A DNA stretch of 64,000 nucleotides from an uncultured Muribaculaceae bacterium (GTDB lineage Bacteria > Bacteroidota > Bacteroidia > Bacteroidales > Muribaculaceae), in NCBI GenBank assembly GCA_905233915.1, contig CAJOFM010000001.1, positions 457,492-521,491 of the forward strand, read 5' to 3'. Of this stretch, positions 1 through 64,000 are shown one piece after another. Made by a program: the position numbers and the translations under genes. The notes below the pieces were generated by a model. That model ran no database searches. It saw only the letters and a list, made by a program, of their open reading frames with translations, and was not told the DNA's origin. Within the stretch, counting starts at the first letter, position 1. Each line of letters starts with the position of its first letter.

Positions 1-3000
1 AGCGCAACTCTTCCTTTGCTCCCGGTTATATCAAGAATGACTTGAATGAGTTGTCCTATCCCTATGCGCGTGAGGTGGCATTCAGTGAGGTGTTCCCCGG
101 ACGTGAGCTCAACTATGGTGAGTCGTCTGTAATCCAGACTCTGAACCTCTCGTTCTATCCTCGTGAACGTGGCCCGTACAATCTTGACGGTACCAATGTC
201 GACCAGGATGGCTACTTGCTCCACCCCGAGAAGCGATGGGGTGGTATCATGCGCAAAATTGAAAATACCAACTTTGAGCAATCCAACATCGAGTACATCC
301 AATTCTGGATGCTTGACCCGTTCATGGATCCCGATTTGGACAACAAAGATGGTGGCTCACTTTATTTCAACTTGGGTGAGGTGAGCGAGGATATCCTTAA
401 GGATGGACTCAAGAGTTATGAGAATGGTCTTCCCATCAATAACGATTCCACTTATATCTCCACTACAGTATGGGGCAAGGTGTCTTCCCAGTCATCGTTG
501 ACCTATGCCTTTGACAATACCAATGGCGCCCGTATCCTTCAGGATGTGGGTCTTGACGGATTGTCAACTACCGAGGAGTACCAGCATCCTGCATATGCCA
601 ATTTCCTTAACGAGTTGCGTGCCGTATTGCCCGAGAGCACACTTGCAGCGATGTCCGAGGATCCTTTCTCGCCTGTCAATGACCCGGCCACTGACAATTT
701 TGCCTTCTACCGTCATAATTACTATGACAACACTAGGGCTAGGATCAATGACAGATACAAGCACTATAATGGTACTGACGGCAACTCCTTGTCACAGACC
801 GATGCCAGCGACTCCCAGTACCAGACTTCGCGTTCCACGCCCGATGTCGAGGACATTAACCAGGATAACACCCTGAATGAGTACGAGCGTTATTTCCAGT
901 ACCATGTAGCCATTCATCCCGACTCGATGAATGTGGGTATGAACTATATTACCGATAAGCAGGTGGCTAATGTCCACACCCGCAATGGTGAGACTCAGGT
1001 CGCAACATGGTATCAGTTTACCATACCACTCTCATCCTATGATAAGAAAGTCGGTACCATCCAGGATTTCTCGACCATACGTTTCCTGCGCATGTTCATG
1101 ACTGGCTTCACCCACACGACCCACCTGCGATTTGCTTCGCTTGAACTGGTGCGTGGTGAGTGGCGCAACTACAAGTACAACCTCAACATGCGAGGTGAGC
1201 AGCCGGCCAATGGTACCATCAGCATCAACACGGTCAACATCGAGGAGAATGCTTCGCGTGAGCCTGTCAACTATGTGCTCCCGCCGGGTGTTTCACGTAT
1301 CATTGACAGCGGACAATCACAGATTACCCAGCTCAATGAGCAATCCATGCAGCTCACGGTCGATGACCTTGGGGCTGGCGATGCACGCGGTGTGTACCGT
1401 AACACCGACCTTGACCTGCGCACCTACAAGCGCTTGCAGATGTTCGTGCACAACGAGGCCATGATTGGGAATGAGACCAACCTGCGTAATGGGGATGTTT
1501 CACTGTTCATCCGTTTGGGCTCTGATGTGAAGAATAACTACTACGAGTATGAGATTCCATTGTCAGTGACACCTGCGGGTCATTATAGCACCAACAGCTC
1601 CAGTGACCGCCTCAAGGTGTGGCCCGAGGAGAACATGCTTGACATCAACCTTGATGTGCTCGTCAATGCCAAGAAGCACCGCAATGCCGATAAGATGGCC
1701 GGTGCAGCCGACGTTGGTTATTCGATACGTTATATGGATGTCGATGATGACCATCCCAACAACAAGGTCTATGTCATGGGTAATCCCTCCTTGAGCAAGG
1801 TGAGGGTAATGCTCATCGGTGTGCGCAACAACTCGCCCACGACCAAGAGTTGTGTGGTTTGGGTGGATGAGTTGCGTGTTACCGACTTTGACAGCGAGGG
1901 CGGTTGGGCAGCCAAGGCGTCCATGACACTCAACATGAGTGATATCGCAACCTTGAATATGGGCTTCCACAAGGAGACTGAGGGCTTCGGTTCGGTTAAT
2001 GAGAGCCTCTCGCAACGCCGTCTGGACAACTACGACCAGTATAACATCGCGGTGCAGTCCGACTTGGGCCGATTCCTCCCCGAGAAGGTAAAGCTCCATG
2101 CTCCTGTTTACTATTCCTACAGTAACGAGAAGACGACGCCCAAGTACAATCCTCTCGACCAGGATGTCAAACTCGATGAGTCGCTTGATATCTGTGAGAC
2201 CAAAGCCCAAAAGGACAGTATCATGGATTATGCCGTCACGCTGCGTACGGCCAAGAACTTCTCAGTTTCGGGCCTCAAGTTTGATGTCAAGACGATGAAG
2301 AACCCCATGCCGTGGGATCCCGCTAACTTCTCGTTCAGCTACTCGTTCAACAAGCAGCACATGAACGATCCCGAGAACGTTTACGAGAACACCAACGACT
2401 ACCGTGGTAGCATGCAATACAGTTGGACACCTTATGCCAAGCCGTTCAAGCCCTTCTCTTATTTCATTAATGATAAGAACAAGAGCATGAAGTTCCTGCA
2501 TGATTGGGAACTCCATTGGCTGCCGACTAATGTTGCCTTCAGCACCAACATCTCTCGTTATTACTACGAGCAGCAGACTCGCAATGAGACAGGTCTTTCT
2601 GTCGACCTGCCAGTGTCGGTCAGCAGGAACTTCCTTTGGGATCGTCAGTTCGCACTCTCGTGGAGTTTAACTAAATCGCTCACGGCGACATTCAACAGTA
2701 ACACAACTGCCCACATCCTGGAACCCATCTTTGACAACATCGGCCAACAGGTCAACAGGAAGTTGTTCCCCGACGAGTACCGTGACTGGCGTGATTCGGT
2801 GATGAGTTCCATCAAGAGCCTGGGTACGCCTTGGGCCTATAACCAGACCTTTACCGTTACCTACAAGGCTCCCTTCAGCCAGATTCCTATCTTGAGCTGG
2901 ATTAATGCCAATGCGTCTTACAACTCTACTTATCGATGGGACCGTGGTACGGTTGTCGATGAAGTGTCCTCGGGTAACACAATTGCCAACCAGACGACAC

Positions 3001-4787
3001 GGTCGATTGACGGCCGCTTCAGCTTGGACCAGTTCTATAGTAAGATTCCTTATTTCAAAAAGGTGGATGAGCGCTTCTCAAGCAAGAACACCAACCGCAA
3101 CAAGAAACCGGCTAAGAAGGAAAAGCCCAAGAAGTTCACCCGCTCGTTCAAGTTGAGTCCCGACACGGCACTTGTCATCAACCACAAGTTGGGTGTCAAG
3201 AATGTGAGGGTGTCGGCAATGACAACCGAGGATAAGCCGTTCAAGGTTGAATATAAGGTCAAGGACAAGGATAATGTGATCATTAACACCCTGGGCGAGG
3301 AGAACTTGAAGTTCACCATTACCGAGGTGCAGAAGGAAGAAACCAAGAACTTCTTTACCGAGGCGGCTCAGTATGCCACACGATTGCTCATGAGCGTGCG
3401 CAGCGTGAATGTGAGGTACAAGCACACGACCTCGCTCTCTGTTCCTCAGTTCGTGCCCGATATTGGTGATATCTTTGGCCAGACAAACCACTATGATGTC
3501 ATGGCTCCCGGTCTTGACTTTGCCTTTGGTTTCGCTGGGCAGTCCTATATCGAGAAAGCCATGAATCATGGCTGGCTGATGAATGACCAGACGCAAACGA
3601 CTCCTGCAATCTACGGTAATACCAAGGAGTTTAACGCCGAGGTGCAGATTGAACCGATTGCCGGCCTCAAGATTACCCTCACCGGTAACCGCACCGATAA
3701 CCGCACGAGTCAGATTCAGTTTATGTATGATGATCCCACGGTTAACTATGGTGGTAGTTACACCAGGACCCATGTGGCGATGGCGACAATTTTCAAGGGA
3801 TTTAAAGCCGAAGATAACTACCGCAGTGAAGTCTTCGATAAGTTCTTGAGCAACATCGATGTTGTGGCCAGTCGACTGCGAGATCGTTATATTGGAAGAA
3901 CTTACCCGGAACGTGGTTTCTTCATCGGTACAGAAATGGCTGGTGCAACCTTTGATAGCGAGATGTATGGTGACATCAACACCTCGAGCAGTGATGTCCT
4001 TATCCCGGCGTTTTTGGCTGCCTATAGTGGCAAGGACGCTTCAAAAATCGACTTGAATCCATTCCCGGGCATTAAGGCCATCCTGCCTAACTGGCGCATC
4101 ACTTATGACGGCTTGATGCGTATCCCATTCTTCAAGAGGCTGTTCAAGTCATTCAATTTGAATCATACCTACCAGTGCGTGTATAATGTAGGACAGTACA
4201 GCTCTTTCACCGATTGGGTATCCATTGGTGAGGGATTGGGATTTACCCAGGATATGCTCTCTGGCGGAGCTATACCGTCATCACCCTATAACATCGCATC
4301 AGTGAGCTTGACCGAGAAGTTCGCTCCCGTTATCGGTTTCACGGCCACGTTCTTTAACGACATTTCGCTCAACGCCCAGTACGACATTCAGCGCACACTC
4401 ACGCTCAATCCATCGGCAGGACAGTTGGTCGAGGCCACCAGTAAGGGCTTTTCCTTGGGCGGCAGTTACAAGATTGCCAACTTTAACCAAGTGCTCAAAC
4501 TCAAGACCAAGCAGCAGAATGTCAACAATGACTTGACCTTCACCCTCAACGTCAAGATGTCGAGCAACACGGCCCTGATCCGCAAGATTGAGTTCAATAC
4601 AGCCCAGGCCACCAATGGCACGCGCACTTGGAGCGTCAATTTTGCTGCCAACTATGTCGTGAGCAAGCGCATCACCATGGGTGCTTACTTTGATTACCAG
4701 GCCAACACGCCGCTCGTTTCAACATCGGCCTATCCGACCACGAGCAGCAATTATGGCCTTACCATCAACATGTCTCTTGTCAAGTAA
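1..4787 (+). CDS. sprA: SprA/Sov-type cell-surface protein (type IX secretion translocon), 5' end missing
   Basis: The frame is open from the first bases of the window, so only the C-terminal 1,594 or so residues are present; complete SprA proteins are about 2,400 residues. SprA is the very large outer-membrane beta-barrel through which type IX secretion substrates leave the cell, and it is needed for surface-protein export and gliding in Flavobacterium (Sov in Porphyromonas). The visible part is rich in alternating aromatic and polar beta-strands, with no internal hydrophobic helix, and contains blocks I recognise from the family, such as LPEKVKLHAPVYYSYSNE and ILPNWRITYDGLMRIPFFK. It ends with a typical barrel strand (YGLTINMSLVK). 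A lysine-rich patch (NRNKKPAKKEKPKK) lies between strands about one third from the end. The next gene begins 9 bp downstream. Family assignment is by recalled similarity and is quite sure. Confidence 0.9.
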   Translation, partial: RNSSFAPGYIKNDLNELSYPYAREVAFSEVFPGRELNYGESSVIQTLNLSFYPRERGPYNLDGTNVDQDGYLLHPEKRWGGIMRKIENTNFEQSNIEYIQFWMLDPFMDPDLDNKDGGSLYFNLGEVSEDILKDGLKSYENGLPINNDSTYISTTVWGKVSSQSSLTYAFDNTNGARILQDVGLDGLSTTEEYQHPAYANFLNELRAVLPESTLAAMSEDPFSPVNDPATDNFAFYRHNYYDNTRARINDRYKHYNGTDGNSLSQTDASDSQYQTSRSTPDVEDINQDNTLNEYERYFQYHVAIHPDSMNVGMNYITDKQVANVHTRNGETQVATWYQFTIPLSSYDKKVGTIQDFSTIRFLRMFMTGFTHTTHLRFASLELVRGEWRNYKYNLNMRGEQPANGTISINTVNIEENASREPVNYVLPPGVSRIIDSGQSQITQLNEQSMQLTVDDLGAGDARGVYRNTDLDLRTYKRLQMFVHNEAMIGNETNLRNGDVSLFIRLGSDVKNNYYEYEIPLSVTPAGHYSTNSSSDRLKVWPEENMLDINLDVLVNAKKHRNADKMAGAADVGYSIRYMDVDDDHPNNKVYVMGNPSLSKVRVMLIGVRNNSPTTKSCVVWVDELRVTDFDSEGGWAAKASMTLNMSDIATLNMGFHKETEGFGSVNESLSQRRLDNYDQYNIAVQSDLGRFLPEKVKLHAPVYYSYSNEKTTPKYNPLDQDVKLDESLDICETKAQKDSIMDYAVTLRTAKNFSVSGLKFDVKTMKNPMPWDPANFSFSYSFNKQHMNDPENVYENTNDYRGSMQYSWTPYAKPFKPFSYFINDKNKSMKFLHDWELHWLPTNVAFSTNISRYYYEQQTRNETGLSVDLPVSVSRNFLWDRQFALSWSLTKSLTATFNSNTTAHILEPIFDNIGQQVNRKLFPDEYRDWRDSVMSSIKSLGTPWAYNQTFTVTYKAPFSQIPILSWINANASYNSTYRWDRGTVVDEVSSGNTIANQTTRSIDGRFSLDQFYSKIPYFKKVDERFSSKNTNRNKKPAKKEKPKKFTRSFKLSPDTALVINHKLGVKNVRVSAMTTEDKPFKVEYKVKDKDNVIINTLGEENLKFTITEVQKEETKNFFTEAAQYATRLLMSVRSVNVRYKHTTSLSVPQFVPDIGDIFGQTNHYDVMAPGLDFAFGFAGQSYIEKAMNHGWLMNDQTQTTPAIYGNTKEFNAEVQIEPIAGLKITLTGNRTDNRTSQIQFMYDDPTVNYGGSYTRTHVAMATIFKGFKAEDNYRSEVFDKFLSNIDVVASRLRDRYIGRTYPERGFFIGTEMAGATFDSEMYGDINTSSSDVLIPAFLAAYSGKDASKIDLNPFPGIKAILPNWRITYDGLMRIPFFKRLFKSFNLNHTYQCVYNVGQYSSFTDWVSIGEGLGFTQDMLSGGAIPSSPYNIASVSLTEKFAPVIGFTATFFNDISLNAQYDIQRTLTLNPSAGQLVEATSKGFSLGGSYKIANFNQVLKLKTKQQNVNNDLTFTLNVKMSSNTALIRKIEFNTAQATNGTRTWSVNFAANYVVSKRITMGAYFDYQANTPLVSTSAYPTTSSNYGLTINMSLVK

Positions 4788-4796
4788 CGTCGTGTC

Positions 4797-5954
4797 ATGA
4801 TACTGAGTCTCGCGGTTTATACGGGTACTGCCATCATGATGGCATGGTTGGGGTGGCACGTCAACCACCGTGAAGCGCGGCTCATGGCACAAGGTGGGGC
4901 AGAATTGCCTTTTGCCTCATGGGAAATCTTGATGGCGATAATCATCTACGTGGCTGTTTCGTCGGTGAGGTGGCTCACATCGTGGGACTACAACATGTAT
5001 TATTCCTACTACGTGAGCATGCAGTCGGTGGGAGAGTTCTCGCGTGAGAACTTTGAGCCTGGTTTTTCCCTGGTGACCAATCTTATGGCCAAGTCAGGAC
5101 TCCATTTCGCTTTCTTCTTTGGGTTCTGGGCGGCGTTGCAGATTGTGTTGCTGTATTATGCCCTGCGCCACCGCAAGTTCCTGCTGCCCTGGATTGGCCT
5201 GTGCGTGATGCTGGGTCCATATTACATCCAGTGGATGAACTCCATCAGGCAGACCGTTGTGGAGTGCCTGCTTGTTGTGATGGTGGAGCTGATGATCAGG
5301 CGCAAGTTCTGGATTTACCTCATCCTTGTACTATTGGCGACAACGTTGCACAAGATGTCGCTGCTCTTGATCCCCATCTATTTTGTTCCCATGATTCCAG
5401 GCCGGGCCATCAAGAGGTGGATGGTGTTCACAATGCTCGCGCTCTGTGTCGTGATAGGGCAGTTCCCGCAGTGGATTCAATGGATTTTCGCCAACATTGG
5501 CAGTTTGGCCGATTACTTTGGCTACGGTCACTATTACCGCTTGTTTGCCGGCAAGAATGCGATTTATCTTTTTAGTGCTTGGAATGGTCCTGCCCGTGTG
5601 TTCCCGTTTATTACCTGCCTGTTCATTGTGTGGTATTATCCGGCAATCAAGAAGCGCTTCGGTGATGAGGCTTTCTTGTCGGCTATCTATAGACTGTCGT
5701 TGATTCACATCGCCTATCTCAATATCTTTGCCAACACGACGCTTTACCTGCGTCGCCCAGGTGATCTGTTCCGGGCCACTTTCCTGGTTATGGTGTGTTA
5801 CACGCTGCATTACTTGTGGCGGGAACGAAAATGGTTACCGTTTGCCGCGATGGCGGTGCTCAACTTCTATTTCGTCTTCTACGATATGATCAAGGCGGAA
5901 CTTTACCCAGCGTGCGTTAACTTTTCCGAAATCTACCGCACCTTCCTTTTCTAG
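4797..5954 (+). CDS. EpsG-family membrane protein, probable polysaccharide polymerase
   Basis: A 385-residue polytopic inner-membrane protein with about ten hydrophobic segments from residue 1 to the C-terminus. The stretch with NSIRQTVVECLLVVMVELM followed by an HK(M)SLL helix resembles the EpsG/Wzy group of exopolysaccharide polymerases, which join repeat units on the periplasmic side of the membrane. It starts with ATG 9 bp after the sprA stop, so it is probably co-transcribed with sprA, although no functional link between the two is known to me. No glycosyltransferase or flippase genes are near, so it appears as an orphan polymerase rather than part of a capsule locus. It ends at a strong palindromic terminator. 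The EpsG label is a family call; the substrate is unknown. Confidence 0.7.
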   Translation: MILSLAVYTGTAIMMAWLGWHVNHREARLMAQGGAELPFASWEILMAIIIYVAVSSVRWLTSWDYNMYYSYYVSMQSVGEFSRENFEPGFSLVTNLMAKSGLHFAFFFGFWAALQIVLLYYALRHRKFLLPWIGLCVMLGPYYIQWMNSIRQTVVECLLVVMVELMIRRKFWIYLILVLLATTLHKMSLLLIPIYFVPMIPGRAIKRWMVFTMLALCVVIGQFPQWIQWIFANIGSLADYFGYGHYYRLFAGKNAIYLFSAWNGPARVFPFITCLFIVWYYPAIKKRFGDEAFLSAIYRLSLIHIAYLNIFANTTLYLRRPGDLFRATFLVMVCYTLHYLWRERKWLPFAAMAVLNFYFVFYDMIKAELYPACVNFSEIYRTFLF

Positions 5955-5957
5955 AAA

Positions 5958-6004
5958 TATAATGATATCGCCAGTAGTTTAATACCACTGGCGATATCAT
6001 TATA
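5958..6004. terminator. Bidirectional terminator between convergent genes
   Basis: An 18-bp perfect inverted repeat (5958-5975 and 5987-6004, starting TATAATGATATCGCCAGT) encloses an 11-nt loop. It lies between the convergent epsG-like and nitroreductase genes, with AT-rich flanks on both sides. Confidence 0.75.
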
Positions 6005-6027
6005 CCGTAAGATATGGATTGATATTG

Positions 6028-6675
6028 TTACTCTTTCTTGCCGCCAAACTTGTTGTAGCTGATGTTCTCCTCCTTGAACTTGTTCTTGGGCTCGGGGGAT
6101 TCATCAGGGTAACCGATGCGCACGACTGCCAGGGGAACGATGTTCGTCGGGCAGTTCAACACGTTGGCAACTTCTGCTGTGCGTTCCATAACCGGATAAA
6201 CGCCTGTCCACACGGCGCCCAGGCCCAGCGCATGAGCGGCAAGCAGCAGGTTCTCGGTAGCGGCCGATACATCCTGGATCCAGAAGTCGGGCAACTTGCC
6301 CTTACCGTCGGGCATCGTGGTCTTGTCGGTGTCGCCGCACACGGCAATCATCAGCGGCGCATTGGTAGGTTGCTGGCCTGCTAACAAGCCGATGGTCTTG
6401 GCATCGTCAACAACGATGAAGTGCCAGGGCTGCAGATTCACCGCAGTGGGAGCTGCCATGGCAGCCTTGAGCATGATGTCGATTTTCTCCTGCTCAACGG
6501 GCTGATCCTTGTATTGGCGGATGCTCGTGCGGGTCATGATGTTCTCGATAGCGGCCTGGCCGTTATCGGCGGTTTCGGTTATGGCTTCTTGTTGCTCACC
6601 CTGGGTGCTGCAGGCTCCCAAAGTCAACAAAGCGACTGCAATGGCTAAAATGGATTTCTTCATAGCTTTGTTCAT
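6028..6675 (-). CDS. Nitroreductase-family lipoprotein
   Basis: A 215-residue protein of the FMN-dependent nitroreductase fold, which reduces nitro, quinone or flavin-type substrates with NAD(P)H. The N-terminus is a lipoprotein signal (MKKSILAIAVALLTLGAC, lipid-modified Cys at 22), so unlike most nitroreductases it should be anchored in the envelope. The catalytic domain begins near residue 45 with TRTSIRQYKDQPVEQEKI, the phosphate-binding Arg-Ser/Thr-x-Arg region, followed by AAPTAVNLQPWHFIVV, both typical of the family. ATG codons at 6675 and 6663 are both possible; the second (MKKSI) gives a more usual signal peptide. A well-formed promoter lies upstream at 6707-6737. The physiological substrate cannot be told from sequence. 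Confidence 0.88.
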   Translation of the reverse strand: MNKAMKKSILAIAVALLTLGACSTQGEQQEAITETADNGQAAIENIMTRTSIRQYKDQPVEQEKIDIMLKAAMAAPTAVNLQPWHFIVVDDAKTIGLLAGQQPTNAPLMIAVCGDTDKTTMPDGKGKLPDFWIQDVSAATENLLLAAHALGLGAVWTGVYPVMERTAEVANVLNCPTNIVPLAVVRIGYPDESPEPKNKFKEENISYNKFGGKKE

Positions 6676-6706
6676 TTAATGGGTTAAAAATACTATTTCT
6701 CGACGG

Positions 6707-6737
6707 CAAAGATAAAAGAATTTCCGCGAGAGTCAAA
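6707..6737 (-). promoter_or_regulatory. Promoter of the nitroreductase gene
   Basis: Read on the minus strand: TTTG (6737-6734), 19 nt, then TATCTTTG (6714-6707). This is an exact match to the Bacteroidetes -33/-7 consensus TTTG-N19-21-TAnnTTTG, and it lies about 30 bp upstream of the start codon. Confidence 0.75.
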
Positions 6738-6754
6738 ACATAAGCGGGTTATTA

Positions 6755-6786
6755 TTTGCGAGTTAGGAAAATCGTGTATATATTTG
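6755..6786 (+). promoter_or_regulatory. Promoter of the dockerin/caspase-like/SUMF1 gene
   Basis: TTTG (6755-6758), 20 nt, TATATTTG (6779-6786), an exact Bacteroidetes-type promoter. It implies an 80-nt leader before the ATG at 6874. It runs divergently from the nitroreductase promoter 18 bp away. Confidence 0.7.
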
Positions 6787-6873
6787 CCTGTGGATAGTAA
6801 TGAGGAATGATGCTATACACGTTACCTCCAATGCTATTGAGTGGAAATAACATGAACTTTAATACTAACTGAC

Positions 6874-9366
6874 ATGAAAAAGAATTACCTTAAACCTTTG
6901 TCGAGGTTCTTACCGCTCCTCTTGGTTTTGCTGTTTGGATCATTGTCGGCTTCTGCCGCAGACATTAATGTCTATGGCGACGTGAACCTTGACGGCGAAG
7001 TGACCGTTGCCGATGTGAACTCCGTCATCGACGTGATACTCAACAACGACATCATCCCGACAGCCGACGTCAACTCCGATGGCGAAATCAACATCGCCGA
7101 CGTCAACACCCTCATCGACATCATCCTCAACGGTGTCAATATTGACCCTCTCCTGATTATTTGTGAAAATGTCTCAGAAATTGACTACAAGATCCAAGAT
7201 TTTTACAAGGTTAGTGAATCTCTTGATGATATGAAATCACATGAAAGCGAGATTCTTGCCATGGAAGGAGTGGAATATATTTACTATGGAACAAATACAA
7301 TGTTTGTTGTGATTAAGGATTTTGGCACCATTTCATATTCTCACTTTCCCTTGCCTGACGAGGAAGATGTCTCGTTGATGAAAGATATGATGACAAAACT
7401 GGAATCAAACAGACGTTATTCATCGCCAAAACAAAGTGAAACGTCATCATACCAAGATTTTGATGATGCTCAGGTCCTGATTGTGAATCAGCAACATAGT
7501 GACGAGGAACGAGAATATGCAAGACAAAGTGCAACTTGGGCAAGAACATTTTTCACTCAAGCTGGTTTTAATGCAGCACCAATTGAGAATTCACCTGATG
7601 TCGAATTTTTCAGGAATGGTTTATTTGGCTATGACTACGTTTTCTTAATCACTCATGGCTGTTATGGTTATGATCCCGTTAAGAAAGTAGGAACTCATTG
7701 GCTTCTGTCGTCGCAGGAAATTCCTTATACCCACTCAATCTTTACGGGAAACCACGCAGATCCTGAAGCGTTAGCAGAAATACGTAAAAGCTATGGTGCA
7801 GAAGATGTTAACGTGGGTTTTGTAAAGGAAGTTAGAAATGGGAAAAGAAATACCGTCGCATACTTGATGGTGTCGGAACACTTTATAAACTCATCAACAA
7901 ATCAATTTAAACATCCCGGCAAGGGTGTCTTTTTTAATGTTGCATGTGAGTCAATTGAAGGTCCAAATCTTCATGTTGAAGATTCGATTGACACTAGCCT
8001 TGCTGATGTATTTATTTCAAAGGGAGTTGGAGCATATATAGGATATGACCGATCGAATTGGGGCGGACAAGTGGCAGGACTAACACTATTGAGCAGGTTG
8101 CTCAACGGACACACTATTAAGAACGCTTTTTCTGGCCTTCATGAGCAATTACTCCATGAGCATCATCAGGATGAGAATTACTGGGCAGACCTTGAATTGT
8201 ATCCAAAAAATAGTGACTTTCATAATACAGTCATTAACCGTCCTGTAATCACATGTGAAGACAAATCCGACGACAGCATGCTTCAGATAGACCTTCATGC
8301 AGGAAATCTCTTCATATCGTTAATTAATCCTACAGGATATGATGAATGGGAACATATTAGAGATTATGAAACTTTGAAGGATAGATTACCATTTAGATAT
8401 GGATTTGAATTAAGTGAATCAGAGCAATTCAATGATGTGATTTCTCTTGGAGAAAAGAAAATTGGAGATGAAGGATGCAGTGATTTTGTTTATTTTTTGG
8501 ACTTAAAACAGACACTGACGTATGATGGCACCCAACCTGATGCCAAGATTAAGCCTGAAACAACCTATTGGGTAAGGGCGTTTGCCCATGATACGGATAA
8601 CGATGTGTACAATTACAGTGAACCTATCACCTTCACAACGGGTTCTGTCAAGTATGTGCCTCAAGTTGAGACGATACCTGTTGGCAATACGGGTGTGTCT
8701 ATCGCGATGGTTGCTGTTGAGGGCGGCACTTTCATGATGGGTGCCACCGAGGAGCAGGGCACCGATGCCAAGAACAATGAAAAGCCTGCTCATCAAGTGA
8801 CCTTATCAGATTACCATATTGCTCAATATCCTGTGACTCAGGAATTATGGCAAGCAGTGATGGGTAGCAATCCGAGCCATTTTACTGGTGACTTGAAGCG
8901 CCCTGTTGAGTATATGACATGGAATGATTGCCAAACCTTCATTTCTAAATTGAACACGATGACAGGTCGGCAATTCCGTCTTCCCACTGAGGCTGAATGG
9001 GAATTTGCAGCTCGCGGTGGCATACATGACGTTGTTTCGAAATATTCAGGTAGCGATGACCCCTATGAGGTGGGATGGTTCTACTTCAATTCTGAAAGTA
9101 CAACACACCCTGTAGGCCAAAAAGCTCCCAATGAATTGGGTATCTATGACATGAGTGGAAACGTGTATGAGTTATGTCAGGATTGGTATGGCGATTACAG
9201 TAGTGCGCCGCAGACCAATCCCAAAGGTCCGGCCAATGGTGAATACCGCATCATGCGTGGTGGACACTGGGGCTCTACAGCAGTTGCTTGCCGTGTATCT
9301 TACAGAAATGGCATATATCCGACGCTGGTGGATTGTACCGTAGGTTTCCGCCTTGCTATGGATTAA
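6874..9366 (+). CDS. Secreted protein: dockerin-like repeats, caspase-like (C25/clan CD) domain, SUMF1-like domain
   Basis: An 830-residue exported protein. Residues 1-29 are a signal peptide. Residues 35-87 hold two dockerin type I-like calcium loops (DVNLDGEVTVADVN and DVNSDGEINIADVN, each followed by a hydrophobic helix). Residues of about 195-425 look like a caspase-fold peptidase of the gingipain/C25 type: a strand ending in FLITHG (candidate catalytic His261) and another ending in FFNVACESIEG (candidate Cys358). Residues of about 613-829 form a C-type lectin-like SUMF1/formylglycine-enzyme domain (EGGTFMMG, PVTQELWQAVMG, RLPTEAEWEFAARGG, MSGNVYELCQDW, MRGGHWGS). The paired active-site cysteines of true formylglycine-generating enzymes are not at their usual place after RGG. 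The centre (about 7150-8640) is clearly more AT-rich than both ends. Peptidase activity and target are inferred only. Confidence 0.75.
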   Translation: MKKNYLKPLSRFLPLLLVLLFGSLSASAADINVYGDVNLDGEVTVADVNSVIDVILNNDIIPTADVNSDGEINIADVNTLIDIILNGVNIDPLLIICENVSEIDYKIQDFYKVSESLDDMKSHESEILAMEGVEYIYYGTNTMFVVIKDFGTISYSHFPLPDEEDVSLMKDMMTKLESNRRYSSPKQSETSSYQDFDDAQVLIVNQQHSDEEREYARQSATWARTFFTQAGFNAAPIENSPDVEFFRNGLFGYDYVFLITHGCYGYDPVKKVGTHWLLSSQEIPYTHSIFTGNHADPEALAEIRKSYGAEDVNVGFVKEVRNGKRNTVAYLMVSEHFINSSTNQFKHPGKGVFFNVACESIEGPNLHVEDSIDTSLADVFISKGVGAYIGYDRSNWGGQVAGLTLLSRLLNGHTIKNAFSGLHEQLLHEHHQDENYWADLELYPKNSDFHNTVINRPVITCEDKSDDSMLQIDLHAGNLFISLINPTGYDEWEHIRDYETLKDRLPFRYGFELSESEQFNDVISLGEKKIGDEGCSDFVYFLDLKQTLTYDGTQPDAKIKPETTYWVRAFAHDTDNDVYNYSEPITFTTGSVKYVPQVETIPVGNTGVSIAMVAVEGGTFMMGATEEQGTDAKNNEKPAHQVTLSDYHIAQYPVTQELWQAVMGSNPSHFTGDLKRPVEYMTWNDCQTFISKLNTMTGRQFRLPTEAEWEFAARGGIHDVVSKYSGSDDPYEVGWFYFNSESTTHPVGQKAPNELGIYDMSGNVYELCQDWYGDYSSAPQTNPKGPANGEYRIMRGGHWGSTAVACRVSYRNGIYPTLVDCTVGFRLAMD

Positions 9367-9396
9367 GAAAAAGGTTTTAAGTGAAGAACAGCGCTG

Positions 9397-9439
9397 AATG
9401 CGGTGCATCATTGAGATTACTCCCATGATGCACCGCATT
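9397..9439. terminator. Terminator between convergent genes
   Basis: A perfect 15-bp inverted repeat (AATGCGGTGCATCAT at 9397-9411, complement at 9425-9439) with a 13-nt loop. T-rich sequence follows on the plus strand and A-rich sequence flanks the other side, so it can serve both genes. Confidence 0.8.
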
Positions 9440-9463
9440 AGTTGTTTATTCAGTTGTTTTTGA

Positions 9464-9955
9464 TTATAGGAGTTGCAAGGCGATGTGGGCGCAGGCTTCG
9501 GCGTCGGCAAGGGCGTGGTGGTGGTTGCGCAGGTCGAAGCCGCAGTAGGCGGCGACGGTATGCAACTGGTGGTTGGGTAATTGCTTGAGTTGCCGCTTGG
9601 CTGCCTGGCAGGTGCAATAGAAATCGTAGTCGGGGTAGTCCATCTGGTAGCAGCGGAAAACTGCTTTCAGGCAACTCTCGTCAAATGACTTGTTGTGGGC
9701 AACCAGCGGCAAACCCTCGATGAGCGGCTCAATCTGAGCCCACACGTCGGGGAAGACGGGCGCGTCATCGGTGTCCTCGTGGCCAAGGCCGTGGACGCGC
9801 TGGCACCAGTAGTTGTAGTAGTTCGGTTCGGGCTGGATGAGCGAGTAGAATGTGTCGGTCACCCTGCCGTCACGCACCACGACCACACCCACCGAGCACA
9901 CGCTGGTGCGCTCGCTGTTGGCTGTCTCAAAGTCTATTGCTGCAAAGTCACGCAT
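9464..9955 (-). CDS. DEDDh 3'-5' exonuclease (DnaQ-like)
   Basis: A 163-residue 3'-5' exonuclease of the DnaQ/epsilon fold. The catalytic acidic residues are visible: Asp and Glu in AAIDFET (residues 8 and 10), Asp in VAHNKSFDESCL, and His-Asp in HHALADAEACAHIAL. Such small stand-alone proteins act as proofreading subunits or general nucleases; which applies here is unknown. I chose the ATG at 9955 (MRDFAAIDFET) because the catalytic motif must begin at the N-terminus and a -7 element (CAAAATTA, TAATTTTG on the sense strand) lies at 10006-10013, which rules out an earlier start. The gene stands alone, converging on the preceding secreted protein. Confidence 0.9.
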   Translation of the reverse strand: MRDFAAIDFETANSERTSVCSVGVVVVRDGRVTDTFYSLIQPEPNYYNYWCQRVHGLGHEDTDDAPVFPDVWAQIEPLIEGLPLVAHNKSFDESCLKAVFRCYQMDYPDYDFYCTCQAAKRQLKQLPNHQLHTVAAYCGFDLRNHHHALADAEACAHIALQLL

Positions 9956-10236
9956 GGTCTTAACTCGCAGGGCCACATGAGATAGCCAGGCCCTGCTTCT
10001 GGATGCAAAATTACTCATTTGCTCGTTAAAATCGGCAGTTTACATATAATTTCACTGGCCTTTTAAACATTTTATTGACAATTCAGTCAAAAAGTGGCGC
10101 AAATTGAATTGCCGTTTGCGGGAATATGCGTATTTTTGTAAGTTAAACCTAATGTCGTGGCACTCGTGCTAGCCTGGGGCGAATGGAGTGAGCCTGCAGT
10201 GCGGTGCCCGGAACAGATTTAAAAGTAAAAATACAA
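9956..10236. promoter_or_regulatory. Divergent promoter region, exonuclease and gyrA
   Basis: This 281-bp gap holds a minus-strand -7 element at 10006-10013 (TAATTTTG) for the exonuclease and a plus-strand -7 element TATTTTTG at 10131-10138 for gyrA. No well-spaced -33 TTTG is present for either. The implied gyrA leader is about 95 nt, much more GC-rich than the region before it, and contains short self-complementary words (GGCAC/GTGC) near 10158-10170. I recognise no known riboswitch. Confidence 0.5.
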
Positions 10237-12807
10237 ATGAACAACGATCGAATTCTAGAGATCAACATTGAGAACGAAATGAAGACCAGTTACATCGATT
10301 ATTCGATGTCGGTCATCGTTTCGCGTGCGCTACCCGATGTGCGCGACGGCTTCAAGCCCGTGCACCGCAGGGTACTCTACGGCATGGACAAGTTGCGCAA
10401 CTACTCCAATGCCCCCTACAAGAAATCGGCCCGTATTGTGGGTGACGTGCTTGGTAAGTACCACCCCCACGGCGATTCGTCGGTTTATTTTGCCATGGTC
10501 CGTCTGGCTCAGGAATGGGCAATGCGTTACCCGCTGGTTGATGGCCAGGGTAACTTCGGCTCGGTTGACGGTGACAGCCCCGCTGCTATGCGTTATACCG
10601 AGGTGCGTCTCGACAAGATGGGCGAGAGCATGATGGAGGACATGGACAAGGACACCGTTGACTTTGTGCCTAACTTTGACAACACCCTCGAGGAGCCCTC
10701 GGTGTTGCCCACCCGCATCCCTAACTTGCTGGTGAACGGTGCTACGGGTATCGCTGTTGGTATGGCAACCAACATGGCTCCTCACAACCTGGGCGAGTGC
10801 ATCGACGGCTGCCTGGCCATGCTCGAGGATCCCGACATGGAGGTGAGCGACCTGATGCAGTACATCAAGGCTCCTGACTTCCCCACGGGCGGTATCATCT
10901 ACGGCTATCAGGGCGTGAAAGATGCCTTTGAGACTGGTCGCGGACGCATCGTCGTGCGTGCCAAGGCCGAGATTGAAACCGAGCACAACCACGAGCGCAT
11001 CGTGGTCAACGAGATTCCCTACAACATCAACAAGAAAGACCTGATCGAGAATATCGCACGTCTGGTCGAGGAGAAGAAGATTGAAGGCATTGCCGACATC
11101 AACGACGAGAGTGACCGTCACGGTATGCGCATCGTCATCGACGTGAAGAAGGACTTCAACCCCAATGTGCTGCTCAACAAGCTGTACAAGATGACCGAGT
11201 TGCAGTCATCGTTCAGCGTGAACAACGTGTGTCTGGTCAATGGCCGACCCATGTTGCTCAACCTCAAGGAGCTGTTGCATTACTTCCTGGAGCACCGTCA
11301 TGAGGTGGTCATCCGCCGCACCCAGTTCGACCTCAAGAAGGCCAAGGAGCGTGCCCACATCCTGGAAGGACTCATCATTGCCAGCGACAACATCGACGAG
11401 GTAATCGCCATCATCAAGAGCAGCGACTCGACCGACCATGCCATCCAGCGCTTGTGCGAGCGTTTCAGCCTCACCGAGGTGCAGGCCCGCGCCATCGTTG
11501 AGATGCGTTTGCGTCAGCTCACCGGCTTGGAGCAGGAGAAACTGCATAACGAGTTGGCCGAGGTGCGCAAGACCATCGAGCACCTGCAGGCTATCCTCGA
11601 CGATCCCGCCGAGTGCCGCAAGGTCATCGAGCAGGAACTCATCGAGGTCAAGGAGAAGTTCGGCGATGAGCGCCGCACTCAAATCGAATATTCCAGCGAG
11701 GAGATGAACGCCGAGGACTTCTACAGCGACGATCCCATGATCATCACCATCTCCCACTTCGGTTATATTAAGCGCACCCCGCTCAAGGAATACCGTGCCC
11801 AGGCACGTGGCGGCGTGGGTGCCAAGGGCAGTGACACACGCGATGAGGACTTTATCGAGTATGTCTATGAAGCCACCAACCACAATTACATGTTGTTCTT
11901 CACCGCCACGGGACGTTGCTTCTGGCTGCGTGTGTTTGAAATCCCCGAGGGCACCAAGAACAGCAAGGGACGTGCCATCCAGAACCTGTTGAACCTGGAT
12001 GCCGAGAACCGCATCATGGCCTTCGTTCGTGCCACGGCTCTCACCGATCCCGAGTATAACCAGTCACATTATATTGTATTTGCCACCAAGAATGGTATCG
12101 TTAAGCGCACGAGCCTGAGCGCCTACTCACGTCCCCGTGCCAACGGCGTGCGCGCCCTCAACATCGCTGAGGACGACAAGCTCGTGGGCGCTATCCTCAC
12201 CGAGGGCGACAGCGAGGTCATCCTGGCTAACAGCAAGGGCTACGCGATCCGCTTCCCCGAGACGGCAGTCCGCGCCATGGGCCGTACCGCCACTGGTGTG
12301 AAGGGTATGCGCCTGACCGAGGGCGACGAGGTGATCGGCATGATCTGCATGCGTGCCGGTACCCGCGACGATGTGCTCGTCGTTTCGGAGCAGGGTATGG
12401 GTAAGCGCAGCGCTCTTGAGGACTACCGCGTGACCAATCGCGGCGGTAAGGGTGTTAAAACAATTAACATTACTCCCAAGACTGGCAAGCTAATTGCAAT
12501 TAAGAATGTGAACGACAATAATGACCTTGTCATCATCAACAAGAGTGGTATCGCCATCAGATTGAAGGTCACCTCGCTCAGGGTTGTGGGACGCGCCACA
12601 CAGGGTGTGAGACTCATCAATCTGGAGAAGAAGAACGACGAGATCGCCAGTGTTTGCAAGGTGGATACCGAGCCCGAGATAACCGATGAGGAAAGCGTAC
12701 GCGACGCTTTTGTTGAGGGTCAGACCGAAACACCTACGACCGATGAGCAAGTCAATAACGACGTTAACGAGAACCAAGATAACGAACAAAACAACGAGAA
12801 CGAATAA
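10237..12807 (+). CDS. gyrA: DNA gyrase subunit A
   Basis: An 856-residue GyrA, the breakage-reunion subunit of the ATP-dependent type II topoisomerase that supercoils DNA with GyrB. The catalytic tyrosine is Tyr120 in AAMRYTE. The quinolone-binding region reads [15 protein letters not shown]: the residue matching E. coli Ser83 is Ser81, while that matching Asp87 is Phe85, as I recall is usual in this phylum. The C-terminal domain has beta-pinwheel blades and a degenerate GyrA box ([10 protein letters not shown]). It ends with an acidic Asn/Glu-rich tail of about 40 residues. The start is taken at ATG 10237 ([15 protein letters not shown]), since the family begins close to this motif and an upstream frame extension has no family match. 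A TPR gene follows 30 bp downstream. Confidence 0.97.
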
Positions 12808-12837
12808 ACATTATAAATAGCTTAATTTGTTAAGAAA

Positions 12838-13977
12838 ATGAAAAAGATGATTCTTTTGGGCGCAGCCGCCATCATGATGGCGTTTAGCGCATCGGCTCAA
12901 ATGAGCCTTGTGAAAGACCTCGCCAAGAAGGCTGCTTCGGGCAATCCTCAGGCGCTGATGGAGGTGCTTCAAAACATTGAGCCCGCCTTTACCAACCCTG
13001 AGAGTGCACAGGACGTGCTCACGTGGTACACTGCTGGTAAAGCCGCCTTCGGTCTGTATGACGAGCTGTATAAGATGAAAATCATGCAGCAGCCCGTTGA
13101 TGACAACATGATGAACGAGATCCTGAGCAATGCTTACGCTTTCTACATGGAGGCCCTTCCTCTGGATTCTGTTGTTGAGGTTGACAAGAAAACCGGTATG
13201 CCTAAACTCAACAGTGACGGCACCAAGAAGGTGAAGACCAAATACAGCAAGGATATCATTGGTGCTCTCACCTCACACATGGGTGACATCGCTGGAGCCG
13301 GTAACACCTATCTGCAGAACAACGATTGGGAGCATGCCGCTGATGCGTTTGGTAACTATGCCAATCTCGCAACCTCTGATTTCGCTATCAAGAACGGCGT
13401 TGCCGCTGCCGACAGCGTAATCAGCCAGGTGCGCTTCTTCGAGGGTTATTCGCTGTATCAGATCCAGAAGTTTGCTGAGGCCTATGATGCCTTTACCCAG
13501 GCCCGCAAGCTGGGTTACACCGAGAACAACATCGTTGACTTCCAGACTTCGTCGCTGGCCAACATGGTTCAGGGTATGCTTGACAAGAACGACTATGACA
13601 AGGCTTATGCTTTCATCGACAACGCTCTCAAGGCTGATCCCATGAACGGTACCCTGCATGACATCAAGGGCTTCACCACCGAGTTGAAGGATGGCGTTGA
13701 TGCCGCATTGCCCTTCTACCGCAAGGCTGCCGAGGTTGATCCCACCTATGCTAACGCATTCTTTGACGTGGGTCGCTGCCTCTACCTGCAGGCTCAGAAG
13801 ATCATTGATGACAACCCCAATGCCACCAACAAGGAGCTTGTTCCCAAGATTAAGCCCATCTATGACGAGGCTATTCCTTTCTTGAAGAAGGCTTCCGAGC
13901 TTAATCCCGCTGACACCAAGGCTAAGAACGTCCTTGATGATATCCTCTACAAGTTTGAGGTGATGGGTGTGAACTAA
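12838..13977 (+). CDS. Secreted tetratricopeptide-repeat protein
   Basis: A 379-residue exported protein with a signal peptide (MKKMILLGAAAIMMAFSASAQ, cleavage after SAQ near residue 21). The remainder is helical with several TPR-like units, for example NDWEHAADAFGNYANLA, FAEAYDAFTQARKLGY, YDKAYAFIDNALKADP and VDAALPFYRKAAEVDPTYANAFFDVGRC. TPR domains bind other proteins; the partner is not known. It lies 30 bp after gyrA and is probably transcribed with it as well as from any local promoter. It is a clear paralogue of the next gene: both share a charged block of the form KTKYSK-[DE] followed by an alpha-helical repeat. It ends at a strong GC-rich terminator. Confidence 0.8.
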   Translation: MKKMILLGAAAIMMAFSASAQMSLVKDLAKKAASGNPQALMEVLQNIEPAFTNPESAQDVLTWYTAGKAAFGLYDELYKMKIMQQPVDDNMMNEILSNAYAFYMEALPLDSVVEVDKKTGMPKLNSDGTKKVKTKYSKDIIGALTSHMGDIAGAGNTYLQNNDWEHAADAFGNYANLATSDFAIKNGVAAADSVISQVRFFEGYSLYQIQKFAEAYDAFTQARKLGYTENNIVDFQTSSLANMVQGMLDKNDYDKAYAFIDNALKADPMNGTLHDIKGFTTELKDGVDAALPFYRKAAEVDPTYANAFFDVGRCLYLQAQKIIDDNPNATNKELVPKIKPIYDEAIPFLKKASELNPADTKAKNVLDDILYKFEVMGVN

Positions 13978-13999
13978 TTAGAATTAACAGTTAAATGCA

Positions 14000-14041
14000 G
14001 CGGGCGGCGTGGATATTCAATCCATTGCCGCCCGCATGTTT
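14000..14041 (+). terminator. Rho-independent terminator after the first TPR gene
   Basis: A GC-rich hairpin (GCGGGCGGCGTGGA at 14000-14013 with TCCATTGCCGCCCGC at 14021-14035, one bulge, 7-nt loop) followed by TGTTTTG. Confidence 0.75.
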
Positions 14042-14049
14042 TGCCATTG

Positions 14050-14080
14050 TTGCATGGTAATTGAAAAAGCACTACCTTTG
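14050..14080 (+). promoter_or_regulatory. Promoter of the second TPR gene
   Basis: TTG (14050-14052), 20 nt, TACCTTTG (14073-14080). Transcription should start near 14086. This fixes the gene start at GTG 14106, preceded by the ribosome-binding-like word GAGG at 14095-14098. Confidence 0.7.
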
Positions 14081-14105
14081 CCCCCGAATTTATAGAGGAA
14101 TTATT

Positions 14106-15350
14106 GTGAAACGATTTGTCACCATCATATTAGCTTGCGTTGTGTCTTGTGCTTTTTGCGCTTCGGGTCAGCAGTTACTGATTAATCAGGCCAAAAAGAG
14201 TATCAGCGGTTTGTCCACAACCGTCAACACCTATGAACAGGCGTTCAATAAGTTCAAGCCGGCCCTCACCAACGACGAGACCCGTAACCGTGCTGAGACC
14301 TGGGCCTTGGCCAATCGCATCAAGATTGAGCAGTTTGACAAGTATATGGACAACAGGCGCGTTGGCAAGAAGATTGATATCAAGGCAATGGGCCACACGC
14401 TGCTTGATGCCTATGATTACAGCATCAATGCCTTGAAACTGGATACGATTCACATTCTTGACAAGAAAGGCCAGCCTGAAATCGACAAGAAGACCAAGCG
14501 TCCCAAGGTAAGAACAAAATATAGCAAGGAAGTGGTCAACCGCCTGGTTGAGCACCACGATAACTACCGCACCATGGGTAGCGAACTCTACAATGTAAAG
14601 GATTGGGACGGTGCCTACAAGGCTTGGGATTACTATTGCCAGATGGCCGCACGTAATGACGACCGCCGCTGGCTCAAACCCGACAGCATTATCGCCGAGG
14701 TGCGTTACTATCAGGGTATTGCAGCTTGGCAAAAGACCGATACAATCGATGCCGTGCGACTATTCAGTATCGCCCGCCACATGGGTTATAACCGCAAGGA
14801 AGCCTATGATTATGCACTGGTGTGCCTTAGTGACCTGGGCAACGAGCAGGAAGTGGTGAAATTGGCTTGGGAGGCTTACCTGAAGTTCGGTACCTCCGAT
14901 CCGCAATACATCCGCATCTTGATAAATTATTATCTGGGTCTACTGGATTATTCTGGTGCCAACGACTTGATTGACGAGGCAATGGAGGCCAATCCCAATG
15001 ATGACGAGCTGTTAAACCTCAAGGGGCTTGTCGTGGAAACTTATCATGATATCTATGAGGCGTTCCCTTATTATCAGCGTTGCATCGAGCTCAACGACAG
15101 CAATGCCAGCGGATTGTTCAATGTGGGCCGTTTCTTCTATAACAAGGCGATGGAAACGCGCCAAAATAGTAACCTCTACGGCAAGAAACTCGCCGATCTG
15201 GTTAATCCCATCTATCGCGAGGCGTTGCCTTATCTAGAGAAATCCTACGAGATTAATCCCCATAATCCTGATGTGGTGAATGCCCTGAGGGATATCTACT
15301 ACAAGTTGGGAGAAGCCGACAAACTTCAGGCTATTGAGTCACGTCAGTAA
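14106..15350 (+). CDS. Secreted tetratricopeptide-repeat protein, paralogue of the previous gene
   Basis: A 414-residue exported protein starting at GTG 14106 with the signal peptide VKRFVTIILACVVSCAFC and ASGQQ after it. An earlier in-frame TTG would lie inside the promoter and is rejected. The body is a chain of TPR-like helices, including WDGAYKAWDYYCQMA, AVRLFSIARHMGYN, IYEAFPYYQRCIELND and ALPYLEKSYEINPHNPDVVNALRDIYYKLG. It parallels its upstream neighbour in order and spacing (both contain a KTKYSK/RTKYSK block near the same point), which points to an old tandem duplication. Its own promoter and the terminator before it mean it can be regulated apart from gyrA. Function unknown. Confidence 0.78.
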   Translation: MKRFVTIILACVVSCAFCASGQQLLINQAKKSISGLSTTVNTYEQAFNKFKPALTNDETRNRAETWALANRIKIEQFDKYMDNRRVGKKIDIKAMGHTLLDAYDYSINALKLDTIHILDKKGQPEIDKKTKRPKVRTKYSKEVVNRLVEHHDNYRTMGSELYNVKDWDGAYKAWDYYCQMAARNDDRRWLKPDSIIAEVRYYQGIAAWQKTDTIDAVRLFSIARHMGYNRKEAYDYALVCLSDLGNEQEVVKLAWEAYLKFGTSDPQYIRILINYYLGLLDYSGANDLIDEAMEANPNDDELLNLKGLVVETYHDIYEAFPYYQRCIELNDSNASGLFNVGRFFYNKAMETRQNSNLYGKKLADLVNPIYREALPYLEKSYEINPHNPDVVNALRDIYYKLGEADKLQAIESRQ

Positions 15351-15371
15351 AGAGATGTGATAGGGAATAAC

Positions 15372-15412
15372 AAGAAGGACAAGATTCACAGAATCTTGTC
15401 CTTCTTTGTTTT
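15372..15412. terminator. Terminator between the TPR gene and lpxA
   Basis: A 16-bp inverted repeat (AAGAAGGACAAGATTC at 15372-15387, complement at 15391-15406) with a minimal loop, followed by TTGTTTT. It lies between convergent genes. Confidence 0.75.
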
Positions 15413-15429
15413 ACCAGTTGTCCTAGCGG

Positions 15430-16206
15430 TTATACAGGCTTGCGAACGATGCCGCGTTTGCTTGCACGAACAAAGTCGAGGATGACGTCGCGCTCAGGGC
15501 TGGCAGGCAGTTTTGCCACTCCCTCGAGCGATTGGGTGATGTTCATGCCCGAGTCATAGATGGTGCGATAGACGTCGGCAATGGCATCAATCTGCTCGCT
15601 GGAGTAGCCACGACGATGCAGGCCCACCTTGTTCACGCCCTCATAGGCAATGGGGTAGCGCGCTGCCATGCAGTAAGGCGGGATGTCCTTGTTGACAAGG
15701 GCTCCACCCTGGATCATAACATGGCAACCGATTTGGGTGAACTGGTGCACCAATGCGCCGCCTCCGATGATGGCCCAGTCTCCTGCAACCACCTCACCGG
15801 CAAGCTGTGCCGAGTTGGACATGATAACGTGGTCGCCAACCACGCAGTCGTGTGCCACATGGCAATAGGCCATAATCAGGCAGTTGCTGCCCACGACTGT
15901 TTTGCCCTTGGATGCTGTGCCGCGGTGAATGGTGACAAACTCACGGATGACCGTGTTGTCACCGATGATGGCTAGGGTGTCCTCGCCCTGGAACTTCAAG
16001 TCCTGGGGGATGTCGCCAACAACGGCATTGGCATGAATGTGGCAGTTCTTGCCGACGCGCGCACCACTGCGCACCACGGCTCCACTGTCGATGATGGTGC
16101 CGTCACCAATCTCGACATTTGCATCGATGGTCACAAACGGACCGATTTTCACGTTTTCCCCAATTTTAGCGTCGGGGTGGACGACGGCATACTGATGGAT
16201 ATCCAT
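15430..16206 (-). CDS. lpxA: Acyl-[ACP]-UDP-N-acetylglucosamine O-acyltransferase
   Basis: LpxA carries out the first step of lipid A synthesis, moving a 3-hydroxyacyl chain from acyl carrier protein to the 3-OH of UDP-GlcNAc in the cytoplasm. The 258-residue protein shows the left-handed beta-helix built of hexapeptides (for example IGENVKIGPFVTIDANVEIGD), the catalytic histidine region (MAYCHVAHDCVVGD) and a helical C-terminal third. Length matches the family (E. coli 262). I chose ATG 16206 (MDIHQYAVVHPDAKIG) since the helix begins directly after it; a start 14 codons upstream is possible but lies beyond an intercistronic hairpin. It is the last gene of the lpxD-lpxC/fabZ-lpxA operon. Confidence 0.95.
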   Translation of the reverse strand: MDIHQYAVVHPDAKIGENVKIGPFVTIDANVEIGDGTIIDSGAVVRSGARVGKNCHIHANAVVGDIPQDLKFQGEDTLAIIGDNTVIREFVTIHRGTASKGKTVVGSNCLIMAYCHVAHDCVVGDHVIMSNSAQLAGEVVAGDWAIIGGGALVHQFTQIGCHVMIQGGALVNKDIPPYCMAARYPIAYEGVNKVGLHRRGYSSEQIDAIADVYRTIYDSGMNITQSLEGVAKLPASPERDVILDFVRASKRGIVRKPV

Positions 16207-16229
16207 TATTTTGCTATAATTTGTTTGTC

Positions 16230-16250
16230 TTTTGTCGTCTAGCGACAAAA
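16230..16250 (-). other. Intercistronic hairpin between lpxC/fabZ and lpxA
   Basis: An 8-bp perfect inverted repeat (TTTTGTCG at 16230-16237, CGACAAAA at 16243-16250) with a 5-nt loop in the 54-bp gap. It has no clear T-tract of its own and may tune translation or mRNA decay rather than end transcription. Confidence 0.45.
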
Positions 16251-16260
16251 TTGTGTTTGT

Positions 16261-17655
16261 TTACTTGGACTCTTTGACGATTTGTGCCATGAACTCGGCC
16301 TCGGTGACAATTTTCTCGCCCACAAAGGCATAACCCTTCATCACGGCGGTGCCACGGCGGATGGGAGTCATCAGCGACAGATGGAAGATGAGTGTATCAC
16401 CGGGAACCACCTTGCTGCGGAACTTCACATTGTCGATTTTCAAGAAGTAGGTGGAGTAGTTCTCAGGGTCTTCCACGTTGCTCAGCACGAGGATGCCGCC
16501 CACTTGGGCCATTGCCTCGACCTGCAACACGCCAGGCATGATGGGCTCATGGGGGAAGTGACCCTGGAAGAACGGCTCGTTGGCTGTCACGTTCTTAATG
16601 CCCACGATGTGCTTCTTGCCCTTCTCGATGATCTTGTCAACCAGGAGCATGGGATAGCGGTGGGGGAGCATGTTGCGTATTTGGTTGATGTCATACAGCG
16701 GCTCCTTGTTCGGGTCATAAATGGGGGCCTGAACATTCTGGTAACGCAGCTCCTGACGGATCTTCTTGGACAATTGGGTATTGAGGGTGTGACCGGGACG
16801 TGTCGCAACGATGCGGCCTTTCAAGGGGCGTCCGATTAGTGCTAAGTCACCCAGCACGTCGAGCAACTTGTGGCGTGCAGGCTCATTCTTGAATGCCAGC
16901 GGCTTGTTGTTGAGGTAACCCAACTCGTTGGCATCCTTGTGGGGAACGTTCATCACGTCGGCCATGTGGTCCAGGTCTTCCTGCTTCATGGGAGAATCGT
17001 AGATGACAATGGCGTTATCCAGGTCACCGCCCTTGATGAGACCAAGCTGGATGAGCGGCTGCACCTCACGAACGAACACAAACGTGCGGCTACCGGCAAT
17101 CTGGTCCTTGAACTGGCGGATATCGGTGAGCGATGCAAACTGGTTGTCCAATACAGGTGAGTCATACTCGACCATGCAATCAATCGACAAGCCATCATCG
17201 GGCAGCACGATGAGCGATGAACCCGTTTCTTTGTCAACAACCTTAATGCGCTGCTTCACCACGTAATATTCCTTATCGGCCTCCTGCTCAACGATGCCGG
17301 CTTTCTCGATTTCCTTGCACCAGATGATGGCGCTGCCGTCGAGGATGGGAACCTCGCCGCAATTCACCTCAATCAGGCAATTGTCGATACCTGCAGCGTA
17401 CAAGGCTGCCATGGCGTGCTCGATGGTGCTCACGCGGGCCTCCTTATTGCTCTTGCTGGCAATGACGGTGCCGCGTGTGGTCTCGATGACGTGCTCGGCC
17501 AGGGCTTGAATGGTAGGCTGGTCCTCAAGGTCGATGCGCTTGAATACATAGCCTGTGTTCACCTCGGCGGGTTTGAAAGTTGCCGTTGACATCTGTCCCG
17601 TGTGCAGGCCCTTGCCTGTCACGGTGAAGGCATTCTTCAGTGTTGTTTGTTTCAT
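16261..17655 (-). CDS. lpxC/fabZ: Bifunctional UDP-3-O-acyl-GlcNAc deacetylase / 3-hydroxyacyl-ACP dehydratase
   Basis: A 464-residue natural fusion typical of Bacteroidetes. The N-terminal part (about 1-300) is LpxC, the zinc deacetylase that commits the cell to lipid A: zinc-site regions STIEHAMAALYAAGIDN and HKLLDVLGDLALIG, and the family start TLKNAFTVTGKGLHTG. The C-terminal part (about 325-464) is FabZ, the hot-dog dehydratase of fatty-acid elongation, with LPHRYPMLLVDKI and the catalytic FFQGHFPHEPIMPGVLQVEAMAQ segments. Joining the two puts enzymes competing for the 3-hydroxyacyl-ACP pool under one control. It lies between lpxD (78 bp upstream) and lpxA (54 bp downstream). Confidence 0.96.
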   Translation of the reverse strand: MKQTTLKNAFTVTGKGLHTGQMSTATFKPAEVNTGYVFKRIDLEDQPTIQALAEHVIETTRGTVIASKSNKEARVSTIEHAMAALYAAGIDNCLIEVNCGEVPILDGSAIIWCKEIEKAGIVEQEADKEYYVVKQRIKVVDKETGSSLIVLPDDGLSIDCMVEYDSPVLDNQFASLTDIRQFKDQIAGSRTFVFVREVQPLIQLGLIKGGDLDNAIVIYDSPMKQEDLDHMADVMNVPHKDANELGYLNNKPLAFKNEPARHKLLDVLGDLALIGRPLKGRIVATRPGHTLNTQLSKKIRQELRYQNVQAPIYDPNKEPLYDINQIRNMLPHRYPMLLVDKIIEKGKKHIVGIKNVTANEPFFQGHFPHEPIMPGVLQVEAMAQVGGILVLSNVEDPENYSTYFLKIDNVKFRSKVVPGDTLIFHLSLMTPIRRGTAVMKGYAFVGEKIVTEAEFMAQIVKESK

Positions 17656-17733
17656 TATTGTCGTTTAGTGTTTGTTCTAAGTATGCTATGATTTGCCTGA
17701 AAGAGGTAATCGTACTTAAAACTTACAACCCTT

Positions 17734-18756
17734 TTACTGGTTCATTTTCTTTTTCAGGTCCTTGATGTCACTGTACATCTCGCCCAATCGCTTCAGGTAA
17801 ACCGTCTGGCGGGCAAATTCCATAGCGGGCTGCACGGGAGCACCCAGCCACTTGCCGTTGCTGCCGATGCTGTTGTCCACGCCGGTCTGTGCACCGATGC
17901 CGTTCTTGTCGCCCACAGTTATGTGGCCCGCAAAACCAACCTGGCCACCCACCATGTTATACTTGCCGATTTTGGTGGAACCGGCAACACCAACTTGTGC
18001 TGCCATGACAGTGCTTTCGCCCACCTCGACGTTGTGCGCGATCTGGATGAGGTTATCCAGTTTGGCGCCTTTCTTGACAACCGTGGCACCCATGGTGGCA
18101 CGGTCGATGGTTGTGTTGGCGCCAATCTCGACATCGTCCTCGAGTATGACAATACCCACCTGCGAAATCTTCTCGTAGGTGCCGTCTTTCTTGGGTGCGA
18201 AACCGAAACCATCGCCTCCGATGATGGCACCGCCCTGAACGATGCAACGGTTGCCGATGCGGCAGCCGTGGTAAATCTTCACGCCGGGATACAGGATGAC
18301 ATTGTCGCCAAGCGTCACGCCGTCGCCCACATACACCTGCGGATAAATCTTCACGTTCTTGCCGATGGTCACACCATCACCGATGTAGGCGAATGCGCCC
18401 ACATACACGTCGTCGGGCAGGGTAGTGCCCTGTCCCACATGGATGGGTTGCTCCACACCACGCTTCTCGGGGCGCTGACTGTTGACGAAGTTCAACAGGT
18501 CGGCCAATGTCTTGTAGGGGTCGTCAACGCGGATAAGTGTTGCCTTAACCTCATGTTCAGCCACGAAGTCCTTGCGAACCAGCACGGCCGAGGCTTGGGT
18601 GGTATAGACGAAGTGGGTATACTTGGGATTGGCCAAAAAAGTCAGGCAACCAGGGGTGGCCTCCTCGATTTTGGCATAGTTGTTAATCACGATGTTGACG
18701 TCTCCGTCAACCGTGCCGTTAACCATTGCTGCAAGTTGTTGTGCAGTAATTTCCAT
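17734..18756 (-). CDS. lpxD: UDP-3-O-(3-hydroxyacyl)glucosamine N-acyltransferase
   Basis: LpxD adds the second 3-hydroxyacyl chain, to the amino group of the LpxC product. The 340-residue protein has the N-terminal uridine-binding domain (about 1-100, with [20 protein letters not shown]), a long hexapeptide beta-helix and the catalytic histidine segment [21 protein letters not shown]-terminal helix ([20 protein letters not shown]) closes the trimer. Length matches the family. It is the first gene of the lpx operon; a -7 element lies at 18801-18808. Confidence 0.96.
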
Positions 18757-18800
18757 GATGTAGTTAATATAGACTGATCAGTTGTTTCAAAAATCGGGTG

Positions 18801-18808
18801 CAAAGGTA
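18801..18808 (-). promoter_or_regulatory. -7 element before the lpx operon
   Basis: CAAAGGTA, which is TACCTTTG on the sense strand, lies 45 bp before the lpxD start. No TTTG is found at the right distance for a -33 element, so the promoter is only half supported. Confidence 0.5.
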
Positions 18809-18853
18809 CAAAAAAACTTTTAGTTTTTTAGATTTAATTAGCTGGTTTCTCAA

Positions 18854-19321
18854 CTAATTGGCGCTACGGGTGAGCAGTTCGGCGATTTTAGCCTCGATGA
18901 CAGCGGCCTCTTGCAGGCCCATGATGGTCTGATATTCCCCCTTTGGGGTGACAAACATCAGCGTGGGGATAGCCTCAACACGGAATTCCTGTGCCAGCTC
19001 GGGTTCCTGATCCACGTCGATGCGCTTGAAGATGACGTCACCCTTGTGGTTCTTCTCGATTTCGTCAAGAATGGGGGCCAGTTCCTTACAGGGACCGCAC
19101 CAGGTGGCATAGAAATCGATGACCATGGGCTTGGCGCTCATGATGGTGGTCTGCTTGATCCACTCGCCCTGACCCTCGTCGTCGGGGCTGGCTACCGGCA
19201 TCTCGCTTTGGGCAGCCTCGTTGTTGATACCATTGGCATTGTTGCCTTGTTGATTCTCGGTCTTGTTGTTGCAGGCGGCAAGCACCAGCATTGCTGTCAA
19301 GCAAAATATAATCTTCTTCAT
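18854..19321 (-). CDS. Thioredoxin-fold lipoprotein
   Basis: A 155-residue envelope thioredoxin. The N-terminus is a lipoprotein signal (MKKIIFCLTAMLVLAAC, lipidated Cys17), followed by an Asn/Gln-rich linker of about 35 residues. The thioredoxin domain has the active site ATWCGPCK, the cis-proline segment AIPTLMFV and the usual secondary structure. It should reduce or isomerise disulfides, or accept electrons, in the periplasm. It follows the Sua5-like gene after a gap of 34 bp that contains 7-bp repeats. It is separate from the cytoplasmic-type thioredoxin at 46290. Confidence 0.88.
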   Translation of the reverse strand: MKKIIFCLTAMLVLAACNNKTENQQGNNANGINNEAAQSEMPVASPDDEGQGEWIKQTTIMSAKPMVIDFYATWCGPCKELAPILDEIEKNHKGDVIFKRIDVDQEPELAQEFRVEAIPTLMFVTPKGEYQTIMGLQEAAVIEAKIAELLTRSAN

Positions 19322-19324
19322 AAT

Positions 19325-19345
19325 GAACTCTAAACTCTAAACTAT
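19325..19345 (-). repeat. Heptamer array between Sua5-like and thioredoxin genes
   Basis: Three 7-bp units read on the minus (sense) strand as ATAGTTT, AGAGTTT and AGAGTTC, directly before the thioredoxin lipoprotein start. A looser TAGAAATAATAG tract precedes them, and TAG recurs with a 7-bp period. Confidence 0.55.
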
Positions 19346-19355
19346 TATTTCTAAC

Positions 19356-19961
19356 TCACACAACCAGTTTCCCCTTGCCCAAACGGGTGATTTCGGGCTC
19401 GCCACCCGTGCAGTCCACGACAGTCGAAGGCATGAGTTGGCCGCGCCCCGAGTCGATAACGATGTCAACTTTGGACTCAAAGGCCTCGGCCATCAGTCCG
19501 GGCTCGCAACGGTAATCCTCGTCATCACCGGGCACCGAGGTGGTCAGGATGGGGCCTCCCAGAGTGCGGACAATGGCTAGCGCTACCTCGTTGTCGGGAA
19601 CGCGGATGCCCACGGTGCGGCGGCCCTTGAAGGCTTTGGGCAGCTTGGATAGGGCTGGGAAGATGAAGGTGAACGGGCCAGGCAGGTTGGCCTTCATCAT
19701 GCGGAACTGCGTGTTGTCAAACTTGGCATACTGGGCCACCGTTGAGATGTCGTCGCAGATGATGGACAGGTTGGTCTTGGCCGACTTCATCTCCTTAATG
19801 GAGCAGATGCGCTCGATGGCTTGGTTGTTAAGCGCGTCGCAGCCCAGCGCATACACGGTGTCGGTGGGATAGATGATGAGACCACCATCCTTGAGCGTCT
19901 CAACGACCTTGTCAATGTGGCGCTGATTGATGTTGTTTTCTAAAATTTCGAGAATTTCCAT
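19356..19961 (-). CDS. Sua5/YciO/YrdC family protein, probable threonylcarbamoyl-AMP synthase
   Basis: A 201-residue YrdC-fold protein. The family makes threonylcarbamoyl-AMP from threonine, bicarbonate and ATP for the t6A modification at position 37 of tRNAs that read ANN codons. Family signatures are the start GGLIIYPTDTVYALGCDA, the KSAKTNLSIICDDI segment (KxR/K-type ATP site) and RRTVGIRVPDN. Length fits the short YrdC/YciO type without the extra Sua5 domain, so whether it is TsaC itself or the YciO paralogue is open. I take ATG 19961 (MEILEILENN) as start; an upstream in-frame start would overlap the gap after the B3/4 gene with no family match. It probably forms a transcription unit with the B3/4 gene. 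Confidence 0.85.
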   Translation of the reverse strand: MEILEILENNINQRHIDKVVETLKDGGLIIYPTDTVYALGCDALNNQAIERICSIKEMKSAKTNLSIICDDISTVAQYAKFDNTQFRMMKANLPGPFTFIFPALSKLPKAFKGRRTVGIRVPDNEVALAIVRTLGGPILTTSVPGDDEDYRCEPGLMAEAFESKVDIVIDSGRGQLMPSTVVDCTGGEPEITRLGKGKLVV

Positions 19962-19980
19962 ACTGTTTATATAGTCGTTG

Positions 19981-20655
19981 TTATTGTCTTGGATTATAGA
20001 TGGCCGTTTCAACGCTGGTAGCGTGGGCATATTTCCTCAACAGGTGGGCCATCCAGTCAACGGCTTGCTCGAGTGGCATTTCGGGAGCAAAGGCGTTGAT
20101 GTTGATTTGGGCATTGACAGTCTGCTCAGTGAACTTGGTGCGTTCCTCATCGCTGGTTGGAGTGGCGATGGGACCCACGGCGTCGCGATAAACCGGCATG
20201 CCCTCAATGTTGAGCACGCCACGCCCGATGCCGTTGTACACGTCGTCGGCAGTGCCTACGCTCATCGTCAAGGTGTCACCCTCGATGCGGTCTCCATCAA
20301 GTCCACTGATGGCATATCCGCTCTTGATGGATACCAGGTTGACCACGTCGATAAGCGTTGTCAGCCGGTAGATGCCCAGTCCGCGGATGATGCGTCGGCA
20401 CAGGGCTTCACTGGACACGCGGTAACGGCTTGGGTCTTTTCCCAAGGCTTTGTACAAGTGGCGGGTGGCGGCGATAGCAGGACGCTGGTTGATTTGCAAC
20501 AACTCGTATTGTTGGGTGATTTCCCTTGCTGCGCCCTCAATCTCGGCCCACAGTTCATCGCACGTCGGCTCGTTCACCACTAGGGCATTAATCAGGCCAA
20601 TGCGCACCTCGGGACATGCTTCCTGTATCCTGTTATCTATCTTGATATTGATCAT
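19981..20655 (-). CDS. B3/B4 tRNA-binding domain protein
   Basis: A 224-residue protein that resembles the B3/B4 editing domain of phenylalanyl-tRNA synthetase beta subunit as a free-standing unit. It contains the family pattern of an N-terminal strand-helix part (CPEVRIGLINALVVN) and a later ALGKDPSRYRVSSEALCRRI segment that I recognise from B3/4-domain proteins. Free-standing members have been proposed to edit or bind mischarged tRNA, but this is not settled. It is followed by the Sua5-like gene 19 bp downstream, so both may act on tRNA. A perfect promoter precedes it at 20684-20715. Confidence 0.8.
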   Translation of the reverse strand: MINIKIDNRIQEACPEVRIGLINALVVNEPTCDELWAEIEGAAREITQQYELLQINQRPAIAATRHLYKALGKDPSRYRVSSEALCRRIIRGLGIYRLTTLIDVVNLVSIKSGYAISGLDGDRIEGDTLTMSVGTADDVYNGIGRGVLNIEGMPVYRDAVGPIATPTSDEERTKFTEQTVNAQININAFAPEMPLEQAVDWMAHLLRKYAHATSVETAIYNPRQ

Positions 20656-20683
20656 TGCTATCTGTCAACACATTTTAAATGTG

Positions 20684-20715
20684 CAAAGTTACTTCAATAT
20701 ATAATAATTGCCAAA
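20684..20715 (-). promoter_or_regulatory. Promoter of the B3/4-Sua5-like unit
   Basis: On the minus strand: TTTG (20715-20712), 20 nt, TAACTTTG (20691-20684). It is divergent from the valS promoter about 35 bp away. Confidence 0.72.
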
Positions 20716-20750
20716 TTTATTTGATAAATCCACCAAATAGGTTTCAGTGT

Positions 20751-20781
20751 TTTGCCGTTTTATGGTTTTTTCTTACCTTTG
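20751..20781 (+). promoter_or_regulatory. Promoter of valS
   Basis: TTTG (20751-20754), 19 nt, TACCTTTG (20774-20781), an exact consensus match. The transcript should begin near 20787, so ValS must start at ATG 20821 and not at an in-frame TTG at 20752, which overlaps the -33 box. Confidence 0.78.
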
Positions 20782-20820
20782 CCGTTTGAACAAAAAAGAA
20801 ACTTATCAAAAATAATTAAA

Positions 20821-23535
20821 ATGAGCGAAAAAGAGAATATACTGGCAACCAAATATGACCCTAAAGAGGTTGAGGACAAGTGGTATAAGTATTGGGAAAC
20901 GCATGATTTGTTTAAGAGCGTTCCTGATGAGCGTGAACCCTATTGTATCGTTATCCCGCCCCCCAATGTGACGGGCGTCCTGCACATGGGCCACATGCTC
21001 AACAATACCATCCAGGACATCCTCATCCGCCGCGCGCGCATGGAGGGCAAGAACGCCCTGTGGGTGCCCGGTACCGACCACGCTTCGATTGCCACCGAGG
21101 CTAAGGTGGTGAAGCGCCTTGCCGAGCAGGGCATCCGCAAGCGTGACCTCACCCGTGACGAGTTCCTCAAGCATGCTTGGGACTGGACCCACGAGCACGG
21201 AGGCATCATCCTGCAGCAGTTGCGCAAGTTGGGCGCATCCTGTGACTGGAGCCGCACTGCCTTCACGATGGACGAGACCCGCAGCAACAGCGTGATGAAG
21301 GTCTTCGTTGACCTGTATGACAAGGGCTACATCTACCGTGGCCTGCGCATGGTGAACTGGGATCCCAAGGCACAAACCGCGCTGAGCAATGAGGAGGTAA
21401 TCTATCATGAGGAGAAAGGCCATCTGTATTACCTCAAGTATTATGTGGACGGGCTGGAGAAGCTCGATAACGAGGAGCAGCTGCGTGCCGAGGGCAATAT
21501 CATCCACAAGGATGAGAAGGGCTATTACGCAGTGGTTGCTACCACGCGTCCCGAGACCATCATGGGTGATACCGCCATGTGTATCAACCCCAAGGATGCC
21601 AAGAACCGGTGGCTGCGTGGCCGCAAGGTGATCGTGCCTCTCGTTGGCCGCGTCATCAACGTGATCGAGGACCGCTATGTCGATATCGAGTTCGGTACCG
21701 GCTGTTTGAAGGTGACCCCGGCTCATGACCCCAACGACTATGTGCTTGGCAAGACCCACAACCTGGAGACTATCGACATCTTCAATGCCGATGCCACCGT
21801 GAGTGAGCAGTCGCCGCTGTACGTTGGCATGGACCGCATGGAATGCCGCAAGGTGATTGTCGAGGATCTCAAGGCTGCAGGCTTGATGGAGAAGATCGAG
21901 GACTACGAGAACAAGGTGGGTTACAGTGAGCGCAACAGCGACACCGCTGTTGAGCCCCGCCTGTGCATGCAGTGGTTCTTGAAGATGAAGCACTTTGCCG
22001 ACATCGCATTGCCTTGTGTGCTCAACGACGAACTCAAGTTCCATCCCGCAAAGTATAAGAACATTTATAAGGTGTGGCTCGAGGGCATTCAGGACTGGTG
22101 CATTTCGCGCCAGCTGTGGTGGGGTCACCGCATTCCCGCCTATTTCCTGCCTACCGATGACGAGGAGAAGGAGGTTTATGTAGTGGCTTTGAACGAGGAA
22201 GAAGCTCTGGAAAAGGCCCGCAAGATTCCTGGATACGAGAACATCGAGGCCAGCCAGTTGCGCCGTGACGAGGATGCCCTTGACACATGGTTCAGCTCGT
22301 GGTTGTGGCCCATCTCGCTGTTCGACGGCATCAACAACCCCGGTAACGAGGAAATCAAGTACTATTATCCCACCAACGATCTGGTAACCGCTCCCGATAT
22401 CATCTTCTTCTGGGTGGCTCGCATGATCATGGCGGGTTACGAATACATGGGCGACATGCCCTTCCACAACGTCTATTTCACGGGTGTCGTGCGCGACAAG
22501 CTGGGCCGCAAGATGTCCAAGTCGCTGGGTAACTCACCCGACCCCTTGAAGCTCATCGAGCAATTCGGCGCCGACGGCGTGCGCATGGGTCTGATGTTGG
22601 CCGCTCCTGCCGGAAACGACATTCTCTATGATGACGCGTTGTGCGAGCAGGGTCGTAACTTCAACAACAAGATTTGGAACGCCTTCCGTCTTGTCAAGGG
22701 TTGGGAGGTTGCCGATGTCGAGCAACCCGAGGCAAGCCGCCAGGCCGTGCTCTGGTTCCGTCACACCCTCAATGATGCTCTGGCTACCGTCAAGGACCAT
22801 TTCTCGAAGTTCCGCCTGAGCGATGCCATGATGGTGCTCTACCGTCTGTTCTGGGAAGAATTCTCGGCATGGTATCTTGAGGCTGTGAAGCCTGCCTTCG
22901 GTCAGCCGATGGATCGCGCCACAATGCAAGCCACGCTCGAGTTCTTCGACATGCTGCTGCGTTTGCTCCATCCGTTCATGCCGTTTATCACCGAGGAACT
23001 GTGGCAACATCTCGATGAGCGCAAGGATGGCGAGAGCATCATGTATGCCCTCATTCCTGAGCCCGAGCAGGCCGACCAGGCGTTGCTCAAGGCCATGGCC
23101 GATGTCAAGGAGATTGTGGGTGGCGTGCGCAACGTGCGCAAGCAGAAGAACCTGCCCAACAAGGAGCAGCTCACACTGCAAGCCGTTGGTGGCCTGAATA
23201 ACCCGTTCGAGGCGATCATCGTTAAGCTTGCCGGCCTTGAGAAAATCGAAGCCGTGACCGAGAAGGATGCTACCGCAGCCGCCTTCATGGTGGGCACAGC
23301 CGAGTTTGCAGTGCCTCTGGCAGGTAGCATCGACGTGGAAGAGGAAATCAAAAAGCTTGAAGCCGACCTTGAATACACCCGTGGCTTCCTGGCCAGTGTG
23401 GACAAGAAACTGAGCAACGAGCGCTTCGTTGCCAACGCTCCCGAGGCTGTTGTTGCCAACGAGCGCAAGAAGAAAGCCGATGCCGAGAGCAAGATTGCAA
23501 CCATGGAGCAAGCCCTCCAGCAACTCAGGAAATGA
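20821..23535 (+). CDS. valS: Valyl-tRNA synthetase
   Basis: A 904-residue class I aminoacyl-tRNA synthetase that attaches valine to tRNA-Val. It shows the HIGH signature as [15 protein letters not shown] (about residues 44-58), the CP1 editing insertion with [12 protein letters not shown], the KMSKS loop ([11 protein letters not shown]), the anticodon-binding helical domain ([14 protein letters not shown]) and the C-terminal coiled coil of charged helices that contacts the tRNA. Length matches the family. The start at ATG 20821 ([14 protein letters not shown]) follows from the promoter position. rpiB starts 1 bp after the stop. Confidence 0.97.
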
Positions 23536-23536
23536 T

Positions 23537-23995
23537 ATGGAAAACTCGATTTTGAAACCTGGTGTGCCTGTGGCACTGTGCAGTGACCATGCCGGTTATC
23601 CTGTTAAGGAGGCCGTTAAGCAATGGCTCGAAGCCCAAGGTATAGCGTGCAAGGATTTTGGCACCTATAACGAGGATAGTTGTGACTATCCCGACTTTGC
23701 GCATCCCTGTGCGCTGGCTGTTGAACAGGGCGAGTGCTATCCCGGTATCGCCGTGTGTGGCAGTGGCGAGGGCATCAACATCACCCTCAACAAGCATCAG
23801 GGCATTCGTTCCGCCTTGTGCTGGCGCCTTGCTGTCGCTCAGCTGGCCCGTCAGCACAACGATGCCAATGTTCTTGCCATGCCTGGCCGCTTTGTCACCA
23901 ACGAGGAGGCCATAGCCATGGTCGAGGCGTTCTTGACCACCCCCTATGAGGGAGGCCGTCATCAGCGCCGCATCGACAAAATTCCAGTGAAATAA
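23537..23995 (+). CDS. rpiB: Ribose-5-phosphate isomerase B (RpiB/LacAB family)
   Basis: A 152-residue sugar-phosphate isomerase of the non-oxidative pentose phosphate pathway, converting ribose 5-phosphate and ribulose 5-phosphate. Family motifs: ALCSDHAGYPVKEAVKQWL at the N-terminus, the YNEDSCDYPDFA turn, the catalytic-cysteine loop IAVCGSGEGINITLNKH, and NVLAMPGRFVTNEEAI. The start ATG at 23537 comes right after the valS stop codon, so the two are translationally close or coupled. It ends at a shared bidirectional terminator. Confidence 0.92.
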   Translation: MENSILKPGVPVALCSDHAGYPVKEAVKQWLEAQGIACKDFGTYNEDSCDYPDFAHPCALAVEQGECYPGIAVCGSGEGINITLNKHQGIRSALCWRLAVAQLARQHNDANVLAMPGRFVTNEEAIAMVEAFLTTPYEGGRHQRRIDKIPVK

Positions 23996-24016
23996 GTAGT
24001 ATAGACTTAAGTTGAT

Positions 24017-24052
24017 AAATCACCAGGCCGTTTAGGGCTTGGTGATTTTCAT
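24017..24052. terminator. Bidirectional terminator overlapping the U32 3' codons
   Basis: Inverted repeat AAATCACCAGGCC (24017-24029) with GGCTTGGTGATTT (24036-24048), one G-T pair and a 6-nt loop, followed by TCATTTC. The right arm lies inside the last codons and stop of the U32 gene on the opposite strand. Confidence 0.7.
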
Positions 24053-25873
24053 TTCGCACCTGTTGCAATCGCAGTTGACGCGCAGCAACGTGTTTCCCGT
24101 GCGCAGGTATAAATCCCGTGGCAGGGCATTGCCGTTCTTGCCTTTCAGGCAGGCGCCCAACTGCCGGCGGATGCAGTAGCGCGTGTGCATCAACGGAGTG
24201 CTGGTATTGGCAGGCATGCCCGTTTCAAGGGCGGGTGTGATTTCTTTCACCCCATGCTCCAGATAGACCTCGCGGGACAGGTGGTTTGCCACGTTGTCGG
24301 CAGGAACGAGCGTTGTGGTGGGATAGGGGACAGACTTGTCTTCGGCCCTGCGGCTGTCCACACGCTGTGTGATGGCTTGGGCACGGTCCAGCATCTCAAT
24401 GGTGTCCCGGCGCAGCTGGGCGAGTTGTGAGGCAGGGATAAAGGTGTCTCCTGCCACTTGGGCGTTGCGCAGGCGGTAGATGGTGCCACCCAGTTTCCCC
24501 AACTCGGCGATTTGGCGGTCGGTTTGTGGTTTAGCGGCCGTTTGCATGTCACATTCTATCGAGTGTGTCACGCGGTTGCCCCGCTCGTCGTTGAGCGTGA
24601 GAGCCAGCATGCCGCCGGTGTGGCGCAACTCAGCATCCACAGCGATAGTACGGGTGGCCGACGGCTTGGCCAACAGATCATTGAAAGCCTTGTCGGCGGT
24701 GCGGTAGATGCGGGTGCCGCGGGTGATGTTGGCGGGTTCGCGCAGCAGCAGAGTCCCGTCGCCCATGACGCGGTTGACCCTTGCGCCCGAGAATTGCCCA
24801 TCCCTGTCGGTGAAGCTCAGTCCGTCACCATTGGACAATGTGATGTGGGTGTCAATCTTGAGTGTGTTACCATTGCAGCGCACGGCTTTGCCTAAGTATT
24901 CGCCTTGCGACTTGGGCGTGTCGATTGAGGCCATCAAGGTGCCATCGGCTGGTCGTCGCTCGTCAAGGAAATAATGGGTGAAACCACGGTTGAAACTGCG
25001 CTCGATAGCCGGCTGGAATGTCAATTCGACAGTGCCTTGGGAGGCGCGGCGGTAGCGGTCAGGGTAGCGGCCGATGACCTTGTCGATGGCGCGGCGGTAA
25101 TAGGCCACCACGTTTTTCACATAGCCTATATCTTTCAGGCGACCTTCAATCTTGAAGGAAGAGACGCCGGCGGCCATCATCTGTTCAAGCCTGTCGTGCT
25201 GGGCGAGGTCACGCAGCGAGAGCAAGTGTTTGCCCTCGACGAGAATCCGTCCCTTGCCGTCAACCAGGTCGTAAGGCAGGCGGCACAACTGGGCGCATTC
25301 TCCACGGTTGGCACTGCGGCCCTTAAGCACCTGACTGACAGCACAGCGGCCACTGTAGCTCACGCACAGGGCACCGTGCACAAAGGCTTCGAGTGGCACC
25401 GTGGTCGCTTGACGAATGTCCTTGATTTCTTCAAGCGTGAGTTCGCGCGCCATCACCAGTTGAGAGAATCCCAATGCCTCGAGGAATCGGGCTTTCTCGG
25501 GTGTGCGCAGGTCGCACTGGGTGCTGGCATGCAGCACGATGGGTGGCAGGTCAAGCCTGAGCAGTCCCAGGTCCTGAACGATAAGTGCATCCACACCGAT
25601 GCTGTACAGGTCATGAATCAAGTGCTCTACTTCTGCCAGCTCGTTGTCATAGACCAGCGTGTTGACTGTCGCATAGATTTTTGCCCCATAGCGGTGGGCA
25701 TGATTGCAGGCGCGCCGCACGTCATCCAGGCTGTTGGTGGCCTCGGCTCGTGCTCCATGATGCGATGCCCCCATATAGACCGCATCGGCACCATGGTCGA
25801 TGGCGGCGATGGCGATGTCGGCATCCCTTGCGGGTGCCAGCAGTTCTATGTCAACAGGCTGTTTGAGCATCAA
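24032..25873 (-). CDS. U32-family protein (putative RNA hydroxylation factor, annotated as peptidase)
   Basis: A 613-residue member of the U32 'collagenase-like peptidase' family. Well-studied members (RlhA, TrhP/TrhO-related) are not peptidases but take part in hydroxylation of 23S rRNA or tRNA and carry an iron-sulfur cluster. The N-terminal TIM-barrel part has GADAVYMGASHHGARAEA and VDALIVQDLGLL. The core signature is EAFVHGALCVSYSGRCAVSQ, followed by NRGECAQLCRLPYDL, with four cysteines suited to a metal cluster. The middle is a U32-associated domain, and the end carries more cysteines (RQLGACLKGK, RVNCDCNRCEMK). It overlaps the upstream amidase gene by 4 bp. The exact RNA target is unknown. 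Confidence 0.88.
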   Translation of the reverse strand: MMLKQPVDIELLAPARDADIAIAAIDHGADAVYMGASHHGARAEATNSLDDVRRACNHAHRYGAKIYATVNTLVYDNELAEVEHLIHDLYSIGVDALIVQDLGLLRLDLPPIVLHASTQCDLRTPEKARFLEALGFSQLVMARELTLEEIKDIRQATTVPLEAFVHGALCVSYSGRCAVSQVLKGRSANRGECAQLCRLPYDLVDGKGRILVEGKHLLSLRDLAQHDRLEQMMAAGVSSFKIEGRLKDIGYVKNVVAYYRRAIDKVIGRYPDRYRRASQGTVELTFQPAIERSFNRGFTHYFLDERRPADGTLMASIDTPKSQGEYLGKAVRCNGNTLKIDTHITLSNGDGLSFTDRDGQFSGARVNRVMGDGTLLLREPANITRGTRIYRTADKAFNDLLAKPSATRTIAVDAELRHTGGMLALTLNDERGNRVTHSIECDMQTAAKPQTDRQIAELGKLGGTIYRLRNAQVAGDTFIPASQLAQLRRDTIEMLDRAQAITQRVDSRRAEDKSVPYPTTTLVPADNVANHLSREVYLEHGVKEITPALETGMPANTSTPLMHTRYCIRRQLGACLKGKNGNALPRDLYLRTGNTLLRVNCDCNRCEMKITKP

Positions 25874-26670
25874 ATGTTGAGGGTAAACGAGTCGGCATCA
25901 CGCCAGGCCGGGAATTTCTCCCGGAACTGTGCCAGTTGGGCAGGGGAGAGGTCGGCGGTAATGACGGGGCTGGTCATGCGTTGGGCGATGACCTTGCCCT
26001 TGAAGTCGATGACGAGCGATGATCCCTCGGGATATTCCACTCCTGCGGGGTCGGTGCCACAACGGTTCACGCCACACACGTAGCACTCGTTCTCCATGGC
26101 GCGGGCGGCCAGCAGGGTGCGCCACACTTTCTCACGCGACTTGGGCCAGTTGGCAATCACAACCAGCAAGTCGTAATTGTTGTTCACGTTGCGGCAGAAG
26201 ACAGGGAAGCGCAAGTCGTAGCAAACAACAAACTTGATGTTGAATCCCCTGAAACGCACGATGGGGGAGGCTGTCAATCCGCGGTTAAAGACCTTGTCCT
26301 CGCCACCGAATGAGAACAGGTGACGCTTGTCGTAATAGGTCTCGTCACCGTTGGGTTCGATAAAGAAAGCGCGGTTATAGAGTTGGGCAGCCGTGTTGGC
26401 CAGGAAGCTGCCGATGATGCCCACATGGTACTGCGCGGCAAGTTTGCGCAGGGTGTGCAGCGTGTCACCACTGTTCCACTCGGCTACAGCGGCCGCCTGC
26501 TCACGGTCACCGGTCATGAACCCTGTCGTGAACAATTCGGGCAGGATGACCAGATCGGTGTCATCGGGCATATTGCGCAGGTTGCGCTCCAATTGTTTGA
26601 AGTTGGCGTCGCGGTCGCCCCAGACGATATCATCCTCGATGAGCGTGACGCGCAGGTTGCGTGAAATCAT
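25870..26670 (-). CDS. Carbon-nitrogen hydrolase, omega-amidase type
   Basis: A 266-residue nitrilase-superfamily enzyme. The Glu-Lys-Cys triad is visible: Glu in LVILPELFTTGF, Lys in YDKRHLFSFGGED, Cys in FVVCYDLRFPVF. The overall pattern resembles YafV/omega-amidases, which hydrolyse alpha-ketoglutaramate and alpha-ketosuccinamate, by-products of glutamine and asparagine transamination. Length fits. It overlaps the following U32 gene by 4 bp (ATGA), showing translational coupling. It is preceded by the longest heptamer array of the window. Confidence 0.9.
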   Translation of the reverse strand: MISRNLRVTLIEDDIVWGDRDANFKQLERNLRNMPDDTDLVILPELFTTGFMTGDREQAAAVAEWNSGDTLHTLRKLAAQYHVGIIGSFLANTAAQLYNRAFFIEPNGDETYYDKRHLFSFGGEDKVFNRGLTASPIVRFRGFNIKFVVCYDLRFPVFCRNVNNNYDLLVVIANWPKSREKVWRTLLAARAMENECYVCGVNRCGTDPAGVEYPEGSSLVIDFKGKVIAQRMTSPVITADLSPAQLAQFREKFPAWRDADSFTLNI

Positions 26671-26693
26671 CTTATTCAGTTAAATCTAATAAA

Positions 26694-26749
26694 CCTAAAG
26701 CCTAAAGCCTAATGCCTAAAGCCTAAAGCCTAATGCCTAATGCCTAAAC
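26694..26749 (-). repeat. Eight-unit heptamer array before the omega-amidase
   Basis: Eight consecutive 7-bp units on the plus strand: CCTAAAG (twice), CCTAATG, CCTAAAG (twice), CCTAATG (twice), CCTAAAC. On the sense (minus) strand every unit has the form nnnTAGG. The array runs from the stop codon of the acyltransferase to 23 bp before the amidase ATG. Confidence 0.9.
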
Positions 26750-27294
26750 TACTCCAACCCCGTCACGAACTTCTCGGGATAGCGACCGTGGAAGGGCTGG
26801 TAGTATTGCTTGATGCGCAGCAGGTCGGCATCGGGGTCGTCGCTCAGCTCCATCACCTTGTCGATGCACACCACGCGGTCCTTGTAGTCAAAGTAGGCCA
26901 GTACCAACGGCACCTGGGCATCGCGGGCCATGAAGATGGCGCCCTTGTGCCAATTGGGGTTGGCGCTGCGGGTGCCTTCGGGCGTGACGCCGATGGCCAG
27001 CTTGGGCGTGGTGTTGTAGGCCTCGACAATCGATTGCGTGAGATTGCCGTGCTGGCGGCGGTTAACGGGGATGCCTCCCAGGCCTTTCAGCATGGGCCCC
27101 AGTGGGAAGAAGAACCAAGTGTCTTTCATCAGGAACCCGGCCTTCAGACCCACCGAGTGAATTGCCAATTCTCCCAGAATGAAATCCCAGTTGCTGGTGT
27201 GGGGCGCAACGACGATGATGCACTTGTCGGGCACCTTAAGGTTGACCTTAAAAGTCCAACCAGCCTTCTTTAATATCCAACCAGAGAGATTCAT
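26749..27294 (-). CDS. 1-acylglycerol-3-phosphate acyltransferase-like protein
   Basis: A 181-residue PlsC-superfamily acyltransferase. The catalytic HX4D motif is VAPHTSNWDFILGE and the second block is IGVTPEGTRSANP. Members move an acyl chain from acyl-ACP or acyl-CoA onto a lysophospholipid or related acceptor at the inner membrane. The protein is shorter than classical PlsC (about 240 residues) and lacks a clear N-terminal membrane helix, so the substrate may differ. It ends inside the border of the downstream heptamer array. Confidence 0.85.
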   Translation of the reverse strand: MNLSGWILKKAGWTFKVNLKVPDKCIIVVAPHTSNWDFILGELAIHSVGLKAGFLMKDTWFFFPLGPMLKGLGGIPVNRRQHGNLTQSIVEAYNTTPKLAIGVTPEGTRSANPNWHKGAIFMARDAQVPLVLAYFDYKDRVVCIDKVMELSDDPDADLLRIKQYYQPFHGRYPEKFVTGLE

Positions 27295-27299
27295 GCTGT

Positions 27300-27334
27300 T
27301 TCAGTTGTCAGTTTTCAGTTTTCAGTTGTCAGTA
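27300..27334 (-). repeat. Five-unit heptamer array, TGA class
   Basis: Five 7-bp units, on the sense (minus) strand AACTGAA or AACTGAC with one TACTGAC, ending 5 bp before the acyltransferase ATG. Each unit has TGA. The same words recur before dnaE (42624-42660). Confidence 0.85.
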
Positions 27335-27352
27335 ATGACTGAAGACAAAAAA

Positions 27353-27685
27353 TTATTTTTTCGAGGGCATGAGCTCGTTCATGCGCTTGGCGATATTGTT
27401 CACCTCGGCGCGGAAGTACTCACTCAGTTCTTTCTCGCACTGCTTGAAGAAAGCGCGACGTGCCTTGTTATATTCCTTGCGGTTAGCAAAATCTTTCACC
27501 TTCTTGCCAAACCTGTTGCTCACGCGGTTGATGGCTTCTTGCTGCAGCAGGGCAGTGTCGATGATGATGCTGTCCCACTCCTCGCGCTTGTTCTCGCCAA
27601 AAGCGGATTCTGCAAAAATGCACTCGCCTGCGATGTCGCCACAGGCATTCATGATAGCTTTCTTAATCTGACGTTTATTTGCCAT
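27353..27685 (-). CDS. Conserved hypothetical protein
   Basis: A 110-residue, highly charged protein with no signal peptide and no membrane helix, predicted mostly helical. Lys/Arg-rich helices alternate with Glu-rich ones (KKVKDFANRKEYNKARRAF, CEKELSEYFRAEVNNIAK). I do not recognise the family. It is the first gene of a minus-strand run (unknown protein, acyltransferase, amidase, U32) whose members are linked by heptamer arrays or overlaps. Its own upstream region is AT-rich and lacks an exact promoter match. Confidence 0.6.
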   Translation of the reverse strand: MANKRQIKKAIMNACGDIAGECIFAESAFGENKREEWDSIIIDTALLQQEAINRVSNRFGKKVKDFANRKEYNKARRAFFKQCEKELSEYFRAEVNNIAKRMNELMPSKK

Positions 27686-27833
27686 AATAGTAATAATGAT
27701 ATTAAAGTAAATGTATCAATGCGCTAAAGTACAAAAAAACTCCCATTTCATGGCCAGATTTTCGGCAAAAAATACCGAAAAAAGGCAAAAACAAATCTTT
27801 TTGTCGTTTTTTGAAAAAAAAGTGCTCAAAAAA

Positions 27834-27864
27834 TTTGCCAGTTTCAAAAATGGCAGTAATTTTG
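27834..27864 (+). promoter_or_regulatory. Promoter of the tRNA-Glu pair
   Basis: TTTG (27834-27837), 19 nt, TAATTTTG (27857-27864), placed 15 bp before the mature tRNA start. Confidence 0.78.
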
Positions 27865-27878
27865 CAACGCTTTTGAAA

Positions 27879-27951
27879 GGAGATATCGTCTAGTGGTCTA
27901 GGACGCCGCCCTCTCACGGCGGAAACCAGGGTTCGAGTCCCTGTTTCTCTA
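27879..27951 (+). tRNA. tRNA-Glu (anticodon CTC), copy 1
   Basis: A 73-nt cloverleaf: D-arm GTCTAGTGGTCTAGGAC, anticodon stem CCGCC/GGCGG with loop CTCTCAC (anticodon CTC, reads GAG), and T-arm CAGGG-TTCGAGT-CCCTG. It aligns throughout with bacterial tRNA-Glu. The acceptor stem GGAGATA/TTTCTCT has a 6:67 T-T mismatch and a 1:72 G-T pair. CCA is not encoded (CTA follows). Confidence 0.93.
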
Positions 27952-27958
27952 CTAGCAG

Positions 27959-27985
27959 AGCCTTCACCTAGCGCGAGGGCTTTTT
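27959..27985 (+). terminator. Weak terminator-like hairpin between the tRNA copies
   Basis: AGCCTTCAC (27959-27967) can pair loosely with GCGAGGGCT (27973-27981), followed by TTTT. It is a degenerate copy of the hairpin after the second tRNA, and part of the 115-bp duplicated unit. Confidence 0.5.
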
Positions 27986-27993
27986 AAATCGAC

Positions 27994-28066
27994 GGAGATA
28001 TCGTCTAGTGGTCTAGGACGCCGCCCTCTCACGGCGGAAACCAGGGTTCGAGTCCCTGTTTCTCTA
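27994..28066 (+). tRNA. tRNA-Glu (anticodon CTC), copy 2
   Basis: Identical over 73 nt to the copy 115 bp upstream, including the acceptor-stem mismatch. Here CCA follows the discriminator base (28067-28069), by chance or as a relic. The two genes arose by tandem duplication and share the promoter at 27834-27864. Confidence 0.93.
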
Positions 28067-28073
28067 CCAACGG

Positions 28074-28106
28074 AGCCTTCACTTAACGGTGAGGGCTTTT
28101 TCTTTT
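28074..28106 (+). terminator. Terminator of the tRNA unit
   Basis: AGCCTTCAC (28074-28082) pairs with GTGAGGGCT (28089-28097), with a 6-nt loop, followed by TTTTTCTTTTT. Confidence 0.8.
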
Positions 28107-28114
28107 TATTATGC

Positions 28115-28151
28115 CAAAAATAAGGCGCAACCACATCATGGCTGCGCCTTA
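28115..28151 (-). terminator. Terminator of the tricorn-type protease gene
   Basis: Inverted repeat TAAGGCGCA (28121-28129) and TGCGCCTTA (28143-28151) with a 13-nt loop. On the minus strand the hairpin is followed by TTTTT, so it ends the minus-strand transcript. Confidence 0.7.
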
Positions 28152-28175
28152 ATTGTTTTATATTTAACTCATCCC

Positions 28176-31100
28176 TTAATTCACGCCCAGATCTTTCAGG
28201 GTGCGGGGAGCGGGAGTCTTGGGCATGTGCTTGCGGTCCTTGAGCAGGTCGAGGATGACCTCGATGGCCTTGTCAAGCTGCTGGTCGATGCCGTTGAATT
28301 CCATCACGGGATCGTTGTCAACGATGATGTCGGGGTCAACACCGTGGTTCTCGACAATCCAGTTGCCGTGGGTGTCGTAGTTGGTGAAGAATGGAACGCG
28401 GATGTCGGTGCCGTCCATGTAGGGCAGCGAACCGCTGATGCCGACGATACCACCCCATGAGCGTGTACCAATCACGGGACCAATCTTGTTCTCCTTGAAG
28501 CTCCAGGGGAACAGGTCGCCATCGCTGGCACTGTACTTGTTCACCAGCAGCACCTTGGGGCCGACGAGCGTGCGCTCGGGCGTGGTGCCGTTGTGGTTGC
28601 TGCCACGGAACATGGTCAGGCGGTAAGGCTCGCGCAGCAGGCGCTCGATCACCATCGGCGAGATGTTGCCGCCACCGTTGCCGCGGTCGTCAACGATAAG
28701 GGCCTCCTTGTCGGTCTGGGCAAAGAAGTAGCGTGAGAACTCACGCAATCCCTCGGGACCCATGTCGGGGATATAGATGTAACCCACACGTCCACCGGTC
28801 TTCTCGCTCACGTAGTCGATGTTGTGCTGTACCCACTCGTGGTGGTACAGGGAATACTCGTTCTGGATGGGCTTGACAACGACCTTGCGGTTGCCGTTCA
28901 GCGTCAGTTCGGTCATCACACCTGCCTTGTCGCGCAGCAAGGTGTAGAAGTTGTTCACACCCTGGGCGCTCACACCGTCAACGGCAGTGATGACATCACC
29001 CTCCTTGACGTTCATGCCCGGCTCGAGCAGCGGCGAGCGCAGTTCCTCGCGGTCGGGAGCACCACGCAGGATTTTCTTGATCTTGTAGCCGTTGGCCACC
29101 TGTTCCACCTCGGCACCCAGCATACCGATGTTGTGCTGGTCGGCCTGGATGTGGTCACCGCCGTCAACATAGGCGTGTCCCACTGCCAGCTCACTGATCA
29201 TGCCGCCGATGACGTAGGTAAGGTCCAGGCGGTTCTTGACGTAGGGCAGCAGGGCGGCATACTTGTCGTGCATCGCCTGCCAGTCCACGCCGTGCATGTT
29301 CTCGAGATAGAAGCCGTCACGATAGGCGCGCCAGGCCTCATTGAAAATCTGGTTCCACTCCTGGTCATAGTTGACCGTGGCAACCATGTCGTCGAGGTTG
29401 ACGGCCTCGCTCAGGTCGGCCTTGCGGGGTGCCAGAGGAGCGACATAGACGTTGTCACCCTTCATGAACAAGGCGTTCTTGCCGTTAGCCGCAGGCATCA
29501 TAAAGGCGCGCTCGGCAACAACCTCGTCCTTCTGCTCGGCAAAGTCATACACGCGCACGCCGCCACGGCCGCTGCTGTACCACAGGTGGCTGCCGTCGCA
29601 CACGAAGTTGCCGTAGCTGCCCGTGCCGATGGGCACCCTGACGATGCGGTCGGCAATGCCGTCGATGTCGATGCGGATGGCGTTGGGATCGGGCTGGGCT
29701 TTACCCTTGGCATTCTTCTTGTCCTTGGGGGCATCCTTGGGAGCGTCCTTGGGCTTCTCACCACCGGCGTTTACCTGGTCATCCTTGGGCAGGAAGGGCG
29801 AGGGGGTGTCCTTGGCGAGCATCACGAGGTAGATACCCTCCATGTCGCGGTAGGCAAAGTTCCACTCGATGCTGCTGTAGATGGGATTGAAGTCGCGTGC
29901 CGATGCGAAAATCAGGTACTTGCCGTCGCTGCTGAAAACTGGCGAGTTGCTGTCATACCAGCGGTCGGTCACGGGATATTCCTTGCGCTCGGCGATGTTG
30001 TACAGGTAAACCACGCCATATTCATTGACGCCCTGGCGATAATAGGTCAGCCACTTGCCGTCGGGTGAGAAACTCGGGGTGGGGATTTCGCCCATCTCGT
30101 CGGTCAGCAGGGTCTGCTTGGCGAGTGTCTTGACGTTGAGCAGCACCATGCGGTTCTTGCGGTCGGTATAGACGATCTTGCTGCCGTCGGGGCTCCACTC
30201 AAAGTCGCGGATGTAGGTGTCGTTGTCTTTGGTTAACTGAACGGCCTGGTCGCTGCCCACGGGGCGCATCCAGATCTCGGTCTCGCCGGTCTGGTCGCTG
30301 ATGTAGGCGATGTTCTTGCCGTCGGGGCTCCACTGGGCGTTGCGCTCGTGCACGCCAGGGGTGTGGGTGATGTTGCGCGTCACGCCGTGCTTGGCGGGCA
30401 CGTCAAACACCTCACCGCGGGCACTGATGGCGATGCGGCTGCCGTCAGGGGCCAGGCTGCCGCCACGCAGGTCGTCCTTTACCTTGCGCTGCTCCTCACG
30501 GGCGAAGTTGTTCTCGCTGTTCAGGTAAACGGTGATTTTCTCGCTACGCTTGGTAGCGGGGTCGAGCACATACAGGTAACCGCCGTTCTCAAACACGATC
30601 TTGCCGCCGCCGCAGTTGGCAAACTTCACGTCATACTCGGTGAAGTCGGTCACCTTCTGGGTCGAGCCGGTGCGGGTGTTATAGACAAAGATGTTCATGC
30701 GGTTGTCGCGGTCGCTCATGAAGTAAATCTCGTCGCCAATCCACATCGGGTCGATGTCCTGGGCGATGTTGTTGGTGATGTTGGTCACCGTCTTGGCCTG
30801 GGTGTCATAGATCCAGATGTCGTCGGCCATACCGCCCTTGTAGTACTTCCAGGTGCGGAACTCACGGAAGACGCGGTTATAGGCCATCTTGGTGCCGTCG
30901 CTGTTGTAGGAGCAGAAACCGCCCTCGGGCAGGGGCAACTGCTGCGACATGCCGCCGTCGATGGGAGCACACCACAGCTTGCCGTCAAAGCTGTCGCTGA
31001 TGCGGTTACGGTAGATGACGCCACGGCCGTCGGGGGTCCACGTCATGGTAATGTTGTTGGGACCCATGCGGTCGCCCCAATCATCACGGGGATTGCTTGC

Positions 31101-31412
31101 CGTGAAGGTGATGCGCTTGGGTTCGCCACCCACTGCGGGCATGATGTAAACCTCGGTGTTGCCATCATACTGGCCCGTGAAGGCGATGGTCTGACCATCG
31201 GGGCTGTAGCGGGCAAAGGCCTCATAGCCCTTGTGTGAAGTTAACTTGCGCGCGGTGCCACCGGTGATGGGCACGGTGTAGATGTCGCCAGCATAGCTGA
31301 AGGCTACCTCGCGGCCATTGGTGCCGGGGAAACGCAGCAGGCGTCCCTCATCGGCCTGGCTGGTCAGCGCCATTGCTGCCAGCGCGACCATGATAATCAA
31401 TTTACCTTTCAT
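28176..31412 (-). CDS. Tricorn-type S41 protease, exported
   Basis: A 1,078-residue periplasmic protein. After a signal peptide (MKGKLIIMVALAAMALTSQA) come two beta-propeller blocks of TolB/PD40-type blades (FARYSPDGQTIAFTGQYDG, AQWSPDGKNIAYISDQTG, FEWSPDGSKIVYTDRKN), a Lys/Pro-rich linker (KPKDAPKDAPKDKKNAKG), a tricorn core helix region, a PDZ domain near residues 770-850 (GDVITAVDGVSAQGVN) and a C-terminal S41 peptidase with DDRGNGGGNISP and the catalytic-serine region KYSASDGDLFPW. Tricorn-like proteases degrade peptides; in Bacteroidetes they are secreted. Length matches the family. It lies 62 bp after the glycoside-hydrolase-like gene, separated by a heptamer array. Confidence 0.92.
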   Translation of the reverse strand: MKGKLIIMVALAAMALTSQADEGRLLRFPGTNGREVAFSYAGDIYTVPITGGTARKLTSHKGYEAFARYSPDGQTIAFTGQYDGNTEVYIMPAVGGEPKRITFTASNPRDDWGDRMGPNNITMTWTPDGRGVIYRNRISDSFDGKLWCAPIDGGMSQQLPLPEGGFCSYNSDGTKMAYNRVFREFRTWKYYKGGMADDIWIYDTQAKTVTNITNNIAQDIDPMWIGDEIYFMSDRDNRMNIFVYNTRTGSTQKVTDFTEYDVKFANCGGGKIVFENGGYLYVLDPATKRSEKITVYLNSENNFAREEQRKVKDDLRGGSLAPDGSRIAISARGEVFDVPAKHGVTRNITHTPGVHERNAQWSPDGKNIAYISDQTGETEIWMRPVGSDQAVQLTKDNDTYIRDFEWSPDGSKIVYTDRKNRMVLLNVKTLAKQTLLTDEMGEIPTPSFSPDGKWLTYYRQGVNEYGVVYLYNIAERKEYPVTDRWYDSNSPVFSSDGKYLIFASARDFNPIYSSIEWNFAYRDMEGIYLVMLAKDTPSPFLPKDDQVNAGGEKPKDAPKDAPKDKKNAKGKAQPDPNAIRIDIDGIADRIVRVPIGTGSYGNFVCDGSHLWYSSGRGGVRVYDFAEQKDEVVAERAFMMPAANGKNALFMKGDNVYVAPLAPRKADLSEAVNLDDMVATVNYDQEWNQIFNEAWRAYRDGFYLENMHGVDWQAMHDKYAALLPYVKNRLDLTYVIGGMISELAVGHAYVDGGDHIQADQHNIGMLGAEVEQVANGYKIKKILRGAPDREELRSPLLEPGMNVKEGDVITAVDGVSAQGVNNFYTLLRDKAGVMTELTLNGNRKVVVKPIQNEYSLYHHEWVQHNIDYVSEKTGGRVGYIYIPDMGPEGLREFSRYFFAQTDKEALIVDDRGNGGGNISPMVIERLLREPYRLTMFRGSNHNGTTPERTLVGPKVLLVNKYSASDGDLFPWSFKENKIGPVIGTRSWGGIVGISGSLPYMDGTDIRVPFFTNYDTHGNWIVENHGVDPDIIVDNDPVMEFNGIDQQLDKAIEVILDLLKDRKHMPKTPAPRTLKDLGVN

Positions 31413-31450
31413 CTTTTCTTCTTAATTTAAAATATATTGATGTTGATTAA

Positions 31451-31478
31451 CTTCTAACTCCTAACTCCTAACTCCTAA
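31451..31478 (-). repeat. Four-unit heptamer array before the tricorn-type gene
   Basis: Units on the sense (minus) strand: TTAGGAG three times, then TTAGAAG. The first TAG is the stop codon (31477-31475) of the upstream gene. Confidence 0.85.
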
Positions 31479-33646
31479 TCAAGCCTAATCACCCTCACGT
31501 GCACGGGCTCGCAGGGCGTGAAGGCCTTGGGCAGGCGCAACTGGTCGATCTCGATGTGATTCTCGCCCTTGAGCAGTTTCACGGCCACGATGTTGCTGTA
31601 AACCAGCTCCTCCTGGTCGGCGCCGTTACTCTTGGCCATCACCAGGGTGCCCATGGGATGGGAATTGGCGCTCACGCGGCGCACGTCAAGCGTGCCTGTC
31701 GGGCGGTAGCCCACGTCAATCAGGTAATCGCCTCCAACGGCAACGCTCACGTTGATGACGGCATGACCGTCGGGGCTGTCGGGGAAGAACGCGATCTGCG
31801 GTGTGAGACCGAACTTCAGCAAGGGCTTGGACATGAATCCGTTGACCTGCTTGCCTGCAATAATGACCGCATACTCGGCAAACACGTCGGTTTGAGGCAG
31901 TGCAAATGCCGAGTCAGTCAAGGGTTGCAGCTCTCCGTTGACCGACAGCCGGTAGTCGAGGTCTGGCTGATAGTCCTCGATGAATCCGCTGTCGTTCTTC
32001 CAGATGACGCTCGGGGTAGGGGGCAGGAATATCTCATTGCGGTGAATGGTCACGCGCTGAGACTTGCGGTTGCCCTCTTGCAACGTGATGACGATGTGGT
32101 GGCGCCCCTCGATATCGCACGGAATGAATGCGCTCTCCATCTCGGTGCCGTTGTCGGTAATCGATGCCACGTCATTGCCTGTGCCCACGATGGTCACGTC
32201 GAGCACCGCCTTGCGGTAGTTCAGCCCCTTGAAGGTCTTCTTGCCAGGGAAACAGGAGGGCACCAGCGGCGAGAACTCGATGCCTTCGGCCTCAAAGCTC
32301 ATGCCCAGCAGCACACGCATCGCCATGGCGGCATTAGAGGCGCTGGTGCCCAAGTCGTCGATTTTCACGCTGCTGGCATGGATGCCTCGGGACTGATACA
32401 AGGCTTGGGCGCGGTACAAGGCGCCTAGGCCGCGTCGCAGGGCATTCTCGTTCCCCACGTTGGCCGCAGCCATGTTCCACAACGCCTGGGTGGTGGCCCA
32501 AGACGAGTTGGCGAAGTAAGGTTCCAGCAGGTTGGTGGCGGGGTAGGTGACATTCACACCCATGTCCGACACTGGGGTATGGGCAATCAGGTTCTCGGCA
32601 CGGTTATCGTCGGCGATGCCCCACAGCACACACATGGCTTGGGACGTGTTGTCGGTGAGCGAGGACTGCTGGGGAAAGGCTGTGCCATACAGGAATGAAC
32701 TGTACAATCCCCTGTCCTCATTCCACAGGTGCTGGTTGATGGAGTTCTTGATGTGGAGGGCATCCTCCTGATATTCGTTCTCGATGCCCAGCTCATCACA
32801 CATTTCCGAGAGAATGCGGTAGGCATTACCCGTCAAGATGTTGTTGCCCAGTGACATGCAGGCAAAGAAGTCGTTATAGCCCATCCAAGTCATGCGGCGC
32901 ACGCCTATCGGTCGGGCAGGGGTGTAGCCCGCGCCATGCACCAGGCCGGTGCGTTGGTCCATCAGCACGGCACGGTTGATGGCCAGCGTCTTCTCAATCA
33001 CATGTTTGCAATAGGCGAGCCACTCTCGGTCGCCAGTCACCTTATAGACCTCCCATGCCGCTGTGGCCCATCCCACGTGGTCGCTCACTACCGGCCATTG
33101 TCCCTCGCGCTGCATGATGATGCTGTCGCGGTCCACAATCGCCCGCAATGTAGCCATCGACTGGTGGGGCTTGAGTGCCGCCAGCGACAGGTAAATGGAG
33201 CAGTACAGGCGGCTGTTGTTGTGTGTCACGTAAAAGCGGCCGTTGCTGTCGATGGCGTCGGCGATGCAGTCCGTTGACATGTCATACAGGACATCCACCA
33301 GTGGCTGGTCGCTCTTGAACTCGGGCATCAGCGCAGGACGTTTCTTGTGTTTGCGCCACGAGCGCCCGCCTTCAAATTTCAGTGGTGTTGCTTCACCCCC
33401 CACATGGCCATACAGGGAATCGAGGCGGGCAACGGTGATATTGGACTTGATGCGGTCGCGGGATGAAGGCACGGTTGCCCACACGGTGTCCTCAATGATG
33501 CTGTCGCCGGTAACGGTGAATACCTCGTTCTGCACGATGACCCTGTTGCTCATCTCCTTGCGCCCGCTGCAAGAGCACACGATAAACACGCTCACGGCAA
33601 TTGCCGCAAGAGTCAATGCAATGCTCTGCGTCCTGTTTATCATCAT
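31475..33646 (-). CDS. Lipoprotein with (alpha/alpha)6 glycoside-hydrolase-like domain
   Basis: A 723-residue lipoprotein (signal MMINRTQSIALTLAAIAV, then IVCSCSG with candidate lipidated Cys near residue 23). The central region (about 100-460) resembles the helical-toroid glycosidases of the MGH1/GH63 or amylo-glucosidase kind: repeated Trp/Gly-rich helices such as WATAAWEVYKVTGDREWLAY, INQHLWNEDRGLYSSFLYG and NSSWATTQALWNMAAANV. The C-terminal 250 residues are beta-rich and may be a carbohydrate-binding or Ig-like part. Substrate unknown and catalytic acids not assigned. The start is ATG 33646 or 33643; the promoter just upstream leaves almost no leader. An earlier in-frame ATG at 33682 lies upstream of the -7 box and is rejected. 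Confidence 0.72.
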   Translation of the reverse strand: MMINRTQSIALTLAAIAVSVFIVCSCSGRKEMSNRVIVQNEVFTVTGDSIIEDTVWATVPSSRDRIKSNITVARLDSLYGHVGGEATPLKFEGGRSWRKHKKRPALMPEFKSDQPLVDVLYDMSTDCIADAIDSNGRFYVTHNNSRLYCSIYLSLAALKPHQSMATLRAIVDRDSIIMQREGQWPVVSDHVGWATAAWEVYKVTGDREWLAYCKHVIEKTLAINRAVLMDQRTGLVHGAGYTPARPIGVRRMTWMGYNDFFACMSLGNNILTGNAYRILSEMCDELGIENEYQEDALHIKNSINQHLWNEDRGLYSSFLYGTAFPQQSSLTDNTSQAMCVLWGIADDNRAENLIAHTPVSDMGVNVTYPATNLLEPYFANSSWATTQALWNMAAANVGNENALRRGLGALYRAQALYQSRGIHASSVKIDDLGTSASNAAMAMRVLLGMSFEAEGIEFSPLVPSCFPGKKTFKGLNYRKAVLDVTIVGTGNDVASITDNGTEMESAFIPCDIEGRHHIVITLQEGNRKSQRVTIHRNEIFLPPTPSVIWKNDSGFIEDYQPDLDYRLSVNGELQPLTDSAFALPQTDVFAEYAVIIAGKQVNGFMSKPLLKFGLTPQIAFFPDSPDGHAVINVSVAVGGDYLIDVGYRPTGTLDVRRVSANSHPMGTLVMAKSNGADQEELVYSNIVAVKLLKGENHIEIDQLRLPKAFTPCEPVHVRVIRLD

Positions 33647-33651
33647 TTCTG

Positions 33652-33683
33652 CAAAGGTAGTGCAACCTGAATACAGTGGCAAG
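33652..33683 (-). promoter_or_regulatory. Promoter of the glycoside-hydrolase-like gene
   Basis: On the minus strand: CTTG (33683-33680), 20 nt, TACCTTTG (33659-33652). The -7 box ends only 5 bp before the first possible start codon (33646). Confidence 0.6.
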
Positions 33684-34151
33684 AAAAAATCAATTTTTCT
33701 TGACTTTCAACAAGCGCATCCGCGTTCCTCTTCAAACAACAGGAACAACAATTAACAATTCAAACAACCCTATAGTTAAGCATCCGCATTCCTTGTTATA
33801 AAAAACAACTTAAACAACTCAAACAATTGGGCTGTCGCATCCTCCCCCAAAAAACAACTGATTTATCTGATTTTTCTGAAGGCTGACGCATCCTTTTTTC
33901 TGTTGGCGAACCTTTACCAATTATACGGATTAAACGAATTATTGCGTAGTGCAGCTCTTTAACCTTTATTCTCTAAACTCTAAACTGCGGGCGCAAGCCC
34001 GCATAAGATGGCATCCGCGCAACAAAAAAACTGTGCTTAACGCACGGGAAATTAAACAAATTATTATTTTAAAATTTTAATTTAATTTGAATAATTTCCC
34101 GTGCGCAGCACGGTAAGAAAAGTTCTAGGCGCTAGGCCGTGGATGCAGTTG
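33684..34151. repeat. Gene-free stretch with degenerate repeats and palindromes
   Basis: No credible gene. GCATCC recurs at 33716, 33780, 33837, 33888 and 34011, with AAACAAC-rich tracts of roughly 9-bp period between several copies. Two TTTAGAG heptamers (minus-strand reading) lie at 33971-33984. TGCGGGC-GCAA-GCCCGCA (33986-34003) is a perfect hairpin with a GNRA-type loop. A long imperfect palindrome spans 34031-34113, with a perfect 14-bp core CGCACGGGAAATTA (34041-34054) and its complement at 34092-34105. I cannot assign it to a known element. Confidence 0.6.
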
Positions 34152-35987
34152 TTAGTGGCTTAGGATATAGCCGATCAAGAGCGTTACATCGGCCACGTTG
34201 ACTTCATGATCACCGGTCAAATCGGTCACAGCGAGATCGGCAGGGATTCCGTTCAGGATGATGTTGATGAGTGCGGTGACGTCGGCCACATTGACCTCGT
34301 TGTCACCGTTCACGTCGCCAAAGATGACGTCACTCACGCCGGTGAGGGTCACGTGCTTGATGTTGGACCAGGGACTCTCGGTTCCGTCGAGATAGATGGC
34401 CTTGACAAGATACTCGAAGGTGCCCTCGGCCAGCGCCTGGACGGTGTAGCAGGTGTCGGTGATGCCGCTCACGGTGCGCATGGTGGAGTCGCCCTCCTCG
34501 ATGACCTCGCGGCGGGGCGCCTTGCGTGGAGCATTGAGGTCGCCATTATAGATGTCAATACTGTAAACATAGAAACGCTTGTTACCGCCAGTTCCTGACA
34601 ACTTCACGTGGTTGTCGGTGCAGCCGGTGAGCACTACTGTGTAGTCGGTTGGTGTGTCGGACAGTGGAATGGTCTGGCTCACATCACCACACGAAACGAT
34701 GATGGAACTGTTGTCGCTTACGCCCTTGCCGCTAATCCAGTTCTTGGCGCTGAAATTGACTGAAACCGTGCTGGTCAGTGCAAGCTCAGGACTGATGATA
34801 TAGCCTGCAAGGGAGCTGGTGCCGAATTTGAGGCTATGGTCGGCAGCGGTATAGAGCTTAAAGCCCGTCCAACCAGGGTTGTCGGTATAGTTGTCGAGTG
34901 ATTCGCCGATGTCGTTGTAGCCATCGCTATAGGCGACAACATTAGAAAATCCCTCGCTGAGCATCAACACGGGGCCGGTCTCCTCGACGCGGTTGACCTT
35001 GAGGGTGTAGCTTGATACATCGCCGCCGTTTGTCCAGTCGGCACGGAACTCGGTGCCTTTCACTGCCGTGGTGTCCACGTCAAGCATAACGGGCTGCAGC
35101 TTGTTGATTTCTTGGGGTGTGCCCTCACCGGGCCAGGCCGTGTGCTGCTTGGTGCCCCAGATGTATTCGGCCAGCTCGGGGTGGTCCACAAAGGGGTTGC
35201 GGTTGCCTTGACCATAATCTATATTACCGTCTTTGCTGCTATACACCGCCTCGTTGCGGGCAATTTCCTTGGGGCTGACGGGGTCGGCGCGGTGCCACTC
35301 CATGAGCATCTGCAATGACCAGTCCGAGAAGGCTTTGTAACCATTGGCAGCATAGTCCAATTGGTCTGACCCGGGCCACTCGTGAACCACGCTCTTGTAG
35401 CAGGTCACCATATAGAAATAGATGCGCGCAAAGTCACCCTTGTACTCGTCGTCGGGCTCATATACCTTTTGGGTGTAGCCATTGTAGGTGCTTGTGCCGA
35501 GTTTTCCCAGCATGGTGACGCCCAGATCCTCGTTAACGTAGGTGATGGCGTCTGAACCATTGCACACGCCATAGGGGTCGTTGCTGCGACGCTGGTTCAC
35601 GTAGGCGTCGGCAGGGATAATCATCATCAGGTCGGTGTACATCGGGTAAACCTCGCCGCCAAACCAACTCTTGGGGAACGAGTGCTCACGGTTAAGGCCC
35701 TGTCCCACATAGGACGCGCCGCCGGGATGAGCTGAATCGTGATTGTATTTGCTCGTGGAATACATGTCGATGTAATAACCGTCATCGCCCGCGTCGGTAT
35801 AGGGGTAGCAATCCCACAAGAAGTTGTAGCCCAGTTGGCTGTGTGTGTAGATGATGCCCTCGAGGGCCGTCATCAGCGCCTCGTCCTGCTTGCCGATGGC
35901 GTTAGCATAGTAGCCGTTGGGAATATCGGCCCATGCCGTCATGCAAGCGACAGTAATCAATAATAAGGTGGTAATCTTTTTCATCAT
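34152..35987 (-). CDS. Secreted endonuclease I family protein with C-terminal dockerin-like repeats
   Basis: A 611-residue exported protein. A signal peptide (MKKITTLLLITVACMTAWA) is followed by an endonuclease I (EndA/NucM-type) domain in the first 290 residues, with the beta-beta-alpha metal motif region GLNREHSFPKSWFGG and MMIIPADAYVNQRRSNDPYG. Members cut DNA non-specifically outside the cytoplasm. The middle (about 300-500) is beta-rich, resembling fibronectin and choice-of-anchor-like modules. The last 58 residues hold two dockerin type I-like loops (DVNGDNEVNVADVT, DLTGDHEVNVADVT). ATG at 35987 or 35984 both give good signal peptides. Probably takes part in scavenging DNA. No cohesin partner is visible in the window. 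Confidence 0.85.
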   Translation of the reverse strand: MMKKITTLLLITVACMTAWADIPNGYYANAIGKQDEALMTALEGIIYTHSQLGYNFLWDCYPYTDAGDDGYYIDMYSTSKYNHDSAHPGGASYVGQGLNREHSFPKSWFGGEVYPMYTDLMMIIPADAYVNQRRSNDPYGVCNGSDAITYVNEDLGVTMLGKLGTSTYNGYTQKVYEPDDEYKGDFARIYFYMVTCYKSVVHEWPGSDQLDYAANGYKAFSDWSLQMLMEWHRADPVSPKEIARNEAVYSSKDGNIDYGQGNRNPFVDHPELAEYIWGTKQHTAWPGEGTPQEINKLQPVMLDVDTTAVKGTEFRADWTNGGDVSSYTLKVNRVEETGPVLMLSEGFSNVVAYSDGYNDIGESLDNYTDNPGWTGFKLYTAADHSLKFGTSSLAGYIISPELALTSTVSVNFSAKNWISGKGVSDNSSIIVSCGDVSQTIPLSDTPTDYTVVLTGCTDNHVKLSGTGGNKRFYVYSIDIYNGDLNAPRKAPRREVIEEGDSTMRTVSGITDTCYTVQALAEGTFEYLVKAIYLDGTESPWSNIKHVTLTGVSDVIFGDVNGDNEVNVADVTALINIILNGIPADLAVTDLTGDHEVNVADVTLLIGYILSH

Positions 35988-35998
35988 ATCATAAATGT

Positions 35999-36634
35999 TT
36001 ATTGGTTTAATGTTTCATAGATGGTGTCAAACATGTGACGGAAGGCTTTTTCGTCGGCAAGGGTTTGGCGGAAGGCTTCCAGATTGCGGGCATTGTCACT
36101 CTCGGGTATCCACAGCTTCAGGTAGCCGCCATAGTCATATTTCTCGCGCATGTGCTCCATCAGGCGGCGGTATTGCCCCTCGCGGTCGAGCCCGGGCTCA
36201 TGCTTCATGCCATATTGCAGGGCACGGCGCACGATGGTCTCGCCGTCGATGATGCGGTCGGCCTCGGCAACGATGCGGCCGTAGATGGTGCGGGGTTCGT
36301 GGTCGCTCGAGGCGCGGTGGTCCTCGGCGACATCGGCAATGGTGCCAATTTCCTCCTCGCTGAACCACTGGCGCAGGCGCTCGTCGTCGCGCACGATGCG
36401 GGCGCTGTCGGTGTGGTGATGTTCTCGCCCGTTCACCAGTCCCAGGTCATGATAGGCTGCGGCAACCAGCAGGAGGCAACGGTCAGCCTCGGGATAATAC
36501 TCGGCGAGTTTCAAGGCCTGGGAAATGACCGTCTCGACATGGTCGCGGCCATGCCCGGCGTCAAAACCATCATAGCGGGGAACAATCTCCCGCTCGACAA
36601 ATGCCTTAATCTCCTCAAATTCCCTCCTCATCAT
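35999..36634 (-). CDS. HD-domain phosphohydrolase
   Basis: A 211-residue cytoplasmic HD-superfamily protein. The metal-binding His/His-Asp pattern is GHGRDHVETV, then AAAYHDLGLVNGREHHHTDSA (the HD pair), with a later VAEDHRASSD. It resembles the small HD hydrolases (YedJ-like) that act on nucleotides or related phosphates; the substrate is not known. ATG 36634 and 36631 are both possible. It lies 35 bp after ribBA, with a heptamer array in the gap. Confidence 0.85.
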   Translation of the reverse strand: MMRREFEEIKAFVEREIVPRYDGFDAGHGRDHVETVISQALKLAEYYPEADRCLLLVAAAYHDLGLVNGREHHHTDSARIVRDDERLRQWFSEEEIGTIADVAEDHRASSDHEPRTIYGRIVAEADRIIDGETIVRRALQYGMKHEPGLDREGQYRRLMEHMREKYDYGGYLKLWIPESDNARNLEAFRQTLADEKAFRHMFDTIYETLNQ

Positions 36635-36647
36635 AATTCCCTAAAAA

Positions 36648-36669
36648 CCTAACACCTAAAGCCTAACAC

Positions 36670-36675
<6 letters not shown>
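36648..36675 (-). repeat. Four-unit heptamer array between ribBA and the HD gene
   Basis: Sense-strand (minus) units GATTAGG, TGTTAGG, CTTTAGG, TGTTAGG. The TAG of the first unit is the ribBA stop codon (36672-36670). Confidence 0.85.
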
Positions 36676-37884
<1,209 letters not shown>

Positions 37885-37913
37885 TTTATTTTCTTTTTTT
37901 CAAAATATTCACC

Positions 37914-37955
37914 CCCCTAACTTCTAACTCCTAACTCCTAACTTCTAACTCCTAA
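37914..37955 (-). repeat. Six-unit heptamer array between the LptF/G gene and ribBA
   Basis: Six 7-bp units; on the sense (minus) strand TTAGGAG or TTAGAAG, the last TTAGGGG. The first TAG is the stop codon (37954-37952) of the permease gene. Confidence 0.9.
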
Positions 37956-39889
37956 TTATACTCCATCTCGCGGTTGTACTCGCCGTTGAGAATGACCACC
38001 AGCTGGTCGCAGGTCTTAATCGTTTGGCTGATATCACGTTTCAGATTCTTCTGGTGTCGCATGCCCACAAGCCACAACGGCAATCCGATGGGGAATAAAG
38101 CAGCGAAGGCTGTGCCCAGCGACTTGTTGCGTGTGGGTTGGTAGGTGAGCAGCTGGCGAATGACGGGGAAATCCATCGCCTTGTTGAGCACCATCTGGTC
38201 GCGGGAGTTAGACAGGTAGTCCACCATGCTGTCCACCTGCTCGGCAAGGGTCTTGATGGCCGCCTTGTCATAGCCCTGTTGCCAGTAATTGATGTAACGC
38301 TGGCGGCCAGGATAGCGGTCCAGGAATTGCTGGGCATTCTCCTTGAGCTCGGTGGCCATAGTGATGGCTTGCTGCGCATCCATCTCATTGATGATGACTT
38401 CCTTGGCCTCGAGTTTGCGCGTCTGGTGCAGACCGGTGAAGCGGCGCAGGAAGTTGAGCCATGCATCGGGATTGAACACCGCCGAGTCGTTGACGGCCTT
38501 ATGGGTCAGGAATACGCCCAATGGCAGCAATACCGCCGAACTGAGCCACATGCCTTGCCAAACCTCCCAGCGGCCATCACGCGCTAGCTTGTAGCCGCTG
38601 TTGTCGATAATGTAATAGACAATGAACAGCAGCACCGACACGACGATGGGCATGCCCAAGCCTCCCTTGCGGATGATGGCTCCCAGGGGCGCGCCGATGA
38701 AGAAGAATATCAGGCATGCCAGCGACAGGGTGAACTTCTTCATCAGCTCAATCTGATGACGGCGGATGACGAAGTTGTCATCGTTGATGGTATAGCCCTG
38801 GAACTGGGCGTCCTGCATGGCATTGGTGGCGCGCATCATCGCCTGGTTGATGAGCATCTGCTGGTCGTTGGGGGGCAGTTCCTTAATGAGCTTGTCGAGA
38901 TTAACCGGCTTGTCGAGCTTGACTTCCTTGACGGTGTCAACGGCGGCTTTGCCATCGTTGAAGACAGTGCGTTGCAGGGGGACGCCGCACACGGGCTGGG
39001 TGCGCAGCTTGGCGATGACCAATGTGGCGGCCGAGTCAACCCTCAGGCGCACCGAGTCGATGGTCTGTTGCAGCTCGGTGATGTTCTTGCCCACATATTG
39101 CGACTTCATCGTCTCGTCATCCATGCGGGTGAAATTGGCGTCATAGGGGATGAGGATTTCCTTGTCGTGGAACGTCTCGCGGCGGTACAACTCACCACTC
39201 ATGCCGTTTACCCCGCCACCGTTTTTCATTTCTTCATACCATGAGCCCTTGTAGAGCGTGAGCACCAGGTGACGCTTGTCCTGGGTCATGCTCAACCGGC
39301 CCGAGTCGGCAACGACAATGCGGGGGTACATGCTTCCCACCGACACGTCATAGATAAGCAGGTTGTACAGCATGTCGCGCTCCTTGTCATTCTTCTTGAC
39401 GTAGATGTTGTAGCCGGGAATCTGGCTATAGACGGCTCCCTCGGGAATGTCGAGCGTGGGCGACGTCTGGCGCATCGAGAACAACAAGGTCCACATCTTG
39501 ACCTGTGACTTGGGCAACACGTTGTTCTGGAAGAAGAAGGCTCCGATGGCGATGAAAACCATGAGGACGGCCAACGGCTTCATGATGGTGGTCAGCGAGA
39601 TGCCCGATGACTTAAGGGCGGTCAACTCCACATGCTCGCCCAGGTCGCCAAAGGTCATCAATGCTGCCAGCAGGATGCTCAACGGCAGGGCCAGCGGCAC
39701 CATCGACAGCGCGGCATAGAAGAACAATTCTGCCACCACGTCAATACTCAGTCCCTTGCCCACCAGCTCGTCGATATAACGCCACAAGAACTGCATGATG
39801 ACGATGAACAGGCATATACAGAAAGTCATCAAGAGCCTGGGCAGGAATCTTGATAACATGAACTGGTATAGCTTCTTCATCTTCAACAT
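37952..39889 (-). CDS. LptF/LptG (YjgP/YjgQ) family permease, long form
   Basis: A permease of the LptBFG lipopolysaccharide exporter family, which draws LPS from the inner membrane and passes it to the periplasmic bridge. It is about 645 residues, much longer than E. coli LptF/G (about 360). N-terminal membrane helices (FLPRLLMTFCICLFIVIMQFLWRY; ALSMVPLALPLSILLAALMTFGDL) are followed by an enlarged periplasmic beta-jellyroll part, a second helix pair (ACLIFFFIGAPLGAIIRKGGLGM), then a soluble helical region and a last hydrophobic segment. ATG 39889 and 39880 (MKKLYQFML) are both possible; an earlier TTG at 39898 overlaps the divergent gene region and is rejected. A second, standard-length paralogue lies at 61512. 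Confidence 0.88.
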   Translation of the reverse strand: MLKMKKLYQFMLSRFLPRLLMTFCICLFIVIMQFLWRYIDELVGKGLSIDVVAELFFYAALSMVPLALPLSILLAALMTFGDLGEHVELTALKSSGISLTTIMKPLAVLMVFIAIGAFFFQNNVLPKSQVKMWTLLFSMRQTSPTLDIPEGAVYSQIPGYNIYVKKNDKERDMLYNLLIYDVSVGSMYPRIVVADSGRLSMTQDKRHLVLTLYKGSWYEEMKNGGGVNGMSGELYRRETFHDKEILIPYDANFTRMDDETMKSQYVGKNITELQQTIDSVRLRVDSAATLVIAKLRTQPVCGVPLQRTVFNDGKAAVDTVKEVKLDKPVNLDKLIKELPPNDQQMLINQAMMRATNAMQDAQFQGYTINDDNFVIRRHQIELMKKFTLSLACLIFFFIGAPLGAIIRKGGLGMPIVVSVLLFIVYYIIDNSGYKLARDGRWEVWQGMWLSSAVLLPLGVFLTHKAVNDSAVFNPDAWLNFLRRFTGLHQTRKLEAKEVIINEMDAQQAITMATELKENAQQFLDRYPGRQRYINYWQQGYDKAAIKTLAEQVDSMVDYLSNSRDQMVLNKAMDFPVIRQLLTYQPTRNKSLGTAFAALFPIGLPLWLVGMRHQKNLKRDISQTIKTCDQLVVILNGEYNREMEYN

Positions 39890-39958
39890 GAGTTGCAATG
39901 TCTCGCGAAATCGGCGGCGAAGTTAGTACAAACCGAGCGGAAAAACAAAAAAAATCCC

Positions 39959-39966
39959 TACCTTTG
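39959..39966 (+). promoter_or_regulatory. -7 element of the DUF5686 gene
   Basis: TACCTTTG, without a clear -33 TTTG. Transcription would start near 39972, at or just before the GTG at 39973, so upstream starts in the same frame are excluded. Confidence 0.55.
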
Positions 39967-39972
39967 CACCCC

Positions 39973-42513
39973 GTGAACGCAATTTGGCGACATATCGTGT
40001 GCTTATTGGTCCTTTTTGCCACCGTGATGACCGCGGCAGGGCAGCAGGTGCCCATGACTCAGATCACGGGACTTGTGAGGGACTCACTTACCCGTGAGGG
40101 CGTCCCCTATGCCTCGATTTCGCTTGTCGGAACCAGCGAGGGCACCCTTGCCACCGACCGTGGCGGCTTCACCATCAATTCACGTGCCCGTTTTTCCAAA
40201 TTGCGTGTCACCGCCATGGGCTATCAACCCAAGGAGGTTGAGGTCAAGGCAGGGCAGGGGAGTGTCGTGCTCATCGACCTGGTGGCCACGGGCGTTGAAC
40301 TGGGCGAGGTGGTTGTGCACAAGGGTAAGGAAAAGTACAGCAAGAAGAACAATCCCGCTGTCGAGATGATCAAGAAGCTGCGTGCGCGGCGTGACGATAA
40401 CGACCCGCGCCGCATGCCGCACTATGGCTACACCCAGTATGAGCGCATGATGCTGGGATTTGCCAATCTGGATGACTTGATAAAAAAGCCTGAGGAGCAA
40501 CGGTGGATTGATGAGTATGCCGACACGTCATTACTTACTGGGAAGCGCATCCTGCCCATCTCCATCAAGGAGACCGTGGCACGCGACTACTACAGCCGTG
40601 ACCCTGAGGCCCACAAGCACCTGATTTTGGGTTCCAAGAGTGCGGGCATTGACGAGCGCATAGACCAGGAAAACGTCAAGAAGGTGCTTGATGATTTCAT
40701 GGGTGAGATAGACATCTTCCAGAACGACGTGACATTGCTCACTAACCGGTTTGTCAGCCCCTTGTCGCGCATCGCGGTCGATTTCTACAAGTTCTACCTT
40801 AATGATACGGTGATGGTCGATGGGGAGCGCTGTGCGGTGCTGAGTTTTGTGCCGTTCACGCCCCAGACCTTCGGGTTCCTGGGCCGCCTCTATGTCTCGC
40901 TCGAGGACACGACCCTGTTTATCAAGCGGGTATCGATGGGAGTGCCCTATGACATCAACCTCAACTATGTGGAGCGCATGAGCATCGTGCAGGACTTTGA
41001 GCGTGCGCCCAATGGCTCTCGACTCAAGATGCGGGATAACGTGGAGGTGAGTTTTAAGCTCATGCCTGGTGTGCCAGAGGCCTTTGCCCGGCGTGAAACC
41101 ACTTACCGTGACCACAACTTTGAGCGTCCCGAGGGCGGCGTGTTCAACTTCAAGGGTGAGCAATCAACCCAGGGTGGGGCTGCCTATATGCCCGACGAGT
41201 TCTGGCAGGAATACCGCCCAGCCCAGGTGCGCACGACCACAGCGACGATGCGCGGCCTGATGCAGCGCCTGCGGGGTTCCAAGTTGTTCTATTGGGCTGA
41301 GCAGGTGGTGATTGTCATGGTCAACGGTTATCTCCCAACGGCACGGGTCAGCAAGTTTGACATCGGCCCGTTGAACACCACCATCAGCGGTAACTCCCTG
41401 GAGGGACTGCGCTTGCGCTTGGGTGGCATGACTAATGTCAACCTGAGCCGCCACTTGTTTGCCCGCGGCTATGTGGCCTATGGTTTCCGAGACGAGAAAT
41501 TCAAGTATATGGGTTCGCTGGAATACTCTTTCATCCCCAAGAAATCCTTGGACCAGGAGTTTCCCATCCACAGCCTGCGCCTCACCCACCGCTATGATGT
41601 TGACAAGCTGGCGCAGCACTATCTATATACCAACCAGGACAACATGTTCCTCACCCTGCGCCGACACAAGGACGTGAGGATGCAATACCTGCGCACCACG
41701 CGTCTCGAGTACCGCCATGAGTGGTACAACCACTTCTTCATTGCCCTGGGTATTGAGCACAACATCCACGAGGCCACCCAGTATGTGCCGTTTGTTTATG
41801 CCGACGGCACTGCACGTCAGCGTTATACCCAGGCGGGTTTCACCGCCCAGCTGCGTTTTGCTCCGGGCGAGACCTTCTACCAGACGCGTTCCTACCGCAT
41901 TCCCATCAACATGGACGCTCCTATCATGACCTTGACCCAGACCTATATGCCCAAGGGCTTCATGGGCAGCCTGCATGAGATCAATAAGACCGAGTTGGGG
42001 TTACAGAAGCGGTTCTGGTTCTCGGCCTTCGGCTATGCCGACGTCATCCTGAGGGGCGAAAAAGTGTGGAGCCAGGTGGCTTATCCCGACCTGCTCATGC
42101 CAAACGTCAACCTGTCTTATACCATCCAGCCCGAGAGCTACGCCTTGATGAAACCCATGGAGTTCATCAACGATCAGGCCCTCTCGTGGGACCTCACCTA
42201 TTGGGGCAACGGCATCCTGATGAACCGACTGCCGCTGATCAAAAAACTGCGCCTGCGTGAGGTGCTCTCCCTGCGAGGCATCTGGGGCAGCCTGAGCGAC
42301 AAGAACAATCCTGCCGCCGACGATGCCGTCTTTCTCTTTCCCGCCGACGCGCTGTGCCAACCCATGGGCGATAAACCTTATATGGAAGCCGGAGTCGGCC
42401 TCGACAACATCTTTACAATCCTTAGAGTGGACTACGTGTGGCGACTTACCTACCGTGATCACGCAGGCACCGACCGCCATGGCGTCCGCATCCAGCTACA
42501 TTTTAATTTTTAG
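39973..42513 (+). CDS. DUF5686 / carboxypeptidase-regulatory-like outer-membrane protein
   Basis: A protein of about 846 residues of the DUF5686 type common in Bacteroidetes. After a hydrophobic export signal (HIVCLLVLFATVMTAAGQQ) comes a carboxypeptidase-D-like beta-sandwich (TQITGLVRDSLTREGVPYAS, TDRGGFTINSRA, LRVTAMGYQPKEV). The long remainder consists of beta-strands typical of an outer-membrane barrel, ending HGVRIQLHFNF. The function is unknown; the N-terminal module is shared with TonB-dependent receptors. The GTG at 39973 is my best start, but GTG 39997 is also possible; an upstream ATG at 39898 is rejected because it lies before the -7 box. The gene ends in TAGGCGTTAGG, two heptamers like the arrays elsewhere. 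Confidence 0.8.
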   Translation: MNAIWRHIVCLLVLFATVMTAAGQQVPMTQITGLVRDSLTREGVPYASISLVGTSEGTLATDRGGFTINSRARFSKLRVTAMGYQPKEVEVKAGQGSVVLIDLVATGVELGEVVVHKGKEKYSKKNNPAVEMIKKLRARRDDNDPRRMPHYGYTQYERMMLGFANLDDLIKKPEEQRWIDEYADTSLLTGKRILPISIKETVARDYYSRDPEAHKHLILGSKSAGIDERIDQENVKKVLDDFMGEIDIFQNDVTLLTNRFVSPLSRIAVDFYKFYLNDTVMVDGERCAVLSFVPFTPQTFGFLGRLYVSLEDTTLFIKRVSMGVPYDINLNYVERMSIVQDFERAPNGSRLKMRDNVEVSFKLMPGVPEAFARRETTYRDHNFERPEGGVFNFKGEQSTQGGAAYMPDEFWQEYRPAQVRTTTATMRGLMQRLRGSKLFYWAEQVVIVMVNGYLPTARVSKFDIGPLNTTISGNSLEGLRLRLGGMTNVNLSRHLFARGYVAYGFRDEKFKYMGSLEYSFIPKKSLDQEFPIHSLRLTHRYDVDKLAQHYLYTNQDNMFLTLRRHKDVRMQYLRTTRLEYRHEWYNHFFIALGIEHNIHEATQYVPFVYADGTARQRYTQAGFTAQLRFAPGETFYQTRSYRIPINMDAPIMTLTQTYMPKGFMGSLHEINKTELGLQKRFWFSAFGYADVILRGEKVWSQVAYPDLLMPNVNLSYTIQPESYALMKPMEFINDQALSWDLTYWGNGILMNRLPLIKKLRLREVLSLRGIWGSLSDKNNPAADDAVFLFPADALCQPMGDKPYMEAGVGLDNIFTILRVDYVWRLTYRDHAGTDRHGVRIQLHFNF

Positions 42514-42524
42514 GCGTTAGGCAA
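42511..42524 (+). repeat. Two heptamers at the DUF5686 stop codon
   Basis: TAGGCGT and TAGGCAA, the first starting with the stop codon itself. A minimal form of the TAG-class array. Confidence 0.55.
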
Positions 42525-42623
42525 CTTTTGAAGGCTTGTTAATAACTTTATTTTGGTGGATTGGAATTTTGATGTAATTTTACAATCCAATATCCTGATG
42601 TGCAATTACAGGCAAAAGTAACC

Positions 42624-42660
42624 GCACTGACAACTGAAAACGACAACTGACAACTGAAAA
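42624..42660 (+). repeat. Heptamer array, TGA class, before dnaE
   Basis: Units GCACTGA, CAACTGA, a 6-nt AAACGA, then CAACTGA twice and an A-tract, ending 6 bp before the dnaE ATG. The sequence shares its CAACTGA words with the array before the acyltransferase at 27300-27334. A 7-bp inverted repeat (42557-42563, 42583-42589) lies farther upstream. Confidence 0.8.
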
Positions 42661-42663
42661 AAT

Positions 42664-45600
42664 ATGATTCCCTTCGTACATCTGCACGTACACTCACAAT
42701 ATTCCATTCTTGACGGCATGGCGCCTGTCAAGTCGCTGGTTGATAAGGCTATAGCCGACGGCATGCGAGGCATAGCGATTACCGACCATGGCAACATGTT
42801 TGGCATCAAGGAGTTCCATGACTACGTGGGCAAGCTGAACAAGAAGCGTGGCGATGATGAGAAGTTCAAACCCATCTTTGGCTGCGAGGTGTATGTGGCC
42901 TGGCATGACCGCCATGACCGCCTGGACAAGCGTGACAATGGCAATCACTTGATCCTGCTGGCCAAGAACCTGCAGGGTTATAAGAACCTCATCAAGATTG
43001 TGTCGCACGCCTGGACCGAGGGCATGTACTATCATCCCCGAACCGACCACAGCGAGCTGGAGAAATACCATGAGGGCATCATCTGTTGCTCGGCATGCCT
43101 GGGTGGCGAGGTGCCTCAACTCATCATGAATGGGCAGATGAACCAGGCCCGGGAGACCATCCAGTGGTTCAAGAGCGTGTTTGGCGACGATTACTACCTG
43201 GAGTTGCAGCGCCACAAGGCGACTGTGGCAAGGGCCAATCACGAGACCTACGAGAAGCAATGTCTTGTGAACGATGCCTTGATACAATTTGCCAAAGAAT
43301 TTGACATCAAGCTCATCTGCACCAACGACAGCCACTTTGTCAACGAGGATGATGCCGATGCCCATGAGCGCCTCATCTGCGTCTCTACGGGCCGCAAGCT
43401 CAACGACGAGAATCTCATGCTCTACAGCAAGCAGGAATGGCTGAAGACCCAAGAGGAGATGAACGAGGTGTTCGCCGACGTGCCCGAGGCCCTGCAAAAC
43501 ACCAACGAGATTCTCGACAAGGTGGAGTTTTACAGTATCAACCATGCGCCCATCTTGCCCGACTTCCCGCTGCCTGACGGCTTTGACAGTGAGGACGATT
43601 ATCTGCGTTATCTCGTCTATGAGGGAGCCAAAGAACGCTGGCCTGACCTCGATGACGAGCATCGCGAACGTCTCGACTTTGAGTTGGAAACCATCAAGAA
43701 CATGGGTTTCCCGGGCTACTTCCTGATTGTGCAGGATTACATCCGCATGGCGCCCAAACTGGGTTGCACCGTGGGACCGGGCCGTGGATCGGCTGCGGGC
43801 TCGGCAGTGGCTTACTGCTTGGGCATCACCAAGATCGACCCGATGAAATATGACTTGCTGTTTGAGCGCTTCCTCAACCCCGACCGCATCTCGTTGCCCG
43901 ATATCGATACCGACTTCGACGATGACGGACGTGCTGCCGTGCTCAACTATGTGACCGAAAAATACGGGGCGGAGAAGGTGGCCCACATCGTTACCTATGG
44001 CACGATGGCAGCCAAGAGCGCTATCAAGGATGTGGCGCGTGTCGAGGACCTACCGCTTGACGAGAGTAACCGCTTGGCGAAGTTCATCCCGTCGTCACCC
44101 AACGAAATGCCCGAGGACCGTAATGGCAAGAAGTACAAGATCACGGTAAAAAACTGCCTTGAGTGTTTTGCCGATTTCCGTGCCGAGCTGGATAATAATG
44201 ATCCACGTGTTGGCGAAACCATCCGTTTTGCCGAGAAACTGGAGGGCAGTGTGCGCAGCACCGGAGTTCATGCCTGTGGTGTGATTATCGGCCGTGATGA
44301 CATTACCGACTGGGTGCCCGTGAGTACCGCCACCGATAGTGACGGCGAGCGCATCATCGTCACTCAATATGAGGGCGGCGTTATTGAGGACACCGGACTC
44401 ATCAAGATGGACTTCTTGGGCCTGAAGAACCTTTCTATCATCAAGGAGGCCCTGGCTAACATCAAGCTCAACCATGGCATCGATATCGACATCGAGGCCA
44501 TCCCCATCGATGATCCCAAGACCTACGAGTTGTACTGTAAGGGCCAGACGTCGGCAACGTTCCAGTTTGAGTCGGCTGGCATGCAGAAGCATCTTATCGA
44601 CCTGCATCCCACCTGCTTTGAGGACCTGATTGCCATGAATGCCCTCTATCGCCCGGGTCCCATGGAGTATATCCCGTCGTTCATCAACCGCAAGCATGGT
44701 AGAGAGCCGATCACCTACGATATTCCCTGCATGGAGAAATACCTAAAGGAGACTTACGGCATCACCGTCTATCAGGAGCAGGTTATGTTGCTCTCGCGCC
44801 AGTTGGCCAACTTTACCCGTGGCCAGAGCGACACCCTACGCAAGGCGATGGGTAAGAAGCAAATTGACAAGATGAACGAGCTCGAGGCCTTGTTCTATGA
44901 GGGCGGCGAGAAGAACGGCTACGACAAGAAGGTGCTCAACAAGATTTGGGAGGACTGGAAAAAGTTCGCTTCCTATGCCTTCAACAAGTCGCACGCCACC
45001 TGCTACAGTTGGGTAGCCTATCAGACGGCCTATCTCAAGGCCAACTATCCCAGCGAGTACATGGCTGCGGTGTTGAGCAGTAACCTGAATGACATCACCA
45101 CGCTTTCCAAGTATATGGACGAGTGCCGCTCGATGGGTATCGAGGTGCTGGGACCGAACATCAACGAGAGTTACAAGAGTTTCAGCGCTACCAAGGACGG
45201 ACGCATCCGCTTTGGTCTTGCCGGCATCAAGGGTGTGGGAGCAGGCTGCGTCGATGCTATTGTCGAGGAACGTGACAAGAACGGCAACTACAAGGACATC
45301 TTTGACTTCGTGCAGCGCATCAATCAGGGCGCCTGCAACCGCAAAGCCCTTGAGTCGATGGCACTGGCAGGAGCATTTGATGATTTCAAGGACATCAAGC
45401 GCGAGGACTTCTTTGAGGTTAACCCCCGTGGCGAGGCCTATAGCGAGACACTGATGCGTTTTGGTCAGCGCTACCAGGTGAGTCAGCAGGAGATGCGGAA
45501 TTCGCTGTTTGGTGCCTTCGATGCTATCGAGGTGGCCACTCCGCCCATTCCCAATGCCGAGCCGTGGTCACAGCTCGAACGCCTCAATCGCGAGCGTGAG

Positions 45601-46209
45601 CTGGTGGGCATGTACCTGTCGGCCCATCCGCTTGATCCCTATTACATGGAGGTCACCTATGGCTGCGACACGCCGCTGGCCGAGGTGAAAAACCGTGCCA
45701 AGGATTTGGATAAGGAAATCACCATGGGTGGCCTGGTTGTGGACTTCCAGACACGCATGGGCAGGAAGGGCAACCAGTTTGGTATCCTCAAGATTGAGGA
45801 CTACAGCGGTTCGTTTGAGTTCATGCTGTTTGGCAACAAATTTGTGGATTACCAGAAGTATGGCGTGGCAGGACTTGCCATCGTCGTGCGCGGCGCTTAT
45901 GAGATGGGCTATGGTGACAATGTGCGCTTCAACGTACGTTCGATTGACTTGCTTGAGAACCTCAAGGGCAAGATGGTGAAGAACCTTGTGATTTCACTGC
46001 GAGATACCGACCTGACTAACGTGGATTTCCTCAAGCCCTATCTTGGTGCCAAATCTGACAGCCGTTGTGACCTGTATTTCCGTATGCTGGACCAAGTGAG
46101 CGGTAATTATGTCATGTTGCGTTCCAGGCGCCCTGTTGCAGTGGACAAGCGCTTGATGGACGATTTGCGCGAGGCTGGCCTCCACTTCAAGGTCAATGCC
46201 CGTGTGTAA
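42664..46209 (+). CDS. dnaE: DNA polymerase III alpha subunit
   Basis: The 1,181-residue replicative polymerase. It has an N-terminal PHP domain (VHLHVHSQYSILDG, GIAITDHGNMFG, CTNDSHFV), the polymerase palm with catalytic aspartates in LPDIDTDFDDDGR, the fingers (YNLARPGP-like region as MNALYRPGPMEYIP), the helix-hairpin-helix region (FGLAGIKGVGAGCVDAI) and an OB-fold (ITMGGLVVDFQTRMGRKGN). Length is slightly above E. coli DnaE (1,160). ATG 42664 gives the family start IPFVHLHVHS. The thioredoxin gene follows 80 bp downstream under its own promoter. Confidence 0.97.
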   Translation: MIPFVHLHVHSQYSILDGMAPVKSLVDKAIADGMRGIAITDHGNMFGIKEFHDYVGKLNKKRGDDEKFKPIFGCEVYVAWHDRHDRLDKRDNGNHLILLAKNLQGYKNLIKIVSHAWTEGMYYHPRTDHSELEKYHEGIICCSACLGGEVPQLIMNGQMNQARETIQWFKSVFGDDYYLELQRHKATVARANHETYEKQCLVNDALIQFAKEFDIKLICTNDSHFVNEDDADAHERLICVSTGRKLNDENLMLYSKQEWLKTQEEMNEVFADVPEALQNTNEILDKVEFYSINHAPILPDFPLPDGFDSEDDYLRYLVYEGAKERWPDLDDEHRERLDFELETIKNMGFPGYFLIVQDYIRMAPKLGCTVGPGRGSAAGSAVAYCLGITKIDPMKYDLLFERFLNPDRISLPDIDTDFDDDGRAAVLNYVTEKYGAEKVAHIVTYGTMAAKSAIKDVARVEDLPLDESNRLAKFIPSSPNEMPEDRNGKKYKITVKNCLECFADFRAELDNNDPRVGETIRFAEKLEGSVRSTGVHACGVIIGRDDITDWVPVSTATDSDGERIIVTQYEGGVIEDTGLIKMDFLGLKNLSIIKEALANIKLNHGIDIDIEAIPIDDPKTYELYCKGQTSATFQFESAGMQKHLIDLHPTCFEDLIAMNALYRPGPMEYIPSFINRKHGREPITYDIPCMEKYLKETYGITVYQEQVMLLSRQLANFTRGQSDTLRKAMGKKQIDKMNELEALFYEGGEKNGYDKKVLNKIWEDWKKFASYAFNKSHATCYSWVAYQTAYLKANYPSEYMAAVLSSNLNDITTLSKYMDECRSMGIEVLGPNINESYKSFSATKDGRIRFGLAGIKGVGAGCVDAIVEERDKNGNYKDIFDFVQRINQGACNRKALESMALAGAFDDFKDIKREDFFEVNPRGEAYSETLMRFGQRYQVSQQEMRNSLFGAFDAIEVATPPIPNAEPWSQLERLNRERELVGMYLSAHPLDPYYMEVTYGCDTPLAEVKNRAKDLDKEITMGGLVVDFQTRMGRKGNQFGILKIEDYSGSFEFMLFGNKFVDYQKYGVAGLAIVVRGAYEMGYGDNVRFNVRSIDLLENLKGKMVKNLVISLRDTDLTNVDFLKPYLGAKSDSRCDLYFRMLDQVSGNYVMLRSRRPVAVDKRLMDDLREAGLHFKVNARV

Positions 46210-46228
46210 AAACATGACTTTGGCACAA

Positions 46229-46245
46229 CTGGCACTATATTTGCT
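46229..46245 (+). promoter_or_regulatory. Promoter of trxA; possible sigma-54 (-24/-12) type
   Basis: CTGGCACTATATTTGCT matches the sigma-54 pattern YTGGCAC-N5-TTGCW, with exactly 10 bp between the -24 GG and -12 GC. The same bases include TATATTTG (46236-46243), a vegetative -7 box, but no TTTG lies at the proper distance. TGGCAC is repeated at 46221-46226 and 46230-46235. Confidence 0.5.
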
Positions 46246-46289
46246 ATAACTCAATTCAGAAAACAATAATATCTTTAAAACGTAGAAAA

Positions 46290-46607
46290 ATGGCAAAAGA
46301 AATTAACGACGCTAATTACAAGGAGTTTTTGGAATCGGGCAAGCCCGTAGTGATTGACTTTTGGGCACCCTGGTGTGGCCCCTGCCGCAGCATAGCCCCC
46401 ATTATCGAGGATCTGGCCACCGCCTATGAGGATCGTGCCATCATCGGCAAGTATAATGTTGATGATGATACCGACCTGGGCGTGGAATACGGTATCCGCA
46501 ACATCCCCACCTTGCTGTTCTTTGACAAGGAGGGAAAAATGGTGGACAAGCACGTGGGTACCATTACCCGAGACGCACTGGCCGCCAAGATTGACGCCCT
46601 GCTCTAA
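46290..46607 (+). CDS. trxA: Thioredoxin
   Basis: A 105-residue cytoplasmic thioredoxin, the general protein disulfide reductase, with no signal peptide. The active site is APWCGPCRS and the cis-proline loop is IRNIPTLLFF. It is the classical length. It stands between dnaE and a Yip1-like gene, with its own promoter region. Confidence 0.95.
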   Translation: MAKEINDANYKEFLESGKPVVIDFWAPWCGPCRSIAPIIEDLATAYEDRAIIGKYNVDDDTDLGVEYGIRNIPTLLFFDKEGKMVDKHVGTITRDALAAKIDALL

Positions 46608-46630
46608 GCGCTCATTTTTAACAAACTCAT

Positions 46631-46668
46631 TGAGAGGCAGGTATCGGAAAGTTGATGCCTGTCTCTCA
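46631..46668 (+). terminator. Hairpin after trxA
   Basis: TGAGAGGCAGG (46631-46641) pairs with CCTGTCTCTCA (46658-46668), one G-T pair and a 16-nt loop. No T-tract follows, so termination is uncertain. Confidence 0.5.
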
Positions 46669-46742
46669 CATGTAGCGATGATAGCGAAAAACGTGAACAC
46701 AACATCGTTTTTTGCTAATGTAAATAAATTTGGCCATTAGAG

Positions 46743-46772
46743 TTTGTGTTTGTAAATTTTTTATTAATTTTG
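46743..46772 (+). promoter_or_regulatory. Promoter of the Yip1-like gene with leader hairpin
   Basis: TTTG (46743-46746), 18 nt, TAATTTTG (46765-46772). The short leader holds a perfect hairpin GGCCTCG (46792-46798)/CGAGGCC (46804-46810) with a 5-nt loop, ending 16 bp before the ATG. Confidence 0.55.
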
Positions 46773-46826
46773 CATCCGCAAAAAACGTAGGGGCCTCGAA
46801 TTGCGAGGCCAGGTTCATGAGATCAG

Positions 46827-47375
46827 ATGAGTATTTGGCATAACATATTCTGTGTGATTACCGCCCCGCGATATGGCTGGGAGGTCATCAATGATTCCAA
46901 CATCCCAACTGGCAAGGTGTTTCATAATGCCTATCTGCCCATGTTGTTTGTGTTGGCACTGTCGTGCTTTGTGCCCATGATTTATGACCGCACCATCACG
47001 TTTACCACCTCGCTGATGACGGGTATCGTGATGTTTTGGACCTACTTCCTCAGTTATTACATCATTATTTACCTGATTGGCAGTCTGTATCCCGAGATGG
47101 TCAAGACCGAGGGCGCTACGGCCAGGATGAACGACTTTGTGCTATACAACCTCATTTTCCTGGTTCTGCTCTCCATCCTGCGCTATCTGTTGCCTAGTGA
47201 TTTCACTCCGGTGCTGTTCCTGATGCTGTATGTGATATGGATGGTCATCAGGGGCACTGGAAGCTTGTTTGTCAAGAGTCACAAGGTCACGCGCTTTGTC
47301 ATCATCTCTTCGGTGCTGTTGCTGGGTATGCCCCTGTTGATTAAAGCCATCTTGGGCCTGTTTATCATTAAATAA
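46827..47375 (+). CDS. Yip1-family membrane protein
   Basis: A 182-residue inner-membrane protein with about five hydrophobic segments. The N-terminus [22 protein letters not shown] is the pattern I know from Yip1-domain proteins of Bacteroidetes, followed by helices such as [15 protein letters not shown] and [16 protein letters not shown]. The bacterial function is not known. smpB starts 11 bp after the stop, so the two are in one unit. Confidence 0.75.
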
Positions 47376-47386
47376 TTATTATCATC

Positions 47387-47854
47387 ATGGCAGCCAATAA
47401 ACCAAATAGCAATAATATCAATATCAAGAACCGGCGTGCGACATTCGATTATGAGATTGTCGAGACTTTCACTGCCGGCATCGTCTTGACAGGCACCGAG
47501 ATCAAGTCCATCCGTCAGGGCAAGTGCGGCTTGACCGACACCTATTGCATGGTCATCAATGGCGAGGTCTGGGTCAAGAACATGTATATTGCTGAGTACA
47601 GCTACGGGTCCTACAACAACCACACGACACACCGCGACCGCAAACTGCTGCTGAACTGCAAGGAGATTCGCCGTATTGCCAAGGAAAACCTGCAACCGGG
47701 TTTCTCGATTGTGCCGTTGCGACTGTTCATCAACGAGCGTGGTCTGGCCAAGCTGGTTATCGCCATTGCCCGTGGTAAGAAACAGTTTGACAAGCGCCAG
47801 AGCATCAAGGAGCGCGAGGACAAGCGCACCATCGACCGCATGTTCAAGCACTAA
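47387..47854 (+). CDS. smpB: SsrA-binding protein
   Basis: A 155-residue SmpB, the partner of tmRNA in rescuing stalled ribosomes. Conserved blocks: [35 protein letters not shown], the RNA-binding region with [12 protein letters not shown], and the basic tail [25 protein letters not shown]. No tmRNA gene is found in the window. It ends at a terminator shared with the convergent M49 gene. Confidence 0.96.
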
Positions 47855-47880
47855 CTCTGTAAATTAGTTCACTTCATAAC

Positions 47881-47917
47881 AACAGGGTGCCCGCCACGCA
47901 GCGAGCACCCTGTTTTT
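47881..47917. terminator. Terminator between smpB and the M49 peptidase gene
   Basis: AACAGGGTGC (47881-47890) pairs with GCACCCTGTT (47905-47914), with a 14-nt loop, followed by TTT. It lies between convergent genes and could work in both directions. Confidence 0.7.
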
Positions 47918-47935
47918 GATTCAGTTTCTTGACAA

Positions 47936-49939
47936 TTAATGCGTCAGGGGGGAGTAGTCCTGGCCGTAGCGCAACATCTGGTCGATGTAGCCCTCGGTGT
48001 AGGATACCCTCACGTCGGTGAGCTTACCGTCCTTGTCATACACCGGGGTGTAAATCGGGTTCACAAAGCCCTTGTAAGGAGCAATGTTCAGACCCTCGTA
48101 ACGGGCAAGCACTTCCTTGTGGATCTCGGGATCTACCTTCACGCCATAGGTCTCGACGAGTTGGCGTCCAGCCTCGTAGTCGCCCTCGCTCTTGATGCGC
48201 TGCACCTCGGCGAGCAGCTGAGCAAACAGGTCACGCAGCTTCTCGTAGTCATTAACGCGGATGTAGGTCTTGCCGTCACGCTTCACATACTCGATTACAT
48301 TGTCCTTCTTGCCATGCTGGTAGCACCACTCGCTGATGAACTTGCGGTTGCGCATGTGAGCCTCCTCGATGTCCTTACCGGGGACGATGCGGGTGAGCTG
48401 CGTCATCAAGCCGTTCATGATGTACTTGTAGTACTCAGCCTTGTAAACCTCGTTGTTGGGGAAAATGCCGAGTTCAACAAGCTTGGGATCGGCGAGGTAA
48501 TAGAGTGCGAACAGGTCGGCACGACCTTCCTCGAGCGACGAACCATAGGCCTTGAGGGCATCGGGGTCAACACCGGGAAGCAGTTGGCCCGATGCGTGGC
48601 CCAAGCACTCGTGCAGGTCGGTATGGAGGGCATCTGCAAGGTCAAGGTACTTCTTCATCAGCTCGACCTCTACGTTACTGTAGGCAAACTCCTCGTTGAA
48701 ACCGGTACCGGCAGCTACTTTGTTGTAGGCATCGGTGATGTTATCGATGGACACTGACTTGGAGCCGTGAGCGGCACGAATCCAGTTGCTGTTGGGCAAG
48801 TTGATACCGATGGGAGTCGAGGGATAGCTGTCACCAGCCAGGATAGCGGCGGTGATGACCTTGGCGCTCACACCCTTGACGTTTTTCTTCTTGAAGCGGT
48901 TGTCAACGGGTGAATTGCTCTCAAAGTACTGGGCGTTCTCGCTGATGAGTTTGCTGCGGCGAGATGCAGCCTTGTCCTTGAAGTTGACCATACCTTCCCA
49001 TGAACCAGTCATGCCCAGGGGGTCACCATAGCTCTCGATAAAGCCGTTAATGAAATCGACGTCGCTCTGGGTCTCCTCGGCCCACATGATGCTGTAGTCG
49101 TCAAAAGTCTTGAGAGAACCGGTCTGGTAGAACTTGATCAGCTCGTTGATGTAAGCGCGCTGGCCCTCGTTCTCAGCCACGGTTGCAGCCTTCTGCAGCC
49201 AATAAACGATTTTCTCGATGGCTTTGCTGTACAGGCCACCCACCTTGTAGGGCTCCTCGACAACTTTGCCATTCTTCTTCACGACCTTGCAGTTCAAGCC
49301 CCACGAGATGGGGGTGAGGTCGGTGGTATCCTTCAGGTTATTGTAGAAATCCTCGACCTCCTGCTGGGTCACGCCCTCATACATATTGCATGCCGAGGTC
49401 AGAATCAGGTCCTCACCATCGGCCTGGTTGACGCGCTTGGCCATGAAGGTGGGGTCAAAGATGACGCGGTCCAAGAGTTTCTTGTATTCGACAGCCTTGT
49501 TGGCTTTGCCGGGCAGAGCGGCAAACTGCTTGTCAAAGAATTCCTTGCTGAACTCGGGGATGAACTTGTCCATCGAGTAGTGGTGATGAATACCGTTGCC
49601 AAACCACACCTGTTTCAGGTACTTGAGGAATGCCTGGTAGTTCTTATCGTTCTTGTCGCCCGTGTAGTTGCGGTAGATGTCCTCGAGCGTCTCGCGCACC
49701 ATGAGGTTATACTGGCAGTTCTGGTCGAACAAGATATCACGGCCATTGAGCGCAGCCTCGGTGAGGTAATAAACGAGCTCCTTCTGCTGGAGTGACAGAT
49801 CCTCAAAGCCGGGCACCTGGTATCGCAGCACCTCGATGTCGGCAAAACGGTCAACCGTGTAGTCAAAGTTGTTGTTCTGTGCCATAGCGGTTGTTGATAG
49901 TGCCGCTGTCATGAGAGCGGCAATGATGAATTTCTTCAT
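47936..49939 (-). CDS. Dipeptidyl-peptidase III-like M49 zinc peptidase, exported
   Basis: A 667-residue M49 peptidase, which removes dipeptides from the N-terminus of short peptides. The zinc motif HEXXXH is HECLGHASGQLLPG and the second zinc ligand is in EEGRADLFALYYL; both are complete. The signal peptide (MKKFIIAALMTAALSTTAMA) places it in the periplasm or outside, unlike eukaryotic DPP III. The 13-residue start of the mature protein is Asn-rich. It forms the end of a minus-strand group with two lipoproteins of unknown role. Confidence 0.92.
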   Translation of the reverse strand: MKKFIIAALMTAALSTTAMAQNNNFDYTVDRFADIEVLRYQVPGFEDLSLQQKELVYYLTEAALNGRDILFDQNCQYNLMVRETLEDIYRNYTGDKNDKNYQAFLKYLKQVWFGNGIHHHYSMDKFIPEFSKEFFDKQFAALPGKANKAVEYKKLLDRVIFDPTFMAKRVNQADGEDLILTSACNMYEGVTQQEVEDFYNNLKDTTDLTPISWGLNCKVVKKNGKVVEEPYKVGGLYSKAIEKIVYWLQKAATVAENEGQRAYINELIKFYQTGSLKTFDDYSIMWAEETQSDVDFINGFIESYGDPLGMTGSWEGMVNFKDKAASRRSKLISENAQYFESNSPVDNRFKKKNVKGVSAKVITAAILAGDSYPSTPIGINLPNSNWIRAAHGSKSVSIDNITDAYNKVAAGTGFNEEFAYSNVEVELMKKYLDLADALHTDLHECLGHASGQLLPGVDPDALKAYGSSLEEGRADLFALYYLADPKLVELGIFPNNEVYKAEYYKYIMNGLMTQLTRIVPGKDIEEAHMRNRKFISEWCYQHGKKDNVIEYVKRDGKTYIRVNDYEKLRDLFAQLLAEVQRIKSEGDYEAGRQLVETYGVKVDPEIHKEVLARYEGLNIAPYKGFVNPIYTPVYDKDGKLTDVRVSYTEGYIDQMLRYGQDYSPLTH

Positions 49940-49971
49940 AAACTTGTTTAAGATTTATTATGTGTAATGTG

Positions 49972-50724
49972 TTATTGTTCGGTTTCAACCTTTACAAACT
50001 GAGTCGGTGTCAAAGCATAGACCTCATATTTGCCTGGAATGACGCGCATGTTGTCATCGGTCACATAGGCATAGAGTATCTTGGCTTTGTCGTCATACTT
50101 GATGAGTTCGGCCTTGTTGACCTTGCCATCATCGATATACTCGCGGTTGCCTGCCGTCTCAATACCATTAAAGAAGAACGGCAGCACCTTGAGCAGGCCG
50201 CCCTTGTTGATAGCAGCCGAGATGTAAGTAAAGGATTTGCCCTCCTCATTGACATAGGACTCAACAAACATGTAGATGGGCTGAGTTGCTTCCTGAATGT
50301 CAAAGATGGTGTCGATGCTGTGTGCGAGCGACCATTGGCGCTTGATGTTGGGCTGGCGGCCGGTGAGCATAGCGTCAAGGGGGCCGCTGTATCCTACCAT
50401 CGCATCACCCGAGAGCCATTGCAGTACGTTGGCGTAGTTGGTGATGGTGTCACCCTGGCTGGTGATCCAGCTGTAGGCGCGCACTTTGCCGTCAGAACTG
50501 GTATGTACCTTCATCCCCAATTTTTCGCGGGAATAGTTGAAGTCATGGGTCATAGTGGATTTGTCAGCCTTGATCCATTCGCAGAACTCATTCATCGCGC
50601 TGGATGAGGTCTCATAGTCCTCGCTCAGTATGGCTTTGACCAACTTGCGTTCGGTGCGCTCCTGCTTGGAGCACGAGGCAAGGGTCAAGGTGAAGATGGC
50701 CAGTAGCAGAATGGTTTTCCTCAT
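49972..50724 (-). CDS. Hypothetical lipoprotein (250 aa)
   Basis: A 250-residue lipoprotein with signal MRKTILLLAIFTLTLASC (lipidated Cys18). The mature part is a mixed alpha/beta sequence without motifs I recognise; it has regularly placed aromatic residues and a beta-rich C-terminal half (GNREYIDDGKVNKAELIKYD). The ATG is 7 bp after the stop of the preceding lipoprotein gene, so the two are co-transcribed, with the M49 gene 32 bp downstream. Confidence 0.65.
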   Translation of the reverse strand: MRKTILLLAIFTLTLASCSKQERTERKLVKAILSEDYETSSSAMNEFCEWIKADKSTMTHDFNYSREKLGMKVHTSSDGKVRAYSWITSQGDTITNYANVLQWLSGDAMVGYSGPLDAMLTGRQPNIKRQWSLAHSIDTIFDIQEATQPIYMFVESYVNEEGKSFTYISAAINKGGLLKVLPFFFNGIETAGNREYIDDGKVNKAELIKYDDKAKILYAYVTDDNMRVIPGKYEVYALTPTQFVKVETEQ

Positions 50725-50731
50725 GATGAAT

Positions 50732-51190
50732 TTACTTGGCTGCAGTGCCGTTATAAACGATTTCCTTATCGGTCATGATGGTGATTTGCTCAGAACCGCT
50801 CTTGGCTGAGATGATATAGGACTTACCCTCATCGTCTCTCATCAGGTAGTTGCCACCCTGCATGGCACACTTCTTGGTCTCAACTTTCTGAGTGGGGGCG
50901 CTACTCTTGTCCTTGCCGAGATCCCACATGCTCAAGCGGAAAGTGCCGTCGGCGAGGTTTTCAAGACGCACCTGGTATTCAAGGGTGTTGAATTCGGCCA
51001 CGGTGTGGTCCTTGCCGTCAGCGGTAGGCTTAGCACGTTCGATACCGTTCTGGGCGTCGTTAGCCTTGACTGAGTCAACTTGCTCGGTAGCGGCATTTTC
51101 TGTGTTGTCGGTGTTCTTGGCGGGTTTCTCGTTACAAGCGGTCATGGCCATCAGTGCCACAGCTGCAAAAAGGATAAATAATTTCTTCAT
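50732..51190 (-). CDS. Hypothetical lipoprotein (152 aa)
   Basis: A 152-residue lipoprotein with signal MKKLFILFAAVALMAMTAC (Cys19), then a low-complexity Asn/Ala/Asp/Thr linker of about 40 residues. The rest is a short beta-rich domain (TVAEFNTLEYQVRLEN, GNYLMRDDEGKSYIIS). No family recognised. It is the first of three minus-strand genes that lead to the M49 peptidase. Confidence 0.65.
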   Translation of the reverse strand: MKKLFILFAAVALMAMTACNEKPAKNTDNTENAATEQVDSVKANDAQNGIERAKPTADGKDHTVAEFNTLEYQVRLENLADGTFRLSMWDLGKDKSSAPTQKVETKKCAMQGGNYLMRDDEGKSYIISAKSGSEQITIMTDKEIVYNGTAAK

Positions 51191-51243
51191 TGTGTTTGTA
51201 CTATTGATTGTTTGTTAATGATTGATTTCTGAAAAATGAAAGC

Positions 51244-52425
51244 TTATTCCACATACAGCACCAAGCCCTTCAGGTACTCGCCCTCGGGGTGATAGATGTT
51301 GATGGGATGATCGGCTGGTTGCGTGAGTTGGTGCAGGATGCGCACTTTGCGGCGCGTTTGTGCGGCTGCGCTGAACACAGCCAAGCGGAATTGTTCCTTG
51401 TTCACAGCCTGTGAGCAGGAGAAGGTGAACAGGATGCTGCCCGGAGCGATTTTCTCCAATGCCTTGGCATTCAGGCGGCGGTAGCCGATTAAGGCGTTGT
51501 GCAATGCGCTCTTGTGCTTGGCAAAGGCGGGCGGATCCAGGATAATCAGGTCATAAGAGTTAGGCTCCATATTGTCGAGGAACTTGAAGGCGTCCTCGGC
51601 AAACGACTTGTGGCGTCCATCTTCGGGTGCGAAGTTAAGTGCCACGTTATCATCGGTGAGACGCACGGCCTTGGCTGAACTATCTACCGAATGTACCAGT
51701 TCAGCACCCCCACGCAGGGCATATACCGAGAAACCTCCCGTGTAACAGAACATGTTGAGCACCTTGCGGCCACGGCTGTAATGCTCAAGCAGGCGGCGGT
51801 TTTCACGCTGATCGACAAAAAAGCCGGTTTTCTGGCCCTTAAGCCAGTCCACATGGAATCGCAGCCCGTTCTCCAGTGCCTCATCGGTCTCCATGCCGCC
51901 GATGATGTAATCATTCATCGGGTCGAGATGTGCCTTATAGGGCAGGGTGGTCTCGCTCTTATAGTAGACGTTGCGTATGCCTGGCAGTTTGGTTAAGCCT
52001 TGGGCAATGATGTTGCGGGCGAAGTGCATACCGGGAGAGTGGGCCTGCATCACGGCGGTGGGACCGTAGATGTCCACCACCAGGCCTGGCAGGAAGTCAC
52101 CCTCGCCATGCACGAGGCGGTAAGCGTTGTTGTCCTCACGCTGCAGCCCCAATGATTGACGCATGCGGAATGCATCGTTGAGACGCTGCTCATAGAAGGC
52201 CTCATCAATGGGCGTGTCGTCAAATGTGAGCATCCTCACGGCGATGCTCCCGATTTGGGAATGGCCGTTACCGATGAGTGTGCCATCATGGGAATAAACA
52301 CTCACCACGTCGCCTTCCTCGATGGTGTCGTCGGCTGCCGCGATAGCGCCCGAGAAGACCCACGGGTGGAAACGCTTAAGGGACTCCTCCTTGCCGCGCT
52401 TGAGAGTTACGGTTTTATATATCAT
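51244..52425 (-). CDS. Class I SAM-dependent rRNA methyltransferase (RlmI-like)
   Basis: A 393-residue methyltransferase of the RlmI/YccW type, which makes 5-methylcytosine in 23S rRNA in E. coli. An N-terminal PUA domain (TLKRGKEESLKRFHPWVFSGAI) is followed by the Rossmann SAM domain: VLNMFCYTGGFSVYALRGG, LIILDPPAFAKHKSAL and the catalytic-cysteine segment FTFSCSQAVNKEQF. Length fits RlmI (396). It overlaps rseP by 4 bp (ATGA), so its translation is coupled to rseP in the dxr-rseP unit. Confidence 0.9.
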   Translation of the reverse strand: MIYKTVTLKRGKEESLKRFHPWVFSGAIAAADDTIEEGDVVSVYSHDGTLIGNGHSQIGSIAVRMLTFDDTPIDEAFYEQRLNDAFRMRQSLGLQREDNNAYRLVHGEGDFLPGLVVDIYGPTAVMQAHSPGMHFARNIIAQGLTKLPGIRNVYYKSETTLPYKAHLDPMNDYIIGGMETDEALENGLRFHVDWLKGQKTGFFVDQRENRRLLEHYSRGRKVLNMFCYTGGFSVYALRGGAELVHSVDSSAKAVRLTDDNVALNFAPEDGRHKSFAEDAFKFLDNMEPNSYDLIILDPPAFAKHKSALHNALIGYRRLNAKALEKIAPGSILFTFSCSQAVNKEQFRLAVFSAAAQTRRKVRILHQLTQPADHPINIYHPEGEYLKGLVLYVE

Positions 52426-53855
52426 TTGATTACAAATCTGAAAATATCGTTTCCAATAGCTAATACCATCAAGGCCATAATCAGAGCCATTCCGATTTTC
52501 ATCGAGATTTCTTGGAATTTCTCACTGGGTTGGCGGCCTGTGATCATCTCATAGATTAAGAACAGAACATGTCCACCATCCAAGATGGGAATGGGGAGCA
52601 CATTCATCACTGCCAGAATGATGGAGATGAATGCGGTCACGTTCCAGAAGTTGAGCCAATCCCATGTCGGGGGGAAGATGCTGCCGATGGCACCAAAGCT
52701 GCCGACGCTCTTTGCTCCTTGAGGGGTGAAAATCAGTTTGAGCTGCTTAACGTAGTTCACCATCTTGTCCCAACCCATCTCAATGCCGCGGGGAATGGAC
52801 TGCAGCAGGTTGTAATGGATGATGGTGGGCTTGAAAATCTTGATGGGCTCGGTGAGCAGGATGCCGATGTGGCCTTCACCGTCAACAGGAACAGCAGCTG
52901 TCATCATCTTGCCGTCACGCATGAACTCAAGCGTGATTTCCTTTCCGGCATTCTTGGTAAGCTCGGCGGTGAATTCAGTATAATCGGGAGTGGGGATACC
53001 ATTGACAGCCACCATGCGGTCACCATCCTTCAGGCCCGCTTTCTCGCCACCCTGATTGAGTAATGTCTGGGAAACAACTACAGGCCAGCGGTATGACATA
53101 AACATGTCGCCGTCCTTGGCGTCGTTATCTACTTTGAAGATGAAATCCTTGGGCAGATTGATAGCGACAGTGTCCTTGTGGTTGCGAAGCACGAGGACTT
53201 GCTTAGCCGTCAGCATCGTCTGGAGGTCTTCGGGATTCAGGGTCAGCAGATCCTTGCCATCGGCGCTCAGGGGGATGTCACCATTTTCAAAACCGGCATC
53301 GTGGGCGCTCTTGCAGTAGTTCATGCCCTCGGTGGCATCGACAAATTTTATATATTGTTCACCCTGGCTATAGACGATGCCTGAGTAGATGATAATGGCC
53401 AGCAGGAAGTTGAACAGCACGCCGCCCAACATGATGAGCAGGCGTTTCCAGGCAGCCTTACTGCGGAATTCCCAAGGCTTGGCAGGCTGCTTCATGGCCT
53501 CGGTGTTCATCGACTCGTCGATCATGCCTGCAATCGAGCAATAGCCGCCCAAGGGTATCCAGCCTATGCCATATTCAGTGGCACGCCATGAGTTCTTGTT
53601 CTCATCGGGATTACTCTCTTCCATGACTGCCATTTCCTTGCCTGTAGAGAACCACTTGAGGTATTTGCCGGGTTTCCACTTGACAAGGCTGAACTTGTAA
53701 TTGAAAAACATATAAAACTTCTCTACCCAAACGCCGAACAAGCGGGCGAAGGAGTAGTGTCCGAATTCATGAAATACTACTAGGATACTTAATGCTAAGA
53801 AAAGCTCTGCTGTCTTAATCCAGAAGGATGATGTCAAGAAAAATGATAAGTCCAT
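52422..53855 (-). CDS. rseP: Site-2 protease RseP
   Basis: A 477-residue intramembrane zinc metalloprotease that cleaves membrane-bound regulators or signal-peptide remnants. The zinc site is LVVFHEFGHYSFARLFG in the first membrane helix, with the second part NVLPIPILDGGHVLFLIYE near the C-terminus. Two PDZ-like regions occupy the periplasmic part, one with LLNQGGEKAGLKDGDRMVAVNG. Longer than E. coli RseP (450). It stands between dxr (31 bp upstream) and the RlmI-like gene. Confidence 0.94.
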   Translation of the reverse strand: MDLSFFLTSSFWIKTAELFLALSILVVFHEFGHYSFARLFGVWVEKFYMFFNYKFSLVKWKPGKYLKWFSTGKEMAVMEESNPDENKNSWRATEYGIGWIPLGGYCSIAGMIDESMNTEAMKQPAKPWEFRSKAAWKRLLIMLGGVLFNFLLAIIIYSGIVYSQGEQYIKFVDATEGMNYCKSAHDAGFENGDIPLSADGKDLLTLNPEDLQTMLTAKQVLVLRNHKDTVAINLPKDFIFKVDNDAKDGDMFMSYRWPVVVSQTLLNQGGEKAGLKDGDRMVAVNGIPTPDYTEFTAELTKNAGKEITLEFMRDGKMMTAAVPVDGEGHIGILLTEPIKIFKPTIIHYNLLQSIPRGIEMGWDKMVNYVKQLKLIFTPQGAKSVGSFGAIGSIFPPTWDWLNFWNVTAFISIILAVMNVLPIPILDGGHVLFLIYEMITGRQPSEKFQEISMKIGMALIMALMVLAIGNDIFRFVIK

Positions 53856-53886
53856 TCTTATTAATGAGTGATAATCTTAATTTCGT

Positions 53887-55059
53887 TTAGATGGCGATTT
53901 CGTCGGTCATGCGGGCCGCAAATTCGCGGGCCGCGGCATTACTGTCCACATAGTCTTGATACTCGGGATGCTCGACCAGTGGCGACCGTTCCATCGTTTT
54001 CTCTATGATTTTATAGATGTCGGTAAATTTAATCTTGTTTTGCAGGAAGGCGGCTACGGCAATCTCGTTGGCTGCATTCATCACACATGGTGCAGTACCT
54101 CCAATTCGGGCTGCCGCATAGGCTGTATTCAGTAACGGGAATTTGTCGAAGTCTGGCCGTTCAAAGGTCAGGCATGCCATGTCCTCGAGGGTCATCTTGC
54201 GGCAGTCGCTGGCCAAGCGGCGGTCGGGCAGACCAAGGGCATAACGGATGGGCAGGTGCATGTCGGGCAAACCTAATTGAGCCTTGATAGAGCCATCCTT
54301 GAAGGCTACCATCGAGTGCACGATTGACTGCGGATGCACCATGATCTCGATGTCTTGGGGCTCCACACCAAATAGCCAGCGTGCCTCAATCATCTCAAAG
54401 CCCTTGTTCATCATTGTTGCCGAATCGATGGTGATTTTGGCGCCCATCGACCAGTTGGGATGCTTGAGGGCATCGGCAGCGGTCACGTTCTCGAGCTGCT
54501 CTTTGGGCATCGTGCGGAACGGTCCACCCGATGCCGTGAGCAACAATCGCTCGATATCCTCATGACGTTCACCCACCAGACACTGGTAAAATGCGCCATG
54601 CTCGCTGTCAACAGGGTAAAGCACTCTTGGTGACTTTTTCAGCAATCGGTCAATCAGTTCGCCTGCCACCACCAGCGTCTCTTTGTTGGCTAGGGCGATG
54701 CGCTTGCCTGCGCCGATGGCTGCTATCGTTGATTCCAGGCCGCTGTAACCCACCATGGCGGTCACCACCGTGTCGATCTCGGGCATCGTGACGGCTTCGG
54801 CAATCGCCGTGCTGCCGGTAGAAACCTGAATGTCGGTGTCGGACAAGGCGTCGCTCACATACTCATAATACTGCTCATCGGCAATAATGACCATGTGGGG
54901 ACGGCACAGGCGTGCCTGCGCTATTAGCAAGTCGGCACTGCTGCGCGCTACAAGCAACCAAGGGTTGAACAGGTTGGGGTATTCGGCAATGATGTCAAGT
55001 GTCTGTTTGCCAATTGACCCCGTGCTGCCCAGCACTGCGATATTTCGTTTCTGTGTCAT
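53887..55059 (-). CDS. dxr: 1-deoxy-D-xylulose-5-phosphate reductoisomerase
   Basis: A 390-residue enzyme of the MEP isoprenoid pathway, converting DXP to MEP with NADPH. It shows the dinucleotide motif IAVLGSTGSIGKQTLDII, the metal and substrate residues in PVDSEHGAFYQCL, LLTASGGPFR and the flexible-loop segment NWSMGAKITIDSATMMNKGFE. ATG 55059 (MTQKRNIAVLG) is preferred over an in-frame TTG four codons upstream. Linkage dxr-rseP is a common order in bacteria and has been taken to reflect envelope building needs. Confidence 0.96.
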   Translation of the reverse strand: MTQKRNIAVLGSTGSIGKQTLDIIAEYPNLFNPWLLVARSSADLLIAQARLCRPHMVIIADEQYYEYVSDALSDTDIQVSTGSTAIAEAVTMPEIDTVVTAMVGYSGLESTIAAIGAGKRIALANKETLVVAGELIDRLLKKSPRVLYPVDSEHGAFYQCLVGERHEDIERLLLTASGGPFRTMPKEQLENVTAADALKHPNWSMGAKITIDSATMMNKGFEMIEARWLFGVEPQDIEIMVHPQSIVHSMVAFKDGSIKAQLGLPDMHLPIRYALGLPDRRLASDCRKMTLEDMACLTFERPDFDKFPLLNTAYAAARIGGTAPCVMNAANEIAVAAFLQNKIKFTDIYKIIEKTMERSPLVEHPEYQDYVDSNAAAREFAARMTDEIAI

Positions 55060-55131
55060 ACTTTCAATCAAAACTGCGAAATTACATAAAAACGGGCACA
55101 GGGCAAAAAGAATTTATTCTTTTTAAGTTTT

Positions 55132-56328
55132 TCATAACTTTTCACAGATGAAAAGTGTGTGCTCTCCAGCGGCTGTCGTGGTGCCGAAAATATAGCAGTC
55201 GCCACCGTCGCGCAGATGGAGCCGATTGCGTAATTGTTGGGCCGTCAGCGGGAAATTACGGGTGGCGACGTTGGCTCTCGTGATACCTCTCAGGGCATTG
55301 GACAGCTCTTTCTTGTTCATCGACGTTACTGTTGTGACGGCGAAGCGGCGTCCAGGGAAATCCTGAACGGCTCTATCGGATATAAATAAGTGGCTGTCAG
55401 CTGACAACGCTTTGACGGGGTACTGATGGGTGAGTATCCCAAAACAGCCTGCCTTCATAATAGAGGCATTGGGCTCATACAAGTAGGCTGCTTCATCATC
55501 ATTGGCCGCAATTTCGGGATTGCCCTCATTATCCGATGGCACAAAACTGATTGTGTGCCCATCGTTTACACAATAGATGAATGGTTCCCCCTCATGGTCG
55601 GCACTCATGAGGATAAGCAACTCCTTGCACTCGTTATTAGTACTCACGATATGAACCGCTGAAACCCGGCTGCCCAAATCGTTCACTGCCTTGTGCCAGT
55701 CCAGCATGGGGGATAGCTTGATGAGGATATGATGGGCTTTGTTCAACATCCTGTCTTTCAGCTCAATCACATTGGGCGTACAGTCGGTGATGGCATAAGT
55801 GCGGGCATTGTTGTTATCGCGTCTGGCGGGATCAAGGTAAATGAGAGTAGAGCCGGGTGGAGAGGATAGTTCGCCTAATACTTTTTCTGCCTCATCGTTG
55901 ATGATGGTAGCATTGTTAAGTCCCAACAGTTCAAAGTTGTGACTGGCCGCTTTGCACAGGTGCTCTTGCCGCTCGACATAGGTAGCGTGTTCAAACTCCC
56001 GAGCCATAAAAGCGAAATCCACACCGAATCCTCCCGTGAGGTCAATTAAAGTCTCACGGCATCCCAGAGGTAATCGTTTCACAATGCAGCACTTATAAAT
56101 GGCTGTCTGCTCGCTGCTGCACTGCTCCATCGACAGGTGGGGAGGATAGATGATGCCATCAATAGCTGCCCAGGATGGCAGTTTGCGCCGTGCCGTCTGC
56201 CAGCCCTGAATCTGGTCCAGAGCCCACGGCAGGTCCACACTGCTGTCACGCTTCGTCTTCAACGCCAGCGTTTTAACATCCTCCTCGCGATGCTCTCTCA
56301 CAAACAGTATCGTCACCTCATCCATCAT
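55132..56328 (-). CDS. Class I SAM-dependent methyltransferase with THUMP-like C-terminal domain
   Basis: A 398-residue putative RNA methyltransferase. The SAM-binding motif is TLIDLTGGFGVDFAFMAREF, followed by the acidic motif VERQEHLCKAA and the catalytic-type DPARRD segment (LIYLDPARRDNN). The last 80 residues form the THUMP-like domain seen in this Bacteroidetes family (GITRANVATRNFPLTAQQLR). The target RNA is unknown. I choose ATG 56328 or 56325 (MDEVTILFV); an earlier ATG at 56376 lies inside the end of the TPR gene and has no family match. It sits 7 bp after that gene's stop. Confidence 0.84.
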   Translation of the reverse strand: MMDEVTILFVREHREEDVKTLALKTKRDSSVDLPWALDQIQGWQTARRKLPSWAAIDGIIYPPHLSMEQCSSEQTAIYKCCIVKRLPLGCRETLIDLTGGFGVDFAFMAREFEHATYVERQEHLCKAASHNFELLGLNNATIINDEAEKVLGELSSPPGSTLIYLDPARRDNNNARTYAITDCTPNVIELKDRMLNKAHHILIKLSPMLDWHKAVNDLGSRVSAVHIVSTNNECKELLILMSADHEGEPFIYCVNDGHTISFVPSDNEGNPEIAANDDEAAYLYEPNASIMKAGCFGILTHQYPVKALSADSHLFISDRAVQDFPGRRFAVTTVTSMNKKELSNALRGITRANVATRNFPLTAQQLRNRLHLRDGGDCYIFGTTTAAGEHTLFICEKL

Positions 56329-56349
56329 ACTACTTCTAGTTTCTAACTC
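56329..56349 (-). repeat. Short TAG-rich heptamer-like tract at the TPR regulator stop
   Basis: Sense-strand (minus) reading GAGTTAGAAACTAGAAGTAG has TAG at intervals of 7 and 6 bp, spanning the stop of the upstream gene and reaching the start of the downstream one. It is a weak member of the array family. Confidence 0.4.
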
Positions 56350-58114
56350 CGACAAATGGTTGCAGGAACTCGTCAAGGGAATTGACGTTAAGTTTATGGG
56401 CTATCTGGATTTTTTTGTTCGAGACTGTTCTCAGGTTCCTATAGCGCATGCAAATCATGATAACCGTTCTAGAGAATCCATGACACAGCAAGGCAATCAG
56501 GTTGATTTCGTCTTCGCGCAAGGTGCCGCCGGCAATCGCTTGGGCCTTAACCAGCACGTTGTCATACAGGTCGTTGGCCAGTGATTGCAGGTTGTCCCAA
56601 TAGGACGCGCCTACCTCGTCGGGGCCGCGCATGGTCATCAGTTTATTGAATCGCTTGGCAAACGTCGTCTCGTTGCACTCGTAGGACCATTGCAGCAGTT
56701 GGTGAACAACTTGCATCTGATTGTCCACAATGGCTTTCAGTTCATCCGATTGCTGTTTTTTGGCCTCAAGGTCAGCAATGGCATCACTCATGCGCGCCTC
56801 GTTGCCTTGATACTCCGCCTGAGCATCTTTCAGGCTCTGCTCGTAGTCGTTGATGGTCTCCTGCATGTGTTGCAGGCTTGCCATGGATTGGTCCAGGTCG
56901 GCCTTTTGCAGCTCGTATTCAGTCTGTTGGATTTTCAAGCGGTTGCGGTAACGCCAGACGAGAAACGCCAGTGCCAGTGCCGTCAACAACAGCAGGGCAA
57001 AGCCCAAAAGTGTTCCTTTGAGGCGCGAACTCAGCAGGGCATTCTCCAGTGCCGCTTGCTGAGAGTCGTATTTCTTCTCCACTTCCAGCAGTTTGTCGTT
57101 CATGCTGCTCATCGCTACCGAATCGGCAAGATTATGGGTCATGTTCAGGTAGTTGATGGCATCATCCACTTTGCCCTCGCGGCGGGCAAGATCGGCAAGT
57201 AGCTGATAGTGCATGATGCTGTCGGCGACGGTAGTCATCTCAGGAGCGTGTTGCAAGTAGTATCGTGCCGAATCCAAGCGGCCCAGGTGCAGATAGGCAG
57301 AGGCTGCCGTGTAATGGATTCGGGGGTGTATCTTGAGTTTTCCTTTCCAGCTGATGGCCTCGATGGCATCGTCTTTAGCACCCTGGTAATTGCCTCGTGA
57401 AGCGTGGTACTCGGCGCGGCTAAACAGGTTTGCCACCACATACTTCGGTTTGATTTCCTGTATGGACAGGTTGATGGCGGCGTTGATGTAGTCTATGGCA
57501 CTGTCCTGCTTCTCCTTGTTGATGCGGTACAGGCCGCCAAGTTCACTCAGGCAGATGATCTGGTTTGGCTTGTCGTCCAGGATGTTGAATAGGTCAAGTG
57601 CTTCGCGGTATTTACTGGCACCCAGGGTTTTGGCACCGATGATCTGGCTCTGGTACAGTTCGCCCATCTTCATCTTGGCGAGCGCGCGGGTCTTCAGGTC
57701 GTTGTCGATGGCCAGGTCCTCAGCTTGACGCAGGCAGGTGACGGCTTTATCCAGATTTCCCAATTCCGCATTGATGTAGCCCTGATAGAGTAGGGCACGT
57801 GCGTGTTTCTCCTTATCTTTATGTGCCATAAAGTATTTCACCGCCCCGTTGATGACGCTGTCATTGGTGGCTGTAATGCTGCAATCGTGGTTGGCTTGGG
57901 TTGTCAACAAGTCATAATAGGCCCTCTCCTTGTTATTATAAGATGAGGTGTTGATGGCATTGAGCATCATCAGGGCATCCTCGGCTTGATTTTGGGCCAG
58001 TAGCGTGTCGATGTCAACAAGCTGGCGATTGTCGGCTTGATTACCGCAGCCACTCAAAATTGCGGCAAAACATATCGCCGCTAGCATATAAATAATATGT
58101 ATGTAGTTTCTCAT
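56336..58114 (-). CDS. TPR sensor-type lipoprotein with C-terminal helix-turn-helix-like domain
   Basis: A 592-residue membrane protein. The N-terminus is a lipoprotein-type signal (LAAICFAAILSGC). TPR units follow for about 330 residues (ALLYQGYINAELGNLDKAVTCLRQAEDLA, LDLFNILDDKPNQIICLSELGGLYR). A transmembrane helix (GFALLLLTALALAFLVWRY) leads to a cytoplasmic coiled coil and a C-terminal LuxR-like DNA-binding region (LREDEINLIALLCHGFS, RNLRTVSNKKIQIAHKL). Such proteins are common in Bacteroidales and are believed to link envelope signals to transcription. A lipid anchor and a membrane helix together are unusual. The start is ATG 58114, downstream of the -7 box at 58190-58197. Confidence 0.8.
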   Translation of the reverse strand: MRNYIHIIYMLAAICFAAILSGCGNQADNRQLVDIDTLLAQNQAEDALMMLNAINTSSYNNKERAYYDLLTTQANHDCSITATNDSVINGAVKYFMAHKDKEKHARALLYQGYINAELGNLDKAVTCLRQAEDLAIDNDLKTRALAKMKMGELYQSQIIGAKTLGASKYREALDLFNILDDKPNQIICLSELGGLYRINKEKQDSAIDYINAAINLSIQEIKPKYVVANLFSRAEYHASRGNYQGAKDDAIEAISWKGKLKIHPRIHYTAASAYLHLGRLDSARYYLQHAPEMTTVADSIMHYQLLADLARREGKVDDAINYLNMTHNLADSVAMSSMNDKLLEVEKKYDSQQAALENALLSSRLKGTLLGFALLLLTALALAFLVWRYRNRLKIQQTEYELQKADLDQSMASLQHMQETINDYEQSLKDAQAEYQGNEARMSDAIADLEAKKQQSDELKAIVDNQMQVVHQLLQWSYECNETTFAKRFNKLMTMRGPDEVGASYWDNLQSLANDLYDNVLVKAQAIAGGTLREDEINLIALLCHGFSRTVIMICMRYRNLRTVSNKKIQIAHKLNVNSLDEFLQPFVGVRN

Positions 58115-58494
58115 ATTTTTAATTTCGAAGGAGAAAATAAACTTAGTGCCGTAGCGTTTTGGTGTGATTATTTTTTGTGCCTTCAACCGCAAAAATACGC
58201 TTTTTTTTTGAGGTAATCCGCAACCCCAAACGACAAATTACCTTCAAATGACTATTTTGTTTTACAAGTACCTGAATATCAGTATGTTTTGATTTAAAGA
58301 ATGACCATTGAATGCTAGCCATTTTCCGTAAATCCATTGTAATTTTGCGAGTGAGAGTTAGCGCATTTTCATTGCTCCAGATCTTTAGAATTATTACTCT
58401 AAAGAAATCAAAATTCGGGAATGAAATTGACTGATTATTCAGCGAGGGCTAATCTCAAAAGTACAATTGTTTAATCTTTTAAATAGAAACGATC
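58115..58494. promoter_or_regulatory. Divergent promoter region between the TPR regulator and tonB
   Basis: This 380-bp gap has no gene. It contains the minus-strand -7 box TATTTTTG (58197-58190) for the TPR regulator and the plus-strand -7 box TAATTTTG (58340-58347) for tonB, each without a well-placed -33 TTTG. The implied tonB leader is about 140 nt and carries a hairpin CTTTAGA (58383-58389)/TCTAAAG (58398-58404). The rest is AT-rich. Confidence 0.5.
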
Positions 58495-59352
58495 ATGGCA
58501 AGAGAAGTTAATTTATCATCGCGTGAATGGTGCGACCTTGTGTTTGAAGGAAAAAACAAGGACTTCGGTGCATATGTAATCCGTACCGACTCGCCCAAGC
58601 GTCACAACAAAGCTGTCCTGTGGACTCTCATCGGTACCATCATCTTTGGATTGATTACCTTTGCTTTAGTGAGGGCCAACCAGTACCTTGAAGAGAGAAA
58701 ACTGGCTGAACGGGGTGAACTGAAGGAAGTGTTCATTGACATTACCGAGGAGACTGATGAACCCAAAGCCGAACCTATCGAACAGGAAAAGCCTGAGGTA
58801 CTTCAAGAAGAAGTATCGAAAACTTATCAGGCAACCGAACTCCAGATTGTCGAGGATCAGAATGTTAGGGAGGAAGATGAAATCATGTCTCAAGACGAGC
58901 GAATGCAAACCGATGCTATCGCCGGACGTGTTACGAATGCTGAGGGCTCTACAAATCTAAACGACTTCAGAGAACAGATTAATGAGGTGGTTATAGAGGA
59001 GAAAAAGCCTGTCGAGACGAAACCGGTTGAAGTCTTCACGGCAGTGGAACAGATGCCCCAGTTCCCTGGCGGAGATGAGGCTTTGCTTAAGTACCTTTCG
59101 TCCCACATCAACTACCCGCCCATGGCGGCCGAGAACAATGTTCAGGGCCGTGTCGTCATACAGTTCGTAGTTGACAAGAACGGTAAGGTGGGTGAGGTGA
59201 AGGTCGTTCGCTCGGTGGACAAGGATCTCGACAGGGAGGCGGTTCGCGTCTGCATGTCGCTGCCCAAGTTCATCCCCGGTCGCCAGAATGGCGTACCTGT
59301 GTCAGTATGGTACACTCTGCCCGTTTCATTTAAGCTCCAGGGTACCAATTAA
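58495..59352 (+). CDS. Energy transducer TonB
   Basis: A 285-residue TonB-family protein that passes proton-motive-force energy to outer-membrane transporters. The short cytoplasmic part (SSREWCDLVFEGKNKDFGAY) is followed by one membrane helix (VLWTLIGTIIFGLITFALV), an acidic Glu/Pro-rich periplasmic linker, and the C-terminal TonB domain (VEQMPQFPGGDEALLKYL, INYPPMAAENNVQGRVVIQFVVDKNGKV, RQNGVPVSVWYTLPVSFKLQ). The N-terminal form is the one common in Bacteroidetes. No ExbB/ExbD genes are visible nearby. Confidence 0.93.
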   Translation: MAREVNLSSREWCDLVFEGKNKDFGAYVIRTDSPKRHNKAVLWTLIGTIIFGLITFALVRANQYLEERKLAERGELKEVFIDITEETDEPKAEPIEQEKPEVLQEEVSKTYQATELQIVEDQNVREEDEIMSQDERMQTDAIAGRVTNAEGSTNLNDFREQINEVVIEEKKPVETKPVEVFTAVEQMPQFPGGDEALLKYLSSHINYPPMAAENNVQGRVVIQFVVDKNGKVGEVKVVRSVDKDLDREAVRVCMSLPKFIPGRQNGVPVSVWYTLPVSFKLQGTN

Positions 59353-59378
59353 TCGATATCTTCGGTTAAAATCCTGTC

Positions 59379-59425
59379 GCTGGATAGGCGTCGCATCATG
59401 CAGTGCCTATCCAGCTTTCATTTTC
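59379..59425 (+). terminator. Terminator of tonB
   Basis: GCTGGATAGGC (59379-59389) pairs with GCCTATCCAGC (59405-59415), 15-nt loop, followed by TTTCATTTTC. Confidence 0.75.
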
Positions 59426-59457
59426 AAGTCAGTAAGATGTGGTTTTTATTAAACTTT

Positions 59458-59489
59458 TTTGTGCGGTTCGGGTCAAAGTTATATCTTTG
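59458..59489 (+). promoter_or_regulatory. Promoter of the coiled-coil protein gene
   Basis: TTTG (59458-59461), 20 nt, TATCTTTG (59482-59489), an exact consensus match 43 bp upstream of the ATG. Confidence 0.75.
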
Positions 59490-59532
59490 CACTATTGAAA
59501 TATACGTTTAATCTAAAATAGAAACTAGAATT

Positions 59533-60153
59533 ATGAAGAAATTAGTTTTAATGGCAGTGTTGTTCTGCTTTGCAGCTGCTCCCGCCGCTTTGGCACAGAA
59601 CTACGAGACACCGACTAACGTAGAACAGATCCAGAAGGATCAGGCTAAGCGTGAAGCCGAGGCTGCTAAAAAGCAGGCCGAAGCCGCCAAGAAGCAGAAG
59701 GACGCTTACAAGGAGCAAGAGAAGAAGGCTAAGGAGGCTAAGAAGGCTGCTGAACAGAAGGAGAAAGAAGCCAAGAAAGCCGAGAAAGAAGCCAAAAAGA
59801 AACAAAAAGAGGCTGAAAAGCGCGAGAAAGCCCGCGAGAAGTACAACAAGGCCGTTGATAAGCTGAAAGAGGCCGAGAAAAAGAAAGAGGCAGCTCAGAA
59901 AGCTTACGGCGAGATGCCTGAGAAGCAGATGCGCGAGAAAACCAAACTCGAAGAAAAGCATGCCAAGGCTGAGTCCAAGGGTCTTACCGACGATAAGCGC
60001 CTGAAACAAGACGGCGAGAAGCTGAAACTCGACGAGAAGCACGCCAAGCAGAACGTCAAGGCTCAGCAGAACCTCGAGAAGTCCATCAAGAACTACGACA
60101 AGGCTGTCGAGAACCTTGAGAAGGCCAAGAAGGAGATGGATAAATACAATTAA
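59533..60153 (+). CDS. Secreted Lys/Glu/Ala-rich coiled-coil protein
   Basis: A 206-residue protein with a signal peptide (MKKLVLMAVLFCFAAAPAALAQ) and, from residue 35 on, an almost uninterrupted chain of Lys, Glu and Ala that should form a long charged helix or coiled coil. A short break (YGEMPEKQMRE) splits it into two helices near residue 130. It resembles periplasmic coiled-coil proteins in shape but I recognise no family, and the low complexity makes similarity searches unreliable. It has its own promoter and terminator, so it is a single-gene unit. Function not known. Confidence 0.65.
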   Translation: MKKLVLMAVLFCFAAAPAALAQNYETPTNVEQIQKDQAKREAEAAKKQAEAAKKQKDAYKEQEKKAKEAKKAAEQKEKEAKKAEKEAKKKQKEAEKREKAREKYNKAVDKLKEAEKKKEAAQKAYGEMPEKQMREKTKLEEKHAKAESKGLTDDKRLKQDGEKLKLDEKHAKQNVKAQQNLEKSIKNYDKAVENLEKAKKEMDKYN

Positions 60154-60202
60154 TCATTGTAGTACCGAGAGGTCTTCTCACTCTACTGTTAAATGAAAAC
60201 TT

Positions 60203-60240
60203 AAAAGGAGGTCAGCGCGATATGCTGGCCTCCTTTTGTT
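60203..60240 (+). terminator. Terminator of the coiled-coil gene
   Basis: AAAAGGAGGTCAGC (60203-60216) pairs with GCTGGCCTCCTTTT (60224-60237), one G-T pair, 7-nt loop, T-rich end. Confidence 0.82.
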
Positions 60241-60292
60241 ATGTTTATCCTACTCTCATGATAGTGAACTTGAAATAACACCAATTCTTTTA

Positions 60293-60327
60293 TTAACTAT
60301 TAACTCTTAACTGTTAACTCATAACCA
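60293..60327 (+). repeat. Five-unit heptamer array, TAA class, before tgt
   Basis: Units TTAACTA, TTAACTC, TTAACTG, TTAACTC, ATAACCA. Each carries TAA. The array lies just upstream of the tgt -7 box (60337-60344), so unlike the others it may be at the promoter rather than in the leader. Confidence 0.85.
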
Positions 60328-60336
60328 AAAAATGCC

Positions 60337-60344
60337 TAACTTTG
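60337..60344 (+). promoter_or_regulatory. -7 element of tgt
   Basis: TAACTTTG, 26 bp before the ATG at 60371. A -33 TTTG is not at the expected place, which is taken by the heptamer array. Confidence 0.55.
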
Positions 60345-60370
60345 CACGGTTTTTTAGAATCAGACTCTGA

Positions 60371-61501
60371 ATGGACTATCAACTCATAGCAACACCCGAA
60401 GGCACTAACGCCCGCGCAGGAATCATAACGACCGACCATGGTCAGATTGAGACCCCTATTTTCATGCCTGTGGGAACAGTAGGTGCTGTCAAGGCTGTAC
60501 ACATGACCGAGCTGCGCGATGATATCAAGGCGCAAATTATTCTGGGCAACACCTATCACCTGTACTTGCGCCCTGGCATGGATATCATCGAGCGGGCCGG
60601 AGGCTTGCACAAATTCAACAGTTGGGACCGCCCCATCTTGACCGACAGTGGCGGTTTCCAGGTTTTTTCGTTGGCTGAGAACCGCAAGCTCACAGACGAG
60701 GGCGTGACCTTCCGCAGCCATATCGATGGCAGCAAACATCTGTTCACGCCTGAGAAGGTGGTTGACATTGAGCGCACCATTGGCAGCGACATTATGATGG
60801 CCCTTGATGAGTGCCCTCCCGGTACCAGCGACTACAATTATGCCCGCAAGTCATTGACTCTGACTCACAATTGGCTTGCCCGCGGCTGGAAACACTTCAA
60901 AAACACTCAGCCTCGCTATGGCCACAGCCAAGCTTATTTCCCTATCGTTCAGGGTTGTGTCTATAAGGACCTGCGTCAAGAGTCTTCCAAGTTTGTTGCC
61001 GATCTGGGTGCCGATGGTAACGCCATTGGCGGACTTGCCGTAGGCGAACCCACCGAGGTGATGTATGAGATGATAGAGATTGTCAACGACATCCTGCCTC
61101 AGGACCGTCCCCGCTACTTGATGGGTGTCGGTACTCCTGCCAACATTCTCGAGGCTATTGACCGTGGTGTGGATATGATGGACTGTGTGATGCCCACCCG
61201 CAATGGCCGCAACGGCATGCTCTTCACCCGACACGGCATTATGAACATGCGCAACAAGAAGTGGGCCGATGATTTCTCGCCCTTGCAGGAAGATGGCCCC
61301 TCGATTGTTGACCAGATGTATAGCAAAGCCTACGTGCGCCACTTGTTTATTGCCCAGGAGATTCTGGCCATGCAGATTGCCAGCATCCACAACCTGGCCT
61401 TCTACCTGTGGCTCGTGGGCGAGGCTCGCAGACACATCATTGCCGGCGATTTCCCTGCATGGAAGAAACTGATGCTTCACGATGTGCAGGTAAGGCTTTA
61501 G
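60371..61501 (+). CDS. tgt: Queuine tRNA-ribosyltransferase (zinc cysteines missing)
   Basis: A 376-residue tRNA-guanine transglycosylase that exchanges guanine 34 for the queuosine precursor in tRNAs with GUN anticodons. The catalytic regions are present: TDSGGFQVFSL (general base Asp), ALDECPPGTSDYNYARKS, GLAVGEPTEVMYEM and DCVMPTRNGRNGMLFTRHG (nucleophile region). The usual zinc site CxCxxC followed by a distant His is replaced by DGPSIVD before YSKAYVRHLF; none of the three cysteines is there, although the later HNLAFY is kept. Length fits the family. lptG-like gene follows 10 bp later. Confidence 0.93.
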   Translation: MDYQLIATPEGTNARAGIITTDHGQIETPIFMPVGTVGAVKAVHMTELRDDIKAQIILGNTYHLYLRPGMDIIERAGGLHKFNSWDRPILTDSGGFQVFSLAENRKLTDEGVTFRSHIDGSKHLFTPEKVVDIERTIGSDIMMALDECPPGTSDYNYARKSLTLTHNWLARGWKHFKNTQPRYGHSQAYFPIVQGCVYKDLRQESSKFVADLGADGNAIGGLAVGEPTEVMYEMIEIVNDILPQDRPRYLMGVGTPANILEAIDRGVDMMDCVMPTRNGRNGMLFTRHGIMNMRNKKWADDFSPLQEDGPSIVDQMYSKAYVRHLFIAQEILAMQIASIHNLAFYLWLVGEARRHIIAGDFPAWKKLMLHDVQVRL

Positions 61502-61511
61502 GTTACTAGGA

Positions 61512-62735
61512 ATGGAAGAAGAACTCAAGAACATAGAGCAGATTGAGAATTCAGAAATCTCAGAGAATTCAGAATTCTCACAAAACGTGGAGGTTTCGGA
61601 AGTCACTGAGAACGCTACTGTTTCCCTGCCCGAGCCTGATACACGCAAGCGCTACCCGTGGTATTACGTGAAGCGCTTCGATCGCTACATCATCAAGAAA
61701 TTCCTGGGTACATTCTTCTTTGCCATTCTGTTGCTGTTTGCCATCGTGGTGATGTTCGACATCAATGAGAAGCTTGATGCCGTGCTCACAGCACCCTGGA
61801 AGGCGACCGTCTTCCAGTATTTCATGAACTTCCTGCCCTTTGTTCTCAGCCAGTTCAGCCCGTTGTTCACCTTTATTGCGGTGATTTTCTTTACCTCGCG
61901 TCTTGCCGACCGCAGTGAGATCATCGCTATGCTTTCCAATGGCATCAGTTTCTACCGTTTGACCATTCCTTACTTGTTCTCGGCGGCGGTCATCGCCCTG
62001 GGCAGTTACTTGCTGGCGGCATACATCATTCCGCCTGCCAATGTCGAGCGTATTGCCTATACCAACAAGTGGGTCAAGAACAAGGAAGTGATCTATGGTG
62101 ATAACATTCAGCTTCAGGTCAAGCCTGGAGTGATGGCCTATATGTCACGTTATGACAATACCACTCGCAGTGGGTTCCGTTTCTCCCTTGAAGAGTTTGA
62201 TGGCAATACCCTCAAGTCCCGTCTCACGGCCGAGACCATCAAGTATGACTCGGTGGGCCTGTGGACCGTGCGTAATTATGTCATCCGTGATTTCAAGGGT
62301 CTGAAAGAGACAATGACCAAGGGCAATGTGATGGATACTCTGCTCAACATCGACCCGCGCGATTTCCTTATCTCTAAGAATGATGAACAGACCATGACCT
62401 CACCCGAGCTTAAGGAGTACATCAACAAGCAAAAAGCTCGAGGGGTCGCCAATATCAAGAATTTCGAAATTGAATACGAGCGGCGCATTGCCATGACTGC
62501 TGCCGCCTTTATCCTCACTATTATAGGCTTGTCACTCTCGTCACGCAAGGTGAGAGGTGGCATCGGCCTGAACATCGGTCTGGGCCTATTGCTCAGTTTC
62601 TCTTATATCTTGTTCATGACGGTAACCTCGACGTTTGCCGTCTCGGGTTATACCAGTCCCCGCGTGGCGATGTGGATTCCCAACTTTGTGTATATCATTA
62701 TCGCAGCCGTGCTCTACTATCGGGCATCACGGTAG
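61512..62735 (+). CDS. LptF/LptG (YjgP/YjgQ) family permease
   Basis: A 407-residue LPS-exporter permease with the usual six membrane helices: FLGTFFFAILLLFAIVVMFD, VLSQFSPLFTFIAVIFFTS, LFSAAVIALGSYLLAAYII before the periplasmic jellyroll, and MTAAAFILTIIGLSLSSRK, LGLLLSFSYILFMTV, NFVYIIIAAVLYY after it. The first 45 residues are an extra acidic, Ser/Asn/Glu-rich cytoplasmic tail containing a perfect in-frame hexapeptide repeat (ENSEIS, ENSEFS). It probably shares a transcript with tgt. Together with the long paralogue at 37952 it may supply the LptF-LptG heterodimer; which is which cannot be told. Confidence 0.9.
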   Translation: MEEELKNIEQIENSEISENSEFSQNVEVSEVTENATVSLPEPDTRKRYPWYYVKRFDRYIIKKFLGTFFFAILLLFAIVVMFDINEKLDAVLTAPWKATVFQYFMNFLPFVLSQFSPLFTFIAVIFFTSRLADRSEIIAMLSNGISFYRLTIPYLFSAAVIALGSYLLAAYIIPPANVERIAYTNKWVKNKEVIYGDNIQLQVKPGVMAYMSRYDNTTRSGFRFSLEEFDGNTLKSRLTAETIKYDSVGLWTVRNYVIRDFKGLKETMTKGNVMDTLLNIDPRDFLISKNDEQTMTSPELKEYINKQKARGVANIKNFEIEYERRIAMTAAAFILTIIGLSLSSRKVRGGIGLNIGLGLLLSFSYILFMTVTSTFAVSGYTSPRVAMWIPNFVYIIIAAVLYYRASR

Positions 62736-62810
62736 CCCTTAGTGCTATGTTGGTGGGTTGAAAGCAAAATACGACCCAGGTGCCCTTGTGGTCTATGGGC
62801 AATCTTATCA

Positions 62811-62858
62811 GCAAGCCTTGTGTATCTCATCGTGAGAGCGCAGGGCTTGCGTTTTTTT
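62811..62858 (+). terminator. Terminator of the tgt-lptG-like unit
   Basis: GCAAGCC (62811-62817) pairs with GGCTTGC (62844-62850); the loop contains an inner hairpin TCTCA/TGAGA. Followed by GTTTTTTTT. Confidence 0.75.
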
Positions 62859-62932
62859 TACGTTTTGTTATCTGGGAAGTGCAAAAAAGTTAAAAAAGAA
62901 ATAATTTGTCTGTGATTTAAAATATTTTGCAT

Positions 62933-62973
62933 TATATTTGCAAGTTGATTAGTTGTTAGCGAAAAGCTAACAA
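62933..62973 (+). promoter_or_regulatory. Promoter and leader hairpin of the TlpA-like gene
   Basis: -7 box TATATTTG (62933-62940) without a well-spaced -33 box (a TTTG at 62905 is 24 nt away). Right after the expected transcript start lies the perfect hairpin TTGTTAGC (62953-62960)/GCTAACAA (62966-62973) with loop GAAAA. Confidence 0.55.
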
Positions 62974-62976
62974 TTA

Positions 62977-63018
62977 AAAACTGAAAACAGATAACCGAAA
63001 ACAGGTAACTAAAAACTT
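62977..63018 (+). repeat. Six-unit heptamer array before the TlpA-like gene
   Basis: Units AAAACTG, AAAACAG, ATAACCG, AAAACAG, GTAACTA, AAAACTT. Degenerate but with strict 7-bp period. TGA or TAA occurs four times across the units. It ends 13 bp before the ATG. Confidence 0.75.
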
Positions 63019-63031
63019 TTTTATTTAGATA

Positions 63032-63526
63032 ATGATGAAACAATTATTTTTTTGTGTGATTGTTTGCGTGTTGGCAGGCTGTGGTGTGGCACAGGCTCAA
63101 CTGCCTAGTGTGATGCTCAAGAACATCGATGGCACGACAGTGCAGAGCGAGACGCTCAATAACGATGGTAAGCCATTTATTATCGACTTCTTCGCCACAT
63201 GGTGCAAGCCGTGCAATCGTGAGCTGTCAGCTATAGCAGAGGTTTACGAGGATTGGCAAGAAGAAACCGGTGTTAAGATTTTTGCCGTTAGTATCGACCA
63301 GGCCCAGAATATCCACAAGGTGAAACCGCTTGTGGACCAGAATGAATGGGAATATGAGGTTCTGCTTGATCCTAACAGTGACTTACTCAAGGCCCTGGGT
63401 GGCCAGATGATACCCTTTGTCGTTGTAGTTGACGGTAACGGAAATGTCGTGAGCAAGCACAGCGGTTATACCGATGGCGCCGAAAATGAACTCATCGAGG
63501 AAGTTCGCGGTTTGATTGCCAACTAA
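63032..63526 (+). CDS. TlpA-like thioredoxin-fold protein, exported
   Basis: A 164-residue envelope thioredoxin of the TlpA/ResA kind. The signal (FFCVIVCVLAGCGVAQAQ) could be read by signal peptidase II (LAGC, lipoprotein) or I (AQAQ). The active site is ATWCKPCNRE and the protein has the TlpA-type insertion before the cis-proline segment (GGQMIPFVVVVD). TlpA-type proteins reduce disulfides in the periplasm, often for cytochrome c or protein repair; the partner here is unknown. The DUF6029 gene follows 17 bp downstream and is probably co-transcribed. Confidence 0.88.
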   Translation: MMKQLFFCVIVCVLAGCGVAQAQLPSVMLKNIDGTTVQSETLNNDGKPFIIDFFATWCKPCNRELSAIAEVYEDWQEETGVKIFAVSIDQAQNIHKVKPLVDQNEWEYEVLLDPNSDLLKALGGQMIPFVVVVDGNGNVVSKHSGYTDGAENELIEEVRGLIAN

Positions 63527-63543
63527 TCAGATAAAAATCTTAC

Positions 63544-64000
63544 ATGAACCGCATTGCATCTGTCACGCTTATTGCCCTCTCTTTTCTCATGGTGTTGCCA
63601 GCATGGTCACAGGTGACACTGAGCGGTAGCATCCAGAGTGATGTACTTATTCCGCAGGATGATGAAAAAATCGGCACTGAGCACTACAAGGACTGGGCAC
63701 TGACCAATACCTATGTGGACCTGAAATTAGGTAGCAAGTATGTTGAGGCTGGCACTCGATTTGAGTTCCTGGAATACCCCCTGCCTGGTTATGAACCTGA
63801 ATTCAAGGGATGGGGAGTGCCTCATTTCTATGTGAAAGGTCATTACAAAAATGTTGAGCTCACTGCTGGTGACTTTTATGAGCAGTTTGGGTCAGGATTT
63901 GTGCTGCGCACCTATGAGGAGCGTTCACTCGGAATTGACAATGCCCTGCGTGGTGGACGTTTGAAATATACGCCGGTCGAAGGCGTGACATTGAAGGCGT
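63544..64000 (+). CDS. DUF6029-family protein, 3' end beyond the window
   Basis: The frame opens at ATG 63544 and continues to the edge of the window, giving 152 residues. A signal peptide (IASVTLIALSFLMVLPAWSQ) is followed by alternating polar and aromatic strands (LSGSIQSDVLIPQDD, YVDLKLGSKYVEAGTRFEF, FYVKGHYKNVELTAGDFYEQFGSG) that look like an outer-membrane beta-barrel. It resembles the DUF6029 proteins of Bacteroidales as I remember them. The function is unknown. Pairing with the TlpA-like gene is the only context. Confidence 0.75.
   Translation, partial: MNRIASVTLIALSFLMVLPAWSQVTLSGSIQSDVLIPQDDEKIGTEHYKDWALTNTYVDLKLGSKYVEAGTRFEFLEYPLPGYEPEFKGWGVPHFYVKGHYKNVELTAGDFYEQFGSGFVLRTYEERSLGIDNALRGGRLKYTPVEGVTLKA

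What the first reader, a model, noticed from the sequence alone, without database searches (positions are those of the whole stretch)
19325..63018. A family of 7-bp-period intergenic arrays whose units carry stop codons
Around ten arrays (19325, 26694, 27300, 31451, 33971, 36648, 37914, 42511/42624, 60293, 62977) share a 7-bp period but not one sequence. All lie in gaps before genes, mostly between genes on the same strand, and read in the sense direction nearly every unit contains TAG, TGA or TAA. Because 7 is 1 modulo 3, any three neighbouring units put a stop in all three frames. This could block ribosomes that read past a stop or re-enter, isolate translation of neighbouring genes, or provide an unstructured leader. 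I know of no named element with this rule; slippage without function is the main alternative.
Basis: partly seen in the sequence, partly recalled or inferred. Interest (0 to 1): 0.75.

Follow-up and report, generated by a model that had tools for sequence, protein, structure and literature searches.

The report
Heptamer repeats between operon genes
This rumen bacterium has many short 7-letter repeats in the gaps between neighbouring genes; they are real and follow a clear direction rule, but the stop codons in them look like a by-product, and similar repeats are already described in other bacteria.

Summary
In an 864-kb sample of this uncultured rumen Bacteroidales genome, period-7 tracts number 77 between genes and 3 inside genes, against 1 in a shuffled copy. 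They sit mainly in promoter-less gaps between co-directional genes.

The stop-codon reading is mostly not supported. Stops are enriched (0.88 of sense units, 0.59 after column permutation) but nearly as much on the antisense strand (0.76-0.79). At stop edges, arrays with a stop on one strand only have it in sense 14 times and in antisense 13 times.

What orders the arrays is polarity: the G/T-rich strand tends to read into the gap from each gene edge (stop edges 90 G/T-rich to 40 A/C-rich, start edges 12 to 71; 216 arrays). Two arrays in one gap usually run G/T then A/C (36, against 3 reversed) and are mostly complementary (26 of 36). Sites turn over: 19 of 27 array gaps are array-free in the closest relative sampled.

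The same polarity is in print for Xanthomonas and Nostoc heptamers (Rehm 2015), and partly for TAACTGA repeats (MacGregor 2015). So this is a new variant of a known kind; added here is that the rule needs neither quadruplex-forming units nor sense stops.

The parts
19326..19343 (-). short array, sense AGTTTAG x2.6 (G/T-rich), between L-threonylcarbamoyladenylate synthase-like and thioredoxin-like genes; 12 nt after the stop and 4 nt before the start, so an exception to the start-edge rule
26690..26748 (-). array, sense TTAGGC(T/A)T x8.6 (G/T-rich), beginning directly after the stop codon of the 26749-27294 gene
27301..27333 (-). array, sense ACTGA(C/A)A x4.7 (A/C-rich), 6 nt before the start of the 26749-27294 gene
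31448..31478 (-). array, sense TTAGGAG x4.4 (G/T-rich), overlapping and supplying the stop codon of the 31475-33682 gene; 5 of 24 near relatives have any array in this gap
33971..33986 (-). short array, sense AGTTTAG x2.3 (G/T-rich), in a long gap with other repeat modules and a GGCATCCGC motif
36644..36673 (-). array, sense TTAGGTG/TTAGGCT about 4 copies (G/T-rich), overlapping the stop codon of the ribBA-like gene
37916..37955 (-). array, sense TTAGGAG/TTAGAAG x5.7 (G/T-rich), overlapping the stop codon of the 37952-39898 gene
42511..42523 (+). about two TTAGGCG-like units starting at the stop codon of the 39898-42513 gene; too short to count as an array alone
   Evidence: sequence; not listed
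42626..42657 (+). array, ACTGACA/ACTGAAA x4.7 with an indel (A/C-rich), 6 nt before the start of dnaE
60291..60325 (+). array TTAACT(A/C)(T/C)-like x4.7, upstream of a TAACTTTG promoter-like box of the tgt gene
62979..63016 (+). degenerate AACTGAAAACAGAT array (14 bp x2.7, A/C-rich) just before the 63032 gene, downstream of a TATATTTG promoter-like box

Best explanation
These are heptameric intergenic satellites: fast-evolving 7-nt tandem arrays, some of them paired as arms of an inverted repeat, that live mainly in promoter-less gaps of operons. Shown: period 7; near-exclusion from genes; the G/T-rich strand tending to read into the gap from each gene edge; the order G/T-rich then A/C-rich with mostly complementary arms when two arrays share a gap; gain, loss and unit replacement between related species; stop content shared by both strands. 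Inferred: arrays grow by replication slippage in a 7-nt register; in two-armed gaps the arms copy each other by hairpin template switching, which keeps them complementary while the unit changes; arrays persist where they do little harm, that is, not in genes, not between promoter and gene, and without G/U-rich RNA just before a start codon in bacteria that lack Shine-Dalgarno initiation. The two-armed minority should form mRNA hairpins between cistrons and may work like E. coli REP elements, but I found no sign that particular genes need them. The stop codons are a by-product of CTAA/TTAG-like cores.
For: Lag-7 excess and intergenic location. Polarity in own and other genomes, in co-directional, convergent and divergent gaps and in gaps with a single array. 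Few promoter boxes in array gaps and 47 of 52 arrays upstream of the box where there is one. UD order 36 against 3 DU, and U:D complementarity beyond composition and period in 26 of 36 pairs, own 10 of 10; better than swapping arms within a species (10 of 3000 permutations). Two-armed gaps fold better than shuffles, one-armed gaps do not differ from array-free gaps. Turnover at orthologous gaps. Stops not strand-specific.
Against: The start-codon filter does not explain why A/C-rich arrays are scarce just after stops in long gaps (8 of 45), nor the polarity of arrays upstream of promoters. Site persistence is above chance (odds ratio 4.5, p = 0.007), which hints at selection or preferred sites. 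The arm-swap test across all genomes was negative (1407 of 5000), and within G213, L008 and L022 true arms paired no better than swapped ones. Species 'dialects' of units were not significant on mean distance (530 of 2000). No within-species comparison and no RNA data were available; slippage and template switching were not observed.
Confidence: 0.5

Rival explanations
1. Selected intercistronic RNA elements, REP-like: the arrays, alone or as hairpins, sit between stop and start to tune mRNA stability or translation of the flanking cistrons.
For: Operon position and closeness to stop codons; hairpins in two-armed gaps; two adjacent gaps two-armed in both the own genome and G213 with different heptamers; above-chance site persistence. 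E. coli REPs within 15 nt of a stop are reported to stall ribosomes (passages of PMC12306157).
Against: 19 of 27 own array gaps lack an array in the closest relative sampled; about two thirds of array gaps of 45-200 nt are one-armed and unstructured (68 of 97).
Confidence: 0.27
2. Stop-codon insulators, the first reader's idea: stops in three frames catch stray ribosomes between genes.
For: Stops above column-permuted expectation; at start edges, one-strand stops are in sense 24 to 9.
Against: Stops as frequent in antisense; at stop edges 14 to 13; depletion of stop loss on both strands; stop-less arrays placed alike; turnover.
Confidence: 0.08
3. Binding sites of a trans-acting protein or ribosomal component before start codons, as proposed for TAACTGA repeats in Beggiatoaceae.
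For: A/C-rich arrays next to starts resemble the forward TAACTGA sets; conserved cores with variable positions.
Against: Many unrelated unit families in one genome and unit replacement at orthologous gaps do not suit one recognised sequence; only 3 of 216 units equal TAACTGA.
Confidence: 0.08
4. G-quadruplex elements, as proposed for the Xanthomonas and Nostoc heptamers.
For: Same period, gap preference and polarity as in Rehm 2015.
Against: 7 of 216 units contain GGG/CCC; the 143 without GG/CC still show the polarity (p = 1.1e-7).
Confidence: 0.02

Closest known systems
G-rich heptameric repeats of Xanthomonas (GGGAATC) and Nostoc (GGGGA(C/T)T), Rehm et al. 2015, PMC4692102 (abstract, sections 10, 13, 16 and passages read)
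   Same: Heptamers of about four units, intergenic, mostly between aligned ORFs and rare between divergent ones; G-rich strand sense within 50 bp after stops and antisense within 50 bp before starts; pairs in convergent orientation (70 and 75 cases in two genomes); no gene class preferred.
   Different: Here units are many and mostly lack G-tracts. [quoted passage not shown]
TAACTGA direct repeats of marine Beggiatoaceae, some Cyanobacteria and five Bacteroidetes, MacGregor 2015, PMC4679880 (abstract, sections 7, 12, 24 and passages read)
   Same: Period 7, intergenic, mostly forward before start codons; stop content noted; in Flexibacter litoralis 12 of 14 sets forward before starts and one reversed set directly after a stop.
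   Different: One fixed heptamer there and related heptamers rarely repeated; here many units, 3 of 216 equal to TAACTGA, and G/T-rich arrays after stops are as common as A/C-rich ones before starts.
REP/BIME elements of E. coli and similar repetitive extragenic palindromes (passages of PMC12306157 read; otherwise recalled)
   Same: Extragenic, hairpin-forming, often close to a stop codon inside transcription units.
   Different: No fixed palindrome: arms are tandem heptamers, and about two thirds of array gaps of 45-200 nt hold one kind of arm only (68 of 97). The two Y1 transposase loci lack the GGCATCCGC motif; one holds two short period-7 tracts.

Membership tests
Heptameric intergenic repeats (Rehm 2015 type) | 7-nt period, intergenic, between aligned ORFs | tested here: met
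   77 of 80 own tracts intergenic; 62 in co-directional, 10 in convergent, 5 in divergent gaps
Heptameric intergenic repeats (Rehm 2015 type) | G-rich strand sense after stops, antisense before starts | tested here: met
   with G/T-rich in place of G-rich: 90/40 at stop edges, 12/71 at start edges
Heptameric intergenic repeats (Rehm 2015 type) | G-tracts able to form quadruplexes | tested here: not met
   7 of 216 units with GGG/CCC
Heptameric intergenic repeats (Rehm 2015 type) | repeats are transcribed | not testable with these tools
   inferred from the scarcity of promoter boxes in array gaps
TAACTGA repeats (MacGregor 2015) | unit TAACTGA | tested here: not met
   3 of 216 array consensus units equal TAACTGA in any rotation or strand
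TAACTGA repeats (MacGregor 2015) | forward orientation just upstream of start codons | tested here: met
   A/C-rich arrays predominate at start edges, 71 of 83 with a call; the tested units are relatives of TAACTGA, not the same unit
REP elements with RAYT transposase | one conserved palindromic consensus | tested here: not met
   arms are varied tandem heptamers
REP elements with RAYT transposase | REP-flanked Y1 transposase gene | tested here: inconclusive
   two PF01797 genes; no GGCATCCGC in the 3.3-kb loci; one locus has two short period-7 tracts of score 11 and 9, the first inside the transposase frame
Rfam RNA families | match above gathering score | tested here: not met
   only two tRNA matches in the window

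The most novel reading that the evidence does not exclude
A general, sequence-independent rule of bacterial intergenic DNA: heptamer satellites place their G/T-rich strand reading inward from each gene edge, whatever the unit. Seen here in a Bacteroidales genus with units that lack G-tracts and often lack sense stops, and in print for Xanthomonas and Nostoc. Paired arms copy each other through hairpins, so whole arrays change unit while keeping their layout. The cause would be a process at gene edges that has not been described.
Probability: 0.2. Interest if true: 0.72.

Novelty: new variant of a known kind. Interest (0 to 1): 0.46.

Why it matters
Heptamer repeats between bacterial genes have been discussed separately as quadruplexes, as translation signals and as traces of DNA exchange. 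This genus loosens those links: many unit families without G-tracts, and some without sense stops, obey one placement rule. That narrows the search to a general cause (slippage register, hairpin copying, or a constraint at gene edges), and a genus with tens of species offers natural filled and empty sites to test it.

Tried and rejected
Stop-codon insulation: tested by strand, edge, substitutions and stop-less arrays; disfavoured.

Quadruplexes: 7 of 216 units with GGG/CCC. Known RNA family: none but two tRNAs. REP with RAYT: two Y1 genes without GGCATCCGC nearby, one with two short period-7 tracts; not supported, not excluded.

Scars of rearrangement: gene adjacency is not less conserved at array gaps (265 of 406 against 871 of 1547). 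Those counts, and the 75 both / 357 one / 704 none, repeat some gaps many times; one search uses one relative per gap.

Species dialects: exact unit identity is 7.0% within and 2.7% between species, but the label permutation on mean distance is not significant (530 of 2000). I claim only unit replacement at sites.

Hairpin pairing: the first test, swapping arms across all gaps and genomes, was negative (1407 of 5000, 19 pairs). The column-permuted control and the within-species swap (10 of 3000, 28 pairs) were positive, though G213, L008 and L022 alone were not.

Array length between strains of one species could not be compared: one genome per species is held.

Left out of counts: N-run arrays; arrays inside genes in the edge tests; L002 (duplicates G024); the part of L006 that duplicates G213, but not, so the folding test was repeated without it; 3 of 216 arrays with equal G+T and A+C share. 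Some L and G labels may be the same genome.
Full report
Setting. The window lies in a 2.82-Mb, 24-contig genome (G000:C1:457492-521491) whose close relatives are uncultured, mostly rumen, Bacteroidales genomes. Besides the window I read 800 kb of the same genome (C1 1-400000, C2 1-260000, C4 1-140000), 864 kb in all, about 31% of it, and stretches of relatives. Genes were called with my own hexamer scorer, so start codons are approximate.

The observation. Period-7 arrays are at the stated places; a few are short (2.3 and 2.6 copies) and 62977 is degenerate. In the 864 kb, lag 7 gives 77 intergenic and 3 genic segments against 1 in a shuffled copy; among lags 3-24 that are not multiples of 7, lag 9 gives 22 intergenic and the rest 0-3. 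Of 81 segments first listed (one an N run), 62 lay in co-directional, 10 in convergent and 5 in divergent gaps and 4 inside genes. The pattern TTAGGAG x3 (up to 3 mismatches) occurs 177 times in the own genome against 3 for the backward control, and in 26 of 41 genomes of the genus, own included. AACTGAA x3 (up to 2 mismatches) occurs in 29 of 148 genomes of the order, own included. Density per 100 kb is 9.3 in the own sample, 11.2 in genus loci, 3.3 and 2.9 in more distant loci, and 0 in the samples of G012, G171 and G066.

Stop codons. Sense units with a stop: 256 of 292 own, 308 of 351 genus; antisense 223 of 292 and 278 of 351; permuted columns 0.58-0.59; array-free gaps 0.36. Stops are thus enriched, but on both strands. 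G/T-rich arrays at stop edges: sense 365 of 419, antisense 0.94; A/C-rich arrays at start edges: sense 281 of 317, antisense 0.64. Of 216 arrays, 151 consensus units have stops on both strands, 38 only in sense, 22 only in antisense and 5 on neither; at stop edges the one-strand cases are 14 sense to 13 antisense, at start edges 24 to 9. Among units that differ from their consensus by one base, stop loss is below expectation in sense (25 against 47.1) and in antisense (14 against 43.7). The constraint therefore looks to be on a core motif rather than on reading of stops.

The placement rule. Read in the sense of the nearer gene, arrays are G/T-rich (U: AGTTAGG, TTTAGGC, AGTTTAG, CAGTTGT, GGTTAAT) or A/C-rich (D: AACTGAA, CTAAACT, CCTAAAG). 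Nearest edge a stop: 90 U, 40 D; nearest edge a start: 12 U, 71 D. Own genome: 37/15 and 5/19; others: 53/25 and 7/52. Gaps over 110 nt and within 25 nt of an edge: 37/8 and 0/19. Convergent and divergent gaps: 16/3 and 1/12 (all). Without reference to gene direction, the G/T-rich strand tends to read into the gap from either edge. Units without GG/CC obey it (143 arrays, p = 1.1e-7), as do those without a sense stop (27, p = 0.003); the 38 with a stop only in sense do not (2/12 and 1/23, p = 0.54). The window array at 19326 is an exception, G/T-rich and 4 nt from a start. In gaps over 110 nt, 27 of 105 arrays lie within 6 nt of an edge against 18.2 expected, and co-directional ones touch the stop edge 20 times and the start edge 4 times of 78.

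Operon gaps. A TAnnTTTG box (the Bacteroidetes promoter element; recalled) is present in 3% of 38 array gaps of 70-120 nt against 30% of 107 array-free gaps, and in 19% of 21 against 68% of 117 at 120-250 nt. Where a box exists, 47 of 52 arrays lie upstream of it; the 5 in leaders are all A/C-rich.

Paired arms. Neighbouring arrays in one co-directional gap are ordered UD 36 times, UU 10, DD 7 and DU 3. D is complementary to U beyond composition and period in 26 of 36 pairs at p<0.1, own 10 of 10, and more than D from another gap of the same species overall (10 of 3000 permutations, 28 pairs), though not in G213, L008 or L022 taken alone. A cruder swap across all genomes was negative (1407 of 5000). 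After removal of a duplicated stretch, two-armed gaps fold better than shuffles (28 gaps, median z -3.9); one-armed gaps do not differ from array-free ones (33 U-only, -0.9; 35 D-only, -0.9; 90 of 463 array-free gaps, -1.1) (first version). Gaps with one array also show the polarity (38/29 upstream side, 8/26 downstream side, p = 0.002), so hairpins are not the whole story.

Turnover. In the gap at window 31413-31474, 5 of 24 near relatives have an array, none with the window's unit. For 133 own co-directional neighbours with an orthologous pair in the closest genome sampled: both 8, own only 19, other only 9, none 97 (odds ratio 4.5, p = 0.007). None of the 8 shares an identical unit consensus, although one pair differs by one base and another visibly shares TTTAGGC units inside a longer composite. 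Two adjacent gaps at C1:6628-7953 are two-armed in both the own genome and G213 (flanking proteins 96-97% identical) with different heptamers and centres; the next gap is 12 nt in the own genome and holds a two-armed element in G213.

Prior art. Rehm et al. 2015 (PMC4692102; abstract, sections 10, 13, 16 and passages) report heptameric G-rich repeats in Xanthomonas and Nostoc with the same gap preference, polarity and convergent pairs. MacGregor 2015 (PMC4679880; abstract, sections 7, 12, 24 and passages) reports TAACTGA repeats before start codons, notes their stops, and mentions one reversed set directly after a stop. Mrazek 2007 on 7-nt repeats is known here only through these papers. Two searches aimed at heptamer repeats in Bacteroidetes or Bacteroidales returned only MacGregor; of the listings of two broader searches, these two papers were the ones I judged relevant. 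Only open-licence papers are held. Initiation without Shine-Dalgarno sequences in Bacteroidetes is taken from search listings, and stop-proximal REPs from passages of PMC12306157.

Reading. I take these as heptamer satellites of operon gaps. Growth by slippage, copying between hairpin arms, and tolerance only where translation and promoters are not disturbed are inferences. The polarity is shown but not fully explained: a start-codon filter accounts for missing G/T-rich arrays before starts, not for the scarcity of A/C-rich arrays after stops. That gap is the reason for the novel case.

Noticed in passing
own genome C1:6682, C1:7916, C1:286484, C2:256758, C4:119879; window 34009; L137 near 12375; L021 and L022 near 9700-9900: A 9-mer, GGCATCCGC, recurs between intergenic repeat modules across the genus: 21 intergenic copies in the own 864-kb sample, 7 of them directly after a G/T-rich period-7 tract. 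It often forms the loop of two-armed arrays and may mark a joining or copying process.
   Followed up: partly
window 33680-34150; own C1 near 286500-286800: Composite intergenic blocks with 9-bp-period units (AAACAACTT, CTGATTTAT, AATTAAACG) joined by GGCATCCGC or GGCTGACGC; lag 9 is the second commonest intergenic period, 22 segments.
   Followed up: no
G213 (L164-L177), gaps orthologous to own C1 genes 3-5: In G213 two-armed elements at adjacent gaps share a different centre (like AATATTACCTCTTTC...) in place of GGCATCCGC, so centres seem to change between species as units do.
   Followed up: no
window 27879-28101: Two tRNA-Glu (CTC) genes in a 115-bp tandem duplication, 93% matching.
   Followed up: no
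window 24032-39898 against L002-L022, L032, L039, L068: Gene order around the TolB-like/S41 protease gene is poorly kept: mostly only the 31475-33682 / 28176-31412 pair is adjacent in near relatives within 10 kb.
   Followed up: no
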